The translations under genes were made by a program, and so were the position numbers. 64,000 nt of DNA, taken from contig NZ_LT907782.1 in the NCBI RefSeq assembly GCF_900206265.1, positions 248,001-312,000 of the forward strand. The letters run 5' to 3'. Positions 1-64,000 of this stretch are shown piece by piece. This DNA is from Nitrosomonas ureae (GTDB taxonomy: Bacteria; Pseudomonadota; Gammaproteobacteria; Burkholderiales; Nitrosomonadaceae). The stretch's first letter is position 1; the number at the start of each line of letters is the position of its first letter. Under the pieces are notes generated by a model. The model worked only from the letters and a program-made list of their open reading frames with translations. It ran no database searches and had not been told where the DNA came from.

Positions 1-651
1 TTTGTTGGTTCAGGACTTAGTTTTGGCTTGAGTAATGCGATCTCATCCATTGTTTGGTTGACGACTTTCATTTATTGGTTCTCAGGATTTTTTAAACGTT
101 TAGAAGGATTGCAGACTTTGGTTGCGCCTATCGCAGGAGTAGCGGCTATAGCAGTATTGCTGCCATTGTTTTTCCCATCTTTGCGTCCGCTTGAGAATAC
201 TGAATTGCCAGCCTTCAAAGCGCACTTGCTGGTTGCAATGATGGCTTATAGCTTGCTGACAATAGCGGCATTACACGCATTGTTAATGACAGTAGTCGAA
301 CGCCAATTGCACCATCCCGCATCACGTTCAGTATTTCCCAATTTGCCACCGCTGCTGGCAATGGAAAAATTGCTGTTTCATATTATCTGGGTTGGGTTTA
401 TCTTACTCACGTTGACGCTCATGAGCGGTATCGTATTTTCGCAGGAAGTATTTGGTCAATCGCTGACGTTTTCTCATAAAACCCTATTTGGCTTTATCTC
501 CTGGGGGGTTTTTGCAGCGTTATTGATAGGTAGGCAATTCTATGGGTGGCGAGGGCGTATTGCAATTCGTTGGACATTAATCGGATTCATTATATTATTA
601 CTAGCTTATATCGGCAGTAAATTTGTGCTGGAAATCATATTGAATCGCTAG
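1..651 (+). CDS. CcsA/HemX-like cytochrome c assembly membrane protein (5' truncated)
   Basis: The reading frame is open from base 1, so the start lies left of the window; 216 residues are visible. The protein is almost entirely hydrophobic, with about six membrane spans. The C-terminal part has the pattern of the CcsA/HemX domain in YpjD-type proteins: an HKT motif before a span, then GWRGR and IRWT, then a final span ending in an SK-VLE-like segment. Members act in the inner membrane in cytochrome c maturation or haem handling; the exact role of the YpjD branch is not settled. The stop codon TAG (649-651) is also part of the CTAG target duplication of the IS that follows, so the insertion sits exactly at the gene end without changing the protein. 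Confidence 0.75.
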   Translation, partial: FVGSGLSFGLSNAISSIVWLTTFIYWFSGFFKRLEGLQTLVAPIAGVAAIAVLLPLFFPSLRPLENTELPAFKAHLLVAMMAYSLLTIAALHALLMTVVERQLHHPASRSVFPNLPPLLAMEKLLFHIIWVGFILLTLTLMSGIVFSQEVFGQSLTFSHKTLFGFISWGVFAALLIGRQFYGWRGRIAIRWTLIGFIILLLAYIGSKFVLEIILNR

Positions 652-669
652 ATAATGAAGTCACGAGAT
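652..669 (+). repeat. Left terminal inverted repeat of the IS
   Basis: ATAATGAAGTCACGAGAT pairs with 1464-1481 in inverted orientation, with mismatches only at positions 4 and 7. Confidence 0.8.
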
Positions 670-708
670 TAGAACTATGAGATTCTTGTAAAAACACAGG
701 GATTTCAT

Positions 709-1472
709 ATGACATATTCACACCGCAGACATGACATATCAGAGGAAGTATGGGCGCAGCTAGAGACACATCTGCCTGGACGCCAAGGCGTTTGGGGAGG
801 GCTGGCCAGAGATAACCGGCAATTCATCAATGCTGTTTTCTGGATTATGCGCACGGGTGCGCCATGGCGGGATTTACCGCCGGATTATGGCGATTGGAGC
901 AATACGCACCGTCGTTTTATTCGCTGGCGCGACAAGGGCATCTGGGAAAAATTACTGGAAGTGCTGATTGACGACCCGGATTACGAATGGCTGATGATTG
1001 ATGCCAGTCATTGTAAGGTACATCCTCATGCTGCCGGAGCCAGATGCGGGAATCAAGACATGAGCGGCACAAAAGGGGGCTCAATACCAAGATACATCTG
1101 GCCGTGGATGCGCATGGTATGCCGGTCAGAGTTTTTATTACACAAGGTACCACAGCGGATTGCACGCAGGCTGGCCGCCTGATCGAAGGGCTTGATACGG
1201 ATTATTTACTGGCGGATCGCGGTTATGACAGCAATGCGATTATTGAACAAGCAAGAAAACAGAGCATGGAAGCTATAATTCCTCCAAAGAAAAGCCGTGC
1301 AGCGCAAAGGTTCTACGATAAGGCATTGTATAAATTGCGGCATCTTGTAGAAAATGCTTTTCTGCACCTCAAGAGATGGCGCAGCATCGCCACAAGATAC
1401 GCCAAAAATACCACCTCTTTTCTCGCCGCTGTACAAATCAGATGCATCGCTCTCTGGGCAAATATCTCGTGA
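709..1472 (+). CDS. IS5-family transposase, orfA/orfB joined by -1 frameshift
   Basis: Two overlapping frames together make one DDE transposase of about 254 residues. The first frame (709-1182) starts MTYSHRRHDIS and carries the DUF4096-type N-terminal domain, with a catalytic-type Asp in LMIDASH. The second frame (read up to 1472) carries TKIHLAVD, LLADRGYDS (second Asp) and a late RHLVENAF segment with the Glu. A -1 slip in the A4G5 run at 1071-1079 fuses them as GTKGGLNTKIHLAVD, which is the continuous sequence normally seen in this family. That supports programmed frameshifting rather than decay. Without the slip, the first frame runs 35 codons further into unrelated sequence. Confidence 0.85.
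1071..1079 (+). other. Slippery A4G5 run, probable -1 ribosomal frameshift site
   Basis: AAAAGGGGG is read as ACA AAA GGG GGC in the first frame. Backing up one base gives GGG CTC AAT and restores the conserved GGLNTK of IS5 transposases. Confidence 0.6.
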
Positions 1473-1481
1473 CTACACTAT
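1464..1481 (-). repeat. Right terminal inverted repeat of the IS
   Basis: ATCTCGTGACTACACTAT, inverse partner of 652-669. The transposase stop codon TGA falls within it. Confidence 0.8.
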
Positions 1482-1512
1482 CTAGCATGATAACAGGCTT
1501 TCACGCATATCC

Positions 1513-1561
1513 ACCCAGCGTATCTTTTCTCTTCCTTGTTAGTGCGCTGGGTTCTTTTTTT
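1513..1561 (+). terminator. Possible rho-independent terminator
   Basis: The arms ACCCAGCG (1513-1520) and CGCTGGGT (1545-1552) are exactly complementary and followed by TCT7. The loop is long (24 bases), which weakens the call. It would have been the native terminator of the CcsA-like gene before the IS moved in and pushed it 834 bp away. Confidence 0.45.
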
Positions 1562-1564
1562 GAT

Positions 1565-1843
1565 TCAAGATATCACCAGCTTGCAGCCCAGAGCTTCAAC
1601 TACCTTTGCGATGGTGGCGAATTCCGGCTTTCCTTGTCCGCTCAGAGATTTGTAAAGACTTGCGCGGCTAACTCCGGCAAGTTTTGCCACTTCGGTCATC
1701 CCTTTGGCCCTGGCGGCCGTGTTTAACGCGTGGATGAATTCAGTGGCGGTAGCGTTGGCTGCGGATTCTTGCAGGAAGGCGCGAATGTCTTCATCTGTTT
1801 TGAGATGTTCTGCGATATCGAACGGGATAATTTTTTCGGTCAT
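1565..1843 (-). CDS. HigA-like antitoxin (addiction module antidote, HTH)
   Basis: 92 residues. The C-terminal half has an Xre/Cro-type helix-turn-helix (MTEVAKLAGVSRASLYKSLS, then a GKPEFATIAKVVEALG helix), the pattern of the COG3636 antidote proteins that pair with HI1419-type toxins. It lies 3 bases downstream of the toxin gene on the same strand, so toxin and antitoxin form one operon in the reversed order typical of this class. It should bind both the toxin and the operator palindrome upstream. No frameshift or truncation is visible. Confidence 0.85.
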   Translation of the reverse strand: MTEKIIPFDIAEHLKTDEDIRAFLQESAANATATEFIHALNTAARAKGMTEVAKLAGVSRASLYKSLSGQGKPEFATIAKVVEALGCKLVIS

Positions 1844-1846
1844 ATC

Positions 1847-2143
1847 TTAATCCTCCAGTTTATTCATAATCGCCTTGGCTTTTTCAATATCCTTGGCCTG
1901 AGTGCTTTTATTTCCGCCTGCCAGCAGCAAGACGCTTTGCTGGTTGCGGATAGTGAAATACAGGCGGATGCCGCTGCCAAAGAAACAACGCAGCTCAAAC
2001 AATCCATTAGCGATAGCTTTGTGATCGCCCAGGTTGCCCGCAGTAACCCGATCAAGCCGTTCAAGCAGTTTGATGGTTGTCGTTTTGTCCAGTTTCTTAA
2101 ACCACTGGCTGAATGTTTGGGTAATTTGCAGTTCGTATTTCAT
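1847..2143 (-). CDS. RelE/HigB-superfamily toxin (addiction module killer protein)
   Basis: 98 residues, starting MKYELQITQTFSQWFKKL. A longer frame upstream is open, but this start gives the family's usual length and N-terminus and leaves the palindromic operator outside the gene. Later hallmarks are a GDHKAI segment, ELRCFFGSGIRLYF and LLLAGGNKSTQ followed by DIEKAKAI, as in Gp49-like/HI1419-type killer proteins. The family cleaves mRNA, often on the ribosome. It is the first gene of a two-gene operon with the HTH antitoxin. The pair probably came with the mobile remnant that holds the neighbouring broken primase. Confidence 0.85.
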   Translation of the reverse strand: MKYELQITQTFSQWFKKLDKTTTIKLLERLDRVTAGNLGDHKAIANGLFELRCFFGSGIRLYFTIRNQQSVLLLAGGNKSTQAKDIEKAKAIMNKLED

Positions 2144-2152
2144 GTGATAATT

Positions 2153-2168
2153 GTATCCTATAGGATAC
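2153..2168. promoter_or_regulatory. 16-bp palindrome, probable toxin-antitoxin operator
   Basis: GTATCCTATAGGATAC is a perfect palindrome 9 bases upstream of the toxin start; nearby AATAGGATG (2177-2185) and GATCCTATTC (2209-2218) repeat its half-site. Antitoxins of this class repress their own promoter at such sites. Confidence 0.6.
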
Positions 2169-2187
2169 GATTTTACAATAGGATGCA

Positions 2188-3062
2188 GTGATAAAATCAC
2201 CAGCTAATGATCCTATTCTTGAATTTTCAGAATCCGCTCGTAATTCCGGTCTTGAGATAAAAGGCAATATGGAAAGATCCATCACTGTGAGATGGCGGGT
2301 GATAAAAAAGGCAAGAAAAATGGATGGTATGTGCTTTTTCTCGATGGAGTTCAGGCGGGATCATTCGGCTCATGGCGTACTGGCCAGATAGCTAATTGGT
2401 GTGCTAAGTCATCAGGCGAACTGAATGCCGATGAGGTGAAGGAAAATAAGTGACGCATAGCGGCCGCGCGCGCTTTGAGGGAAAAGGAGGAAGCTTTGCT
2501 TCGGGCTGTGGCTAAGAGTAAAGCTGAGAAAATTTGGAATCGTGCGCGTGCGGGTTCTGTTGAGGTTGAGCATGATTACCTGGTCAAGAAGGGCATCAGG
2601 CCAAGCGGTGCTAAGCAAATCAGGAATACGCTGGTATTGCCGGTGCGTGATATTGATGGTGAGATGTATTCGCTACAGTTTATTACTCCGGATGGTGCTA
2701 AACAATTTCTGAGCGGCGGGCGGAAAAAGGGGTGTTTTTGCATTCTGACTTCCAGTAGCAATCTCGACGTAATTTATGTTACTGAGGGATGGGCTACCGG
2801 TTGCAGTGTAAAACAATCAATCGGCGGTAATGTGGTGGTCTGCTTTGATGCGGGTAATTTACTGCCTGTTTGCAATGCGCTGCGGGGGAAATATCCTGAT
2901 TCCAAGATCATTATTTGTGCTGACGATGATTTCAATATGGATGGCAATCCCAGTATAACAAAAGCTAGCGAAGCTGTTGCAGAAATAAATGGATTTGTGG
3001 TCAAGCCTGAATTTGGTGCTGATCGTGCGGTGCATGAAACTGATTTCAATGATATGCATTAG
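2188..3062 (+). pseudogene. TOPRIM-domain primase of phage/plasmid type, decayed
   Basis: Three pieces of one gene are visible. From 2188 the frame reads toward GLEIKGNMER. The homologous sequence then continues one frame over as GKIHHCEMAGDKKGKKNGWYV-like coding (from about 2271), so a frameshift lies near 2260-2271. That frame is stopped by TGA at 2451-2453, after which the same frame goes on as RIAAARALREKEE and then through the TOPRIM part (YVTEGWATG at the conserved Glu, later ICADDDFN with the Asp cluster). The order fits the primase/helicase-like TOPRIM proteins of P4-like phages and plasmids. With a frameshift and an internal stop it is unlikely to work, though 2475-3062 could still give a 195-residue fragment. 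Confidence 0.75.
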
Positions 3063-3396
3063 CGGCTTGGTGTTGATGCGGTGCGGTCATGTATCGTAGG
3101 AGAAAAATCAAACATCATTGACTTCTCTGAGCGTAAACCCTGACGTAATTATGACGTAAAAGTTAACGGCAACTAAGTATAAAACAGTAGAAAAGGTTTA
3201 GATTTCGGAACTCAGCAAGGCGTTAAACCCGCTTGAATATTGAGTTTTATTAATCTCTGCGGGTTTAATTCCCCGCCCCCTTGGGGCGAAAGCTGGTTGA
3301 AAACCAGCAGATTGTAGAGCGCAGTTAATACCCCGCTGCTTGCGGCGGGGTGCTTTATTAAAAGATGGAAAAAGTATTAAACGTTATTTTGTAAAA
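3063..3396. other. Gene-free stretch downstream of the primase remnant
   Basis: No convincing coding sequence. The left half is AT-rich and unassigned; the right half holds the three-hairpin element at 3251-3358. Confidence 0.6.
3251..3358 (+). repeat. Three-hairpin intergenic element, copy A
   Basis: It aligns along its whole length with 14069-14180. It contains, in order: a hairpin CGCCCC-CTT-GGGGCG, a hairpin GCTGGTT-GAA-AACCAGC, a conserved linker ending in GTTAAT, and a strong hairpin of CCCCGC.../...GCGGGG followed by TGCTTTATT. Stems change between copies while pairing is mostly kept. It lies between the primase remnant and tRNA-Leu. The last hairpin could act as a terminator. Confidence 0.65.
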
Positions 3397-3486
3397 TGGT
3401 GCCCGGGGCCGGAATCGAACCGGCACGGGCGTTTTAGGCCCGAGGGATTTTAAGTCCCTTGTGTCTACCAATTTCACCACCCGGGC
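3397..3486 (-). tRNA. leuZ: tRNA-Leu (anticodon UAA)
   Basis: The reverse strand folds as a class II tRNA with acceptor GCCCGGG, a long variable arm, a TTCGATTCC T-loop and an encoded CCA (3397-3399). The anticodon loop is CTTAAAA, giving UAA. It is the last of three tRNA genes in the order Gly-Cys-Leu, the same order as glyW-cysT-leuZ in E. coli. Its 3' end faces the mobile-element remnant. Confidence 0.95.
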
Positions 3487-3510
3487 GATAGGTTTTTTAG
3501 ATCGATTTTT

Positions 3511-3584
3511 TGGAGGCGGGGGTCGGAATCGAACCGGCGTAGACGGCTTTGCAGGCCGCTGCATGACCACTCTGCCACCCCGCC
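3511..3584 (-). tRNA. cysT: tRNA-Cys (anticodon GCA)
   Basis: Cloverleaf on the reverse strand with acceptor GGCGGGG, anticodon arm GGCCTGCAAAGCC giving GCA, T-loop TTCGATTCC, discriminator U as expected for Cys, and an encoded CCA (3511-3513). Confidence 0.95.
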
Positions 3585-3693
3585 ATTATTACATGATTTT
3601 CAGCATGCTGTGAATCTTACGGGAAAAACCTGCATCACAGGCTATTCGATTTCCGGCAATAAAAAACCTTACATTACCATTCTCACTAGAAAA

Positions 3694-3768
3694 TGGAGCG
3701 GGAAACGAGGCTCGAACTCGCGACCCCAACCTTGGCAAGGTTGTGCTCTACCACTGAGCTATTCCCGC
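3694..3768 (-). tRNA. glyW: tRNA-Gly (anticodon GCC)
   Basis: Reverse-strand cloverleaf with acceptor GCGGGAA, anticodon arm AACCTTGCCAAGGTT giving GCC, T-loop TTCGAGCC, discriminator U and an encoded CCA (3694-3696). First gene of the tRNA operon. Confidence 0.95.
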
Positions 3769-4127
3769 ACTTTGAAGTTATTATATGATTTGAATCGCTT
3801 CAGAAACAAAGGGTGGATTATAGAGATGCTGCGCGTTTTGTCAAGAAAATGCAGGTAACCGGAATGGACAATCAATTGTTTATTATTTGTCACCAATGCG
3901 AAACCTAGTGCCGATATAGAATTGATAGACCGATATTTGTCTACTAAAATACTATTTCTGTGATTAAAAGCACCGGAATTTTTACCGGGCAATACAAGAG
4001 ATTCTGTAAGCATGATATTGTGGCAGACTTCAGGAGCTTACTTCCCGATAAGAAATCATAACTGCAAGAATTTATTTCTTTCTGGAGATGGATTTCAGAA
4101 CAAAGATAATGCTTGCTGATGAAACCC
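3769..4127. other. Gap between dnaE and the tRNA operon
   Basis: Apart from the tRNA promoter at 3817-3844, nothing coding is convincing here; short frames lack a ribosome binding site or family signature. Confidence 0.6.
3817..3844 (-). promoter_or_regulatory. Consensus sigma-70 promoter of the tRNA operon
   Basis: On the reverse strand: TTGACA (3839-3844), a 16-base spacer, then TATAAT (3817-3822), both perfect matches. A C-rich discriminator (CCACCC) follows the -10, as at stringently controlled stable-RNA promoters. It lies about 50 bases upstream of tRNA-Gly. Confidence 0.85.
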
Positions 4128-7100
4128 TTATGATTTGTTATTTTTTGAGTAAACGATCTCCACGTTCTCAGTTCTAAAATGTGTATTTAATGACTGCAGC
4201 AGATCGTCATGCAAATGTACCCGCCAATCATTTCCCAACTCCAGTTCACCGCTGGCTATGTTATTGCGATAGACGACTGTAATGGGGCAGAAATCTGTAA
4301 TGGATTTTTGCGTTTGAGTGGAAAATGGTATCAACAGTTTTCTAAGACCGGATAATTGATCGAGGGTGAGGAGATTGCAGTAAATTTTGATTTGTTTGGC
4401 GAAACGCGAGCGTATTGCGGCGAGATTATACAGCCGCTCAGCGGTAATTCTTAATCCGTCTTCTTCGTCTCCGTTGTATCCGCGCATGCTTATTTTAGCT
4501 TCTGCAATTAAAAGTTGATCCTCTTTTAACCAAGTACGATTCGCATCGAAGAGCTCACTAAAAATAACCACTTCTATTCGTGCCTTGCCATCGTCCAAAC
4601 TGATGACTCCCATTTTTCCGCGGCGCGTCATTTGTGTGCGAATCGAGTGAATGATGCCGGCGAGCAGTTGCGGCTCACGCTGCGGGTTTAGCCGGTCAAG
4701 TCGGGTACAAATAAAGTGCTTCAGTTCTGAAGCATAGGTGTCAAATGGATGACCGCTAAAATAATAGCCTAGACCGATTTTCTCCTGATGCAGTTTTTCT
4801 CGATCGTGCCATGATTCCGCTTGAATCAGTTGTGGTTGCATCTGTGCATCGTTGCTCGTTTCACCAAATAAATTGATTTGATTGGAAGATTGACTTGCCT
4901 GTTCGGCGGATTCTATGGCTAAGCCGACTGAAGCCATTAAGCTGGCGCGGTTGGGATTGATGATATCAAACGCACCAACACGGATTAGCGATTCCATCAC
5001 ACGGCGATTGGCGATCCGCCGGTCGACACGATTGCAGAAATCAAATAAATCGGTGAATGTTCCAGTTTGTCGGCGTACTGCGATGATCGAATTGACTGCG
5101 GATTCTCCGGTACCTTTGACTGCGCCAAGACCGAAGCGGATGTTTTTGCTATCCACTGGAATGAAACGGTAGTCGGAAAGGTTAATATCGGGTGGCAGAA
5201 TTATTATTCCATTGGCAATGCTGTCTTCAACAAAAATATGTACTTTATCCGTGTCGTCCATATCGGCGGACAAACAAGCCGCCATGAATTCTGCCGGATA
5301 ATGCGCTTTCAGGTAAGCCGTTTGGAACGCAATGAGCGCATAAGCCGCAGCGTGTGATTTATTGAAGCCATAGCCGGCAAATTTTTCCATTAAACCGAAC
5401 AATTCAGTAGCTTTATCTTCACTCAAACCGTTATTGATTGCACCGGAGACAAAAATGTCACGCTGTTGCGCCATTTCCTCGACCTTCTTCTTGCCCATCG
5501 CGCGGCGTAGTAAATCCGCGCTGCCAAGACTGTAGCCGCCAATGACTTGCGCGATCTGCATGACTTGCTCCTGATAAATCATGATGCCATAAGTCGGCCC
5601 CAGAATCGGTTCCAGGCGTGGATCAAGATATTCAATCTGTTTTCTACCATGTTTGCGATCAATAAATTCAGGAATCAGATCCATCGGGCCGGGGCGATAT
5701 AATGCAACCAGCGCGATAATATCTTCAAAGCGGTCCGGTTTTGCTTTCTGTAGCAGATCGATCATGCCCCGCGACTCGAATTGAAAGATGCCTACAGCAT
5801 TCCCTTTGCGCATTAATGCATAAGTTGCATCATCATCCAATGGTAAGGTTTCCAGTGAGAAAAGCCGGGATTCGGGAGAGTCGATATTTGGATGTAATTG
5901 ACGGATATACCCGACCGCACGATCCAGGATTGTCAATGTGCGTAATCCAAGAAAATCAAATTTCACCAGACCGATTTTTTCAACATCATCCTTATCCAGC
6001 TGGCTGACGACGGAATCACCGGACTCGGTGCAGTAGATTGGGCAAAAATCGGTAATTTCGCTTGAAGCGATAAGCACCCCTCCGGCATGCATACCGACAT
6101 TGCGTGTGATGCCCTCGAGGCTTTCCGCTAATTCCAGGAGATTGTGGACATCTTCTTCTTCTTCGGCCCGCTGATTGAGTTGAGGTTCGAGTTGGCGCGC
6201 TTTTTTTAAAGTCATACCGATCTCGAACGGTATCAACTTGGCCAGCTGATCGACAAAATTGTACGGTAAGTCCATAACCCGGCCAATATCACGAATTACG
6301 GCTTTAGCAGCCATTGTGCCAAACGTGGCGATTTGAGAGACCTTCCCGATTCCGTAACGCTGCTTGACGTATTCGATAACCAGTTCACGCCGGTCCTGGC
6401 AAAAGTCAATGTCAAAATCGGGCATTGAGATACGTTCGGGATTCAGAAAACGTTCAAACAGCAAGTCATAGCGTAATGGATCAAGATCGGTAATTCCAAG
6501 TGAATAGGCTACCAATGAACCGGCTCCGGAACCACGTCCGGGGCCTACCGGTACATTGTTATGCTTGGCCCAGTTGATAAAATCGGCGACAATCAGAAAA
6601 TATCCGGCAAATCCCATCTGGATAATGGTATTGACCTCAAATTCAAGGCGGGATTGATACTGGGTGATTCTGGCATTACGCACTTTTGCATCGGGAAATA
6701 AGCTTGTCATGCGTTTTATCAAGCCAATTTCAGCCTGGCTTCGCAGGTATTGATCCAGGCTTTCGTTATTAGGCGTAGGAAATAATGGAAGCCGGTTTAC
6801 ACCCAATTCCAATACCAGATTACAGCGCTTGGCAATTTCGATTGTATTCGTCAATGCGGCAGGAATATCGGCAAACAGCTGTGTCATTTCAGCTTGGGTT
6901 TTGAAATATTGTTGTTCCGTAAAATTTTTTTGACGGCGTTTATCTTCCAGGATATATCCTTCAGCAATACAAACACGCGCTTCATGCGCTTGATAATCTT
7001 CCGCATTGAGAAATTGCACCGCTTGCGTCGCTACGACGGGCAAATTGAATTTCTTGGCCAGAGCGAGCGAATGCTGTATCAGCATTGCTTCATTGGCATG

Positions 7101-7667
7101 GCCATCACGCTGAATCTCAAGATAGAAGCGATCTGGAAACAGATTCGCCCATTTTTGTACCTGAATTTCGGCTTGTAATATATTATTTTGTAACAGCGAT
7201 AATCCGATGTCACCTAAACGTGCACCTGATAAAGCAATGAGTCCATCCGTACCCCAATCATCGGATTGTAGCCATGATTCTTTGATCTCGGCTCTGTTTT
7301 GAGATTGGTTCTCTCGGTAGGCACGTGACAGTAGGCGGGACAATAACAAATAACCTGCATGTGTCTGACATAGCACTAGTAATCGAATCGGCTTGCTTCG
7401 ATCGGATTCATTCGCGATCCAGATATCACATCCAAGGATTGGTTTAATCCCGTTTTTGTATGCAGCTTGGTAAAATTTTACCAACCCGAAAAGATTGGCA
7501 AGATCCGTCAATGCCAGTGCCGGCATTTGGTCGGCTACAGCTTTTTTAACGACATCATGAATACGTATGGTGCTATCCAGAATGGAATATTCGCTGTGCA
7601 TCCGTAAATGAATAAAAGCTGGTTTGATGGGCATGATGTTACAATTAATCTGTGATAACTTTGTCAT
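4128..7667 (-). CDS. dnaE: DNA polymerase III alpha subunit
   Basis: Replicative DNA polymerase of the type I DnaE class; 1,179 residues from the furthest start, close to the 1,160 of E. coli. The N-terminal PHP domain begins HLRMHSEYSILD. The palm has GPGRGSGAGSLVAY and the catalytic PDFDIDF (about residues 415-421); a third palm segment reads MIYQEQVMQIAQ. Further on are the fingers, an HhH region and an OB fold. A second possible start, MPIKPAFIHL, lies 11 codons in and matches family N-termini better; neither has a clear ribosome binding site. It is divergent from trhP with a 29-base gap. It is complete, with no odd features. Confidence 0.97.
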   Translation of the reverse strand: MTKLSQINCNIMPIKPAFIHLRMHSEYSILDSTIRIHDVVKKAVADQMPALALTDLANLFGLVKFYQAAYKNGIKPILGCDIWIANESDRSKPIRLLVLCQTHAGYLLLSRLLSRAYRENQSQNRAEIKESWLQSDDWGTDGLIALSGARLGDIGLSLLQNNILQAEIQVQKWANLFPDRFYLEIQRDGHANEAMLIQHSLALAKKFNLPVVATQAVQFLNAEDYQAHEARVCIAEGYILEDKRRQKNFTEQQYFKTQAEMTQLFADIPAALTNTIEIAKRCNLVLELGVNRLPLFPTPNNESLDQYLRSQAEIGLIKRMTSLFPDAKVRNARITQYQSRLEFEVNTIIQMGFAGYFLIVADFINWAKHNNVPVGPGRGSGAGSLVAYSLGITDLDPLRYDLLFERFLNPERISMPDFDIDFCQDRRELVIEYVKQRYGIGKVSQIATFGTMAAKAVIRDIGRVMDLPYNFVDQLAKLIPFEIGMTLKKARQLEPQLNQRAEEEEDVHNLLELAESLEGITRNVGMHAGGVLIASSEITDFCPIYCTESGDSVVSQLDKDDVEKIGLVKFDFLGLRTLTILDRAVGYIRQLHPNIDSPESRLFSLETLPLDDDATYALMRKGNAVGIFQFESRGMIDLLQKAKPDRFEDIIALVALYRPGPMDLIPEFIDRKHGRKQIEYLDPRLEPILGPTYGIMIYQEQVMQIAQVIGGYSLGSADLLRRAMGKKKVEEMAQQRDIFVSGAINNGLSEDKATELFGLMEKFAGYGFNKSHAAAYALIAFQTAYLKAHYPAEFMAACLSADMDDTDKVHIFVEDSIANGIIILPPDINLSDYRFIPVDSKNIRFGLGAVKGTGESAVNSIIAVRRQTGTFTDLFDFCNRVDRRIANRRVMESLIRVGAFDIINPNRASLMASVGLAIESAEQASQSSNQINLFGETSNDAQMQPQLIQAESWHDREKLHQEKIGLGYYFSGHPFDTYASELKHFICTRLDRLNPQREPQLLAGIIHSIRTQMTRRGKMGVISLDDGKARIEVVIFSELFDANRTWLKEDQLLIAEAKISMRGYNGDEEDGLRITAERLYNLAAIRSRFAKQIKIYCNLLTLDQLSGLRKLLIPFSTQTQKSITDFCPITVVYRNNIASGELELGNDWRVHLHDDLLQSLNTHFRTENVEIVYSKNNKS

Positions 7668-7696
7668 TAATACAGTTTTGAGCGCTATTTTACATT

Positions 7697-9064
7697 ATGT
7701 TGAAATCACCCGAACTTTTACTTCCTGCTGGCTCCTTGGATAAGATGCGCATTGCTTATGCATTTGGTGCCGATGCCGTATATGCAGGACAACCGCGTTA
7801 TTCATTGCGCGCACGTAACAATGATTTTGCTTTGGAACAGATTAAAACAGGTATTGCGGAAGCGCATGCTTTAGGAAAGAAGTTTTTGGTGGCCAGCAAT
7901 GCGATGCCGCATAACGCCAAAATTAAAACTTACCTGGATGATATGGCACCTATTATTGCGATGAAACCGGATGCGCTGATTATGGCCGATCCTGGGTTGA
8001 TTATGATGGTGCGCGAAAAATGGCCGGATGTACCGATTCATCTGTCGGTGCAAGCCAATACGGTCAATTATATGGGGGTTAAGTTTTGGCAGAAAATAGG
8101 GTTGACACGAGTAATTTTGTCGCGCGAATTATCGTTGGATGAAGTGGCGCAAATTCGTGATTATTGCCCCGATATGGAACTTGAAGTTTTTGTTCATGGT
8201 GCACTGTGTATTGCGTATTCCGGACGTTGCTTGTTGTCAGGCTATTTCAATCACCGTGATCCGAATCAAGGTACTTGTACGAATTCTTGCCGCTGGGACT
8301 ATAAAGTGAAATCCGCTGAGGAAAATTCAAGTGGTGATATTCAGGAAGTCGGGAAAATTGATTTTGATTTTGGCCAAGCGATGCAGCAATCCGAGCAATC
8401 AAGCATGACGAATGGATGCGGCTCGATTACGCGGCATCCTGCCGCCGATCAAGTCTATCTGATCGAGGAAAAGGAACGGCCTGGTCAATTAATGCCGATC
8501 ATGGAAGATGAACATGGCACGTATATCATGAATTCCAAGGATTTACGTGCGGTCGAGCATGTTGAGCGCCTGGTTAAAATTGGCGTTGATTCATTGAAAA
8601 TAGAAGGGCGTACCAAGTCCTTATATTATGTAGCGCGTACGGCCCAAGTTTATCGCAAAGCAATTGATGATGCTGTGGCCAGAAAACCGTTTGATTTTGC
8701 TTTGTTGGGTGAGCTGGAAGGATTGGCTAACCGTGGCTATACCAGCGGTTTTTATCAGCGGCATAACACGCATGAAACGCAAAATTATTTACGCGGACAT
8801 TCTGAATCCAATCGTAGTCAGTATGTTGGCGATATTACTGGTTTTGATACAGCGAGCGGTATGGCCGAAATACTGGTGAAGAACCGTTTTCAGGTGGGCG
8901 ATCGCCTAGAGATTATTCACCCGGCGGGTAATCAAGTGGTGGAGTTGTCGCACATGCTGGATTCAGCCGGGCGTCCGGTACAGATTGCACCTGGCAGCGG
9001 CCATCGGGTCAGAATACCGTTAGCCGGGAATGTAGAGAACGCTTTTGTCACTCGTTTCTTCTGA
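7697..9064 (+). CDS. trhP: U32-family tRNA hydroxylation protein TrhP (YegQ)
   Basis: 455 residues, full length for YegQ/TrhP. It opens with the U32 signature (ELLLPAGSLDKMRIAYAFGADAVY in outline) and YAGQPRYSLRARNNDF. The U32 Cys-containing block is present (FVHGALCIAYSGRCLLSGY, then GTCTNSCRW), which supplies the cysteines thought to bind an Fe-S cluster. Known members work in prephenate-dependent 5-hydroxyuridine formation at tRNA position 34 rather than as peptidases. About 40 residues around 210-255 look like a variable insert rich in Ser/Gln. Its last 45 bases overlap the convergent yheT gene. Confidence 0.92.
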   Translation: MLKSPELLLPAGSLDKMRIAYAFGADAVYAGQPRYSLRARNNDFALEQIKTGIAEAHALGKKFLVASNAMPHNAKIKTYLDDMAPIIAMKPDALIMADPGLIMMVREKWPDVPIHLSVQANTVNYMGVKFWQKIGLTRVILSRELSLDEVAQIRDYCPDMELEVFVHGALCIAYSGRCLLSGYFNHRDPNQGTCTNSCRWDYKVKSAEENSSGDIQEVGKIDFDFGQAMQQSEQSSMTNGCGSITRHPAADQVYLIEEKERPGQLMPIMEDEHGTYIMNSKDLRAVEHVERLVKIGVDSLKIEGRTKSLYYVARTAQVYRKAIDDAVARKPFDFALLGELEGLANRGYTSGFYQRHNTHETQNYLRGHSESNRSQYVGDITGFDTASGMAEILVKNRFQVGDRLEIIHPAGNQVVELSHMLDSAGRPVQIAPGSGHRVRIPLAGNVENAFVTRFF

Positions 9065-10069
9065 AAAATGATACTGACACTGATAATGAAAAAAACTAAG
9101 TATTTTTTTAGGCAACCAATCCAATTTTCCTGGGAACGGGCCTTGCATGAATCCGGCGTGACCGCCTTCTTCGGGAAATTCCAACGTAACCGCTGAAGAT
9201 ACCTCATTTTGATCCGGCAATACTGATGCGGGCATGAAAGGATCATTCCGAGCGTTAATTACTATCGTAGGCACTTTGATATGGGGCAGCCATTGTTTGC
9301 TGCTGGAATGCTGCCAATAATCGTCAGTATCACGAAAACCATGTAGTGGTGCTGTTACCAGATTATCAAAGTCATAAATCGAAGCACATTTCTTGAGTGC
9401 CGTGGCGTCAAATAAGTCGGGAAATTGTTCTAATTTATCGAGCGCCTTGTTTTTGAGGGTGTTGAGAAAGTGTCGCGTATAAATTTGATTAAACCCTTTA
9501 TCCAGAGCTGAACCTGCCGCAGCCAGATCCAGCGGTACAGAAACGGTTGCAGCGCCTGTTACGAGCTCGCATGCACGTTCACCTTGTTCACCCAGCCATT
9601 TCAGTAGCGCATTACCACCCAGTGAAACACCCATCACAAAAACCGGTCGTACACTGTTAATTGCTTGTTTTTGATGGGTGATGCGCCGCAGCATCCAATC
9701 AATCTCAGTAGAATCACCGGCATGATAGGCGCGGGATAACCGGTTCGGTGTACCGGAACAGCCACGAAAATGAATGACGGCACTGCGCCATCCGTGGTTC
9801 TTTAACTCATTGATCATGCTTAATATATAATGACTTGAAGATCCTCCCTCCAGACCATGGAAAAATATTACCAAAGGTGAATCCACAGACCCATCGGTCC
9901 AGTCGACATCAACAAAATCCCCATCTTCGAGCTCCCAGCGTTCACGTCGGTATGTAAACAGCGGCGCTGGCTTGTTAAAGTAAGGATAAAGCGTTTGTAT
10001 ATTCCCACCGGGTAGCCAGGATGGCGCCTTATAGCGGTTTGTATACAAGGGAATGGATGTTTTAAACAT
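9020..10069 (-). CDS. yheT: YheT-family alpha/beta hydrolase
   Basis: 349 residues of the COG0429 family. Features: PSWLPGGNIQTLYPYF near the N-terminus, FFHGLEGGSSSHY (oxyanion region), HFRGCSGTPN, the nucleophile elbow GVSLGGN (about residues 146-152), a late Asp in NARNDPFMP and the His in GGHAGF. Ser-Asp-His are therefore all present. E. coli YheT is a predicted esterase of unknown substrate. The 3' end overlaps trhP tail to tail by 45 bases, so the last 15 residues could vary between strains. Confidence 0.9.
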   Translation of the reverse strand: MFKTSIPLYTNRYKAPSWLPGGNIQTLYPYFNKPAPLFTYRRERWELEDGDFVDVDWTDGSVDSPLVIFFHGLEGGSSSHYILSMINELKNHGWRSAVIHFRGCSGTPNRLSRAYHAGDSTEIDWMLRRITHQKQAINSVRPVFVMGVSLGGNALLKWLGEQGERACELVTGAATVSVPLDLAAAGSALDKGFNQIYTRHFLNTLKNKALDKLEQFPDLFDATALKKCASIYDFDNLVTAPLHGFRDTDDYWQHSSSKQWLPHIKVPTIVINARNDPFMPASVLPDQNEVSSAVTLEFPEEGGHAGFMQGPFPGKLDWLPKKILSFFHYQCQYHFSEETSDKSVLYIPG

Positions 10070-10373
10070 TTTTATTATTATTTGTTGCGTTGCGATATTC
10101 AGTGCATTTTATTATTGTAATCGATAAAACTATTGGCATTGTCGTCACAGGGTTGATTGCGAATTAGAAGTACTGATTTGTAGGTTACTACGCCAGGATA
10201 GTCAACTTGAAATAGGAAAGTGCTATCCGGCGCAGTCATTAGAGATGGGTGCTGCTGATAAGAATGATGTCTATCCGAGCATATCAGAGTATGCCGGTCT
10301 ATAGTGCTTACCCAGCGTGTTATGTGCATTTGAAGCATAACGTGGAGGTATAAGCAAAAAAGTAGATAAACCA
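10070..10373. other. Gap between yheT and the ExeA-like gene
   Basis: About 300 bases. A 111-codon open frame covers much of it and intrudes into the next gene, but has no family signature; no terminator or repeat was recognised. Confidence 0.5.
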
Positions 10374-11603
10374 TCAAAAGCTGAGCAAATGGGTGAGGCA
10401 CTCCAGCAATCCATCCGAGTCCGAACGATGACAAAAATAAAAAATGCTGATTAAGAATGTAATGAGGGACAACAGGAGTAAAGCAACGGAAATTTGTAAG
10501 TTCTTTTGCTCATATTTTGCTTTTATCGCATTTGCAATCTCATCATAGGATTTGTCGGATATATCTATTTTGGCCTTTGGAATGACAGGGATTTCATCCA
10601 CCATTGGATTAATTTTCTGCTCTGCTTTCTTTATGCTGGGTGAAAATGGCTGTTCGGTATTGGTATTGGTACTGTTGCTAGTAGCTCCAGGTACGACTGT
10701 TTCTTGGGTTGATTGGTCAGCTATATCTTGCGATTCCTGCTTCTTTCTTTCTTCGTTGTTGAGCATAATGATGTAATGAAATACATCAGTGATCAACCCC
10801 ATCCGTTGTGTAGCCTCATAAACATCTTTTGCATCGATTGCAGATTTATTGCGTTCGTATGCAACATTGAACGATCTGTCGCACAATGAGTTAATGGTGC
10901 GCGGTGTTCCACCGGCACTGAAAGCGATTGAAATGGCTTCCCATCCAGTGGCGGAAATTAAATTCGGATTGCCTCCTGCGACCTGGATACGATGTGTAAT
11001 ATATTTTAGTACACCATCGGTAGTCATTTTTCCTAACGATTCAAGTGCGGCAATTCGTTGCTTGAATGGAATCATTTCTGGTTTGTTGATTTTTTCCATC
11101 AGCTCATCCTGACCAAGAAGCAATAACTGAATAAGTTTGATGGATCCTTCTTCAAGATTATTTAATAGACGAATGCCATTAAGAACATCTTCCGACATCA
11201 AATGGGATTCATCGATGATAACCAGACATTTTTTTCCTTCTGCATTGATTGTCATCAAAGCATTCCGAATGTCCCGCATGACAAAGGTTTTTTCAGACGA
11301 TGTGGGTTGAAGGCCAAGTTCTTGAGCAAGAAATAAATAAAGATCAGTGCTGTTTGCAGGCGGCTCAGCCATCCAAATTAATTTAATGCTTTCCGGGAAG
11401 TCGGCTTTTATCATTTGACTCAACGTTGTTTTGCCAGAGCCAATAGGTCCCGTCACGACGATTAATCCACGACCGCTTTGTAAAGAACCGGATATTTGCT
11501 TACGAATGCGTGCATGATCTCCGTGGTCATAGAAAAATAACGGATCCGGTACATTCTCGAATGGAAGTAATTTGAGGTTAAAGTGCTGGGCATACATATG
11601 CAT
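10374..11603 (-). CDS. ExeA/GspA-like AAA ATPase with C-terminal membrane anchor
   Basis: 409 residues. The N-terminus (HFNLKLLPFENVPDP-LFF) and Walker A GPIGSGKTT (about residues 52-60), Walker B LVIIDESHLM (about 125-134) and a GTPRTINSLCDRS sensor-2 segment are typical of the ExeA/GspA group, whose members help assemble secretin machines or pili through the cell wall. Unlike ExeA it has no C-terminal peptidoglycan-binding domain. Instead a Ser/Thr-rich linker leads to one span (about ISVALLLLSLITFLISIFYF). The preceding gene, overlapping by one base in TAATG, supplies a separate OmpA peptidoglycan-binding domain, so the two probably act as one complex. Confidence 0.85.
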   Translation of the reverse strand: MHMYAQHFNLKLLPFENVPDPLFFYDHGDHARIRKQISGSLQSGRGLIVVTGPIGSGKTTLSQMIKADFPESIKLIWMAEPPANSTDLYLFLAQELGLQPTSSEKTFVMRDIRNALMTINAEGKKCLVIIDESHLMSEDVLNGIRLLNNLEEGSIKLIQLLLLGQDELMEKINKPEMIPFKQRIAALESLGKMTTDGVLKYITHRIQVAGGNPNLISATGWEAISIAFSAGGTPRTINSLCDRSFNVAYERNKSAIDAKDVYEATQRMGLITDVFHYIIMLNNEERKKQESQDIADQSTQETVVPGATSNSTNTNTEQPFSPSIKKAEQKINPMVDEIPVIPKAKIDISDKSYDEIANAIKAKYEQKNLQISVALLLLSLITFLISIFYFCHRSDSDGLLECLTHLLSF

Positions 11604-12316
11604 TAGTTGGCTCCCTCTGGAGGCATGAGTTTTACTTCGACTCTACGGTTTTTGGCTCTACCTTCATCGGTAGCATTTGAAACTATTGGCCGTTTGTCGC
11701 CATAACCAATAATTGATATTCGCGTCGCGGGTACTCCATGCAAAATCAGTACATTTGCGATGGCTCGAGCGCGACGCCTGGATAAATCCATATTGTCACT
11801 GCTAATCTTTCCGGTCGGTATATTGTCGGTATGGCCTTCAATGAGAATGCGACTGTTTGGAGATGCTGATATTTCTTTAATTAAATTATCGATTACCGAA
11901 TGAGAAACATCATGGATAATGTCTTGCCCGGAACGGAATGTTTTGCCGTCAAATATGGCTAAGATTCGCGGTCTATCTATTACGTCAGGGGGAGGCACGG
12001 TATCTATTATTTCTTCTGTCGCTGCAGGTGGATTTTCATCCTGAGAAATTGTTTTTTCTACCTTTTCAGTAAGAATAGTATGCCCATCATCCTGAATCTC
12101 CGGTGAGTGAATGAAATCACTTATACTGCGCTCCGACGTCGATGGAGATATCGATGAAGATGTAGGTGCAGAAGTGGATTCAGATATAGAAGGTGTTTCC
12201 GGCCAGTTACCTTGATAAATTGTGTCTTGGACTGGAGTTTCCAATGCTTTAAATATCACCACAGCCGACAGGCTAAAAAATACAACGGATAGTCCAATAA
12301 TAAAAAAACGTACCAT
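11603..12316 (-). CDS. OmpA-domain envelope protein anchored in the inner membrane
   Basis: 237 residues. An N-terminal span (about residues 4-24) is followed by a Ser/Thr/Pro/Glu-rich periplasmic linker. The C-terminal OmpA/MotB-like domain has ILIEGHTDNIP, LSRRRARAIANVL and ISIIGYGDKRPI then AKNRRVEVKL, which carry the Asp and Arg that hold diaminopimelate in peptidoglycan. It is translationally coupled to the ExeA-like ATPase by a TAATG overlap. The pair resembles ExeA's ATPase and wall-binding parts split over two proteins; that reading is an inference. Confidence 0.85.
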   Translation of the reverse strand: MVRFFIIGLSVVFFSLSAVVIFKALETPVQDTIYQGNWPETPSISESTSAPTSSSISPSTSERSISDFIHSPEIQDDGHTILTEKVEKTISQDENPPAATEEIIDTVPPPDVIDRPRILAIFDGKTFRSGQDIIHDVSHSVIDNLIKEISASPNSRILIEGHTDNIPTGKISSDNMDLSRRRARAIANVLILHGVPATRISIIGYGDKRPIVSNATDEGRAKNRRVEVKLMPPEGAN

Positions 12317-12773
12317 GATAATGCGCTCGATTTAGTATGTTGATTAAGCAATTGTAACGGGCTTGTGCACAAGCATTTTAACGTATTGGAAAGTGTTGTG
12401 CTTATAGGAATAGAACAAGTTTGGCTTGATTAGCTGTGTACAAAAACAACCTATCCCAGTTCAGTTCTGCAAAATCCGTGCAACAAGATGCAGATTAACA
12501 TTGTCTCGTACAAATTCACATTCAAACCGGCTAATAAAAGCAATAAATTGTATCTTTTTATCAGATTATCATACTATCATGTCATCAAAACGTTTGTTCC
12601 TAAAGGCTTAAATTTACTTGCGAGCATGAGTGTGAGATTTATCACGCAAGTATTCACGGTTAGTGTTGTATATTTTATTAAATCAGTGGGATATCAACTT
12701 TTTGTTCGTTTCATGAAATGGAAATAAATGGAAATCCGAGAAAATTTTCTTATTACATAGGGGAGTTAATAAC
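12317..12773. other. Intergenic region between divergent genes
   Basis: 457 AT-rich bases between the OmpA-domain gene and the lipoprotein gene. Two short overlapping open frames (12426-12727) lack ribosome binding sites and family features. Promoters for both sides are expected here but none stands out. Confidence 0.5.
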
Positions 12774-14045
12774 ATGATGAAAACTATAGTGTATTTTTCA
12801 CATTTATTACAAGTGGGCATTGAAACAAGACTATTATTAGGGCTGATGGTGTTTATGCCGATTCTGATCGGAGGTTGCAGTATCGGCGACAAAATCGACA
12901 AATTAACAGATAAAGTAAGTGATGTCGCGGGAGATACCGTGGCGACATTAGATAACGCGATTGATGCCCTGGATCGAAACTCTGCTTCCTGGCAGTCCGT
13001 GTTGCAAGATACTACGACAAAACTGACCGATGAAGCCCAATCCACGGTACGCAATGAAGTTTCGGATTTGCTCAACCGCAGCGTAGCTGCTACGGGAAAC
13101 GAGTTGCGTTGCAACGTGGATTTTATTGGCACACGTGTGCGTCAGGCTTTGGCGCGAATTCGTGCACGACTACTGCATCAATCGATACCTCCCGTTGAGC
13201 CGGCGTTATGCCATGTGGTGCCTGCAGCTGTCGATATGGCATTGGATACAAGCCGCCGCAACAAGTTGGAGTTTTTCGGTTATGATTTCGATACGACACC
13301 TATTAAGGTAACGCTACACAATAAATCGGGTGTAATGGATGTTTCTTCCGAACTTGATCGATTGACTCATTATCATATGACGCTCAATCTTGGTGCAAAT
13401 GGGGTTCCTGTATCCAGCGCCAGTGATCGACTAACCCTGGAATGGCAGAATCGTCCTATCTCCAGTATCGCCGTGATTCAGCCGGCTACGCCAGTATGCC
13501 GTGAAAAAACAGAAACATACGAGCGCAATACATATTTATCCTTTACACCGCCTCATACGCGCGGTGATAAAGAATTCAGCGGGCATGGCCCTGAAGTATG
13601 GGCGAATGCACGTTGGAGTAACGAAGGTACGCACGTCAATTTCCGGCTTTGGATGAAAGCGCAGGAAACGCGTAGCGATTGGACTACTGCAGAGGGTGAA
13701 CGCACTGATGTCTACTATACGCCACCGCCCGGATGGCGTATTGACAGCATAGCTAATAGCCTGGAAAGCACGGCTCATTATATTGATACCGATCATAACG
13801 ATGATCGTCAAGGTGGCGGTCCGAATGGGCCGGTGAAAGAGTTTAAATTCCGGGGGGATCGCAGTGGTGATGATGCGGGTAGCTATACTGGCGTCGATGT
13901 AACTTTTAATCCGCTTGTAGTGAAATTAGTGGAAGTGGCTAATTGTGCCCCGGCATCGGCAATCAAATCATTGCAGATAAAGGATCTGATTGCGCCTTCT
14001 ACAATCAAGCGTCTGCAACCCATGATGTTGAAATTGAAGCCATAG
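12774..14045 (+). CDS. Hypothetical lipoprotein
   Basis: 423 residues; I do not recognise the family. A GGGGAG ribosome binding site precedes the start. The N-terminal span ends in the lipobox LIGGC (about residues 31-35). The next ~60 residues are amphipathic and likely helical or coiled-coil (DKIDKLTDKVSDVAGDTVATL and on). The rest looks like beta-rich secreted protein with several Cys (NELRC, ALCHVV, TPVCRE, ANCAPA) that could pair. The codon use and tail show no sign of decay. It is followed after 24 bases by copy B of the three-hairpin element. Confidence 0.7.
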   Translation: MMKTIVYFSHLLQVGIETRLLLGLMVFMPILIGGCSIGDKIDKLTDKVSDVAGDTVATLDNAIDALDRNSASWQSVLQDTTTKLTDEAQSTVRNEVSDLLNRSVAATGNELRCNVDFIGTRVRQALARIRARLLHQSIPPVEPALCHVVPAAVDMALDTSRRNKLEFFGYDFDTTPIKVTLHNKSGVMDVSSELDRLTHYHMTLNLGANGVPVSSASDRLTLEWQNRPISSIAVIQPATPVCREKTETYERNTYLSFTPPHTRGDKEFSGHGPEVWANARWSNEGTHVNFRLWMKAQETRSDWTTAEGERTDVYYTPPPGWRIDSIANSLESTAHYIDTDHNDDRQGGGPNGPVKEFKFRGDRSGDDAGSYTGVDVTFNPLVVKLVEVANCAPASAIKSLQIKDLIAPSTIKRLQPMMLKLKP

Positions 14046-14068
14046 CGATAAGCTTTATGGTCAAAATT

Positions 14069-14180
14069 TAATCTGTGCGAATTCAATTCCTCGCTCCGTG
14101 GAGTGAAAGCTGATTGAAAACCAGCAAATTGTAAAACGTAGTTAATGCCCCGCCACCACGCTAGTGGCGGGGTACTTTAT
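14069..14180 (+). repeat. Three-hairpin intergenic element, copy B
   Basis: Same layout as 3251-3358. Hairpin 1 is CGCTCC-GT-GGAGTG, keeping pairing with one G-U. Hairpin 2 is GCTGATT-GAA-AACCAGC with one mismatch. The final stem CCCCGCCAC...GTGGCGGGG is perfectly paired and differs from copy A at paired positions. It lies just downstream of the lipoprotein gene in the same orientation as copy A. Confidence 0.65.
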
Positions 14181-14245
14181 GTGGTTTTGTTGCATTGTGC
14201 TGAAAGCAATAAACTAATCCACTTACAGAGTCGATGGTCGGATTT

Positions 14246-15847
14246 TTATCTTTTCGTTTGCTCCGCGGTGTATTTAGGCGCTACATAGTGGGTGACTATA
14301 GGTTCGCTGCCGTTTATGAGCAGTGTACGAAGTTCTGCTTGCAAAATACGATCTGCATGAGTTACGCGTTCGTGTTGACGGAGATGTTCGAGCCAGGAAT
14401 CGACGCTAAAGGATTCAATAAAGTGATTCGGCTTCTCAGTATGCTCAAACACGCCCCAGGCAAAAGCGCCATCGCGGCGACGGCGCTTACTGAGCTCACG
14501 TATTATAGTTAAGAATTTGTTTTTCTTATCGCTTTGAACCGCATACTGAATCGTTATCAGAACCGGTCCGCGATCATGTGTCACGCTATCGTGCACCATG
14601 GGAGTCGGCCAGTGCATCGAGGGTGTGAGGTCGACTTTCTCGATGCCACCGATGTGCCAGCGCCAAGTAAGCAATACAGTAATCACTGCACCGACTGCCG
14701 CCGTTATCAGTGCATCCGAAATACTTGTCATTTCTGCGATCTTGCCCCACAACAAACTACCGGTTGCCATGGCGCCCATAAAAGTTGCCATAAAAACAGC
14801 AAGCCCACGCGATCGCACCCAGCTAGGAAGCGCCATCTGCGCTGCTACTTGAAGTGATGATAAGACGGCGATCCACGCAATACCGCTCACACCCATCGCC
14901 AAACATAAAAAAATCAGCTGCTCGGCGATTGCTAACGCAAACATGGCAAATGCGTATGCGATTGTCGCTAATGCGACCAGCATATCGCGTGAAATTTTTT
15001 CACGTAGCCTGGGCAGCAAGAGAGCTCCAACGATTGCTCCAGCGCCCATGGAGGCTACTAAGATACCAAATGTTTGCGGTCCGCTATTTTCCAGGTGCTT
15101 GACTAATAGTGGTAATAGAGCCCAGGAGGCACTGGCAAATAGAAAAAAACCGAATCCGCGTATGATGGCAGCTTGGAGGTCTGGTGCATGGCGTGTGAAG
15201 CGGAAGCCAGAACGGAGTGCACTAAAGAATCGCTCGCTAGGTAATTCGTTGATCGGTGCCTCGCGCCGCCAGAGAACCAAAGCGAAAATGACAAGGCAAT
15301 ACGTAAGCGCATTCAAAACAAACACTGCGCCGGTTCCGGCGTAAGATACGATTATTCCAGCCAATGCCGGACCAATCGTACGTGCTGCGTTGATGCCAAG
15401 ACTATTCAATACAATAGCAGATTGTAATTCGTTTCTGGGCACAAGCTCCGGCGTTATTGCTGCCCAGGCTGGCATCATCATTGCTGACCCGATCCCCATC
15501 GCAAATGTCAGGGCGATCAGACTCCATGCCGAGGTGATACCTGTTAGTGTCATAAACCCCAGTAATCCGGCGACCAGCGCCAACCATAACTGCACCACGA
15601 TAAGATAGCTGCGCCGATCGACGATATCAGCCAAGGCACCGGCTGGCATGGCTAATAAAAAAATGGGTAACGTGGTAGCAGTTTGGACTAACGCCACCAT
15701 GACGGGTGTCGGTGAAAGTGTGGTCATTAACCAGCTAGCACCGATATCGTGCATCCAGGTTCCGATATTCGATACGAGCGTTGCCACCCAGAGCATACGA
15801 AAAACGGGAATCCTGAATGGAGACCAAGCCGACGTTGTACTGACCAA
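14246..15847 (-). CDS. MFS exporter with C-terminal soluble domain
   Basis: 533 residues. The first ~415 form a major facilitator of the MFS_3/EntS-like group: N-terminal FRMLWVATLVSNIGTWMHD, PAGALADIVDRR (the loop 2-3 motif) and about 10-12 spans. After the last span about 120 soluble residues follow (VLITIQYAVQSDKKNKFLT, later GAFAWGVFEHTEKPNHFIESFSV), which look like the small ferredoxin-like domain found at the end of some DUF894 transporters. The substrate is unknown. EntS exports enterobactin, but this gene is 21 kb from the siderophore-type cluster and I see no reason to link them. Confidence 0.85.
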   Translation of the reverse strand: MVSTTSAWSPFRIPVFRMLWVATLVSNIGTWMHDIGASWLMTTLSPTPVMVALVQTATTLPIFLLAMPAGALADIVDRRSYLIVVQLWLALVAGLLGFMTLTGITSAWSLIALTFAMGIGSAMMMPAWAAITPELVPRNELQSAIVLNSLGINAARTIGPALAGIIVSYAGTGAVFVLNALTYCLVIFALVLWRREAPINELPSERFFSALRSGFRFTRHAPDLQAAIIRGFGFFLFASASWALLPLLVKHLENSGPQTFGILVASMGAGAIVGALLLPRLREKISRDMLVALATIAYAFAMFALAIAEQLIFLCLAMGVSGIAWIAVLSSLQVAAQMALPSWVRSRGLAVFMATFMGAMATGSLLWGKIAEMTSISDALITAAVGAVITVLLTWRWHIGGIEKVDLTPSMHWPTPMVHDSVTHDRGPVLITIQYAVQSDKKNKFLTIIRELSKRRRRDGAFAWGVFEHTEKPNHFIESFSVDSWLEHLRQHERVTHADRILQAELRTLLINGSEPIVTHYVAPKYTAEQTKR

Positions 15848-15989
15848 GCCGCTTAACCTTTTGCTTGTATTCTAAAAAACTCAAAAAGACTCATACAAAT
15901 TTTGTTACTTCTGCGAAAAAAAACTGACTACATTGCAAACTCGGGGCTTGTCGACATCAAACTGCGGCAAGACCCTGAGAAATCACAAA

Positions 15990-16074
15990 TTGACACTACC
16001 GAAAAGCAATGACAGCGTATGAGAAATATTCGGACAGCTTTGAATATGAGTCAAATACTTAACGGTAGTGTCAA
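15990..16074. repeat. 85-bp element with perfect 12-bp inverted ends
   Basis: TTGACACTACCG (15990-16001) and its exact reverse complement (16063-16074) bound 61 bases without coding capacity. No target duplication is obvious. It could be a MITE-like insertion or a terminator for the carbonic anhydrase gene, which ends 21 bases away. Confidence 0.45.
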
Positions 16075-16094
16075 GACTATAACTATACAGGCAA

Positions 16095-16892
16095 TTATTG
16101 AGTTGAAAGCAAGGATCGTCCATTCAAACCTTGAGGCGATCTCGCATTATTGGTATAAAACCCTTTGAGCTGCTCAAGTTGTGCAGCTGAGATTGTAATT
16201 ACTTTCGGTAGTAAATACCATTGTACGCCTTCGCTGCATGGGGGAGTAGTTAATGAGCCTGCAATTGTGAAGTAATCTAAGTTTGCGGGATCTAGATCAG
16301 CAGGAAGCAATTGTGCAGGATTGATCTGTATGCCGGTACTTGCGTTTTTACCGTTTTCTTCATGTGGCGTGTTATTCAGAATGGTTCCAAATATGGGATT
16401 TTCATCACCAACATCAACTGCGACAGCTAGAACTATAATTCTTCCATCCTCATTAATATGAACATAATGGAGCTCCGCTGGAAAATTTTTATCCCCTACG
16501 ACATGTTCACTAGGCTCATGAAAATGAAACTGAATCAAAGGAAAAGATTCTTCCCCAATCATTAATGCGCCCGTATAATCTTCGGTTGTATTAACCTGTA
16601 CACCATGACCGCTATTAAAGAAAACCGGTGTATCAGTATCATATAAAACGGCAAGTTTGTTGAGAGGCTTTGTGTTGTTGATAGTTGCACTTGCAAGGTC
16701 AATCGGAGACTGATGCTTGCCAATACCGCATTCTCCAAAAGGATAGTTCAGTGGCACGTTTTGCGTTGTATCTTGAAGTGCCCACCAAGTTGACTGCTCA
16801 TCATGACTCCAGTGTGGCGCCTCAGAAATAGCAACGGTTGCATAACATGTAAAAATTGTAAAAGCTACGTTTCTCAATATTTTCGTATTCAT
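16095..16892 (-). CDS. Alpha-class carbonic anhydrase, periplasmic
   Basis: 265 residues. It has an N-terminal signal peptide ending near the Ala-rich VAISEA, then the alpha-CA fold. Zinc ligands are visible as FHFHEPSEH (two His) and AELHYVH (third His), with HQSPIDL earlier and the SLTTPPCSEGVQW substrate-pocket motif carrying the gatekeeper Thr. A Cys before HQSPIDL and the Cys of PPCSEG probably form the usual disulfide. It interconverts CO2 and bicarbonate in the periplasm, useful to an autotroph. A CGGAGTT ribosome binding site precedes the start. A small lipoprotein gene lies just upstream. Confidence 0.95.
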   Translation of the reverse strand: MNTKILRNVAFTIFTCYATVAISEAPHWSHDEQSTWWALQDTTQNVPLNYPFGECGIGKHQSPIDLASATINNTKPLNKLAVLYDTDTPVFFNSGHGVQVNTTEDYTGALMIGEESFPLIQFHFHEPSEHVVGDKNFPAELHYVHINEDGRIIVLAVAVDVGDENPIFGTILNNTPHEENGKNASTGIQINPAQLLPADLDPANLDYFTIAGSLTTPPCSEGVQWYLLPKVITISAAQLEQLKGFYTNNARSPQGLNGRSLLSTQ

Positions 16893-16921
16893 GAATTAAC
16901 TCCGATTGCAAATAGTTTGGA

Positions 16922-17179
16922 CTAGCAAGGGTGATTTCTACAATATTCAATCATTGATGGCTTATTATCCTGATTGGAGTTTTGAGATGATTGAGGAGAG
17001 CCTGTCTGCCCACTCGATGAATTAGATTGAGTGGTTTTTTTTTGTTGATTGGTTTCAGTCGATGATCTTTTTTGTTGATCCGGTTGAATCAGCAATTTTG
17101 ATTTACTTTCCTCTGATTCAGCAAAACATGAAGCAACGCTTAAACTTAATGACACAGCCAAAAAAATTTTTATAAACAT
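16922..17179 (-). CDS. Small Ser/Gln/Asn-rich secreted or lipid-anchored protein
   Basis: 85 residues from the ATG that has an AGAGGAA ribosome binding site; a longer frame upstream lacks one. A hydrophobic leader ends in VASC, a possible lipobox, followed by a low-complexity Ser/Gln/Asn/Lys-rich stretch and a short conserved-looking tail MIEYCRNHPC. I do not recognise the family. It is 29 bases upstream of the carbonic anhydrase start on the same strand and may share its transcript. Confidence 0.55.
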   Translation of the reverse strand: MFIKIFLAVSLSLSVASCFAESEESKSKLLIQPDQQKRSSTETNQQKKTTQSNSSSGQTGSPQSSQNSNQDNKPSMIEYCRNHPC

Positions 17180-17754
17180 GATGTTCCTCTTTAATAAAGA
17201 AAGCATTTATTCACAATTCACACAGTGTGGGCTTGCACGTTACCACACGAATGTTGAGAAAATGTTAATAAAATGACATGAAAATGTTAATAATATGTCA
17301 ACGAAAACAAATAATAGGAGCAATGTGGTTAGAATCTAAATGAGGTATGCCCTTGTCACAAATAAAAATTTAAGATAAATAAAAAGATTTTTCAGATTGA
17401 TTTTTCTTCATTTGTGTTTTATTTCCGATCCAATACCGGATAATCCCGTAACGTTAAACATTCTGTCCATACTTGTTCTGCAGAATTAGAAAACTTTTAT
17501 ATATCATATTCATAATATGAAAAGACGAAATGGAATCAAAAGGCAAATGCAGTATTAAATATTGCGGGTGTATAAATTACACAACAATCTAATAGTAAAA
17601 CTTCGGTGTTAAAGTAGGGATTTCAACGATTATCATGTAAATTTGAGGCTGTAAGCGTTTTAAGAAGATGCTGGATTTGCACGTCTGGTTCGGGCGTTGT
17701 ACAACTGTCATGTCATAGCTTGATCAGGCTTAACTCATTAAGGGGAAAATCACC
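17180..17754. other. Gene-free stretch upstream of fadE
   Basis: 575 AT-rich bases between divergent genes. No coding frame, RNA or repeat was recognised; promoters of both sides must lie here. Confidence 0.5.
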
Positions 17755-20274
17755 ATGCTCGCGTTTCTCTTCTACGTCATTCTGTTCGTCGTTGTCATCG
17801 CTAGTCTGATTCTGGCGGTTCCTTTGTTGCGCCGTTATTTGGTCACCAATCAAATACTGAAAATTTTTCGCAAAATGTTGCCACAAATCTCGCAGACGGA
17901 GCAGGAAGCGCTGGATGCCGGTACAGTTTGGTGGGAAGGTGATTTATTCAGCGGTAAGCCGGATTGGAAAAAATTACTGGCTTATCCGAAGCCGCAGTTA
18001 ACAGCAGAGGAACAAGCATTTCTCGAGGGTCCGGTTGAGCAATTGTGCGCGATGCTGGATGAATGGAAGATTACCTATGAATTAAAGGATTTACCACCGG
18101 AGGTATGGCAATTTATCAAAGAAAATGGATTCTTTGGCTTGATTATTCCCAAGCAGTATGGTGGTTATGGGTTTTCAGCATTGGCTCATTCCGAGGTGGT
18201 AATGAAGATCGGCTCGCGCAGCGGTACGGCGGCAGTAACGGTCATGGTGCCGAACTCCCTGGGGCCGGCTGAGTTGCTGCTGCATTACGGCACCGAAAGG
18301 CAAAAGGAACATTATTTGCCGCGTCTGGCAAAAGGTCTGGAAGTACCTTGTTTTGCGCTCACTTCACCGGAAGCAGGTTCCGATGCGGGCGCAATGCCGG
18401 ATTTTGGTATCGTGTGCCGTGGTGAGTATGAAGGTAAAACGGATGTCTTGGGCATGCGGGTAACGTGGGAGAAACGCTATATTACGCTGGGGCCGGTCGC
18501 AACTATTCTCGGACTGGCCTTCAAACTATATGATCCGGATCGATTGTTGGGTAAAGAGGAAGATCTGGGCATTACGTTGGCACTTATTCCCACGAATACA
18601 CCGGGTGTAAATATCGGTCGGCGCCACTATCCGTTGAATGGCGCATTCCAGAATGGCCCGAATTCGGGCAAAGAGGTATTTATTCCGATGGATTGGATCA
18701 TCGGTGGCCAAGAAGGAGTCGGGCAAGGATGGCGCATGCTGATGAATTGCCTCTCGGTAGGGCGCGCCATTTCACTGCCGGCTACCAGTGTGGGGGCAGC
18801 TAAACTGGCAGCTCGTACCAGCGGTGCGTATAGCCGGGTGCGTACGCAATTCAAAACACCGATCGGTTATTTTGAAGGTGTTGAGGAAGCATTGGGGCGT
18901 ATTGGCGGGAATACCTATATGATGGATGCCGCCCGTGTCATGACTGCCGCTGCGGTTGATCTGGGGGAAAAACCTTCGGTGGCATCAGCGATTGTAAAAT
19001 ATCATTTGACCGAGCGCGGACGGCAAGCAATTAATGATGCCATGGATATTCACGGTGGAAAAGGAATTTGCATCGGTCCGAGAAATTATCTGGGGCGCAC
19101 TTATCAGCAGATTCCTGTCAGCATCACCGTTGAAGGCGCTAACATATTGACACGTAACATGATTATTTTTGGACAAGGTGCGTTGCGTTGTCATCCTTAT
19201 TTACTGAAAGAAGTCAATGCGGCGCATGATAAAAATCCTGATAGTGCATCGTTGGCATTTGATGAAGCATTAATCGGGCATGCAAAGTTTATATTGCGAA
19301 ATACTGCAAACAGTTTGGTGTATGCATTGTTTGGTAACCATATTAAGGATAATGCGCCGGAAAACGCTACACTGGAGACCGCGGCCTATTATCGTCAGCT
19401 GGCACGCTTTTCCGCCAGCTTTGCGTGTATTGCCGATATTGGACTCATGCGCTTGGGCGGATCGCTTAAACGTAAGGAAAGATTATCCGCCAGGTTAGGT
19501 GACATTCTGAGCATGCTGTATTTATGCTCGGCAACACTGAAGCGTTTTGAGGACGATGGTCGCCCCGACTCTGATTTGCCACTGCTGCATTGGTGCATGC
19601 AAGATGCCATTTATCGGATGCAGCAAGCATTTGATGAGTTTCTGGCCAATATTCCGGGACATTTTACCTTTGTCGGGTTGCTCAGAGTCTTGGTGTTTCC
19701 ACTCGGCAAGCGCTGCAAACCACCGGCTGATGCGTTAACGCACGAGGTTGCCAGACTAATGATGGCACCGGGTGCCGTGCGTGATCGATTGACTGCCGGT
19801 ATTCATGTACCGATTGCAGAACATGAACCGATGGCTGATCTGGAACAGGCCTTAAGGTGTGTTATCGAATGTGGGGCCATCGAAGCCAAGTTGCGCGAAG
19901 CTGTCAAGCTGCGCAAAATTACCGATCACGGAGACGGGCAGATCGCTCAAGCGCTACAGCTCAATGTAATCACTGCGGAAGAAGCAAGTTTGTTGGAAAA
20001 ACTCAAGAATTTACGCAGCAAGGTCATTAAAGTGGATGATTTTAGCCCAGATCTTGAGAGTGAAACAAAAGCCCAGCGCAATGCTGCAAAGGGTAATTCC
20101 AATACAGCGATGAGCGCCAGAGGCGCTATCAACGCTAATTACACGATCAATAATAATGTTACGGATGAGGCGGATGGCATAAATAGCGTCAGCGCAGGTA
20201 ACAGTACTAAAACCGCAAGCAGAAAAAAAAGCACTCCTGTGACAGAAGAATCCAAGACAATTGAAACGATTTAA
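17755..20274 (+). CDS. fadE: Acyl-CoA dehydrogenase, FadE type
   Basis: 839 residues, slightly longer than E. coli FadE (814). An N-terminal membrane segment (LFYVILFVVVIASLILAV) is followed by the flavin-dependent dehydrogenase core, with CFALTSPEAGSDAGAM and GPEN-like loops and AMDIHGGKGICIGP near the catalytic base region. The C-terminal DUF1974 domain typical of FadE comes next. The last ~70 residues are Asn/Ser/Ala-rich low complexity and not part of the family. It should carry out the first oxidation of fatty acyl-CoA. An AAGGGG ribosome binding site precedes it. The next gene, 90 bases on, is an acyl-CoA synthetase, so they form a fatty-acid operon. Confidence 0.93.
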   Translation: MLAFLFYVILFVVVIASLILAVPLLRRYLVTNQILKIFRKMLPQISQTEQEALDAGTVWWEGDLFSGKPDWKKLLAYPKPQLTAEEQAFLEGPVEQLCAMLDEWKITYELKDLPPEVWQFIKENGFFGLIIPKQYGGYGFSALAHSEVVMKIGSRSGTAAVTVMVPNSLGPAELLLHYGTERQKEHYLPRLAKGLEVPCFALTSPEAGSDAGAMPDFGIVCRGEYEGKTDVLGMRVTWEKRYITLGPVATILGLAFKLYDPDRLLGKEEDLGITLALIPTNTPGVNIGRRHYPLNGAFQNGPNSGKEVFIPMDWIIGGQEGVGQGWRMLMNCLSVGRAISLPATSVGAAKLAARTSGAYSRVRTQFKTPIGYFEGVEEALGRIGGNTYMMDAARVMTAAAVDLGEKPSVASAIVKYHLTERGRQAINDAMDIHGGKGICIGPRNYLGRTYQQIPVSITVEGANILTRNMIIFGQGALRCHPYLLKEVNAAHDKNPDSASLAFDEALIGHAKFILRNTANSLVYALFGNHIKDNAPENATLETAAYYRQLARFSASFACIADIGLMRLGGSLKRKERLSARLGDILSMLYLCSATLKRFEDDGRPDSDLPLLHWCMQDAIYRMQQAFDEFLANIPGHFTFVGLLRVLVFPLGKRCKPPADALTHEVARLMMAPGAVRDRLTAGIHVPIAEHEPMADLEQALRCVIECGAIEAKLREAVKLRKITDHGDGQIAQALQLNVITAEEASLLEKLKNLRSKVIKVDDFSPDLESETKAQRNAAKGNSNTAMSARGAINANYTINNNVTDEADGINSVSAGNSTKTASRKKSTPVTEESKTIETI

Positions 20275-20364
20275 TAAGTTGAAATACCGGACAGCGGGAA
20301 AAGCACTGATGCCAATCGTTAGTACGCGGACACCCGGATGAAATCGGTGCCTACGGGGGAAATT

Positions 20365-22194
20365 ATGCAAATTGAACACAATGGAATGAGCAACGTCATT
20401 CCTGTTGAGCAGGCAAAAACACTGGATGGTCTCTTCAAGGAACGTGTGCAGCGTTCGCCCCAGGCAGTCGCCTATCGTTATTTCGACGCGGTTAGTGACC
20501 AGTGGCGCAGCCACACCTGGGAACAGATGAATCAACAGATAGCCCGATGGCAAGTAGCTTTGACAAAAGAATCATTGGTACCCGGTGACCGGGTCGCGGT
20601 AATGATGAGAAATTGCCCGGAATGGGTCATGTTCGAGCAGGCGGCACTGGGCTTGGGGCTCGTGGTCATTCCGTTATACGTCGATGATCGAGTCGAGAAT
20701 GCAACGTACGTCATCAATGATGCAACTGTTAAATTGCTGTTGCTGGAAAATTCGCAACAATGGCGGCAATTTCTTACCTTGCCGGATGAAATAGAAGGAT
20801 TGCAACGAGTGGTCATACTCCGGCCTTTTGAACCGGATAGTGTTGATGCCTGTGATAACGTACGTGTCGTTTCTGCAATGGAATGGTTATCAGTGCACGC
20901 CCGCGAAGTTAGGCATATAGACAGTGACCCTGATTCTCTGGCCACGATCATCTATACCTCCGGCACATCGGGGCGTCCCAAAGGTGTGATGCTCAGCCAT
21001 CACAATATCCTGAGCAATGCGTTCAGTTGCTTGCAAGTTGTCCCGGTATTGCCCGAAGATGTGCTGCTTTCTTTTTTGCCTTTGTCTCATACTTTCGAGC
21101 GGACCGCAGGCTATTATGTGCCTATGATGACGGGTGCCACAATTGCTTACGCGCGCTCGATTCCGCAATTGCAGGAGGATCTGTTGATAATCCGTCCGAC
21201 CATAATGATATCAGTGCCGCGAATTTATGAACGGGTGTATGCGGGCATACAGGCGAAACTGGCTGAGGGTTCGGGTTTTACACGCGGATTATTTAATTTT
21301 GCCGTCGATGTGGGTTATAGCCAGTTTGAGTGCCAGCAGGGAAGAGGGTATCGGCGACTATCGCATGTGGTGTGGCCGCTACTAAAAAAATTGGTGGCTG
21401 ATAAAGTGATGGGCAAACTGGGGGGGCGATTGCGCATGGTGATGAGCGGTGGTGCCGCATTATCGCCGCAGGTCTCTCGCGTTTTTATCGGTCTTGGTTT
21501 GCCGATTCTGCAAGGATATGGAATGACCGAGAGCAGTCCTGTGGTTTGCGCCAATCGGCTCGAGGACAATGTGCCGGCCAGTGTCGGCCTACCTATTCCC
21601 GGCGTGGAGGTCAAGCTGGGAGAAAGTAACGCATTGCTAATCCGTGGACCGAACGTGATGCTGGGTTATTGGAATAATCCGGAGGCAACCCAAGCAGTCA
21701 TCTCATCGGATGGCTGGTTGAATTCCGGCGATATCGCATCGATTGATGCCCAGGGTCATGTGACCATCACTGGGCGATTGAAAGAAATTATTGTTTTATC
21801 CACGGGTGAAAAAGTGCCGCCGGCTGATATGGAAGCGGCGATCTTGCGCGATCCGTTATTTGAACAGGTCATGTTGATCGGGGAATCCCGTTCTTATTTG
21901 AGCGTGTTAGTCGTGTTAAATCCTGCCCGGTGGCAAGAATTCATGGCGCATTATGGTCTGGGCGATGATTTGACAAACGAGCAGCAACGACAACAGGCTG
22001 AGGAAATTTTGCTGGAAAAAATCACCCGCCAAACGAGTGAATTTCCCGGCTATGCCAAAATACGCCGTGCCGCGGTGGCACAGGAGCCTTGGAGCGTTGA
22101 AAATGGCTTATTGACACCGACCTTAAAATTAAAGCGCGCGAAGGTGCTGGAGAAATATAATTCAGAAATTGAAAGATTGTATACAGGTCACTGA
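20365..22194 (+). CDS. Long-chain acyl-CoA synthetase (AMP-forming)
   Basis: 609 residues from an ATG with GGGGGA six bases upstream; an in-frame ATG 27 bases earlier has no site. ANL-superfamily motifs: TIIYTSGTSGRPKGVMLSH (ATP loop), QGYGMTESSPV, and GWLNSGDIASID then GRLKEIIVLSTGEKVPP. These fit the FadD15/long-chain ligase branch, which activates free fatty acids with CoA. It is downstream of fadE in the same direction, so probably one catabolic or recycling operon. It is distinct from the FAAL in the NRPS cluster, which makes acyl-AMP for an ACP. Confidence 0.92.
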   Translation: MQIEHNGMSNVIPVEQAKTLDGLFKERVQRSPQAVAYRYFDAVSDQWRSHTWEQMNQQIARWQVALTKESLVPGDRVAVMMRNCPEWVMFEQAALGLGLVVIPLYVDDRVENATYVINDATVKLLLLENSQQWRQFLTLPDEIEGLQRVVILRPFEPDSVDACDNVRVVSAMEWLSVHAREVRHIDSDPDSLATIIYTSGTSGRPKGVMLSHHNILSNAFSCLQVVPVLPEDVLLSFLPLSHTFERTAGYYVPMMTGATIAYARSIPQLQEDLLIIRPTIMISVPRIYERVYAGIQAKLAEGSGFTRGLFNFAVDVGYSQFECQQGRGYRRLSHVVWPLLKKLVADKVMGKLGGRLRMVMSGGAALSPQVSRVFIGLGLPILQGYGMTESSPVVCANRLEDNVPASVGLPIPGVEVKLGESNALLIRGPNVMLGYWNNPEATQAVISSDGWLNSGDIASIDAQGHVTITGRLKEIIVLSTGEKVPPADMEAAILRDPLFEQVMLIGESRSYLSVLVVLNPARWQEFMAHYGLGDDLTNEQQRQQAEEILLEKITRQTSEFPGYAKIRRAAVAQEPWSVENGLLTPTLKLKRAKVLEKYNSEIERLYTGH

Positions 22195-22241
22195 AACTGA
22201 TTATTTTTATCCAAACTTATTAACCGCAGAAAGCAGATCAA

Positions 22242-22601
22242 ATGGCAAAAGATCACAGCAAGTTAGACAAAATAGTTCTAGAAGCGCGCCGGAATGCGGA
22301 GAAACGTGCGCAAGGCTATCGCGAGCAGGCGCTCAAACTGTTTCCTTGGGTTTGCGGCCGTTGCGCGCGTACCTTCGATCATAAAAACCTGCAGTTATTA
22401 GAAGTGCATCACAAAAACAGCAACCACGACGATAACCCACCCGATGGCAGTAACTGGGAATTGCTTTGCACCTATTGTCATGAACATGAACATTCCAAGC
22501 TTAAAGATTCGATGGGGCGTGATGATGGCAGACAGGCAGAAGAAATCGCTACCCATAATCCTTTTGCCAATCTTAAGGATCTGCTGAAGAAAAAAACATA
22601 A
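22242..22601 (+). CDS. yajD: YajD-family HNH nuclease
   Basis: 119 residues. A central HNH domain has two CxxC pairs (VCGRCARTF and LCTYCHEHEH) around LLEVHHKNSNHDDNPPDGSNWE, with the catalytic His in the HH pair. Length and layout match E. coli YajD, whose cellular role is unknown. It sits 47 bases after the acyl-CoA synthetase gene on the same strand. Confidence 0.9.
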   Translation: MAKDHSKLDKIVLEARRNAEKRAQGYREQALKLFPWVCGRCARTFDHKNLQLLEVHHKNSNHDDNPPDGSNWELLCTYCHEHEHSKLKDSMGRDDGRQAEEIATHNPFANLKDLLKKKT

Positions 22602-22715
22602 TGCAGAAATCAATCCCGCGATTGTTTTTTATCAAAAGCAAATCTGACCCAAAGCGCATTGTATTTAATCAACAGACAGTTATAATGCGAATTTCAAGCC
22701 AACAGGAGCCTAGTC

Positions 22716-23156
22716 ATGGTTAAGCTTACGGATGTAACTGGAATTGGTCCCATCACAGTCAAGATTTTATCTGAACATAAAATCAGAACAGTCGAAGCAT
22801 TGGCCGCAATTAGTTTGACAGAGTTGCAAAAAATACCGGGGTTCAGCGGGGCGATAAGAGCACGAGCAGTAAAAAAATCGGCTGCTGAATGCTTGCAAAC
22901 CAAACCGGTCAAACCGTTAACGACTACTGGCGGAGAGACGCAGGCAAAGGGCAAAAAAACATCAGGCAAAAAAGCTCCAAGCAAGATAGCGGTGACAAAT
23001 CAGATTGTGAGTCAACCTGAACCAAGCCAGATTGATGATGAGAGCAAAAAGAAGAAACGTAATGACGATAAGCAGAAGGTAAAAGACAAGAAAAAAAAGG
23101 ATAAAGATAAAAAGAAAGAAGGCAAGAAAAAAGGAAAAAATAAAAAGAAATCATAA
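22716..23156 (+). CDS. Helix-hairpin-helix protein with lysine-rich tail
   Basis: 146 residues with an AGGAG ribosome binding site. The first ~60 residues form a helix-hairpin-helix pair (LTDVTGIGPITVKILSEH and LQKIPGFSGAIRARAVKKS), a sequence-independent DNA-binding fold. After a Thr/Lys linker the last ~45 residues are almost entirely Lys with Asp/Gly, like the tails of bacterial histone H1-like proteins. It probably binds DNA or RNA as a nucleoid protein. The last six bases overlap the convergent sixA gene in TCATAA. Confidence 0.75.
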   Translation: MVKLTDVTGIGPITVKILSEHKIRTVEALAAISLTELQKIPGFSGAIRARAVKKSAAECLQTKPVKPLTTTGGETQAKGKKTSGKKAPSKIAVTNQIVSQPEPSQIDDESKKKKRNDDKQKVKDKKKKDKDKKKEGKKKGKNKKKS

Positions 23157-23675
23157 TTCCCTGGGCCTGATTAAGTGTCGTAACTGTGCCTCATGAGCGT
23201 TAGCTGAAATTACGCTGCTTCCGTAATCCAATATAGCCAGAGCCGCAGTGGTCAGCAATTTAGCGCAATTGTTGACGGGGGGCGGGTTCTGGGATAAATG
23301 GCAAAGTAATTGATCAAGGCCCGGGTTATGTCCGATGATGAGTAATGAATGTACTCCTTTGCTGTATTGCTTGATCAGTGCGATCAGATCGTTACATGAT
23401 GCACCATAGATTTCTGGTTCAAAATTTACAATATTTTCAGGCATATTTAACGCGTTTACGACTAGATGGCAAGTTTGTTTTGCTCGTAATGCAGGAGAAC
23501 AAATGATGCGGTCTATGGGGTATTGCTCGTGTTTTAACCATTGTTTTAACCATTTGCCCATTTGTGTGGCGGCTTTTATTCCGCGGCTGGCTAAGGGGCG
23601 ATCGAAATCCGATCTGTTATCTTCAGACCAGTCTGATTTGGCATGTCGCATGATAATTAATTGATATTTAGGCAT
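23151..23675 (-). CDS. sixA: SixA-type phosphohistidine phosphatase
   Basis: 174 residues starting MPKYQLIIMRHAKSDW; an upstream in-frame start would run into the neighbouring ppx start region. The RHAKSDW phosphohistidine motif near the N-terminus, FDRPLASRG, IICSPALRAKQT and the later GHNPGLDQLL give the SixA branch of the histidine phosphatase superfamily. SixA removes phosphate from phosphohistidine of HPt or PTS proteins. It is divergent from ppx with 58 bases between the chosen starts and next to the polyphosphate genes. Confidence 0.9.
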   Translation of the reverse strand: MPKYQLIIMRHAKSDWSEDNRSDFDRPLASRGIKAATQMGKWLKQWLKHEQYPIDRIICSPALRAKQTCHLVVNALNMPENIVNFEPEIYGASCNDLIALIKQYSKGVHSLLIIGHNPGLDQLLCHLSQNPPPVNNCAKLLTTAALAILDYGSSVISANAHEAQLRHLIRPREL

Positions 23676-23733
23676 GGCTTTATTATGAGAGCGATTAATT
23701 GGATTGCTGTTTTTCGTTCCGGTATATTTCATT

Positions 23734-25218
23734 ATGGATGAATCCTACGCTGCTGTTGATTTAGGTTCAAACAGTTTTCACATGATTGTGGCAAGCCAGG
23801 TGGATGGTCGTTTGCTGATTATCGATCGCATGAAGGAAATGGTTCGGTTAGCTTCGGGATTGAATGATAAGCAGGAATTGTCGAAGGAATCCATGCAACA
23901 GGCTTTGGAATGCTTACAGCGATTTGGTCAACGGATCCAAGAAATTCCACTTTTGAATGTTCGCGCTGTGGGTACGAATACACTTCGTCAGGCTCGGAAT
24001 GGCAACGTTTTTTTGTCGCAGGCACACAGTGCACTGGGCCATCCGGTAGAGATCATAGCGGGACGTGAAGAGGCAAGACTGATTTATTTAGGTGTTGCGC
24101 ACAGTTTATATGATGAGATTAACAAACGTCTGGTGATTGATATCGGGGGCGGGAGTACGGAATTAGTCATTGGCCGGGGTTTCGATACTTATGCAACTGA
24201 AAGTTTGTATATGGGGTGTGTCAATATGGGTCAGCGTTTCTTTGATGATGGTAAGATAAAAGCCAAGAAAATGCGCAAAGCCGTATTGTTTGCCATGCAG
24301 GAATTGGAATCCATTGAAACGGCTTATAAAAAGACAGGCTGGGATGTTGCGTTGGGTTCTTCCGGCACTATCATAGCAGTGCGGGATGTAGTGCAAGCGC
24401 AAGGTTGGTGCGATTCAGGCATTACCGCTTCTGCCTTGACGAAATTATTGGAAACCTTAATTGCGATTGGCGATAGTGCAGCGATTGATTTTGCAGGCAT
24501 CCCGGAACGTAGAAAACCGGTTTTTGCCAGCGGTGTAGCGATTTTATACGGGGTTTTTGAGGCACTTAATCTGGAACAGATCAATGTCTCCGAAGGTGCA
24601 TTGCGTGAGGGTTTACTGTATGACCTGATCGGCAGGATGCATAATGAGGATATCAGAGATAAAACCATTGAAATCGTTATGCAGAGATACAGTATCGATA
24701 CCGAGCAAGCAAATCGGGTTAAAGATACGGCGGAGAAATTTTTCCATCAGGTGAAAACCGATTGGGAATTAGACGAAAAAACAGATCTGAAATTGTTGGT
24801 GTGGGGGGCGCTGATCCATGAAATCGGCTTATCCGTTGCGCATAGTCAGTATCACCAACATGGTGCATATTTAACCGCCCATTCCGATTTGGCAGGATTC
24901 TCCCGGCAGGAGCAAATCAAACTGGCGATGCTGGTGCGTAGCCATCGACGTAAATTTCCACTGGAGGAATTTGAATCACTGGCCCTTTCAGTAAAAACGT
25001 CAGTGATCAGGCTGTGTATTCTGTTAAGGCTGGCTGTAGTATTGCATCGTAGCCGCTCCAATAGCGGTTTGCCGGAAATTCATATGGATGTGAGCAAAAA
25101 CCGCATTACTTTGGATTTCCCGTCAGAGTGGTTGGATCAGCACCCCTTAACATTCGCTGACCTGAATACTGAGCAAGGATTTTTACAGGCAGCTGATATT
25201 AAATTGATATTCAACTGA
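23734..25218 (+). CDS. ppx: Exopolyphosphatase, Ppx/GppA family
   Basis: 494 residues starting MDESYAAVDLGSNSFHM; ten codons upstream are open but match nothing. The ASKHA nucleotide-binding fold shows DLGSNS (phosphate 1), AGREEARLIYLG, and DIGGGSTELVIG (phosphate 2). The C-terminal HD-like part follows with GALIHEIGLSVAHSQYH. It hydrolyses polyphosphate or pppGpp. It is convergent with ppk, 23 bases apart, so the making and breaking enzymes of polyphosphate are neighbours. Confidence 0.93.
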   Translation: MDESYAAVDLGSNSFHMIVASQVDGRLLIIDRMKEMVRLASGLNDKQELSKESMQQALECLQRFGQRIQEIPLLNVRAVGTNTLRQARNGNVFLSQAHSALGHPVEIIAGREEARLIYLGVAHSLYDEINKRLVIDIGGGSTELVIGRGFDTYATESLYMGCVNMGQRFFDDGKIKAKKMRKAVLFAMQELESIETAYKKTGWDVALGSSGTIIAVRDVVQAQGWCDSGITASALTKLLETLIAIGDSAAIDFAGIPERRKPVFASGVAILYGVFEALNLEQINVSEGALREGLLYDLIGRMHNEDIRDKTIEIVMQRYSIDTEQANRVKDTAEKFFHQVKTDWELDEKTDLKLLVWGALIHEIGLSVAHSQYHQHGAYLTAHSDLAGFSRQEQIKLAMLVRSHRRKFPLEEFESLALSVKTSVIRLCILLRLAVVLHRSRSNSGLPEIHMDVSKNRITLDFPSEWLDQHPLTFADLNTEQGFLQAADIKLIFN

Positions 25219-25241
25219 AGGGTATTCCTGAACATTTTTCA

Positions 25242-27323
25242 TCAATGATCACAATAATGCTCCAGGAGAAGTTGTTGCGCAGAGCGTGGTTTCGAAGTGC
25301 CCGGTTTTGAGCGTTTATACGAACCATCACTTTGTAGCAGCCAGGCTTGTGTATTGTCGGAGAGATAACTTAATAATCCAAGTTCGATGACTGTGTCGCT
25401 GGTGCGTTTTTCTTCAATCGGAAAACAAACTTCCACTCGGTGATGCAAATTTCGTGTCATCCAGTCAGCGCTGGAACAAAATACCACTTCTTCATCATCA
25501 CCGCCATTTTGGAAATAATAAACGCGTGTATGCTCCAGAAAACGACCCACAATGGAACGGACAGTTATATTCTCTGAAACATCCTTGATACCGGGGCGCA
25601 GACAGCATATGCCACGAATGATCAGGTCGATTTTGACACCGGCTTGAGAGGCTTTATATAACGCTACAATAATTTCCGGATCAACCAAGGCGTTCATTTT
25701 AGCAATAATCCAGGCTTTTTTCCCCTCACCCGCAGCACTGATTTCCTTATCGATATAGCTTAATATCCCTTTATGCAGCGTAAAAGGTGACTGTAAAAGT
25801 TTCTTTAATTTACCCGCCCGTCCCAAACCGGTCAATTGATGAAACAATTTGTTAACATCTTCACCGATAGCTTTGTCGCAGGTCAACAATCCATAGTCGG
25901 TATACAAGCGCGCAGTTCGTGCATGATAGTTACCAGTTCCTAAATGCACATAACGCCGTAAAGTACGGCCTTCTCTTCTGACAACCAAAATCATCTTGCT
26001 GTGGGTCTTATAATTAACCACGCCATATACCACATGTGCGCCAACTTGCTGTAATTCACTGGCTAGCCCGATATTGGCTTCTTCATCGAATCTGGCTCGC
26101 AATTCAATAACTACGGTGACTTCTTTTCCTGCGCGTGCAGCTATTTTGAGTGCTTCAACAATTGCAGAATCAATTCCGGTGCGATAAAGCGTTTGCTTGA
26201 TCGAAAGCACGCCGGGGTCAACGGCTGCTTGCCGTAAAAAATCTATAACAGGTGTAAATGATTGAAATGGGTGATACAACAAAATATCACCATTGTGCAG
26301 GACATCAAAGATGTTGGTATTTTTGACTAGGCGCTTAGGAATGTTAGGTGTAAAGCCGGTAAATTTTAATTCCGGGCGGTCTACCAAGTCACAGATTGCC
26401 AATAAGCGATTCAAGTTGACCGGTCCGGTTACTCGATAAAGATCATTCTGCTGTAATTCAAATTTCTGTAACAAAAAAGAGCTGAGAGGATCCGGGCAGT
26501 TATCTGCGACTTCCAATCGCACTGCATCGCTAAATCTGCGCGAAGGTAATTCACCTTCGAGAGCGCGCAACAAATCGTCAATTTCATCATCGTCAATCAG
26601 TAAGTCGCTATTACGCGTAACTTTGAATTGATAGCAACCGATGACATTCATGCCAGGGAAAAGATCAGTGACATGTGCATGGATAATCGAAGAAAGCATC
26701 ACAAAATCATGATTCTCTTCGCTATATTTGGCTGGGATGGCCACAACTCTCGGCAATGAGCGCGGAGCTTGAACAATGGCCATGCCTGAGTCACGTCCGA
26801 AAGCATCTTTTCCTTCCAGCGAAATGATGAAATATAGATTCTTGTTAAGAACCCTGGGAAAAGGATGAGCCGGATCCAGGCCGATCGGACTTAGCACGGG
26901 CAATACTTCTTCTTTAAAATAGCGATGTATCCAACGGCTGGTTTGCAGTTTCCATTGTGCGCGACGCAGTAGTCTGATTTTATCCTTAGCCAGCGCAGGT
27001 ATGATCATGTTATTCCATACACAATATTGTTCCAGCACGAGCTGATGCGCGGTTTCACTGACGCGCGACAGTACTTCCGTCGGAGACAGGTTGTCCGGTC
27101 CCGTTTGCACCGAGCCGTATTTAATCTGCTGCTTTAATCCAGCTACACGTATCTCAAAGAATTCGTCCAGATTGGTACTGGCAATGCATAGAAACCTTAA
27201 TCTCTCTAATAGCGGAAGGGTCTCATCTTTGACTTGTTCGATCACACGGCGGTTGAATTCCAGCAGGCTCAGTTCGCGATTGATATAAAGCGCAGGGTCT
27301 TTGAGGTCAACAGTATCTATCAA
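25242..27323 (-). CDS. ppk: Polyphosphate kinase 1
   Basis: 693 residues, the usual size. It starts with TTG (no ATG fits) at MIDTVDLKDPALYINRELSLLEFNRR-like sequence; the YINRELSLLEFN motif is the family N-terminus. The catalytic C1/C2 domains have YKTHSKM (His about residue 440) and YVHLGTGNYH (His about residue 459), the two conserved histidines, one of which is phosphorylated during catalysis. It makes polyphosphate from ATP. It faces the ppx gene. Confidence 0.96.
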   Translation of the reverse strand: MIDTVDLKDPALYINRELSLLEFNRRVIEQVKDETLPLLERLRFLCIASTNLDEFFEIRVAGLKQQIKYGSVQTGPDNLSPTEVLSRVSETAHQLVLEQYCVWNNMIIPALAKDKIRLLRRAQWKLQTSRWIHRYFKEEVLPVLSPIGLDPAHPFPRVLNKNLYFIISLEGKDAFGRDSGMAIVQAPRSLPRVVAIPAKYSEENHDFVMLSSIIHAHVTDLFPGMNVIGCYQFKVTRNSDLLIDDDEIDDLLRALEGELPSRRFSDAVRLEVADNCPDPLSSFLLQKFELQQNDLYRVTGPVNLNRLLAICDLVDRPELKFTGFTPNIPKRLVKNTNIFDVLHNGDILLYHPFQSFTPVIDFLRQAAVDPGVLSIKQTLYRTGIDSAIVEALKIAARAGKEVTVVIELRARFDEEANIGLASELQQVGAHVVYGVVNYKTHSKMILVVRREGRTLRRYVHLGTGNYHARTARLYTDYGLLTCDKAIGEDVNKLFHQLTGLGRAGKLKKLLQSPFTLHKGILSYIDKEISAAGEGKKAWIIAKMNALVDPEIIVALYKASQAGVKIDLIIRGICCLRPGIKDVSENITVRSIVGRFLEHTRVYYFQNGGDDEEVVFCSSADWMTRNLHHRVEVCFPIEEKRTSDTVIELGLLSYLSDNTQAWLLQSDGSYKRSKPGTSKPRSAQQLLLEHYCDH

Positions 27324-27424
27324 TATGAATTGCTCGAGTTAATTATTGTAACTGGTCAATCGACCCCATTTAAGGAAAAAGATTAAGCGCTTAATTTTAG
27401 CTTAGTTTGTGCAAAACCGAATCG

Positions 27425-28537
27425 TTACTTCGGTGTTAGTTTTAGAAGTTTGCCGTTTTCCTCATCCGTCAGTAAATACAAGGCGCCATCTGGTCCTTGC
27501 TCTACATCGCGAAAACGTAAGGTATTGATTAATAATTTTTCTTCATTAATAATTTTTTTATTATTTGTTGATAACCGGACCAGATGTCGTCCTGCCAGTG
27601 TGCCGATAAACAAGTTGTCACGCCATCCCAGAAACTGCTTTCCAGTATAAAACACCATGCCGGAAGGTGCGATTGATGGAGTCCAATAGTGAATTGGCTC
27701 TTCAAAGCCTTGTTCCGCATGTTCATTCTTGATTGGAATGTCATTGTAATGATTGCCATAGCTGGCTTTAGGCCAACCGTAATTTTTACCTGGTTGCGGA
27801 ATATTGATTTCATCGCCGCCTTTCGGACCATGCTCATGAATCCAGAGCTCGCCGCTTTTGGGATGTATAGCAGCACCCTGAACACTGCGATGGCCATACG
27901 ACCAAATTTCCGGTTTGGCTTTTGGGTCGTTAACAAATGGATTGTCAGAAGGGACAGTTCCGTCAGGGCGGATACGGATTATTTTGCCAATATGGTTACT
28001 CAACTGCTGTGCTTCTTCCGAATAATCTCCACGATCACCCAGTGTGATAAAAAGATTCCCATCCGGTGCGAATATCAAGCGTGAACCAAAGTGTACACCG
28101 CCCTCAGTCTTCGGCCACTGGCGGAAAATTACTTGCAAGTTTTCCAGGCTACCGTTTTTTAGTTCGGCTCTGGCTACTGCGGTACTGGCTTTTGATCCTT
28201 CCGGCTCAGAGTACGATAAATAAATCAGATGGTTTTTAGAAAACCCCGGATCCAGCGCAATATCCAGCAAACCGCCTTGTTGTTGAACCAATACGGCAGG
28301 GATACCTTTGATTGGTTCGGAAACACGACCATCCGGTGTGATTATGCGCAATTGTCCAATTTTTTCTGTTACCAACAGATTACCATTCGGCATAAATGCC
28401 ATACCCCAAGGAAACTGTAAACCTTCGGCTACTAACAAGACATCAAACTCGGTTTGGATACGTTGGGCTTGTGCAACTGGCAGTAAGAGGAAACTGAAAA
28501 TCAAAAGCATAACGCTTATATTAATCTTTAGTGTCAT
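27425..28537 (-). CDS. PQQ-dependent soluble aldose sugar dehydrogenase
   Basis: 370 residues from the ATG directly before the signal peptide (TLKINISVMLLIFSF...AQA); a start 13 codons upstream would put charged residues before it. The rest is the six-bladed GSDH/YliI fold: GLQFPWGMAFMPNGNLLVTEK, GGLLDIALDPGF, SRLIFAPDGNLFITLGDRG, IWSYGHRSVQG and HEHGPKGGDEIN near PQQ and calcium sites. It should oxidise sugars in the periplasm with PQQ. No PQQ biosynthesis genes are in the window. Confidence 0.9.
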   Translation of the reverse strand: MTLKINISVMLLIFSFLLLPVAQAQRIQTEFDVLLVAEGLQFPWGMAFMPNGNLLVTEKIGQLRIITPDGRVSEPIKGIPAVLVQQQGGLLDIALDPGFSKNHLIYLSYSEPEGSKASTAVARAELKNGSLENLQVIFRQWPKTEGGVHFGSRLIFAPDGNLFITLGDRGDYSEEAQQLSNHIGKIIRIRPDGTVPSDNPFVNDPKAKPEIWSYGHRSVQGAAIHPKSGELWIHEHGPKGGDEINIPQPGKNYGWPKASYGNHYNDIPIKNEHAEQGFEEPIHYWTPSIAPSGMVFYTGKQFLGWRDNLFIGTLAGRHLVRLSTNNKKIINEEKLLINTLRFRDVEQGPDGALYLLTDEENGKLLKLTPK

Positions 28538-28633
28538 TTTATTTTTAGGTGATTGGATTGCATAATGGTCTTCCAATGTACCATTCCCGCCAATTCATCT
28601 CAACTAATCTGCTTTTTCAGTTGCAAGTGAGGA

Positions 28634-29761
28634 TCAAAATTGAAACTTTTGCAGTGCCTGGAGTATATATTCTGCAGTAGGGCGGGGAGCGAGTTGATTA
28701 TCGAACATGGCTGCATTCAAAGCGCCTAATGTTCGCGCTTGTTCCGGATTTGTTGCGAGCTGAACTGCATGCGCAACGATATCATCCGGATTTGAGTAAG
28801 AAAACTGTTCTTTCAAGTGCGGGTTTGCGATTAACAAGTCTGGGTTATTTTCCAGAGGTTCACCGATAACAGCGACCCCAAGCGCCATGGCCAAGCCAAA
28901 CTTGGAAGATAAGCAACCTGCAATACCTTGCGTATAAATAACAACCTTGGCGCGCGCCAAGGTTTCCAGATAGTTTTCTTGATCCAATCGTGGATAAAAT
29001 ACCTCAGCATATTTCTCCGGTAATGCTTTTTCGCTTGAAAAACCTGTGGCTGTGTTAAGTGAGGCTATACTGGAAAGTTTCTTGATAACCTGATACCGAT
29101 GGTTCATGACCGCTGCATGGCGGGCATTCTGACGGAAACTGGTTACAAAAAAAATGTCAATATCTTTTGCAGTCGCTCGATGAGCTAAAATTTGTTCCAA
29201 TGACTGAAAATTTTTCAGGTCGCGCAAACGAAACTTGGCATCCGTTAAATAATCCTTATAAGGTACATTATAATTAACACCGGGTCTAAATCCAAACAGC
29301 TTCGGAGTCAACAACAATCTGCGGCTAAGTGACAGGAACGACCCCGGTTTTATTGGAAAAAACTGTGAGACACTGAAAATTTTTCTACGAAAGTCCTTCA
29401 GTATGGGTGTGTACTCGATTTGATCGGGGTTATAGTTAACCTTGAAATAAACGTCAACGTTCTGTAGTAAAGGCAGATGATATCCGCCACTATGATTCGC
29501 AACGTTGACTGAATTGACATCATGCGTATCAATGCAGAAATACCATTCGTGATTTCCTTGCTGAAATTTGAAAAGTGCCATCGCAAACAATAAATGTTCC
29601 CAATCGGCATCCTGTATAGCGGGCTTCAAGCGTTTCGGAAGAGAATGTGCGATTCTGATTTGCAGTTTGCCGTTTCTTGATAATTCATCGAAGCCCTGCA
29701 GATAATAGCTTGCATAATAGGCGCGCGATGTGTCGTAGAAAGTAAGTTGCGCTTGGGTCAT
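28634..29761 (-). CDS. Glycosyltransferase-like protein
   Basis: 375 residues. I see no firm family signature. The C-terminal half looks like a GT-B donor domain: LARAKVVIYTQGIAGCLSSKFGLAMALGVAVIGEPL, then a Pro/Asn segment and DPDDIVAHAVQLATNPEQ-like helices. It is first in line downstream of an aldolase-like and a cupin gene, all leftward and 36-50 bases apart. That context suggests synthesis of a surface sugar, but substrate and product are unknown. Confidence 0.5.
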   Translation of the reverse strand: MTQAQLTFYDTSRAYYASYYLQGFDELSRNGKLQIRIAHSLPKRLKPAIQDADWEHLLFAMALFKFQQGNHEWYFCIDTHDVNSVNVANHSGGYHLPLLQNVDVYFKVNYNPDQIEYTPILKDFRRKIFSVSQFFPIKPGSFLSLSRRLLLTPKLFGFRPGVNYNVPYKDYLTDAKFRLRDLKNFQSLEQILAHRATAKDIDIFFVTSFRQNARHAAVMNHRYQVIKKLSSIASLNTATGFSSEKALPEKYAEVFYPRLDQENYLETLARAKVVIYTQGIAGCLSSKFGLAMALGVAVIGEPLENNPDLLIANPHLKEQFSYSNPDDIVAHAVQLATNPEQARTLGALNAAMFDNQLAPRPTAEYILQALQKFQF

Positions 29762-29797
29762 TTCAAATGGATAGCTAGAAAACGAATGTAAACGAAC

Positions 29798-30610
29798 TCA
29801 AACAGCCCACTCAGTAACTTTAGTGCGCAACATTGTCAAAGCGGCAGTTTGCTGATCCGCTCCGGCTTGATGCCACTGATCCAGCTTGGCGCGCGCGGTA
29901 TTGACTTCATGGGTCAGGTTCAGTGCGTGAAAATCAGGGGTATAAAATACCCGTGCAACCAGTGCACGCGTTGCGCCAAGCCGCGGATATTGAGCATAGA
30001 TTAAATCGCTGGGTATTGGCAAACGGCTATCGTTAAGTCGGCCAATGCCTGCAAAACCATAAGGCACACCCGCTTCAGATGCAATATCAGTCAGTCTATC
30101 GAGAAAGCCGGAGGTTAGCACCTCAAAATGATTGGAGAGCTTCATATCCAAATACATATCATTTAAGCCGAAGTGGATCTCACCAATACCTGGAAGCTTG
30201 ACAACTTCACGCAGACGAATAGCAGCTGCTGCCGTTTCAACCAATAAAGAGACAAAGGCACGGCCATCCACGAGTTCAATGAAAGTGGCCGCTTCTTTAA
30301 GCGTGCGAAACATTGGCAACATCAGCACGCTGACTCCTTGGTCGATCAAATAATTGATTTCATCGCGTGAGCCGGCATGAATCGGATTGATACGTGTAAA
30401 TAACGCCGACTGCGTCAATTGATCACGGATAGCCTCCAGTTCATGCATCTGATGATTAGAAATCCATGCTTTCTTGGCATCCTGGCGATGCTCTTTACCC
30501 ATTCTTTCCAGATCAAGGCCAATACGATTAATGCCGGCCGCATTGCCAGCGCGTGCCAGATCCGGATCATTGGTAAATAATGTGAGAACAAAGTCGCTGC
30601 CATAGCTCAT
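29798..30610 (-). CDS. HpcH/HpaI-like aldolase (CitE superfamily)
   Basis: 270 residues. TIM-barrel features of the HpcH/HpaI/CitE group: NRIGLDLERMGK near the start, TRINPIHAG at the Arg position, LMLPMFRTLKEA, SLLVETAAAAIRL (metal-binding Glu region) and IHFGLNDMYLDM with the second acidic residue. Members cleave or form C-C bonds with pyruvate or acyl-CoA. Here it lies between a glycosyltransferase-like and an epimerase-like gene. That is unusual for catabolic aldolases and suggests making an acidic sugar or an attached carboxylic group. Confidence 0.75.
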   Translation of the reverse strand: MSYGSDFVLTLFTNDPDLARAGNAAGINRIGLDLERMGKEHRQDAKKAWISNHQMHELEAIRDQLTQSALFTRINPIHAGSRDEINYLIDQGVSVLMLPMFRTLKEAATFIELVDGRAFVSLLVETAAAAIRLREVVKLPGIGEIHFGLNDMYLDMKLSNHFEVLTSGFLDRLTDIASEAGVPYGFAGIGRLNDSRLPIPSDLIYAQYPRLGATRALVARVFYTPDFHALNLTHEVNTARAKLDQWHQAGADQQTAALTMLRTKVTEWAV

Positions 30611-30660
30611 GGAATGAAGTCCTGGGGAAAAATTGAAAAGTCTTACGGTTTCTTTATAGA

Positions 30661-31173
30661 TTACTTGAATTGATAAGGAATTTTGTCGGTATCAGCGGGT
30701 AATCGCCATTCGTCCGGACCAGAATAAACATAAGGGTTATTAAAGTAGTTAATAAAGCTACTTTCAGAATAATCCAAATTTTGCAAACCGTGCCAGATAC
30801 CAGGAGGAATAGTGATCAACGTGGGTCTCAAGCGACTCATGTGAAAGACGTTGAGTTGTCCCTTTGTCGCTGAATCAGCGCGATCATCATACAGAACCAG
30901 TTTTATCGCTCCGTTGATCACAAAGATCGTATCTATCTGAAATTCATGCATATGCCACGCGCTGATAGCACCGGGGCGCAGTATGGCATGAATCATATGC
31001 CGTATCTGTTCCGGACCAATATCCCATTCCGGACGGTAAAGCTCTGTGGTGATACCGTTGGATGTGATGATATTGGGTGCTTCGTGTTTTTTTACTCCTG
31101 CCAGTAGGGTGTTTGTCGATTCCCCTTCTGAAGTTACCGTCTGTTGATCTTTGATTGCGTCTTTTATTAGCAT
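30661..31173 (-). CDS. RmlC-like cupin protein (sugar epimerase type)
   Basis: 170 residues with an AGGAGAG ribosome binding site. The cupin barrel resembles dTDP-4-dehydrorhamnose 3,5-epimerase: WHMHEFQIDTIFVINGAIKLVLYDDR, VFHMSRLRPTLITIPPGIWHGLQNL and FINYFNNPY. The His of WHMHE and of GIWHG are where RmlC has its base and fold residues. It is the first gene of a leftward three-gene operon with the aldolase and glycosyltransferase-like genes. Confidence 0.75.
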   Translation of the reverse strand: MLIKDAIKDQQTVTSEGESTNTLLAGVKKHEAPNIITSNGITTELYRPEWDIGPEQIRHMIHAILRPGAISAWHMHEFQIDTIFVINGAIKLVLYDDRADSATKGQLNVFHMSRLRPTLITIPPGIWHGLQNLDYSESSFINYFNNPYVYSGPDEWRLPADTDKIPYQFK

Positions 31174-31372
31174 GGTTCACTCTCCTGCAGCTTTGTCGAT
31201 AGCGAAATTGGTTTGCGATAATGGACGAGGCGGTATGCAGCGATATAATTATTATTTTTACGTACTTAAATTATACTTGATTCTTAAGTATAAGGCGCTA
31301 AGGGTTAATGGAAGTATATCAAATCGACGATGGTTATATTCCGGGAAAAGAGCTCATAAAACATGACATTTA

Positions 31373-33460
31373 CTAGAATACGACAATGCGCATCCGTATT
31401 CCGCCAAACAGATTGAGCGGTGGCCCCGGTTCGTAATAGCGACCCAGTGCTGCATTGACGCGTGTATTGGCATTATATTGCGCATCGAACAGGTTGTTGA
31501 TACCGAGAAACACTGAACCTTCGATCCAATTACGCTTCAATTCCCAGCCGAAGAGTAATTGTCCCAGATTATAGGCTGGATTGGTTGCGGTATTAATGTC
31601 ATTGACATAAAACTCACCGACCCGATGCACATGCAATTGGCCGAAGAAACCAAAAGGGTGTGAGTAACGTAGTAGTCCTTCCCACCGGTGCGTAGGGATA
31701 CCGGGAAAAACGTTACCCTTCAGGTTCATGTCGTTGACTATGTATTTTTCGAATGCAAAATCGGAGAATGTGTAACTGATTTCTCCCCGCAAACCTTGCC
31801 ATTCCGGTGTGGCGAGACGTGCCTCCACACCCATTCGCCGTGATTGCCCGGCATTCCGGAAGAATGCACGGCCGGGCGATGAAGTTAACTCAAATGGTGT
31901 GATTTCATCCCAAGTACGGATAAAAAATACTGCGGTGTCGTACTGAAATCCTGCCGTGTTGCCGCGAAAACCAAGTTCATTGCTGAGCGATGTTTGCGCA
32001 TTCAGATTCGGATTGAATCCACCTCTTCCTGCAGGATTGTTAAGTAATTCGGTCGTGGTCGGCGCTTCAAAGACGGATGCAATATGCGCATAGAGTTGCT
32101 GTTGATCGGTAAGATGGTACACAAGCCCTGCGGAACCGCTGCCTTGCGATACCGTGCGCGAGCCGGATTCATTTCCATCGCTTTTAAATCGATCTTTGAC
32201 TTGATAATGCAACCAATCCCAGCGGCCGCCAAGTACCAGATCGAGCTTATCGGCAATATTCCATTCATTGCGTACAAATGGCCCGACGCTTTGTACACGC
32301 TCGATCTGACTTAAATTTAATGCATCGCGCATGCCAAAGTTGTTATTAAAGCGCTGTCGATCATCATTTTGTATGCCGTAATCGACACCGATCAGAAAAC
32401 GGTTGGGACGGTTGAACAATTCATGATCGTTAACAAACTGCATCATCAACCCGCCCACTAGGCGATCAAATTGCACTTGCCCTCCATCGAAAAAAGGTTG
32501 ACGGCTTTGAAAATCCCGATGAAGCATGTGTGCCGTCACGGTAAATTCTTTTCCGCTAGACAGTCTGTGACGAAAACGCGCACCTATATCTTCCTGCCGG
32601 ATTTCTTCTCCAGCGTTGTATTGCACGTTCCGTGAGGAAGCTTGTCTGGGATTGTCGCGTACTTCGCTGCTGGTTAACGCGCCCGGATCTTTGGATAACG
32701 GTGAGTAAAATTCGCGAAATGCCAGCATCAAATCCGAATTGCTACTGGTTTGGAAATTCAGTTTGGCTTGTGAAGAAGTATTTTGCATTGCACTATGATT
32801 ACGCCAACCGTCTTGCTGCAAATGAGAACCAAACAGGCTGTAGCCGAAATTTCCGTTGCGGCCTCCCATGAACAGTTCAGACTTCAGATAACCATACTGA
32901 CCCAGTACCTGGCGCGGCATGATGACGAATTTTTCTTGCGGTGCTTCGCGCGTGGTGATGTCGATCAATCCCCCGGATGCATTGCCATATAACGCTGCCG
33001 AAGGACCACGTACGATATCCATGCGCTCAATCAGCGATGGATCGATCGAATCCAGTTGTGTTTGCCCATCCGGCAAGGTTTGCGGAATGCCATCCACGCG
33101 CATTTGAATGCCACGCACGCCAAATGGTGATCGTGCACCAAAGCCGCGAATCGCGATGCGTAAATCCTGCGTAAAATTAAATTGATTCTGAAAGAAAACC
33201 CCTGGGGTGCCGCGCGCAAATTCATCCAATGTCGCCCCTGGCTGAAAACTCTGCTGTGGGTCAGGTTTGATTTGCGTGATACTGTTGGGAATTAGTGCAG
33301 GTGAACGTTCACTGCGGGTGGCGGTAATGCTGATGGGATCCAGGATAACAGATGGGATGATTTTGGGTTCTTGCGCCCAGCTGGCATTCGTTAGCAGTAA
33401 TAAAACAAGTAGTACGGCTTGAAAATCAAGCAAGTATCGCGTGCGCGAAAAATAACCCAT
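31373..33460 (-). CDS. TonB-dependent outer-membrane receptor
   Basis: 695 residues. A signal peptide ends near NASWAQ. The plug domain has ISITATRSER, ATLDEFARGTPGVF, IAIRGFGARSPFGVRGIQM, IERMDIVRGPSAALYGN and GGLIDITT. The rest is a 22-strand barrel ending in the aromatic IRMRIVVF. It resembles the FecA/YncD-like branch. The ligand cannot be read from sequence. It is 3.7 kb from the NRPS sigma gene with three unrelated genes between, and I see no Fur box at its start, so it may or may not be the receptor of that cluster's product. Confidence 0.9.
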   Translation of the reverse strand: MGYFSRTRYLLDFQAVLLVLLLLTNASWAQEPKIIPSVILDPISITATRSERSPALIPNSITQIKPDPQQSFQPGATLDEFARGTPGVFFQNQFNFTQDLRIAIRGFGARSPFGVRGIQMRVDGIPQTLPDGQTQLDSIDPSLIERMDIVRGPSAALYGNASGGLIDITTREAPQEKFVIMPRQVLGQYGYLKSELFMGGRNGNFGYSLFGSHLQQDGWRNHSAMQNTSSQAKLNFQTSSNSDLMLAFREFYSPLSKDPGALTSSEVRDNPRQASSRNVQYNAGEEIRQEDIGARFRHRLSSGKEFTVTAHMLHRDFQSRQPFFDGGQVQFDRLVGGLMMQFVNDHELFNRPNRFLIGVDYGIQNDDRQRFNNNFGMRDALNLSQIERVQSVGPFVRNEWNIADKLDLVLGGRWDWLHYQVKDRFKSDGNESGSRTVSQGSGSAGLVYHLTDQQQLYAHIASVFEAPTTTELLNNPAGRGGFNPNLNAQTSLSNELGFRGNTAGFQYDTAVFFIRTWDEITPFELTSSPGRAFFRNAGQSRRMGVEARLATPEWQGLRGEISYTFSDFAFEKYIVNDMNLKGNVFPGIPTHRWEGLLRYSHPFGFFGQLHVHRVGEFYVNDINTATNPAYNLGQLLFGWELKRNWIEGSVFLGINNLFDAQYNANTRVNAALGRYYEPGPPLNLFGGIRMRIVVF

Positions 33461-33732
33461 TGAAAAATCTTAAGTGACAAATGCGATGATAAAAAGCATA
33501 CACGCAAGTGTATCACTCTACTGCTCAGCATCACATTGCGGATAGCCTATTTAACACAAGTGACAATGTCATCAGTGATCCCCTGTACGTATGCCATTGC
33601 CCGCTGATGATTATATGCATGCCTATACGAATAACTGATCATTTATTCGAGATAAGTGAAGAGATATTCGATTAGGCTTGGGTCATGCTGTAAACACAAT
33701 GAGTTCGATTACTGATCCATGATCGGTTGAAT

Positions 33733-34206
33733 TTAGTTCTGCTCGGTTTTCAGAATCTTTCCGTAGGTATCTACTTGAAGTTCAAATTTTTTCCCTTCGG
33801 ACATTATTTCCACTTCGTAACCTGTCACTGTCCCATCCGGGTTCATTACTTTCTCAGCTTCTTCAAGAGTGGCTTTTGGGTATGCTTTGGCAATGGCTTG
33901 AGCTACAGGTTCGGGCAGCGTTTCCATATCGATCGATTCTTCTTTCTGCAGAATCTCTCCATCGGCATCATACATAATTTCATATTCCCGGCCATTTTCT
34001 TTGTATTCAATTTCATAAACAGTTTTACCTTCGATCATCCCCTGCTCGAATTCTACTTCTTTGGCATTGGGATAAGACTTCTCAAAAGCTTCGAGTACAG
34101 TTTTGGGCACTTGATCTTTGCTCACTTCATTTTCGCTAGCATGCACCGGACCCAGTGCAATCCATAGCGTAGCCAGTATCATCGTAATTCGGAATTGCGT
34201 TTTCAT
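33733..34206 (-). CDS. PepSY-like periplasmic protein
   Basis: 157 residues with an AAGGAGATC ribosome binding site and a signal peptide (to about VHASE). Two tandem ~60-residue units follow: VPKTVLEAFEKSYPNAKEVEFEQG... and LPEPVAQAIAKAYPKATLEEAEKV..., each ending in a beta part with YEIEYKENGREYEI or YEVEIMSEGKKFEL. This is the PepSY-like fold of PF11396-type proteins, thought to modulate or inhibit other envelope proteins. The function here is unknown. Confidence 0.8.
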   Translation of the reverse strand: MKTQFRITMILATLWIALGPVHASENEVSKDQVPKTVLEAFEKSYPNAKEVEFEQGMIEGKTVYEIEYKENGREYEIMYDADGEILQKEESIDMETLPEPVAQAIAKAYPKATLEEAEKVMNPDGTVTGYEVEIMSEGKKFELQVDTYGKILKTEQN

Positions 34207-34521
34207 TTGATCTCCTTTGGCTGAAACCAGATAGATACAACATAAAATCTGTTATTTTTTTATTACATTTTTTCGCTTTGATCGAAAAAAAATTAATGAA
34301 AAAATTCCATTACCTTTTCTCTACTCTTTAGCAAAAAGATTGTCAATACTTCAAGTATAAGAGGTGTAAACACTTTCGGTGACAACAAGTTTGGTAAAAT
34401 TTATGATCATGAATCATGTTTTAGTAATTGCTGCGATGGTTCCTCTGTGATTTAAACATTATCATGCAGAATCAGAAATATACTATTATTCAATAATTGA
34501 TAAATTTACCGATCTGTCATA
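34207..34521. other. AT-rich intergenic stretch between divergent genes
   Basis: 315 bases with long A/T runs; no coding frame or repeat recognised. Confidence 0.5.
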
Positions 34522-35319
34522 ATGGATAGTTATCGCGAAACACCCAAAAACCGTTTTGTCTTGCTCGGGGCAAGCAATCTTACCTTATCGTTACGCTTAA
34601 CTATTCATTTAATGCAACAGCGGTTTGGTGGACCCAGCGAGATTCTAACGGCGCTTGGACATGGGCGTGCGTATGGGACATATACACAGATGCTGTGGCG
34701 CGGATTGCCGGGCATAACAAATTGTGATTTATGGCGGCAGCTGGATTCGGTTGAAATTCGTCCAACATATGCATTATTGACCGATATCGGCAATGATATT
34801 TTGTATGAATTGTCACCGCTACAGATTTTGCGGACGCTGGAATGGTGTATTAATCAATTGCAGAATCACTCGGCACAGATTGTGGTGACCAATCTACCGA
34901 TGACTTCGATTAAAAGCTTATCTGAGCGACGGTATATTTTTTTTCGTAATATTTTTTATCCGTCCTGTCAATTATCTCGAGATGAAACGATTAGTCGCGC
35001 TGAAGTAGTGCATCGCGGCTTAGTAGATATGGCGGCGCAACGGCATTTTAACCTGTATGAACAAGAACCGCATTGGTTTGGCCTGGATGGAATTCATGTG
35101 AATTATTGGCAGCGAAAAGCATATTATCAAGATATTTTGCGTCAATTTTACGATCTTGATCTTGATAGGCAACAGGATGCGAGGGAGGGCAAACAGGAAT
35201 TTTTGCTAACTTGGCAGCGGCGACCTGAATTCGCATATAAAACAGTATTGGGACGTATTTTTCACTGCCAGCAGCCCAGCGGGCAACTGGCAGACGGATC
35301 GCTCGTTTGCAAGAGTTAA
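34522..35319 (+). CDS. SGNH-hydrolase-like protein
   Basis: 265 residues without a signal peptide. The order of motifs fits the SGNH/GDSL fold: VLLGASNLTLS (block I Ser), GHGRAYG (block II Gly), LLTDIGNDIL (block III, Asn) and LDGIHVNYWQ (block V, DxxH). All four catalytic positions seem present, although block I is not the classic GDS. It may be an acyl esterase; the substrate is unknown. It is convergent with the next gene, 6 bases apart. Confidence 0.7.
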   Translation: MDSYRETPKNRFVLLGASNLTLSLRLTIHLMQQRFGGPSEILTALGHGRAYGTYTQMLWRGLPGITNCDLWRQLDSVEIRPTYALLTDIGNDILYELSPLQILRTLEWCINQLQNHSAQIVVTNLPMTSIKSLSERRYIFFRNIFYPSCQLSRDETISRAEVVHRGLVDMAAQRHFNLYEQEPHWFGLDGIHVNYWQRKAYYQDILRQFYDLDLDRQQDAREGKQEFLLTWQRRPEFAYKTVLGRIFHCQQPSGQLADGSLVCKS

Positions 35320-35325
35320 GCTCAA

Positions 35326-36231
35326 TTAGTCATGGTTGGGATACATAATCACTGTAAAGCGAACAGCATGAACATCATCTTCGCTGCGATAACTATCCAG
35401 ATCAAAAGGGTAGGCGTCATTTGCATCGAGTTTTTGGGCTAAAGTATCGCTATCCAAATTGTCATACCAATGCCAATCAGCGACATCAATGCGTTCTGCG
35501 ACGACTGTAAAGTAGCGTATGTCGCCTTCGGAAAAACTGCGCACACGTATTGGAGTAAGATTGTTGTCGCGTAAGTAAACTTCAAGCTCTGCAGCGCTTA
35601 CGCGAGCAAGAACAAAGGACGGCCCCGGACGCTCCTCAACAATTGCCGCATATTGAGGGATACCATCAACAACATACACCGTGAAATCAGAAATGCGGTG
35701 CTGGGCGCTGATTAACTGATTGAGTCCTGCTTCATTAAGGCCGGTATATACAGTTGTTTTAGGGCCGGAGCCTTTATGCAGAACCAGTGAAAAGCGTAGC
35801 TGGTCTTTTATTTCACTACCGGTTATTGATATCGGCCGCGCTCCAGTACGGGCAATGTTGTCATCAAGCTCTGTTACCGCGATATCTTGCAAATAGAGGC
35901 TTTCGATCGCTGATTCTTCCGCATAAGAAATTGATGCAAAGCGTCGTCTTTTGTCATTACCGTAGACAGAGAGGCGCATCAGATGCATGCCGGGCATCAC
36001 GACATCGTGAATATGATCTGGATCAATATCGTGTGACCAGAACCAGCTTGCTGGGGGTTTTCTGGAAAATTTCATGAATTCGTTTCTTTCCGACCCATTT
36101 TTATCAATATTTTTTATCACTTCGAGAATTTCTTTTTTTGAGTTGATCTCCGCTGAACATCCGGTAGTGATTATCCCGATTAAAACAGAAATCATCCATT
36201 TCAGGAAAATTTCTTGTGATATTTTTTTCAT
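35326..36231 (-). CDS. Lipoprotein with BTRD-type tandem repeats
   Basis: 301 residues from the ATG preceded by AAAAGGAAAAAACATC; 15 more codons upstream are open but less likely. The leader ends in the lipobox ITTGC. The C-terminal half carries repeats of about 45 residues with the pattern PQYAAIVEERPGP and IRYFTVVAERI, then a helix and a YDNLDSDTLAQKLD segment. These resemble the bacterial tandem repeat domain (BTRD1) found in polyglycine-hydrolase-like secreted proteins. No catalytic Ser motif is visible, so this may be the repeat module only. Confidence 0.6.
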   Translation of the reverse strand: MKKISQEIFLKWMISVLIGIITTGCSAEINSKKEILEVIKNIDKNGSERNEFMKFSRKPPASWFWSHDIDPDHIHDVVMPGMHLMRLSVYGNDKRRRFASISYAEESAIESLYLQDIAVTELDDNIARTGARPISITGSEIKDQLRFSLVLHKGSGPKTTVYTGLNEAGLNQLISAQHRISDFTVYVVDGIPQYAAIVEERPGPSFVLARVSAAELEVYLRDNNLTPIRVRSFSEGDIRYFTVVAERIDVADWHWYDNLDSDTLAQKLDANDAYPFDLDSYRSEDDVHAVRFTVIMYPNHD

Positions 36232-36660
36232 GATGTTTTTTCCTTTTAGATAAGGATTCATGGACAATGACCCCATGCACTTTTCACGCCATTTTTATAA
36301 TGCTCTTTAAGTTCTGCGTATTTGAATCATTTTGCTTTATACGGAATCAGCGAAGCATTCGGTTTTCTCAGAGATAAATATTGGTAAAAATTAAGCTCAG
36401 GATGTAATTGCGTAATTCATCAAGATTTATTTTCCCGTACAACATGTTGACACTATTCTTCCAAACTAGTGTTGAAGCTGGTGGCGCTGTTCTTCGGTTC
36501 TATTTTTATCGATTGGATTGTTTTTGTTTAATGATACTTTCATATCCGAATTGGTGATAGGTCATCCATAGAGTTTGAAAATAAACCCTGCAGAGTATCC
36601 GGTTCTATGTGGCTATGGCATGCTCATTAAGATTCATTTCATATTGAAATAGATTTACTA

Positions 36661-36689
36661 TTTACATCACAAATGATTATCATTATCAT
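36661..36689 (+). promoter_or_regulatory. Probable sigma-70 promoter under Fur control
   Basis: TTTACA (36661-36666), a 17-base spacer and TATCAT (36684-36689) each match the consensus at five of six positions. The -10 lies inside the hexamer run, so Fur binding would block it. Confidence 0.55.
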
Positions 36690-36710
36690 TATCATTATCA
36701 TTATCATTAT
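36675..36710 (+). promoter_or_regulatory. Extended Fur box, six tandem NATTAT hexamers
   Basis: GATTAT followed by five CATTAT units, without gaps. Fur sites are commonly described as three or more NAT(A/T)AT hexamers, so this run can hold several overlapping Fur dimers. It lies upstream of an iron-starvation-type sigma factor and siderophore-type genes, which fits iron repression. Confidence 0.8.
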
Positions 36711-37198
36711 AATCAATTAAACACCAAATTGTGACATAAAACATAATTATTCCAATAGAAATTCGGAATGGAGAAAATCTATTTAATCACGATAGTGATT
36801 GCCTGTTTTAAATCGTAACGAGATGGTTACAAACAGCGAGATCTATCTCTTGGCAACCCGTTATTACTCGATAAGAAAAGGTTTTGTGTACGTGGGAAAA
36901 GGACTAATAAAGGAAGGAAATATTTCCTGTGATGAGTTTCCAGTCGGCCTTGGGTATTCATTCTATGTGTCAAGCACATTGCTGACGAAGAAATTTTTGC
37001 TAGCGATCAAGGGCTATTGCCGCTATGTCCGGCGAATATCAATTTAGTTGTACTCAAACTTCGTTACAGGTACGGCAAACCCATATCAAAATCTTTTCCC
37101 CGAAATTGTGGTTGGCGTGAGTAATAAATTAGAGTGAGGCGTGGTTGCGATAGGGCAAGAAAATATTTTAAAAATAATTATCAATAAATCTAAATATT

Positions 37199-37714
37199 AT
37201 GATGATGCCTGTAGAAAACTGGACTCAGGAATTGAGTACATTGTTCATTATTAATCGCGTGCAATTGCGTCGCGCCGCATACAAAATTTTGGGGGACTGG
37301 GATCTCTCGGATGATATCGTGCAAGATGCTTATATTAAAGTGACCGAAGTTTCGGCAATGCAGAATGTCAAGCAACCATTGGCCTACCTGTTTCAAGTTG
37401 TACGTAATTTAGCGATTGATCGTTATCGGCGCGGTATATTTGAAACAGAGTTGTTTAAGTCTGAGGAAGAAGGATTGTTCGTTCAGGCCTTGACCGGAAT
37501 GCCGGAAACTAATGCAATCAACCGTCAGCACCTTACATTGATGGCACAGGCTTTAGCCAAACTTCCTGAGCGGACAAAGCGGGTTTTTATGCTTTATCGT
37601 TTAGATGGATATACCCATCGAATGATTGCGGATGAACTGAATATCTCAACTTCATTGGCCAATATCCTTATTCATGAGGCAACAGAACATTGCAAGGGTA
37701 TTCTTTTAAAATAA
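37199..37714 (+). CDS. ECF sigma factor, FecI/PvdS iron-starvation type
   Basis: 171 residues. Region 2 is visible as LRRAAYKILGDWDLSDDIVQDAYIKV then QPLAYLFQVVRNLAIDRYRR. Region 4 is LAKLPERTKRVFMLYRLDGYTHRMIADELNIS followed by a recognition helix. This matches the FecI/PvdS/OrbS group. No FecR-like anti-sigma gene follows, so it is likely of the PvdS/OrbS kind, controlled mainly by Fur at its own promoter. It should direct transcription of the mbtH and NRPS genes just downstream. Three in-frame ATGs open the gene; the first is used here. Confidence 0.9.
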   Translation: MMMPVENWTQELSTLFIINRVQLRRAAYKILGDWDLSDDIVQDAYIKVTEVSAMQNVKQPLAYLFQVVRNLAIDRYRRGIFETELFKSEEEGLFVQALTGMPETNAINRQHLTLMAQALAKLPERTKRVFMLYRLDGYTHRMIADELNISTSLANILIHEATEHCKGILLK

Positions 37715-37834
37715 GCTATAAATAGCACGCCAATGAATAATTAGTAATATCAACTAATTATATTAATAATATAGATTCTTCCCAATTTTTTTGCTGTTTT
37801 TTTGCATTCTGTACAAGTCGATTCGTCTAATATA

Positions 37835-37853
37835 AATAAGAAGCATTCTTATT
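37835..37853. promoter_or_regulatory. 19-bp palindrome before mbtH, possible operator
   Basis: AATAAGAAGCATTCTTATT is a perfect inverted repeat with a 3-base centre, 43 bases before the mbtH start. It matches the 19-bp Fur consensus at about 11 positions, so it may be a weak Fur site, or a hairpin in the leader. Confidence 0.35.
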
Positions 37854-37896
37854 CAAAAAATTAAAACTATTTATTTGTAAATTTGAGGTATCGATT

Positions 37897-38112
37897 ATGA
37901 CGAGTTGCTTTGATCGTGAAGATGGCGTGTTTCGCGTGCTGGTTAATCATGAAGAACAATATTCCATTTGGCCGGAATGGAAAGCTGTTCCGGGTGGCTG
38001 GAAAGATACTGGCGTATTAGGTGACAAAAAAACTTGTCTGGATCATATCGAAAAAGTCTGGACGGATATGCGTCCATTGAGTCTAAGATTATTCATGGAC
38101 AATCAAAATTAG
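37897..38112 (+). CDS. mbtH: MbtH-like protein
   Basis: 71 residues with the family pattern: [22 protein letters not shown], then [12 protein letters not shown] and [14 protein letters not shown], including the three conserved Trp. MbtH proteins bind and activate adenylation domains of NRPSs. It is the first gene of the biosynthetic run, 13 bases before the thioesterase gene, and should serve the five A domains downstream. Confidence 0.96.
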
Positions 38113-38124
38113 TACGTTGCATCA

Positions 38125-38862
38125 ATGCAAGATTCATTAATACTATTTTGTTTGCCATGCGCCGGCGCAAGCGCATCGATGTATCTTCGCTGGCGGCGTT
38201 TATTGCCTTCCTGGGTAAAACTGGTACCGATTGAATTACCGGGTCGTGGTAACCGGATAGATGAGTTGCCCAAAGAGAGCTACAGCGATCTGACACACAG
38301 TCTGTGCGATGAACTGGCGCCTTCTTTACCTGAACAATATGTGCTTTTTGGTCACAGCATGGGCGCTTTGCTGGCTTATGGCATCGCTCAGGGTTTGTGT
38401 TCAAGAGGATTATTTCCACCCAAAGCGCTACTGGTATCGGGCTGTGCGGCACCGATCCGTCAAGACAGCCAGCGTTACAACAACATGCAGAGCGATGCCG
38501 CATTAATAGCAGATTTAGGCAAGCAGGGTGGTACGCCAGAAGAAGTGTTCAGAAATCAGGAGCTGCTGACAATGACGCTGGATTTGTTGAGAATGGATTA
38601 CCGCGTTTGTGGCAGCTTTCAATATTTTCAATTACCGCCTTTACCTATTCCTATTCACAGCTTTGCCGGACGTTCCGATGAAATTAGCATTGTAAAGTTA
38701 AATGATTGGCAATTGGAGAGTACCCGGATATGTACATTGGATTGGTTCGATGGAGGGCATTTCTTTCTTCGTCAATCCGAAGACTGGTTCTTGTTTGTAT
38801 TAAAAAAACGCTTGATAGAAAGTCGAGCAGAGGTGCAATGTGAAACGACTGCATCTGCCTGA
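38125..38862 (+). CDS. Type II thioesterase of the NRPS cluster
   Basis: 245 residues of the GrsT/RifR type. It shows FCLPCAGASASMYLRW at the start, IELPGRGNR, the nucleophile motif GHSMGA (Ser about residue 77) and the late GGHFFL with the catalytic His. Such enzymes clear misloaded acyl groups from carrier domains. It follows mbtH closely, and its last 23 bases overlap the phosphopantetheinyl transferase gene. Confidence 0.93.
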   Translation: MQDSLILFCLPCAGASASMYLRWRRLLPSWVKLVPIELPGRGNRIDELPKESYSDLTHSLCDELAPSLPEQYVLFGHSMGALLAYGIAQGLCSRGLFPPKALLVSGCAAPIRQDSQRYNNMQSDAALIADLGKQGGTPEEVFRNQELLTMTLDLLRMDYRVCGSFQYFQLPPLPIPIHSFAGRSDEISIVKLNDWQLESTRICTLDWFDGGHFFLRQSEDWFLFVLKKRLIESRAEVQCETTASA

Positions 38863-39514
38863 AGTAGTGCCTGCCGCGACTGAGATTTGGTTGATCGAAT
38901 TTGATTTTGATTCGAAGCAACTTATCGATGATTGGTCTTTGTTGAGCGTGGATGAGCAGATTCATTCGCAATGCTTTCGACAGCACGAAGACCGGGTGCG
39001 CGGCATTGTGGCACGCGCGACACTGCGTCGCCTACTGGCAAAATACTTGATGTTGCCCCCTTATAAAATACCGATTGAAAAAAACGAATTCGGCAAACCT
39101 CGTCTGCCGGCTTATTACGGCATAGAGTTTAATGTTTCGCATACAGGTGATTTTGCATTGATAGCATTATCCGCGAAGGGTGAGATCGGGGTTGATATCG
39201 AGTATTGTCATAGAGATGTCAATAATCTTTGGGTGCATGTGCTTTCTTCGGAGGAGCGTGCTCAAGGAATCTGGTCAAATAGAAATTTCATTGATCTCTG
39301 GGTAATTAAAGAATCCGTATTGAAAGCATTAGGATTCGGGATTTCCGAGCACCTGCCGGCTATTACCGTGCGGCCCAATGATGACGGAAGTTATCGTGTC
39401 ATACATGACCAACGTGACTGGACGAAAATTAAGGCGTGGTCCATTGAAGCACCCGCACATTATGCAGCGGCGTTTGCGCTGACAAATCAACATAACTACC
39501 TAACAGATAATTGA
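38840..39514 (+). CDS. Sfp-type 4'-phosphopantetheinyl transferase
   Basis: 224 residues from a GTG start inside the end of the thioesterase gene. The family motifs are FNVSHTGD, IGVDIEYCHRDV (Mg-binding Asp/Glu about residues 116-120) and WVIKESVLKALG (the W-x-KES motif about residue 155). It converts apo carrier domains to the holo form. Seven carrier domains are encoded in the four genes downstream. A dedicated transferase within the cluster is usual for siderophore synthetases. Confidence 0.95.
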   Translation: MKRLHLPEVVPAATEIWLIEFDFDSKQLIDDWSLLSVDEQIHSQCFRQHEDRVRGIVARATLRRLLAKYLMLPPYKIPIEKNEFGKPRLPAYYGIEFNVSHTGDFALIALSAKGEIGVDIEYCHRDVNNLWVHVLSSEERAQGIWSNRNFIDLWVIKESVLKALGFGISEHLPAITVRPNDDGSYRVIHDQRDWTKIKAWSIEAPAHYAAAFALTNQHNYLTDN

Positions 39515-39649
39515 TTTCTATTGCCTTATTTCGCGACTCCACAGAGTTCCAATGAGAGCCGCATCACGGGAAATGATCGAGCATGAAGTATGGTGCTGAG
39601 CTATAAAAGATTTTTGGTGTAAATACATGCAAATTGATTGGGTATAAAA

Positions 39650-42600
39650 ATGAATACAAGATTGATTCCATCCCGCTGTTATCCCGACAATTTCGTTACG
39701 CATCTGCAAACACTGGCGCGTGAACGATCGGTTGATACGGCGTTGATTGTTATTAGTGCGGAAAACGAGATACTCGTGGACAAGAAATTTGATTATGCAT
39801 CACTTGACTTGCAGGTTAGAGCATTAGCTGCGGTAATGCAAAATCATTTTTCACCTGGTGAACGAGCACTGCTGCTACTGAACAATGATGAGCACTATGT
39901 GATTAGCTTTCTAGCATGCCTGTATACAGGAATCATTGCTGTACCCATTTTTCCTCCGGAGTCTCTGCGGGAAAGATATTTGGCAAGACTGCTCGCGATT
40001 GCCGATGATGCGCAGGCCGCTTGTATTCTTACCAGCAGTAAGATTCTTCCGCTGATTACCAGTGTGACAACAGCACAGTTTTCCGAAGCAACCATACTTA
40101 CCGTTGATACGATAGATCAGGCTAACGCATCACGCTGGCAGACTTATATCCCGAAGATGGATGAGATTGCTTTCCTCCAATATACATCAGGATCGACTTC
40201 AACTCCCAAGGGTGTCATGGTGAGTCATCTTAATCTGATGATGAATGCCAAAGCGTTTGAGGAAGGAATGTCAATCAATGAAAATGACATATTTGTCAGT
40301 TGGTTACCGCTCTATCATGATATGGGGTTGATTGGCGGATTATTGCAGCCAATCCATCGCGGTATTCCGGCAATATTGATGACTCCCAATTTCTTTATCG
40401 AAAAACCCGTGCGCTGGTTAGAAGTTATTTCGCGTTATCGCGCAACGGTTAGTGGTGCTCCCAATTTTGCTTTCCAACTCTGTGTCGATCGTGTCAGAAG
40501 TTCGCAATTGCTGGATATCGATTTATCGACTTGGCGTGTTGCATTCTCAGGGGCGGAACCTGTGCGCAGAGAGACCATGCAAGCGTTTATTGAATGTTTC
40601 AGTCCGGTTGGTTTTTCAGCGGGTACGATTTATCCTTGTTATGGTTTGGCTGAAGCCACGCTATTTGTAACCGGAGGGGTGCGCGGAGAAGGAATGCAGA
40701 CTCACGAGTTTTCTTCTGCAGCGCTTGCGCTGGGACGCGCAGAGTTGGCAACGGAAGGAATGCCGGTCGTAGCGTGTGGTTTTCCGGCATCCAATCATTC
40801 AATAAAAATCGTCGACCCGGAGAAACTGATTCCTTTATCTGATGGTAATGTCGGTGAAATATGGACAATGGGTCCAAGTCTGACATGTGGCTATTGGAAA
40901 CGTCCTCAGGAAACTGCGCAAGCCTTCGTGCATATTGAAGGAGAGTGTTGGTTGCGGACTGGGGATCTTGGTTTTATCCACGCCCATCAGTTATACATTA
41001 TGGGGCGATGTAAAGATCTCATCATTATTCGTGGGCAGAATATCTATCCACAGGATGTTGAGCTGACTATCGAGGAAGAAGTGGAAGCCGTTCGGAAAGG
41101 ACGGGTTGCAGCATTTTCCGTGCAAACTGCTGAAGGAGAAGGAATCGGCGTCGCCGTTGAAGTTTCCCGCAACATGCAGAAACTGATTTCGGTCGAGGCA
41201 CTGATTGAGGTGTTGAGTGAAGCAGTCAGCGCAAGCTGTAACGAACCTCTGTCTGTGGCGTTATTGTTAAACCCGGGCGCTTTGCCTAAAACTTCGAGCG
41301 GAAAATTGCAGCGTACTGCCTGCCGCCAGGGATGGCTTGAGCGTACGTTGGATGCGTATGCAATTTATGAATATGGTTATTTTATTCTTGATGAGAAGGG
41401 ACAATTACCTCAAGCATTGACCGATGAAACAGAAATTGCGGTGGCAGCTGTTTGGGAATCGGTATTAAGCCGCACCGTATTGACACGCGAAGATCATTTT
41501 TTTGCAATTGGTGGCAATTCATTAACCGCCATTCAGGTTGCCGCACATATTTCAGAACACTGGTCTATTCAATTTACTCCGCGCAACTTGTTTCACAATC
41601 CGCGATTACATGAGTGTGCAGCGGAAATCAAAGGTTGTTTATCTTCAAGTTCATCGCAGTTCGCATTGGAGAATCGCATCTTACCCCTGCGGAACAAAGT
41701 TAATGCGCTGCCTTTATCTTTCGGGCAACAGCGATTATGGTTTCTTTGGCAACTTGATCCATCCAGCAATGCCTATAACATTCAACATGCATTACGATTG
41801 TCCGGTGCGCTGAATAAGTACGCATTTTATGCAAGTATTGATGATCTGATTGAGCGGCATGAATCATTACATACGATTTTCCGTGTTGCCGATGATGGTG
41901 CGGTGGAACAATTCATTCATCCGGAAATACCCAACGTGGTTACCGGTATCGATTTGCGCGATATTACGATAACAAAGCGCGAAGCAGAGGTTGCAAAGGA
42001 AGTACAGAGAATCATCTCGATTCCCTTCGATTTGACGCAAGGGCCATTGCTGCGCATCGCCTTAATCCAGGTGACCGAGAGCGAGAGCATTTTTGTAATC
42101 ATCATGCATCACATCGTTTCGGATGGGGTGTCCGTGCAAATCTTGCTGAATGAACTCGCCGCATTTTATCAGGCGCATGTGCAGGGTAAATCAGCGTGTC
42201 TCGATAATTTACCCATACAATATGTGGATTATACGGTTTGGCAGCAGGCATGGTTGGAAGCGGGTGAGAAAGATAGGCAACTTGCTTACTGGCGTGATTA
42301 CTTAGGTGACGAACATCCGATTCTACTGCTTCCTGCCAATCGCGTCAGACAACCAGTCACAAGTTATCAAGCCGGACGTTATAGTTTCGATCTGCCTCCC
42401 GATGGGTTGAATAAGTTACGGCAGTTGGCGTTGCGCCGTGGAGCAACCCTTTTTATAACGTTACTGACAGCTTTCCAAGCGTTGTTATTTCGATATACGG
42501 GGCAACAAGACATTCGCGTGGGTGTTCCGGTTGCTGGTCGTAATCGGATCGAAACAGCCCGCCTAATCGGATTTTTCGTTAACACTCAAGTGTTACAGAG

Positions 42601-44941
42601 TCAACTAGATGGCCGAATGTCGCTTGATGAACTCTTGAATCAAACACGGGAATCTGCGATTAATGCGCAAAGCTACCAGGATCTTCCTTTTGAACAATTG
42701 GTCGAGGCACTGCATCCTCAGCGTGATTTGCGCCATAGCCCGTTATTTCAGGTGACCTTCAATCACCTGTTGAAGGATTTTCGTATTTTTCAGGAATTTT
42801 CGGGACTTGCACCTAGCGATTATTCACTTCCCGAGCAGTCTGCACAACTCGAGTTGCGGCTGGAGACAATCGAATTACCGGATGGTAGCGTAAGTGCCAG
42901 TTTTATTTATGCCTCCGATCTTTTCAATTCGTCATGGATTAAGCGATTGGGACAGCATTATCTGCGCATCCTGGAGGCATTAGCAGATTGTCCGGGTGTG
43001 ATGATCAGCGATATCGATTTGTTAAGTGAAGAAGATAAGCAACAACTTGAAACTTGGGGAAACCATTGGTCTGATATATCAGTTTTTCAGCCCATTCATC
43101 AACTAATCGAACATCAGGCAGAGAGTAATCCTAACAGAGTGGCTATAATCTCGGGTCACATCGAGTTGAGTTATGCGGAACTCAATTGCAGATCAAACCA
43201 ACTGGCGCATCGACTGATCGACCTCGGTGTCAAGCCAGAAATGGGGGTCGGTATTGCAATTGAACGTAATTCTATTGAATTGATTATAGGTCTTTTGGCC
43301 ATCTTGAAGGCGGGTGGCGGCTATGTTCCGCTTGACCCGGAATATCCAACAGAGCGATTGGATTATATGCTTGAAGATAGCGGTATTCAGCTTCTGCTGA
43401 CACAAGCGCATATTAAATCAAGAATTCCTCATAAAGAAGGCATAGAAATACTGGCGCTTGATGCGCTTGATTTGAGCGCTGAGCTGAAAATCAATCCTGA
43501 GATTGCTTTGCATGACCAAAGTTTAGCCTATGTTATTTACACTTCAGGTTCAACCGGTCGACCTAAAGGAGTTCCGGTCGCGCATGGTTCTTTAGCCATG
43601 CATTTGAGCGCTATTAAAGAAATTTACGATGTTCGGCCAGACGATCGTGAATTGATGTTCTTCTCCATGAATTTTGATGCAGCTGCCGAGCAATGGATCA
43701 CTCCCTTGACACAAGGTGCCGCGTTAGTACTTTCCTCAACCAGTGATTTGGCAGGCGATGGTTTTGTGGATCTGATCGAGAAACATCGCATTACTACGCT
43801 GCATCTTCCTCCAGCCTATCTGAGAATGCTGCTGCCGTTGATGAGCGGAAAAGCACACACGGTTCGTACTTGCATAGCAGGTGGGGAGGCGTGGTATGCC
43901 ACCGATGTAATGGCGGTCCGGGATGCGTTTCGGAATGCCCGGCTAGTCAATGCATATGGTCCTACTGAAACCGTGATTACTCCCGCTGCATGGATTAGTC
44001 ATGCAGATAAGGATGGCCGTATTTGTATAGAAAGTGAGTATGTTCCAATCGGCGTGCCGGTTGGTGCACGCAACCTATATGTTCTGGATGCGCAACTCAA
44101 TCTTGTGCCGCCAGATGTGATAGGCGAGTTGTATGTGGGTGGAGAAGGATTGGCCCGTGGTTATCTGCGGCGACCGACTTTAACCAGTGAGCGCTTTATA
44201 CCGGATCCGTTTGGTTCACCGGGTAGTCGTCTTTATAGAACAGGTGATTGGGTGCGCTGGCGCGACGAAGGGAAACTGGAATATCTGGGTCGCGTCGATC
44301 AACAAATCAAGATTCGTGGTTTCCGCGTAGAGTTGGGTGAAATCGAAGCGCAAATACTTGCCCAGACCGGCGTGCGCGAAGTGGCGGTGTTAGCGCATGA
44401 GGGTCATGGCGACTTGCGTTTAGTCGCTTATCTGGTGCCGCATAACGGCGTGCAGCTGAGTTCGACATTGCTAAAAACATCGCTAGCAGCGGCCCTTCCC
44501 GAATATATGATTCCCGGTTTGTTTGTTTTTCTGGAAGCTTTGCCGCTCAATCCCAACGGAAAAATAGACCGGAAAGCACTGCCTTTACCGGAGCAATATG
44601 ACAAAACTGATTACGACCCGCCCGTCAACGCACTGGAAATGGTTATAGCCGAGATCTGGTCGGAAGTTCTGGAGATTCCTCAAGTCGGATTGCAAAACAA
44701 TTTTTTTGATCTGGGAGGTCATTCGTTATTGTTGATCAAGGTTAAGCAAAAATTGGAAGAACGCTTAAATATTCACATAGCTATCGTAGATCTTTTCAAA
44801 TATACCACTGTAGCAAGCTTGGCAAAATTTGTTAGTCAAGGAGATACCAGGAATGCATCTTTACAGCGTCATCGGGAGCGGGCGCAGCGGCAACGTAGCA
44901 CTTTTATTCAACGAAAACAAAAAGCGGAGAGGATACAGTGA
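39650..44941 (+). CDS. Hybrid starter synthetase: FAAL-ACP-C-A-T
   Basis: 1,763 residues from the ATG at 39650; a TTG four codons earlier is possible. Order: fatty acyl-AMP ligase (about 30-590; FLQYTSGSTSTPKGVMVSH, WLPLYHDMGLIGG, GRCKDLIIIRGQNIYPQD); ACP (GGNSL, Ser624); condensation domain (about 685-1130; MHHIVSDGVS); adenylation domain (about 1145-1645; VIYTSGSTGRPKGVPV, AYGPTETVI); and carrier (LGGHSLL, Ser1692). The FAAL loads a free fatty acid onto the ACP, and the C domain joins it to the first amino acid. Specificity residues read by eye are D-A-E-H-C-A-A-I-T-K, with no secure match I can recall. The stop overlaps the PKS start in TGATG. Confidence 0.93.
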   Translation: MNTRLIPSRCYPDNFVTHLQTLARERSVDTALIVISAENEILVDKKFDYASLDLQVRALAAVMQNHFSPGERALLLLNNDEHYVISFLACLYTGIIAVPIFPPESLRERYLARLLAIADDAQAACILTSSKILPLITSVTTAQFSEATILTVDTIDQANASRWQTYIPKMDEIAFLQYTSGSTSTPKGVMVSHLNLMMNAKAFEEGMSINENDIFVSWLPLYHDMGLIGGLLQPIHRGIPAILMTPNFFIEKPVRWLEVISRYRATVSGAPNFAFQLCVDRVRSSQLLDIDLSTWRVAFSGAEPVRRETMQAFIECFSPVGFSAGTIYPCYGLAEATLFVTGGVRGEGMQTHEFSSAALALGRAELATEGMPVVACGFPASNHSIKIVDPEKLIPLSDGNVGEIWTMGPSLTCGYWKRPQETAQAFVHIEGECWLRTGDLGFIHAHQLYIMGRCKDLIIIRGQNIYPQDVELTIEEEVEAVRKGRVAAFSVQTAEGEGIGVAVEVSRNMQKLISVEALIEVLSEAVSASCNEPLSVALLLNPGALPKTSSGKLQRTACRQGWLERTLDAYAIYEYGYFILDEKGQLPQALTDETEIAVAAVWESVLSRTVLTREDHFFAIGGNSLTAIQVAAHISEHWSIQFTPRNLFHNPRLHECAAEIKGCLSSSSSQFALENRILPLRNKVNALPLSFGQQRLWFLWQLDPSSNAYNIQHALRLSGALNKYAFYASIDDLIERHESLHTIFRVADDGAVEQFIHPEIPNVVTGIDLRDITITKREAEVAKEVQRIISIPFDLTQGPLLRIALIQVTESESIFVIIMHHIVSDGVSVQILLNELAAFYQAHVQGKSACLDNLPIQYVDYTVWQQAWLEAGEKDRQLAYWRDYLGDEHPILLLPANRVRQPVTSYQAGRYSFDLPPDGLNKLRQLALRRGATLFITLLTAFQALLFRYTGQQDIRVGVPVAGRNRIETARLIGFFVNTQVLQSQLDGRMSLDELLNQTRESAINAQSYQDLPFEQLVEALHPQRDLRHSPLFQVTFNHLLKDFRIFQEFSGLAPSDYSLPEQSAQLELRLETIELPDGSVSASFIYASDLFNSSWIKRLGQHYLRILEALADCPGVMISDIDLLSEEDKQQLETWGNHWSDISVFQPIHQLIEHQAESNPNRVAIISGHIELSYAELNCRSNQLAHRLIDLGVKPEMGVGIAIERNSIELIIGLLAILKAGGGYVPLDPEYPTERLDYMLEDSGIQLLLTQAHIKSRIPHKEGIEILALDALDLSAELKINPEIALHDQSLAYVIYTSGSTGRPKGVPVAHGSLAMHLSAIKEIYDVRPDDRELMFFSMNFDAAAEQWITPLTQGAALVLSSTSDLAGDGFVDLIEKHRITTLHLPPAYLRMLLPLMSGKAHTVRTCIAGGEAWYATDVMAVRDAFRNARLVNAYGPTETVITPAAWISHADKDGRICIESEYVPIGVPVGARNLYVLDAQLNLVPPDVIGELYVGGEGLARGYLRRPTLTSERFIPDPFGSPGSRLYRTGDWVRWRDEGKLEYLGRVDQQIKIRGFRVELGEIEAQILAQTGVREVAVLAHEGHGDLRLVAYLVPHNGVQLSSTLLKTSLAAALPEYMIPGLFVFLEALPLNPNGKIDRKALPLPEQYDKTDYDPPVNALEMVIAEIWSEVLEIPQVGLQNNFFDLGGHSLLLIKVKQKLEERLNIHIAIVDLFKYTTVASLAKFVSQGDTRNASLQRHRERAQRQRSTFIQRKQKAERIQ

Positions 44942-47900
44942 TGCATAGTGCTGAAGAGTTGCAGGAAAACACAGAGCTTGATATTGCAATCATTGGGATG
45001 GCGTGCCGTTTTCCCGGTGCGGGCGATATCGAGTCTTTTTGGCATAATCTGCGTGAAGGGATTGAATCCATCAATTTTTTTACCGATGAGGAATTGCTTT
45101 CGCGCGGCGTATCTTCCGAGGTTATTAATGACCCTCTGTACATAAAGGCAGGCGCTCAGCTCAAGGATGTCGATCTCTTTGATGCTTCTTTTTTTGGCTA
45201 TACCCCACGTGAAGCGGCAGAAACAGACCCTCAGCATCGGATTTTTCTTGAAGTGGCATGGCAAGCCTTGGAAGACGCAGGCTACGATGCATCAAGATAC
45301 GTCAATCCGATTGGTGTATATGCGGGATGCGGCGTAAACACTTATCTGTTAATGAATCTAATGGCTGGCGGCAGTATGTCAGATATGCAGGATATTTCTG
45401 CATTACAAGGCCTAATGAATGGCAATAATAAGGATTCCATGACCACCACGGTTGCCTATAAGCTCAACTTGCGTGGACCGGGTATTACCGTTCAAACAGC
45501 GTGCTCTACTTCTCTTGCAGCAACACATGTGGCTTGCCGGGGTTTACTTAATCATGAAGCCGATATGGCCATTGCGGGCGGAGTATGGGTAAATTTGTTG
45601 CACGGCGAAGGGGGTTATCATTACCAACCGGGTGCTATCCTTTCACCGGACGGTCATTGCCGCGCTTTTGATGCTAAGGCTGCGGGGACAGTGATAGGAA
45701 GCGGCGTGGGTGTGGTGGTACTTAAGCGATTGACGGATGCTTTGGCTGATGGCGATACCATCCATGCGGTGATTAAAGGCTCCGCGATCAATAACGATGG
45801 TTCCGCTAAGGCGGGCTATACCGCTCCCAGTATCGAAGGGCAGGCGGAAGTCATACTGGCCGCTCAAGCCAATGCAGGTATTTCTGCGGACACCATCAGC
45901 TATGTTGAAGCGCATGGCACCGGCACAACGATCGGTGATCCGATCGAGATTGCCGCATTGACACAGGCTTTTCGGGAAAGCACCGACAAGCGGGGTTTCT
46001 GCGGTATCGGTTCAGTCAAGACGAATGTAGGTCATCTGGATGCAGCTGCAGGCGTCGCAGGTTTGATTAAAACAGCACTTGCCCTGAAATATCGGATTCT
46101 GCCCCCTAGCTTGAATTTCGAGCAACCCAATTCACAAATAGACTTTTCTTCGAGTCCGTTTTACGTCAACACTGAGAATAAGGCCTGGCCGGATGGTTCA
46201 ACTCCGCGTCGCGCAGGCGTCAGTTCGTTTGGTATCGGCGGAACCAATGTACACATGGTGGTTGAAGAAGCACCAATGAGCAATCCATCGGGAGCTTCTC
46301 GCGACTGGCAAACGCTCATGGTTTCGGCTAGAAGTCCAAGCGCACTGGAGACGGCGATGACCCGCTTGCAAAGTCATCTTACTATTCATTCAGAACAAGC
46401 TTTAGCTGACGTTGCCTATACCCTTCAAGTCGGGAGAAAGGATTTTTCTTATCGAGCTATTGCATTATGCAGGAATCGTGAAGAGGCACTAAGCCTGATG
46501 CAGAACCGGAATGAAGATCTTTTCATGACACAGCAGGTGGCATTTGAGAATCGCCCGGTCACATTTCTTTTTCCAGGGCAGGGAGCTCAATATGTGGATA
46601 TGGCTCGCGATCTCTATCGGAATGAGCCGGTTTTCCGCCAGGAACTGGATCGTTGTATTGATCTGCTTAAACCGTATCTGGATTTTGATCTATTCACAAT
46701 ATTGTTTCCTGATACCAATGAAGAAGATCGCGCTGTGGCGTCAGAGTGGCTTGAGCAAACTGAAGTTACACAACCTGCATTGTTTGTAATTGAATACGCT
46801 TTAGCAAAATTATGGATGTCATGGGGCATTCAACCCACATCGATGATAGGTCATAGTGTGGGTGAATACGTTGCAGCTTGCTTGGCCGATGTATTTTCCC
46901 TGGAAGACGCTGTGCAGTTAGTGGCGATGCGCGGACGCTTGCTTCAGCAAATGGACAAGGGCTCAATGCTGGCTGTCATGTTGTCCGAAGACAAACTTAT
47001 GACAATGATCACTGAAGATTGCGATTTGGCAGCAGTCAATGGGCCGGAGCTTTGTGTTTTATCGGGTTCTATTGCGGCTATTGATGAGATTGAAAAGAAT
47101 CTGATTCAGCAAGAGATCGTGTGTCGACGATTACATGTTTCGCATGCTTTTCATTCCAGCATGGTGGAGCCCATAATTCCGGTTTTTGGTAATCTGATGA
47201 CCAATGTTAAGTTGCGTCGCCCCACGATTCCATTTTTCTCAAATTTAAGCGGGGGCTGGATTACCGCTCAAGAAGCTACAGATCCCGGTTATTGGGGACG
47301 GCATTTGCGTGGAACGGTGCGTTTTAATAATGGCCTGCAACAATTGTTGAGTAATCAGGCGCAAGTTTTTCTCGAAGTGGGTCCAGGAGAAACATTGATT
47401 ACATTAGCTCAACGCCATCCATTAGCAAAGCCTGAGCAACTGATGGTTTCCTCGTTACCCCATCCGAATAAAAATCATGATACCCAGAAACACTTGTATC
47501 TCAGTTTGGGTAAGCTTTGGTTAAACGGACTATCCATTGATTGGGAGGGTTACTATGCTCATGAACGCCGCCGCCGTGTTTCACTACCGACCTATCCATT
47601 TGAACGCCAATCCTATTGGATTAAACCGGAAAAACAGGAAGGGCAAGCTTCGCATACCGCAAAAATGCATACACGCTCAATCAATGATTGGTTTTATGTA
47701 CCTTCATGGCGGCGTGCTGAGAAACTTGAATTTGGAAGTCTTTTCCCTGAAGCAGCCGGGTATTGTTTGATTTTTAAGAATGAAAATACGCTTGGCGCTG
47801 CCTTGGTGGAGCAACTGCTGACTTATGGCGTTAAGGTTATCACGGTTTCTGCTGGCTCTGAATTCTGCCGCAAAAATGAGCATGCCTACATCATACGCCC

Positions 47901-49509
47901 TGATGATAAAAATGATTTTGATCGACTGCTTCAGGACATTCGTGATGAGAAAAGATCAATTCAGCACATTTTCTATTGTTGGAGTTTAAGCTCAAACGAT
48001 GAAATTTTGACTCAGGCAGAAAGCTTGGCAAGATATTTTTACAGTCTGCTTTATCTTGTCAATGTATTAGAAAATAGCCAATCGAGTGTTCTTTCGGGTG
48101 AGCGAACGGAAATTACCATCGTGGCCAATCAGTTTTCAGATGTTACGGGTAACGAAACACTGAGTCCGGAGAAGGCGTTGTTAACAGGGCCATGTAAGGT
48201 CATTCCGCAAGAGCATTCTAATCTGAATTGCCGCCTGATTGATGTTGAATTGCCGGTGCCGGGCAGTGTTGCCGAATCACGGCTGGTTGAGCAGATACTC
48301 GTCGAATCACAAGCGGATAATGATAATTCAATGATCGCTTATCGAGGTCCGCACCGCTGGGTTCAGTTTTTTGAATCCATTCGCTATCCCACATCTGCAA
48401 TCAACCGCTTTAGATCCGGCGGAGTTTATTTTATTACGGGTGGATTAGGTGGCATCGGTCTAACGCTAGCGGAATATTTAGCGCAAAAATTTCAGGCTAA
48501 ATTGGTGTTATTGGGGCGTTCTCCGATTCCACCTCGCGAGAGTTGGTCAGAGGTTTTGTCTGCAGCCAGTAAAGACAGCGCTGTGTATCACAAAATAGAA
48601 AGCATCAGGAAACTTGAGGAACTGGGTGCTGAAGTGCTAGTGGTCAATGCGGATGTTGCGAATTTAATGGAGCTGAAAGCGGCTGTGATGCAGGCAAAGC
48701 ATGACTTTGGTGTCATCAATGGTGTTATTCATACTGCCGGTGAAGTGAGTAATGGGTTAATGTCTTTAAAAACAGAAGAGACGATTGCGCGAGTACTGGG
48801 ACCAAAGGTGCATGGGATGCAAGCGTTGCAAGCGATATTTAAGGGCGATTCGCTGGATTTCATGCTGTTATGTTCTTCACTGGCAACGATGGCGGGCGGC
48901 CTTAATAAAGTTGATTATTGTGCAGCCAACGCTTATTTGGATGCGGTTGCCCATTCTGCCTACCGTGAACATGCATATCCTGTCATATCGATTAACTGGG
49001 ATAGTTGGCGTGACGTCGGCATGGCTGCAAATATGGAGATGCCTGACGGTATAGGAATTGCACCAAAGGAAGGTGCAGAGGTATTCGAGCGTATCGTGAA
49101 TGGCCCGAATATTCCTCAGGTTATCGTTTCGACACTCGATTTGCAGACTCGATTGGGGCAGACTCAACAGGATCTCCTTGCTCAGCCTTTTGCCTTTACA
49201 CCGCCTGTACATAAAGCGGGAAGATTTTCAAGGCCTGTACTACAGACCACTTTTAAATCACCCGAAAGTGAGTTGGAGATAAGTATCGCTGAAATTTGGC
49301 AGAGCTTGTTGGGAATAGAAGCTATTGGTGTTGATGATAATTTATTTGAGCTGGGCGGCGATTCGCTGCTGGGAATACAGTTGTTGTCAAGAGTAAGAGC
49401 AGGTTTTTCCGTGGATTTGCATCCGGCCGATTTTTTTAGATCACCCACCATTACTGCTTTGGCGGCACTGGTCGAAACTAAACTGCTTGATGAAATCGAA
49501 TATTCTTAA
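44941..49509 (+). CDS. Type I polyketide synthase module KS-AT-KR-ACP
   Basis: 1,522 residues from the ATG in TGATG; the GTG just before is an alternative. KS: DIAIIGMACRFPGAGDIESFW, QTACSTSL (active Cys about residue 188), EAHGTGT and NVGHLDAAAG (the two His). AT: FLFPGQGAQY, GHSVGEY (Ser639) and HAFHS about residue 735, the variant associated with malonyl-CoA. KR: YFITGGLGGIGL and CSSLATMAGGLNKVDYCAANAYLD, with Ser and Tyr present. ACP: LGGDSLL (Ser1475). There is no DH, ER or methyltransferase. It should add one malonate to the acyl-aminoacyl chain and reduce the ketone to a hydroxyl, giving a statine-like unit. Confidence 0.95.
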   Translation: MHSAEELQENTELDIAIIGMACRFPGAGDIESFWHNLREGIESINFFTDEELLSRGVSSEVINDPLYIKAGAQLKDVDLFDASFFGYTPREAAETDPQHRIFLEVAWQALEDAGYDASRYVNPIGVYAGCGVNTYLLMNLMAGGSMSDMQDISALQGLMNGNNKDSMTTTVAYKLNLRGPGITVQTACSTSLAATHVACRGLLNHEADMAIAGGVWVNLLHGEGGYHYQPGAILSPDGHCRAFDAKAAGTVIGSGVGVVVLKRLTDALADGDTIHAVIKGSAINNDGSAKAGYTAPSIEGQAEVILAAQANAGISADTISYVEAHGTGTTIGDPIEIAALTQAFRESTDKRGFCGIGSVKTNVGHLDAAAGVAGLIKTALALKYRILPPSLNFEQPNSQIDFSSSPFYVNTENKAWPDGSTPRRAGVSSFGIGGTNVHMVVEEAPMSNPSGASRDWQTLMVSARSPSALETAMTRLQSHLTIHSEQALADVAYTLQVGRKDFSYRAIALCRNREEALSLMQNRNEDLFMTQQVAFENRPVTFLFPGQGAQYVDMARDLYRNEPVFRQELDRCIDLLKPYLDFDLFTILFPDTNEEDRAVASEWLEQTEVTQPALFVIEYALAKLWMSWGIQPTSMIGHSVGEYVAACLADVFSLEDAVQLVAMRGRLLQQMDKGSMLAVMLSEDKLMTMITEDCDLAAVNGPELCVLSGSIAAIDEIEKNLIQQEIVCRRLHVSHAFHSSMVEPIIPVFGNLMTNVKLRRPTIPFFSNLSGGWITAQEATDPGYWGRHLRGTVRFNNGLQQLLSNQAQVFLEVGPGETLITLAQRHPLAKPEQLMVSSLPHPNKNHDTQKHLYLSLGKLWLNGLSIDWEGYYAHERRRRVSLPTYPFERQSYWIKPEKQEGQASHTAKMHTRSINDWFYVPSWRRAEKLEFGSLFPEAAGYCLIFKNENTLGAALVEQLLTYGVKVITVSAGSEFCRKNEHAYIIRPDDKNDFDRLLQDIRDEKRSIQHIFYCWSLSSNDEILTQAESLARYFYSLLYLVNVLENSQSSVLSGERTEITIVANQFSDVTGNETLSPEKALLTGPCKVIPQEHSNLNCRLIDVELPVPGSVAESRLVEQILVESQADNDNSMIAYRGPHRWVQFFESIRYPTSAINRFRSGGVYFITGGLGGIGLTLAEYLAQKFQAKLVLLGRSPIPPRESWSEVLSAASKDSAVYHKIESIRKLEELGAEVLVVNADVANLMELKAAVMQAKHDFGVINGVIHTAGEVSNGLMSLKTEETIARVLGPKVHGMQALQAIFKGDSLDFMLLCSSLATMAGGLNKVDYCAANAYLDAVAHSAYREHAYPVISINWDSWRDVGMAANMEMPDGIGIAPKEGAEVFERIVNGPNIPQVIVSTLDLQTRLGQTQQDLLAQPFAFTPPVHKAGRFSRPVLQTTFKSPESELEISIAEIWQSLLGIEAIGVDDNLFELGGDSLLGIQLLSRVRAGFSVDLHPADFFRSPTITALAALVETKLLDEIEYS

Positions 49510-49511
49510 TA

Positions 49512-52500
49512 ATGGAAAACAATAACGACCTTACCCAGAGACGGGCCCGTCTGACGCCAGAGCAGCAACAGCGACTAAAACAGCGGCTTCAAATAAATAG
49601 TGATCAGGTGCCCCCGAAATCCACTATTTCACGCCGTCATGCCAGCGAATCTGCACTTGTTTCCTATGCTCAGCACCGCCATTGGTTTTTATGGCAACTG
49701 GATCCGCAAAGCACGGCGTACCATCTCAGCGGCGTGTTGCGTTTGCTTGGGAAGTTGAATACTGAAGCATTGCAAGTCAGTTTTCAAACACTGGTAGCAC
49801 GGCATGAATCGTTGCGCACGGTTTTTCGGGCCAATGCAGAAGGGCTGCCGGAGCAGATCATAGAACCGGAAGGCAAGTTTGAACTGACAATGATCAGTTT
49901 GTGCGATTTACCGGTAGGGCAGCGCATTCAACGCGCGCGTGACGAAGCGATCCGGATCAACGCAACACCGTTTGATTTGACGCAAGGCCCCCTATTGCGC
50001 GTTGCCTTGATTCAGGTTGAGGCAGAAGAACATCATCTGGTGGTTGTGATGCACCACATTATTTCCGATGCCTGGTCCAATCGCATCATCATCGACGAAT
50101 TTGCCGCGTGCTATCGTGCACACATTGAAGGGGATCCGTTACTGTTGCCGGAACTTCCGGTTCAATATGCCGACTATGCGCAATGGCAGCGTAACTGGCT
50201 GGAAGCAGGAGAGAAAGATCGTCAATTAATATACTGGCGCAATCAGTTGGGTACAGAGCATCCGGTATTGCAGCTACCGACTGACCATGCGCGTTCGTCG
50301 AACAGCAGTTACCAGGCGGCACAGCATGATTTCACTTTGCCCGATTCACTGGCAACTCGCTTGCAATGCCAAGCGCAGGATCGGGGAGCAACGCTGTTCA
50401 TGATGTTGCTGACCGGCTTTCAGGCATTGTTGTACCGCTACACCGGTCAAGGCGACATTCGCGTAGGGGTGCCGATTGCCAATCGTCACCGGGCGGAAAT
50501 AGAGAATGTTGTGGGCTTGTTTGTGAATACTCAAGTATTGCGCAACACCATTGATAGCCGCATGCCGCTGAGCATAATACTTGAGCAATCCCGTGAAGCG
50601 GCTTTGGGTGCGCAGGCATACCAGGACTTGCCGTTTGAGGAACTGGTTGAAGCGCTGCAACCGGAGCGCAGCTTGAATCAGAATCCACTGTTCCAGGTCA
50701 TGTTCAATTACTTGCGCGAGGACTATCGCGCGCTGCAGCAACTGCCCGGTTTAACGGTCGAAGAATATCAACCCAGGGAGCGGGGGGCGCAATTCGAATT
50801 GACGCTGGATATCGTGGAGAGGCCGGAAGGCCGGATTGATGCGCGCTTTACTTACGCCACCGAGCTGTTTGAACCGGGGACAATCAAGCGGTTAAGCGAA
50901 CATTACTTAAAGGTTCTGGAACAACTGGCTGAATGTCCGCAGCGATGTGCAGGTGACATCACGTTATTAAGTGTGGATGAATGGGAGCGGCTGAAGAACT
51001 GGGGAGTGAACGAACGGCGTTATGCCAATATTGAGCCCGTGCATCGGCTGATCGAACATCAGGTGGCAGTTCATCCTGATTCGATAGCACTTATTTTTGC
51101 TGATACCGAACTCAGCTACGCAGAACTGAACTGTCGCGCGAACCGGTTGGCGCACCGGCTTATTGCACTGGGCGTTAAACCGGAAACTCGTGTGGGGATT
51201 GCGGTTGAGCGTTCAATCGAGATGATCGTGGGTCTGCTGGCAACGCTCAAGGCGGGTGGTGCGTATGTGCCACTGGATCCGGATTACCCGCAGGATCGTT
51301 TGAATTACATGGCGATGGATAGCGGCATTGAGTTATTGCTGACACAAAGTCATATCAGACAGAAAATTCCACTGCTTGCAGAGTGTGAAATACTGGAACT
51401 GGATAGACTTGACCTGGCAAAAGAACCGGAGCATAACCCAAAAATCAATTTGCACGGCGAGAACCTCGCCTACATCATTTATACCTCGGGCTCCACCGGA
51501 AAACCTAAGGGCGTAGCCGTGCGCCATCACGCATTGGGTCATTTCATACTGAGTATGCTTGAGTCACCTGGTATGGAAGCTGGTAATACGCTGATATCAG
51601 TTACTGCATTCTCATTTGATATCGCCGGTCTGGAGATTTATCTGCCTTTAAGTGCAGGCGCGCGGTTAGTGTTGGCATCCCGGACAATAAGCCAGGATGG
51701 ACCCCAGCTCGTGCGCTTACTCAAAAATTACCAGCCAAATGTGTTTCAATCGACACCGGCTGGGTGGCGCGTGCTACTGGCAGCCGGGTGGAAAGGTTGG
51801 CAGGAAGAAAATCACTTATCGTTGAAATGCTTATGTGGTGGAGAAGCGTTATCAATCGATCTGGTGAATCAGCTGCAGGCATTGAATGTTGAGTTGTGGA
51901 ATATGTACGGTCCCACTGAAACAACTATTTGGTCAATCATCGGAAAAATCAACCAAAAAGTGATAACACTTGGTGCGCCTATTGCCGCTACCCGGTTGGT
52001 CATTCTCGATACCGAACTGAACCCGGTTACTTGCGGTATGCCAGGAGAATTATATCTCGGTGGTGCAGGGCTTGCGCGGGGTTATCACAATAAATCAGGT
52101 TTAACTGCACAACGATTTGTAGCTGATCCATTCAATGAGAAAGGGGAGCGACTTTACCGTACGGGAGATCTGGTGAGATGGCGATCAGATGGGCAGATTG
52201 AGTATCTGGGACGCCTAGATCATCAGATTAAGATCAGAGGTTTTCGTATCGAGTTGGGTGAAATTGAAACGCAACTGCTGCTACAACCGCAAATCCGGGA
52301 AGCGGTGGTGGTAACAAAAGAAAGGCTGGATAGTATAAGGCTGGTTGCTTACATTTCTTGTCGAGAGGAAAGTAAGATAAATACGGCTGAACTGCGTGAC
52401 GTCCTGGCAGAATCCCTGCCGGACTATATGATTCCATCAGCAATAGTTATATTGGAAAGCCTGCCACTGAATGCGAACGGTAAGGTGGAGCGCAAACTTT

Positions 52501-52835
52501 TACCCGATCCGGAATTAATCGACATGAACCTCTATGAAGAACCGCAGGGCGAAGTGGAAGAAGCATTGGCGGCAATCTGGAAAGAAGTATTGGGTCTTCA
52601 TCGAGTGGGACGCAATGACCATTTTTTTGAGCTGGGAGGACATTCTCTGTTGGTTTTGCAAGTCCAGCAGAAATTACAGGCCATGAGGCGAATTACATTA
52701 CCATTGCGCGCCTATTTTGAGCACCCTCTTTTGAGAGAAATTGCTGCGATGGTACAAGCACAGAGTGTTTCAATTGCCGAAGAATGCAGCACATTGGATG
52801 AAATGGCAGAAATAATTAATTTATTGGAGAATTGA
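49512..52835 (+). CDS. NRPS module C-A-T
   Basis: 1,107 residues, starting two bases after the PKS stop. A Gln/Arg-rich helical N-terminus (LTPEQQQRLKQRLQ) may dock to the PKS. C domain: SYAQHRHWFLWQLDP, MHHIISDAWS (about residue 182; Ala replaces the usual Gly after Asp). A domain (about 509-990): IIYTSGSTGKPKGVAV, MYGPTETTIW, NANGKVERK. Carrier: LGGHSLL (Ser1045). Specificity residues read by eye are D-I-L-Q-C-C-M-I-W-K, agreeing at seven of ten with the glycine code DILQLGLIWK as I remember it. Bases 49662-51521 are nearly identical to 52986-54845 in the next gene. Confidence 0.95.
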   Translation: MENNNDLTQRRARLTPEQQQRLKQRLQINSDQVPPKSTISRRHASESALVSYAQHRHWFLWQLDPQSTAYHLSGVLRLLGKLNTEALQVSFQTLVARHESLRTVFRANAEGLPEQIIEPEGKFELTMISLCDLPVGQRIQRARDEAIRINATPFDLTQGPLLRVALIQVEAEEHHLVVVMHHIISDAWSNRIIIDEFAACYRAHIEGDPLLLPELPVQYADYAQWQRNWLEAGEKDRQLIYWRNQLGTEHPVLQLPTDHARSSNSSYQAAQHDFTLPDSLATRLQCQAQDRGATLFMMLLTGFQALLYRYTGQGDIRVGVPIANRHRAEIENVVGLFVNTQVLRNTIDSRMPLSIILEQSREAALGAQAYQDLPFEELVEALQPERSLNQNPLFQVMFNYLREDYRALQQLPGLTVEEYQPRERGAQFELTLDIVERPEGRIDARFTYATELFEPGTIKRLSEHYLKVLEQLAECPQRCAGDITLLSVDEWERLKNWGVNERRYANIEPVHRLIEHQVAVHPDSIALIFADTELSYAELNCRANRLAHRLIALGVKPETRVGIAVERSIEMIVGLLATLKAGGAYVPLDPDYPQDRLNYMAMDSGIELLLTQSHIRQKIPLLAECEILELDRLDLAKEPEHNPKINLHGENLAYIIYTSGSTGKPKGVAVRHHALGHFILSMLESPGMEAGNTLISVTAFSFDIAGLEIYLPLSAGARLVLASRTISQDGPQLVRLLKNYQPNVFQSTPAGWRVLLAAGWKGWQEENHLSLKCLCGGEALSIDLVNQLQALNVELWNMYGPTETTIWSIIGKINQKVITLGAPIAATRLVILDTELNPVTCGMPGELYLGGAGLARGYHNKSGLTAQRFVADPFNEKGERLYRTGDLVRWRSDGQIEYLGRLDHQIKIRGFRIELGEIETQLLLQPQIREAVVVTKERLDSIRLVAYISCREESKINTAELRDVLAESLPDYMIPSAIVILESLPLNANGKVERKLLPDPELIDMNLYEEPQGEVEEALAAIWKEVLGLHRVGRNDHFFELGGHSLLVLQVQQKLQAMRRITLPLRAYFEHPLLREIAAMVQAQSVSIAEECSTLDEMAEIINLLEN
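49662..51521 (+). repeat. 1,860-bp near-identical direct repeat, copy 1
   Basis: It covers the C domain and the A domain up to the KPKGVAV loop. By eye it differs from 52986-54845 only at 49777 (T versus C, Val versus Ala) and 51347 (A versus T, Gln versus His). Similarity stops abruptly at both ends. Offset between copies is 3,324 bases. Confidence 0.95.
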
Positions 52836-55800
52836 TTGGAATTGAATAAACAAGATATTGCTAAACGGTTCGGTGCGCTTTCGGTTGAGAAACAAAAAGC
52901 CTTTCTCAATACATTGAAGGAACGAGGAATTGATTTCTCGTTGCTTCCTATCGTTCGGCAATCTCTGGAAAATTCTCCAATTCTATCCTATGCTCAGCAC
53001 CGCCATTGGTTTTTATGGCAACTGGATCCGCAAAGCACGGCGTACCATCTCAGCGGCGTGTTGCGTTTGCTTGGGAAGTTGAATACTGAAGCATTGCAAG
53101 CCAGTTTTCAAACACTGGTAGCACGGCATGAATCGTTGCGCACGGTTTTTCGGGCCAATGCAGAAGGGCTGCCGGAGCAGATCATAGAACCGGAAGGCAA
53201 GTTTGAACTGACAATGATCAGTTTGTGCGATTTACCGGTAGGGCAGCGCATTCAACGCGCGCGTGACGAAGCGATCCGGATCAACGCAACACCGTTTGAT
53301 TTGACGCAAGGCCCCCTATTGCGCGTTGCCTTGATTCAGGTTGAGGCAGAAGAACATCATCTGGTGGTTGTGATGCACCACATTATTTCCGATGCCTGGT
53401 CCAATCGCATCATCATCGACGAATTTGCCGCGTGCTATCGTGCACACATTGAAGGGGATCCGTTACTGTTGCCGGAACTTCCGGTTCAATATGCCGACTA
53501 TGCGCAATGGCAGCGTAACTGGCTGGAAGCAGGAGAGAAAGATCGTCAATTAATATACTGGCGCAATCAGTTGGGTACAGAGCATCCGGTATTGCAGCTA
53601 CCGACTGACCATGCGCGTTCGTCGAACAGCAGTTACCAGGCGGCACAGCATGATTTCACTTTGCCCGATTCACTGGCAACTCGCTTGCAATGCCAAGCGC
53701 AGGATCGGGGAGCAACGCTGTTCATGATGTTGCTGACCGGCTTTCAGGCATTGTTGTACCGCTACACCGGTCAAGGCGACATTCGCGTAGGGGTGCCGAT
53801 TGCCAATCGTCACCGGGCGGAAATAGAGAATGTTGTGGGCTTGTTTGTGAATACTCAAGTATTGCGCAACACCATTGATAGCCGCATGCCGCTGAGCATA
53901 ATACTTGAGCAATCCCGTGAAGCGGCTTTGGGTGCGCAGGCATACCAGGACTTGCCGTTTGAGGAACTGGTTGAAGCGCTGCAACCGGAGCGCAGCTTGA
54001 ATCAGAATCCACTGTTCCAGGTCATGTTCAATTACTTGCGCGAGGACTATCGCGCGCTGCAGCAACTGCCCGGTTTAACGGTCGAAGAATATCAACCCAG
54101 GGAGCGGGGGGCGCAATTCGAATTGACGCTGGATATCGTGGAGAGGCCGGAAGGCCGGATTGATGCGCGCTTTACTTACGCCACCGAGCTGTTTGAACCG
54201 GGGACAATCAAGCGGTTAAGCGAACATTACTTAAAGGTTCTGGAACAACTGGCTGAATGTCCGCAGCGATGTGCAGGTGACATCACGTTATTAAGTGTGG
54301 ATGAATGGGAGCGGCTGAAGAACTGGGGAGTGAACGAACGGCGTTATGCCAATATTGAGCCCGTGCATCGGCTGATCGAACATCAGGTGGCAGTTCATCC
54401 TGATTCGATAGCACTTATTTTTGCTGATACCGAACTCAGCTACGCAGAACTGAACTGTCGCGCGAACCGGTTGGCGCACCGGCTTATTGCACTGGGCGTT
54501 AAACCGGAAACTCGTGTGGGGATTGCGGTTGAGCGTTCAATCGAGATGATCGTGGGTCTGCTGGCAACGCTCAAGGCGGGTGGTGCGTATGTGCCACTGG
54601 ATCCGGATTACCCGCAGGATCGTTTGAATTACATGGCGATGGATAGCGGCATTGAGTTATTGCTGACACATAGTCATATCAGACAGAAAATTCCACTGCT
54701 TGCAGAGTGTGAAATACTGGAACTGGATAGACTTGACCTGGCAAAAGAACCGGAGCATAACCCAAAAATCAATTTGCACGGCGAGAACCTCGCCTACATC
54801 ATTTATACCTCGGGCTCCACCGGAAAACCTAAGGGCGTAGCCGTGGAACATGGGGCATTGGCAATGCATGTGCAAGCCATCGGCGAACTTTATGAGATGA
54901 CGACGGAAGATCGTGAATTGCAATTTGCCTCGATAAATTTCGATGGTGCGCATGAACGCTGGCTGGTACCGCTGGCCTTTGGTTCAGCACTAATGCCGCG
55001 CGATAATGATTTCTGGTCTGTTGAACGTACTATTTCCGAAATTGACAACCATCGAATTACTATTGCTTGCTTTACACCGAGCTACTTGCAACAATTGGCA
55101 GAATTTTCCGGCAATACGGGACAAAATTTGCCTATTCGTTCCTATACTGTCGGCGGCGAAGCAATGAGCCGCACCAGTTTCAACTTTATACAAAAAACAC
55201 TCCTTCCTCCGCGTATCATCAACGGTTATGGCCCTACCGAGACAGTTATCACACCCTTAATTTTTAAGGCATATCCAGAAACCCAGTTCGATTCAAGCTA
55301 TATGCCCATTGGCTCACTAGTCGGTGATCGTACGGCCTATATTCTAGATGCAGAATTCAATCTGGTGCCGCAGCAAGTCATTGGAGAATTGTATCTTGGC
55401 GGGACAGGGCTTGCGCGTGGTTATTTGAACAAAGCCAGCTTGACAGCGGAGCGTTTTATAGCGAACCCTTTTGATGCAGAGGGAGGTCGTTTATACCGGA
55501 CGGGTGATTTGGCGCGCTGGCGAATGGATGGACAGATTGAATATCTGGGACGCGCGGATCATCAGGTAAAGGTGAGAGGTTTTCGCATTGAGTTGGGGGA
55601 AGTTGAAGCGCAGTTGCAATTACAGCCTGATGTTAGGGAAGCGGTAGTGGTGGTGAAGGAGGGGCCCGGCGGTGTGCGTCTGGTCGCTTATGTTTCGCTA
55701 CATGTTGGGTATGCGAGCGATGCTGCCATGTTGCGTGAGTCCCTTGGAAATACATTGCCGGATTACATGATTCCATCGGCGATCATCGTGTTGGAAAGTT

Positions 55801-58800
55801 TACCGCTGAATGCGAACGGAAAAGTGGATCGCAAGCTCTTGCCGGAGCCTGAATTTGTCAGCACTGATCAATATGAAACACCCCAAGGGGAAATAGAAGA
55901 GACATTGGCGGGAATCTGGCAGGAAATTCTGGGTATCGACCGTATAGGACGCAACGATAATTTTTTCGAGCTGGGAGGTGATTCGATTCTCAGTTTGCAG
56001 ATTGTCACCAAAGTACATCGTGCAGGCTGGAAAATCACACCGCGGCAATTATTCGAGCGGCAAACGATAGCTGCCTTGGCGGTATTGACCAAACCGGTGG
56101 AAACGGTTGTCGGGATTATTCGTGAACAGGCCGTTTCTACGGGTAAGCCCATTCCCATGTTGCCCATACAACTCGAGTTTTTTACACAACAAATACCCTT
56201 GAGGCACCATTGGAATCAGGCCATGCCGTTGAGAATCCGGCAATCTCTGAATGTGCTGTTACTGGAGCAGGCGCTAAAGGCGATTGTTCAACATCATCGA
56301 GCGTTACGTTTTTGTTATGAAGAACAGATCGATAGCCGGTGGACACAAATTCCCACAGAATCAATATCGCAAGACCTGTTATGGAAGCGGCATGCCGCTG
56401 ATGCGAAACAATTAATCGCGCTCTGCAACGAAGCGCAGCGTAGCCTGAATTTGCAGCAAGGTCCGTTGATCCGAGGCATGCTCGTCGATATGGCCGATCA
56501 TACCCAGCGGTTGCTGCTGGTAATTCATCATTTGGTGATTGACGGTGTTTCTTGGCGCATTCTGATGGAGGATCTGGAAACTGCTTACATGCAGGCGTTG
56601 CGCGGTGAAGCAATTCTCCTCCCTGAGACTACCAGTGACTATTCCATATGGACTCAGCGGCTGCAACAGTATGCACGTAATCATGCAGCTGAATTTGCTC
56701 ATTGGCAGAATCTGGCAAATATTTCCGCTGATTTGCCCTGTGATTTTCCGCAAGGTTCAAAGCGCACGCAATGCTATCAGAAAATCACGATAAACCTGAA
56801 TCAGGAACAGACTCAGGCTTTACTCAAAGATGCGCCGGCTGCTTATCGCACGCAAGTCAACGACCTGCTCCTTACCGCACTGGGTAATGCGTTATGTCGC
56901 TGGAGCGGTCATAAAGAAATTCTGGTGGATCTCGAAGGTCATGGGAGAGAGGATCTCTATCCTGAAATTGATCTTTCGCGCACAATTGGATGGTTTACAT
57001 CCATTTTTCCAGTAGCCCTAGGCGCATCGGGAGATCTGGCTCAGAGAATCAAGCAAACGAAAGAATATTTACGGTGCATACCGAACAAAGGGTTAGGTTA
57101 TGGTCTGTTTAAATACTATGGTACCGAGGAGCAACGGCAAATTCTAGCCGAACTATCGAAGGCGCAAGTGGTATTTAATTACCTGGGTCAATTTGATGCC
57201 AATTTTGCAGAAGATTCGCTCTGGACGCTGGCCGAGGAATCAGTCGGCGAATCGATGGATGCCGGCGTTCTCCAGCAGCACGATTTATTGGTTAACAGCC
57301 ATGTATACGGTGGTGAGTTTTTTCTGGAAGTGGGTTATAGCGAAGCGCGATATCTTAAAACAACGATAGAGGTATTTGTAAATGCGTTTGTGGTTGAGCT
57401 TGAAGGTGTGATTGAGCATTGCAAAGGAGATATTCAGGGTATCACACCGTCTGATTTTCCTTTGATTCAAATGACTCAGGATGAATTGGACAGTTTACCG
57501 ATACCTATTGCGCGGCTCGATGATCTTTATCCGTTATCGCCAATGCAAACCGGGATGTTGTTCCATAGCGTATTTGATACGAATGAAGATATTTATCTGA
57601 ATCAATTACGGGCGGATGTGGAGTACTTGGATGTGGAGCGTTTCAAAGCTGCCTGGGAGGCTGCGATAGATCGGCACGAGATATTGCGTACCGGTTTTGT
57701 TCAGGAAGGAAAGACCCCGTTACAATGGGTGGCCAAAATCGCTGAGCTGCCATTCATGGTGCATGACTGGCGTGATCTGAATATTCATTCGCAAACTGCC
57801 TGGCAGCAGGATCTTGATGCAGTGGCACAATCAGAACACACATTGGGTATTGATTTAACAAAACCACCGCTGGTTCGTATTGTCATTGTGTGCCTCGCTG
57901 ATAATCGCTATCACGTCATTATGACGATTCATCATCTTTTGTTGGATGGATGGAGCACTTCTCAGCTAATGGGAGAAATACTGCGGCAGTATAGTGGTGA
58001 AACACTATCCCCGCCCCGCGCCCGATATCGGGATTTTATTCAATGGTTAAAAGATCGCGATCAGAAAAAATCAGAAATATATTGGCAGGAGCTATTGCAT
58101 CATACTACCGAGCCGACAAGATTGGCCAATGTGATTTCCATGCCTGTAAGAAACATGGGATATCAAGAGCATGTACATCCACTTGACTCAGCTATTAGTA
58201 ACAAACTGATTTCTTTTGCAAAACGTGAGCGTATCACGATAAATACCTTGCTGCAGGCTGTTTGGGCTCTTTTGTTGGGGCACTATACAGGTCAGCAAAG
58301 GGTTACCTTTGGAGTGACGATAGCCGGTAGACCCTCGGATTTGCTCGCAGCGGATCAGATTCTCGGACTCTTTATCAATACCTTGCCAGTGAGCATTGAA
58401 CTTCGGCCCGAATTGACAGTGGGTAGCTGGTTGCGTGATTTACAAGTGCAAAACCTGGCTTCGCGCGAACACGAGCATACGCCTTTATATGAAATTCAAC
58501 GCTGGGCGGGACAAAGCGGGCAAGGGTTGTTTGATAGTATTTTAATCTTTGAAAACTATCCGATTGATGAGGCATTCAAACAATATACGCCTGGAAAGCT
58601 TATTTTCTCTAACGTCAGGGGACTGGAGACTACCAATTATCCAATGACGGTTTCGGTCATAGAAAATGACGGGTTAAGTTTGCACTATGGATACGATTGT
58701 CAATTCTTTTCAGAAGTAACCGTCACTGGCATTGCAACTCGGATCGAGCAATTGCTTGAAAATATTACTCATAGTGAAAACAAATGCTTACATGATATTA

Positions 58801-61800
58801 CATTTTTAGGTGCAGCAGAATGGAAACAGCTAAGAGATTGGGGGATCAACGATCAGCGCTATAATCGTAATGAACCCGTGCATCGTTTGTTTGAGCGGCA
58901 AGTAAATAAACAACCTGACGCCATAGCACTCATTTTTGATGACGTGCAGCTCAGCTACGCGCAATTGAACGAGCGTGCAAATCGATTGGCACACCGGCTG
59001 ATCGCCCTGGGAGTAAAGCCGGAAAGCCGGGTAGGAATCGCGGTTGAACGCTCGATCGACATGGTAATCGGATTACTGGCGATACTCAAAACAGGAAGCG
59101 CGTATGTACCGCTTGATCCGGATTATCCGCAGGAACGGTTAAATCATATGATTGCAGACAGCACAATTGAATTGCTGTTAACTCAAAGCCCGTTGCGGAA
59201 CCGGATTCCTCATTCGGTGGAGTGTAATATCCTGGAGTTGGATAGGTTGGATCTAACCGGGTATCCGGATACCGATCCCGATGTGAGGCTGCATGATGAA
59301 CATCTGGCCTATATCATTTATACCTCCGGTTCTACCGGAAAACCTAAAGGCGTCGGCGTTGTTCATCATGCATTGGCTGAACATACATATGTTGCCATCG
59401 ATTTTTTCAAACTGTGCAGCACAGATCGGATGTTGCAATTCTCCACTATCAATTTTGACGGCTTTATTGAACAGTTTTTCCCCCCTTTATGCGCGGGTGC
59501 AGCCATTGTGTTACGGGGCTCCCAGTTATGGGATAGCGAAATGTTTTATCGTGAATTGCTGGATAAACAGATTACCGTTGCCGATCTCACCACTGCCTAT
59601 TGGTTTTTGCTCGTGCAAGATTTTGCCAAGCTAGGGCTGCGCAATTACGGTGCGTTGCGGCAAGTGCACGCGGGTGGCGAGGCCATGTCTCCGGAAGGAA
59701 TCAAAGCTTGGCGGCAAGCCGGTATGGCTGGAATCACATTGTTGAACACCTATGGACCCACAGAAGCAGTGGTTACCGCCACAGTTGCAGATTGTGGCGG
59801 GAATAAATCCGTCGATAATTTCGACTCGACTCAAGTGACAATTGGGAAACCTTTGCCAGCACGACACATTTACTTACTCGATGCTAATTTGACACCCGTT
59901 ATAGGCGGTGTGGCCGGTGAATTGTGTATCGGTGGTGAGCTGCTCGCACGGGGTTATCTCAATCGATCCGCATTAACTGCGGAGCGGTTCATCGCAGATC
60001 CTTTTGATAGCAAAGGAGGGCGACTTTACCGCACCGGCGATCTGGCCAGATGGCGAGCGGATGGACAGATTGAATATCTGGGGCGTCTGGATCATCAGGT
60101 TAAAATCAGAGGATTTCGTATTGAATTAGGTGAAGTTGAATCCCAACTATTGTTACAGCCGGGAATCAGAGAGGCCATTGTGGTGGTGAAGGAAGGATCG
60201 ACCGGAGCAAAGCTTGCCGCGTATATATCCCTGCATGCAGGGGCGACGATCGATACAACTGAGCTAAAAGAAACTCTGACGCAATCTTTGCCTGACTATA
60301 TGATTCCTGCGGTATTTGTCGTGTTAGAGAGTTTGCCATTGAATGCGAATGGTAAGGTTGCCCGAAACTTGCTGCCCGAACCGGAATTTGTCGGCACAAG
60401 TCAATACGAAGCGCCACAGGGAGAAGTAGAAGAAGCGCTAACGGCCATTTGGATAGAAGTATTGGGAATCAAGCGCATCGGGCGAAATGATAACTTCTTT
60501 GAGTTGGGGGGAGACTCTATCCTGAGCTTGCAGATTGTTACACAAGCACGCCGAATAGGATGGAAGCTTTCACCACGGCAACTATTTGAACAACAGACGA
60601 TTGCCGCGTTGGCGCTGGTGACAGAAACAATGTCAGAACCTGTGCTTCATGAATCACAGCCTGATCGCGGTTATCTGGAAGATTATCTCGATGAAAAAAT
60701 CATTGCAACACTGCCATTCGATAGTGACGAAATAAGAGATATTTATCCGCTGTCCCCGATACAGGAGGGCATGTTATTTCATACCCTGGAGGCGCCTGGT
60801 ACCGGCCTTTATGTAACTCAAATCAGCGTTGAGGTGGAAGGGCTTGATGCAGCGCGTTTGGTGCAGGCTTGGCAGACGATGATTGCCCGATATCCGATAT
60901 TGCGCACCGCTTTTTTATGGCGAGCGGGGCTTGCCCGCCCATTGCAGATTGTTCTCAAGCAGGCGGCAATGTTGGTCAATCACTTGGATTGGCGCGAAAA
61001 GGAGCTTAAAGAGGAACACATTACTGCGTATGCTGATCAAGAGTTGAAACGTGAATTTGATTTTCTCAATCCTCCATTGGCGCGATTAAGCCTGATCCAG
61101 ATTGATGAAAATCGCCACCAATTAATATGGACTAAACACCATATATTGCTGGATGGTTGGAGCGATTCGATACTAATCAGTGATTGGTTACGCTATTACA
61201 ATGGTGAAAAACTTGCACCGATCGGTCCCGATTACGGTACGTATGTGCACTGGCTGGAAAAACAAGATAAACAGGCTTCACAACATTTCTGGCAAGCTGA
61301 GCTTAGTGGCATTGAAGGGTCGACATTCTTGTCGCAAGCCGTTACCAAAAAGGTTGATAAGGAAGATCGACCGGAGTTTGCTCAAATTTATACGCGATTG
61401 AATGTTGAGGAAACGCGTTCATTGCAAATTTTTGCGCAACAAACACACATTACACTGAATACTTTTGTCCAGGCCGCCTGGGCATTATTGTTGCAACGAT
61501 ATACGGGGAAACAGACGGTTGTTTTTGGAGCCACGGTGTCAGGTCGGCCACTGGGGTTGTCTAAAGCGGACGAAATAGTCGGATTATTTATCAACACGAT
61601 TCCTATTCCGGTAGAGCGGCATAGTCATCTAACAGTCAGAGAATATCTAAGCGTGCTGCAGAAAACCAATGCGCGCTTGCGCGATTACGAGCACACATCG
61701 CTGGCCGATATTCAACGCTGGGCGGGATTTTCTGGTCAGCCGTTGTTCGATAGCATTATCGTATTTGAAAATTACCCGATTAACGCAGCCTTACGTGATA

Positions 61801-64000
61801 CTGAGTCATATGGATTGCGCTTTGGCGCAATGCAAGGCAAGGGATTGACAGGATATACGATGGATTTGCAGGTGACGGTCGAGGATACGTTGGAAATAGA
61901 ATACTCATACGCTTGCAATGATCTCACCGATCAATTTGTACTGATTCTGCGTAATCATATGGAACTTTTGATGTGGGAAATGATGAGCGATCCGCAACGA
62001 ATTGTTGGAGAACTGGGATGGCTGGGGAAACAAGAGCTTGACCGATTATTCCTTCTTCGTGGCAACTCAGATTCACGCCATGTGTCGCAGGCTTATCAGC
62101 CGGTTCATCGTCAGATCGAACGTAATGCAGCACTACAACCGGATGCCATTGCGTTGCTGATGGGGGACCAGGAAATATCTTATGCTGAACTGAATATGCA
62201 AGCGAACAAATTGGCTCATCGACTCATGCAACTAGGGATCAAACCGGAAATACGTGTAGGTGTTGCGATGGAGCGTTCTCTGGATATTATTGTCACGCTA
62301 CTGGCCATACTTAAATCCGGCGCGGCTTATGTTCCTCTCGATCTGGATTATCCAACTGATCGGCTTGCATTCATGATAAAGGACAGTGTCCTATCGCTAT
62401 TAATCACGCAAAGTAAAGTATTGTCGAAGCTCGAATTTGATGCCGCTGTACCTAAACTGGCCATAGATGCTATCAAGCTTGAGGCTGAATCAGCACGTAA
62501 TCCGGAGATACCAGTTCATGAACATAATCTTGCCTATGTCATTTATACATCAGGATCCACGGGTTTGCCAAAAGGTGTAGCGGTGACGCATGGTCCACTT
62601 GCCATGCATTGCCAGGCGACCGGCCGGATTTATGATATGCATCCCCGTTCCTGCGAATTGCTTTTCATGTCATTTTCATTTGATGGTGCACATGAACGTT
62701 GGTTAACCGCATTGACTGTCGGAGCTGGTCTAGCGATACGGGATCAGGAATTGTGGACTGCCGAGCAGACCTATGATGCTTTGCGTCATTATAGTATTAC
62801 TAACGCCGCATTCCCTCCAGCTTATCTGGGGCAGATTGCCGAGTGGGCGATGCCACGTAATGATCCGCCACCGGTAGAACTCTATGTGTTTGGCGGTGAA
62901 GCCATGCCCAAGACTTCGTATGATTTGATCCGCCAAACCTTGCGGCCGCGCACGCTGATCAATGGTTATGGGCCGACCGAAACTGTGGTGACGCCATTGA
63001 TTTGGAAAACACAAGCCAGCAACAGCTTTGATTGCGCTTATGCACCGATTGGACGCCCTGTAGGTGAACGCGTTGTGTATGTCTTGGATGTCGATATGCA
63101 ACCGGTGCCAATGGGTATTGTCGGTGAGCTTTATATCGGCGGGTATGGATTGGCACGCGGATATCTGGGACGTGCCGGTTTGACCGCGGAACGCTTCATT
63201 GCCGACCCGTTTGATGAGCATGGCGGGCGCCTGTATCGTACCGGTGATCTGGTGCGGTGGATGGATGATGGCAATATCGAATATGTTGGCCGTGCCGATC
63301 ATCAGGTAAAAATACGCGGATTTCGCATTGAGCTGGGTGAAGTTGAAGCGCGTATCCGAGAAGTAACCGGCGTTGCCGATACGGCAGTGGTAGTGCATGA
63401 CGGTGTAACGGGTGCGCAACTGGCGGCCTATGTGGTTCCTGTTGAGGAAAAGTCGACGCAGAACCTGATGGCACAGTTGAAGCAAACGCTTGTCAAACGC
63501 TTGCCCGAATACATGCTGCCCGCGCACTTCATTGCGCTAACTGCACTGCCACGTTTACCGAACGGCAAACTCGATCGCAAACTGTTGCCACAACCCGGTG
63601 TCTTGGTGAGCGATACCTACCAAGAGCCATCGACACCTGAAGCCAAAATGCTCGCAGAGATATGGCAGGAAGTTCTGGGTGTGGCGCGTGTGGGAGAAAC
63701 AGACAATTTCTTTGCGTTGGGCGGCGATTCGTTGTCGAGCTTGAAAGTCATTGCGCGTATACGCAGCCTTAATAATGAGAAATTGAATTTCAAGCTGCGG
63801 GATTTGATCCAGCGACCAACTATTGCCAGTTTGCTGGGATTGGATAAACGTGCTGCAACCGATACCAGTGGATTATTGGCGCTCAACCAATTTAGCGAAA
63901 ACGTGACAATTAAACCATTATTCTGCATCCATGCCGGATTGGGTACCGTTTTTGACTACCAGCCGTTGGCGCGACAATTGCAGGGCGTGCGGGCTGTGTA
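52836..64000 (+). CDS. NRPS C-A-T-E-C-A-T-C-A-T-TE (cut by the window edge)
   Basis: Open to base 64000, over 3,720 residues. A TTG start directly after the previous stop is supported by GGAG six bases upstream. Order: C1 (50-490, HHIISDAWS); A1 (508-990; code D-G-E-C-Y-V-G-I-T-K); T1 (LGGDSI, Ser1050); epimerisation (1105-1540; HHLVIDGVSW, VVFNYLGQFD); C2 (1560-1995; HHLLLDGWS); A2 (2010-2510; D-G-E-D-V-A-T-V-T-K); T2 (Ser2561); C3 (2630-3075; HHILLDGWS); A3 (3088-3582; D-G-E-A-Y-F-G-V-T-K); T3 (Ser3632); thioesterase from about 3691 (LFCIHAGLGTVFDY). So three residues are added, the first turned to D form, and the chain is released here. A1 and A3 share the FDGAHERW core and may load similar residues; none is securely assigned. 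Confidence 0.95.
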   Translation, partial: MELNKQDIAKRFGALSVEKQKAFLNTLKERGIDFSLLPIVRQSLENSPILSYAQHRHWFLWQLDPQSTAYHLSGVLRLLGKLNTEALQASFQTLVARHESLRTVFRANAEGLPEQIIEPEGKFELTMISLCDLPVGQRIQRARDEAIRINATPFDLTQGPLLRVALIQVEAEEHHLVVVMHHIISDAWSNRIIIDEFAACYRAHIEGDPLLLPELPVQYADYAQWQRNWLEAGEKDRQLIYWRNQLGTEHPVLQLPTDHARSSNSSYQAAQHDFTLPDSLATRLQCQAQDRGATLFMMLLTGFQALLYRYTGQGDIRVGVPIANRHRAEIENVVGLFVNTQVLRNTIDSRMPLSIILEQSREAALGAQAYQDLPFEELVEALQPERSLNQNPLFQVMFNYLREDYRALQQLPGLTVEEYQPRERGAQFELTLDIVERPEGRIDARFTYATELFEPGTIKRLSEHYLKVLEQLAECPQRCAGDITLLSVDEWERLKNWGVNERRYANIEPVHRLIEHQVAVHPDSIALIFADTELSYAELNCRANRLAHRLIALGVKPETRVGIAVERSIEMIVGLLATLKAGGAYVPLDPDYPQDRLNYMAMDSGIELLLTHSHIRQKIPLLAECEILELDRLDLAKEPEHNPKINLHGENLAYIIYTSGSTGKPKGVAVEHGALAMHVQAIGELYEMTTEDRELQFASINFDGAHERWLVPLAFGSALMPRDNDFWSVERTISEIDNHRITIACFTPSYLQQLAEFSGNTGQNLPIRSYTVGGEAMSRTSFNFIQKTLLPPRIINGYGPTETVITPLIFKAYPETQFDSSYMPIGSLVGDRTAYILDAEFNLVPQQVIGELYLGGTGLARGYLNKASLTAERFIANPFDAEGGRLYRTGDLARWRMDGQIEYLGRADHQVKVRGFRIELGEVEAQLQLQPDVREAVVVVKEGPGGVRLVAYVSLHVGYASDAAMLRESLGNTLPDYMIPSAIIVLESLPLNANGKVDRKLLPEPEFVSTDQYETPQGEIEETLAGIWQEILGIDRIGRNDNFFELGGDSILSLQIVTKVHRAGWKITPRQLFERQTIAALAVLTKPVETVVGIIREQAVSTGKPIPMLPIQLEFFTQQIPLRHHWNQAMPLRIRQSLNVLLLEQALKAIVQHHRALRFCYEEQIDSRWTQIPTESISQDLLWKRHAADAKQLIALCNEAQRSLNLQQGPLIRGMLVDMADHTQRLLLVIHHLVIDGVSWRILMEDLETAYMQALRGEAILLPETTSDYSIWTQRLQQYARNHAAEFAHWQNLANISADLPCDFPQGSKRTQCYQKITINLNQEQTQALLKDAPAAYRTQVNDLLLTALGNALCRWSGHKEILVDLEGHGREDLYPEIDLSRTIGWFTSIFPVALGASGDLAQRIKQTKEYLRCIPNKGLGYGLFKYYGTEEQRQILAELSKAQVVFNYLGQFDANFAEDSLWTLAEESVGESMDAGVLQQHDLLVNSHVYGGEFFLEVGYSEARYLKTTIEVFVNAFVVELEGVIEHCKGDIQGITPSDFPLIQMTQDELDSLPIPIARLDDLYPLSPMQTGMLFHSVFDTNEDIYLNQLRADVEYLDVERFKAAWEAAIDRHEILRTGFVQEGKTPLQWVAKIAELPFMVHDWRDLNIHSQTAWQQDLDAVAQSEHTLGIDLTKPPLVRIVIVCLADNRYHVIMTIHHLLLDGWSTSQLMGEILRQYSGETLSPPRARYRDFIQWLKDRDQKKSEIYWQELLHHTTEPTRLANVISMPVRNMGYQEHVHPLDSAISNKLISFAKRERITINTLLQAVWALLLGHYTGQQRVTFGVTIAGRPSDLLAADQILGLFINTLPVSIELRPELTVGSWLRDLQVQNLASREHEHTPLYEIQRWAGQSGQGLFDSILIFENYPIDEAFKQYTPGKLIFSNVRGLETTNYPMTVSVIENDGLSLHYGYDCQFFSEVTVTGIATRIEQLLENITHSENKCLHDITFLGAAEWKQLRDWGINDQRYNRNEPVHRLFERQVNKQPDAIALIFDDVQLSYAQLNERANRLAHRLIALGVKPESRVGIAVERSIDMVIGLLAILKTGSAYVPLDPDYPQERLNHMIADSTIELLLTQSPLRNRIPHSVECNILELDRLDLTGYPDTDPDVRLHDEHLAYIIYTSGSTGKPKGVGVVHHALAEHTYVAIDFFKLCSTDRMLQFSTINFDGFIEQFFPPLCAGAAIVLRGSQLWDSEMFYRELLDKQITVADLTTAYWFLLVQDFAKLGLRNYGALRQVHAGGEAMSPEGIKAWRQAGMAGITLLNTYGPTEAVVTATVADCGGNKSVDNFDSTQVTIGKPLPARHIYLLDANLTPVIGGVAGELCIGGELLARGYLNRSALTAERFIADPFDSKGGRLYRTGDLARWRADGQIEYLGRLDHQVKIRGFRIELGEVESQLLLQPGIREAIVVVKEGSTGAKLAAYISLHAGATIDTTELKETLTQSLPDYMIPAVFVVLESLPLNANGKVARNLLPEPEFVGTSQYEAPQGEVEEALTAIWIEVLGIKRIGRNDNFFELGGDSILSLQIVTQARRIGWKLSPRQLFEQQTIAALALVTETMSEPVLHESQPDRGYLEDYLDEKIIATLPFDSDEIRDIYPLSPIQEGMLFHTLEAPGTGLYVTQISVEVEGLDAARLVQAWQTMIARYPILRTAFLWRAGLARPLQIVLKQAAMLVNHLDWREKELKEEHITAYADQELKREFDFLNPPLARLSLIQIDENRHQLIWTKHHILLDGWSDSILISDWLRYYNGEKLAPIGPDYGTYVHWLEKQDKQASQHFWQAELSGIEGSTFLSQAVTKKVDKEDRPEFAQIYTRLNVEETRSLQIFAQQTHITLNTFVQAAWALLLQRYTGKQTVVFGATVSGRPLGLSKADEIVGLFINTIPIPVERHSHLTVREYLSVLQKTNARLRDYEHTSLADIQRWAGFSGQPLFDSIIVFENYPINAALRDTESYGLRFGAMQGKGLTGYTMDLQVTVEDTLEIEYSYACNDLTDQFVLILRNHMELLMWEMMSDPQRIVGELGWLGKQELDRLFLLRGNSDSRHVSQAYQPVHRQIERNAALQPDAIALLMGDQEISYAELNMQANKLAHRLMQLGIKPEIRVGVAMERSLDIIVTLLAILKSGAAYVPLDLDYPTDRLAFMIKDSVLSLLITQSKVLSKLEFDAAVPKLAIDAIKLEAESARNPEIPVHEHNLAYVIYTSGSTGLPKGVAVTHGPLAMHCQATGRIYDMHPRSCELLFMSFSFDGAHERWLTALTVGAGLAIRDQELWTAEQTYDALRHYSITNAAFPPAYLGQIAEWAMPRNDPPPVELYVFGGEAMPKTSYDLIRQTLRPRTLINGYGPTETVVTPLIWKTQASNSFDCAYAPIGRPVGERVVYVLDVDMQPVPMGIVGELYIGGYGLARGYLGRAGLTAERFIADPFDEHGGRLYRTGDLVRWMDDGNIEYVGRADHQVKIRGFRIELGEVEARIREVTGVADTAVVVHDGVTGAQLAAYVVPVEEKSTQNLMAQLKQTLVKRLPEYMLPAHFIALTALPRLPNGKLDRKLLPQPGVLVSDTYQEPSTPEAKMLAEIWQEVLGVARVGETDNFFALGGDSLSSLKVIARIRSLNNEKLNFKLRDLIQRPTIASLLGLDKRAATDTSGLLALNQFSENVTIKPLFCIHAGLGTVFDYQPLARQLQGVRAV
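52986..54845 (+). repeat. 1,860-bp near-identical direct repeat, copy 2
   Basis: Partner of 49662-51521. It begins exactly 150 bases into its gene, as copy 1 does in its own, and ends after GCCGTG, just before the residues that choose the substrate. Confidence 0.95.

Follow-up and report, generated by a model that had tools for sequence, protein, structure and literature searches.

Among the described systems closest to the locus analysed here are the variochelins, in which a chain with a fatty acyl start contains an Arg that one PKS module extends to a guanidino beta-hydroxy-gamma-amino acid, and in which two acetyl-hydroxyornithines are complemented by a beta-hydroxy-Asp (PMC10999976, excerpt). 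For the crochelins, one sentence of a review states that a gamma-amino acid binds iron. The mbtH promoter of the serobactin locus in Herbaspirillum seropedicae carries an iron-starvation (IS) box whose activity needs the PvdS-like sigma factor PfrI (PMC6037834, excerpt). For pyoverdine, the published PvdS box reads TAAAT-N16-CGT, and the genes are spread over seven regions in P. fluorescens SBW25 (PMC2235872, excerpt).

We analysed a 64-kb window (bases 248001-312000) of a Nitrosomonas genome assembled as one contig of 3.06 Mb. The haem enzymes of bacterial ammonia oxidisers demand much iron. Siderophore production by these organisms is stated to be unstudied in vitro, and N. europaea is described as having no siderophore-making system of its own (both in the consulted part of PMC9693385); the announcement of the N. 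ureae Nm10 genome lists receptors and, in the excerpt available, mentions no synthesis (PMC4786657). A limited literature search found no description of the product proposed below. From sequence analysis we consider it highly probable that the window contains the assembly-line half of a hydroxamate siderophore pathway whose other half lies at C1:506866-525636, and we predict with very strong confidence that the product is an iron-regulated hydroxamate siderophore.

The assembly line and its predicted product

All genes of the cluster, as read from open frames, Pfam profiles and motifs, lie on the + strand. The first encodes an ECF sigma factor (37199..37714; Pfam Sigma70_r2/r4_2) that exceeds the cut-off of the NCBIfam sigma70-ECF superfamily, with no specific equivalog above its own cut-off in the matches shown, and that has an orthologue in 9 of the 10 related stretches compared. 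It is followed by an MbtH-like protein (37897..38112; MbtH, 81.8 bits), a type II thioesterase (38125..38862; Thioesterase, 143 bits), an Sfp-type phosphopantetheinyl transferase (38840..39514; ACPS 48 bits, AASDHPPT_N 40.4 bits) and four megasynthase genes, N1-N4. N1 (39638..44941, 1767 aa), which also matches FAAL and NRPS structures in the PDB, is organised as FAAL-ACP(T)-C-A-T, N2 (44938..49509, 1523 aa) as KS-AT-KR-ACP(T), N3 (49512..52835, 1107 aa) as C-A-T, and N4 (52836..64763, 3975 aa) as C-A-T-E-C-A-T-C-A-T-TE. N4 ends 763 bases beyond the window, whose share of the gene (52836..64000) includes about 85 bases of the TE domain. None of the four genes has an internal stop codon, which excludes a broken cluster in this genome, and N2 retains the KS motifs TACS and HGTGT, the AT motifs GHSVG and HAFH (the latter presumably of the malonyl type), and KR and carrier motifs. 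The gene and domain order given in a preliminary description of this DNA is thus intact, and its count of five amino acids and one PKS extension agrees with five A domains and one PKS module. Its assignment to the siderophore-type NRPS/PKS systems is likewise upheld by the intact megasynthases, together with the iron-starvation-type promoters and the hydroxamate and transport genes of the second locus described below.

The A domain of N1 (A1) has the code DAEHIGAIT, which is Arg-like by alignment, with His at position 278, the fourth place, where the printed Arg consensus has Asp (PMC12283262); the code is fixed in all 12 Nitrosomonadaceae clusters read, one of them with V for I. The N3 code, DILQLGMIW, aligns with Gly codes, and this slot varies across clusters, being missing from some and carrying in others a code for Gly, Ser, Orn or something else. 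Within N4, the A3 code DGECTGGIT occurs in 15 of 15 clusters with the module read, and DGECTGGITK is printed among the modified-Orn codes (PMC12283262, section 11). The same section prints DGEDHGTVTK as an Orn code; the A4 code DGEDHGTVT is found in 12 of 16 clusters, with DADDNG(A/V)VT in three and a Ser code in one, and DGEDHGTV is read as Lys in excerpts of two pyoverdine papers (PMC3207962, PMC7139650). The A5 code, DGEAVGGVT, is present in all 17 clusters with the module read and is one or two residues off the printed modified-Orn codes. A search of the literature gave no match for the A1 and A5 codes.

A3 and A5 are accordingly predicted to be hydroxyornithine A domains and, since an E domain follows A3, the residue added there should be D. 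The predicted product is acyl-Arg-malonate-Gly-D-OHOrn-Orn(or Lys)-OHOrn, in which the ligands would probably be two or three hydroxamates; a third donor may come from the A4 residue or from the Arg-malonate unit, which is fixed, unless two hydroxamates are enough. No match to TauD (PF02668) was found in the genome, although the control matched in E. coli, and there is no Asp code among the five A domains, which argues against a beta-hydroxyaspartate of the variochelin type; the predicted ligands are hydroxamates. The other Asp hydroxylase family, PF05118, also had no match in the genome, but its control likewise matched nowhere.

Of the named records, that of N. ureae Nm13 (G007) was the nearest found, with a PKS 93% identical and with N1 and N2 92-93% identical to those of the window. 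That strain has, in place of the Gly module, an A(DADDNGAVT)-T-E module that is fused to N4 (L051, L035, L036). As read from the two sequences, the difference is a module exchange between close species.

A second locus and putative iron-starvation promoters

The preliminary description suggested a search for ligand-tailoring and transport genes downstream of the cluster, and by its measure their lack there would have counted against a siderophore. No siderophore tailoring or transport gene was found among the frames scanned over 14 kb past the NRPS (to window position 78536, two short frames at L004:9312-10235 left out); this region contains a Kazal-type protein, two unknown frames, a tyrosinase, IS transposases, an integrase beside tRNA-Ser, an aspartokinase-type gene, LpxK and a hydrolase. 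Such genes are instead present at C1:506866-525636, 194 kb from the NRPS cluster, where a profile search of the genome located them (L032/L126), so the downstream expectation was aimed at the wrong location.

The Lys/Orn N-oxygenase family, sought across the whole genome, is matched at C1:515219 (404-405 bits). The match lies in an open frame at C1:515072-516517 (+), whose true start is probably later, and the encoded PvdA-like ornithine N-hydroxylase has the L-ornithine 5-monooxygenase 3s5w as its best PDB match (428 bits, the next being 300 bits). Upstream is a GNAT hydroxamate acyltransferase (C1:514099-515205, +; Acetyltransf_8), so that the genome carries both the N-hydroxylase and the hydroxamate acyltransferase genes expected of an NRPS-made hydroxamate siderophore pathway. 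Downstream, on the same strand, are a FhuA/FoxA-like TonB-dependent siderophore receptor (C1:516551-518821; TIGR01783, 320 bits against a cut-off of 223.5), an esterase (C1:518871-519836) and an outer-membrane factor (OEP), HlyD and RND pump (C1:519890-525636). The - strand carries an exporter operon that consists of a cyclic-peptide ABC exporter (C1:512133-513803; TIGR01194, 432 bits against a cut-off of 286), a PepSY-TM protein (C1:510878-512128; PepSY_TM), a long-chain acyl-CoA ligase (C1:509146-510924) and, as its fourth gene, an acylase (C1:506866-509130). Siderophore receptor and peptide exporter are thus both present above their cut-offs. Only one weak match to a FecCD-type permease was found, a point against the pathway, though one that would fit a scheme in which the PepSY-TM protein frees the iron in the periplasm.

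Two candidates nearer the NRPS genes were set aside. Upstream of the cluster, window 29798-34206 contains a PqqU-like TonB receptor with PepSY, cupin and HpcH/HpaI-type genes, an arrangement found in only two (G060 and G007) of 10 related stretches; the receptor itself (31373-33460) was rejected as the cognate one, as it best resembles PqqU, below cut-off, and lies near the cluster only in those two. A tyrosinase with PPC domains lies 2.6 kb downstream of the NRPS, outside the window (L004:4363-5841, window-equivalent 67363-68841). It was dropped as a tailoring enzyme, with no match in 10 related stretches, six of which reach at least 17 kb past the NRPS end; of the others, G052 and G011 stop before that end, G007 reaches only 4 kb beyond it and G053 shows no N4.

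Upstream of the sigma gene lies a Fur-box-like hexamer array, (ATTATC)5, at 36676..36705, about 494-523 bases before the start codon and with no strand assigned. A search of the 3.06 Mb genome with its 24-base form, up to three mismatches being allowed, hit a single place, in three overlapping registers, and the backwards control gave no hit. The best match of the array to the 19-base Fur consensus is 17 of 19 positions; when the 700 bases upstream were shuffled 100 times by mononucleotide, the highest score was 14. Among nine other relatives, however, a score of at least 16/19 upstream of the sigma gene is reached only in three (G060, G007 and G059), and the remaining six score 12-15, four of them no higher than their own shuffle maximum. 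The Fur hexamers of the preliminary description are there, but the array is poorly conserved, which leaves Fur regulation of the sigma gene plausible rather than proven. No STN-bearing transducer was found beside the sigma gene.

An IS-box-like mbtH promoter, TGCAT-N16-CGTC (37803..37828, +), is a TGNAT variant that differs from TAAAT; of the 22 Nitrosomonadaceae stretches examined, which come from 21 of the 27 hydroxylase-bearing genomes introduced below and from G086, 21 have TGNAT-N16-CGTC before mbtH and the 22nd has TGAAA. Scanning for T, any, any, A, A/C/T, 16 bases and CGTC within 481 bases, we found TRNAY-N16-CGTC before the acyltransferase in 27 of 27 genomes (TAAAY in 24) and TAAAY-N16-CGTC before the exporter in all 24 genomes where the exporter is adjacent; the exporter-side box was not found in the three where it is non-adjacent. 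An exact scan of the genome with TRHAY-N13-ATTCGTCW hit five places, namely the three promoters (that of mbtH included), one site inside the PKS gene and one at C1:1414483, where about two are expected by chance if base frequencies are equal; with one mismatch there was no excess (86 hits against 90 in the backwards control). Since the motif was derived from these same promoters, the weight of this evidence rests on conservation and on the match to the published PvdS box. The features of a PvdS-type regulon, an ECF sigma gene and TAAAT-N16-CGT-type boxes at target operons, are thus present, their dependence on the window's sigma factor is predicted, and we infer an iron-starvation (PvdS/FecI-like) role for that protein. 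Just downstream of the mbtH box is an inverted repeat, AATAAGAAGCATTCTTATT (window 37835-37853), with 8-base arms and a 3-base centre; its 13-base core is exact in 20 of 22 Nitrosomonadaceae stretches, and it is possibly an operator or a 5' hairpin.

A tentative course of events can be outlined. Iron limitation would cause Fur to release the ECF sigma gene, and the sigma factor would read promoters of the form TRNAY-N16-CGTC that precede mbtH and the operons of the exporter and the hydroxylase, the motif being observed and the binding presumed. The PvdA-like enzyme and the GNAT acyltransferase would, judging by their families, make N5-acyl-N5-hydroxyornithine. In the domain order observed, FAAL would load a fatty acid and N1 add the Arg-like residue, which N2 is predicted to extend with malonate to a beta-hydroxy-gamma-amino acid; N3 would then add Gly and N4 D-hydroxyornithine, Orn (or Lys) and a terminal hydroxyornithine before TE releases the chain, all substrates being predicted. 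The cyclic-peptide ABC exporter would carry the product to the periplasm, where the acylase may strip the fatty acid, and the RND pump would export it. Finally, the ferric complex would re-enter through the FhuA/FoxA-like receptor, with reduction in the periplasm by the PepSY-TM protein.

One probable pathway in two places

The distance between the two loci in this genome, and the Kazal, tyrosinase, transposase, integrase and housekeeping frames downstream of the NRPS, would also suit a reading in which N1-N4 make a lipopeptide other than a siderophore, such as a surfactant, an antibiotic or a signal, and in which the hydroxamate locus, 194 kb distant, belongs to a separate siderophore system. 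We regard this as very improbable. All six condensation-family matches in the genome are the six of this cluster, and the NIS synthetase profile IucA_IucC had no match in the genome (its control matched in 2 of 14), so that the hydroxylase would otherwise be without an assembly enzyme of these kinds. Box-like promoters are common to both loci, and the NRPS has modified-Orn codes. The survey covered 85 genomes of the genus, among them the one analysed here. The hydroxylase, counted at more than 700 bits, occurs in 27, all of which carry PKS or NRPS pieces; weaker oxygenase matches in G079, G065 and G002 (158-173 bits) were excluded, but the count may be 28, as the match in G079 is partial, at 62% identity, and that genome is only 66% complete. 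The PKS (at least 58% identity) is present in 24 of the 27 and in none of the 58 others, and the remaining three (G058, G050 and G025) have NRPS pieces on the hydroxylase contig (Fisher p 3e-18, or 9e-23 with these three counted, both uncorrected for phylogeny; the 58 were searched for PKS, and NRPS pieces were sought in the hydroxylase genomes). Both halves are also present in G086, of another genus of the same family. In a Mantel test that used 19 of these 27, PKS and oxygenase distances show only a moderate correlation (r 0.38; 0 of 2000 permutations).

Of the 27, 12 have the two halves within 40 kb of each other on a single contig, five have them on one contig but at least 138 kb apart (G000, G060, G053, G059 and G028), and ten, all drafts, have them on separate contigs. 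In N. supralitoralis APG5 (G054) the acylase begins 0.8 kb past the NRPS end and all eleven genes of the second locus are ordered as here; in G029 nine are in order. The split in this genome looks like a rearrangement, and the mobile genes near the NRPS end may be its cause. Two of the 27 carriers look incomplete: in G028 the PKS is divided between two pieces that lie some 440 kb from each other on the same contig (G028:C1, 1233350-1235254 and 1676675-1679362), and in G053 (L047, L048) no N4 follows a cut N3 in the stretch taken, which contains 300 N. Either may reflect real decay or an assembly fault.

Ammonia oxidisers have a high need for copper, and the tyrosinase-family gene downstream of the NRPS might be taken to suggest that the product mainly binds copper or some other metal rather than iron. 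This too seems highly unlikely, as no counterpart of the gene was found in the ten related stretches (six of them reaching at least 17 kb past the NRPS end), the receptor belongs to the FhuA/FoxA class, and the promoters agree with the iron-starvation box in the literature. A hydroxamate siderophore for iron remains our reading, and within it the fate of the acyl tail is a separate matter. That the product is a fatty-acylated lipopeptide, as first described, agrees with the FAAL start, but the end product is uncertain, since the exporter operon includes an acylase and an acyl-CoA ligase, which may remove and recycle the tail. The acylase has a lipobox-like start (LLLGAC) and may be a periplasmic enzyme that acts on the precursor. 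In pyoverdine synthesis, which has a FAAL start and the exporter PvdE, PvdQ has such a role. Somewhat short of even, but a real possibility, is that the mature siderophore retains its fatty acid and is an amphiphilic lipopeptide, like the variochelins, whose tail stays on (PMC10999976, excerpt), and that the acylase has another purpose, for instance to cleave different acyl amides or to recycle siderophore that has been taken up. The enzyme is closer to glutaryl-7-ACA acylases, its best PDB matches (443 bits), than to PvdQ (141 bits), and at E 1e-40 it is matched in 20 of the 85 genomes, all within the 27, which leaves seven carriers without a match; tail removal may therefore differ between species. 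Against retention stands its position behind an IS box in the exporter operon, after the long-chain acyl-CoA ligase, together with the lipobox-like start, an arrangement that recalls PvdQ-type removal of the tail in the periplasm.

A dedicated lipopeptide siderophore had been called notable for a Nitrosomonas; with 27 of 85 genomes carrying the pathway, that needs toning down. The pathway is ordinary in kind, little noticed in ammonia oxidisers and widespread, in about a third of the Nitrosomonas sampled, and, being conserved and with readable promoters, it is directly testable in cultured strains. It also illustrates how much of a pathway, here half, can escape a scan confined to one window or one cluster, as the ligand and transport genes would here score as absent. 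The fixed and swapped modules constitute a natural experiment on iron-binding residues. A joint reading, which we consider rather unlikely, is that a third of Nitrosomonas species make a siderophore family with an invariant part, made up of the two hydroxyornithines and the N-terminal Arg-malonate unit, and with two middle slots in which Gly, Ser, Orn and an unread residue replace one another. The invariant beta-hydroxy-gamma-amino acid would then itself be the third iron-binding group, as stated of a gamma-amino acid in the crochelins, and the tail would be trimmed where the acylase is present and kept where it is not.

Comparison with known systems

The likeness to variochelin-type siderophores claimed in the preliminary description holds for the first half of the assembly line. 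Variovorax sp. PDNC026, which we infer to make variochelin, has the same sigma-MbtH-TEII-FAAL-A-PKS start, with a FAAL 57% identical and the A1 code DAEDLGAIT, and both the FAAL-loaded acyl start and an Arg-plus-PKS unit of the variochelin type are present here, A1 being predicted to select Arg. The predicted product would thus share with the variochelins, as partly described in the source cited above, the fatty acyl start, Arg with one PKS unit and two hydroxyornithines. The likeness does not extend to the TauD-made beta-hydroxy-Asp, methylmalonate unit, Pro and Ser of variochelin; here there is neither TauD match nor Asp code, the AT motif is HAFH and three codes are of the Orn type.

By analogy, the serobactin mbtH promoter is the closest experimental model for the mbtH box described here. 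The serobactin locus, as far as the excerpt describes it, shares the IS box before mbtH and a fatty-acylated siderophore (here predicted), but contains two TonB receptors, one of them a transducer, whereas the receptor here is 194 kb away. Pyoverdine systems (PMC2235872, in part) are alike in their TAAAT-N16-CGT boxes, PvdA-like hydroxylase, peptide exporter and scattered genes, and unlike in that here no chromophore module was seen, one PKS module is present and the acylase is nearer to glutaryl-7-ACA acylase than to PvdQ. In Colwellia psychrerythraea GAB14E (L103), a cluster reads exporter-sigma-MbtH-TEII-FAAL-A(DAEHIGAIT)-PKS-Ser-DVWNMGLIH x2-TE; it has the identical A1 code, two modified-Orn-like codes and TAAAC-N16-CGTC before mbtH, but no E domain was seen and it has one Orn-type module fewer than here.

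Related FAAL clusters outside the Nitrosomonadaceae also occur in Methylosinus trichosporium OB3b and Eleftheria terrae, besides Variovorax PDNC026, and those of the first two are annotated with a TauD dioxygenase. The OB3b cluster, a FAAL-NRPS-PKS with MbtH and TauD, is on plasmid pOB3b3 (L177); the siderophore pathway of this strain is stated to be unidentified in the consulted part of PMC9693385. Set beside these relatives, two of them with TauD, the Nitrosomonas form appears to be a TauD-free, apparently all-hydroxamate branch of a known kind of siderophore.
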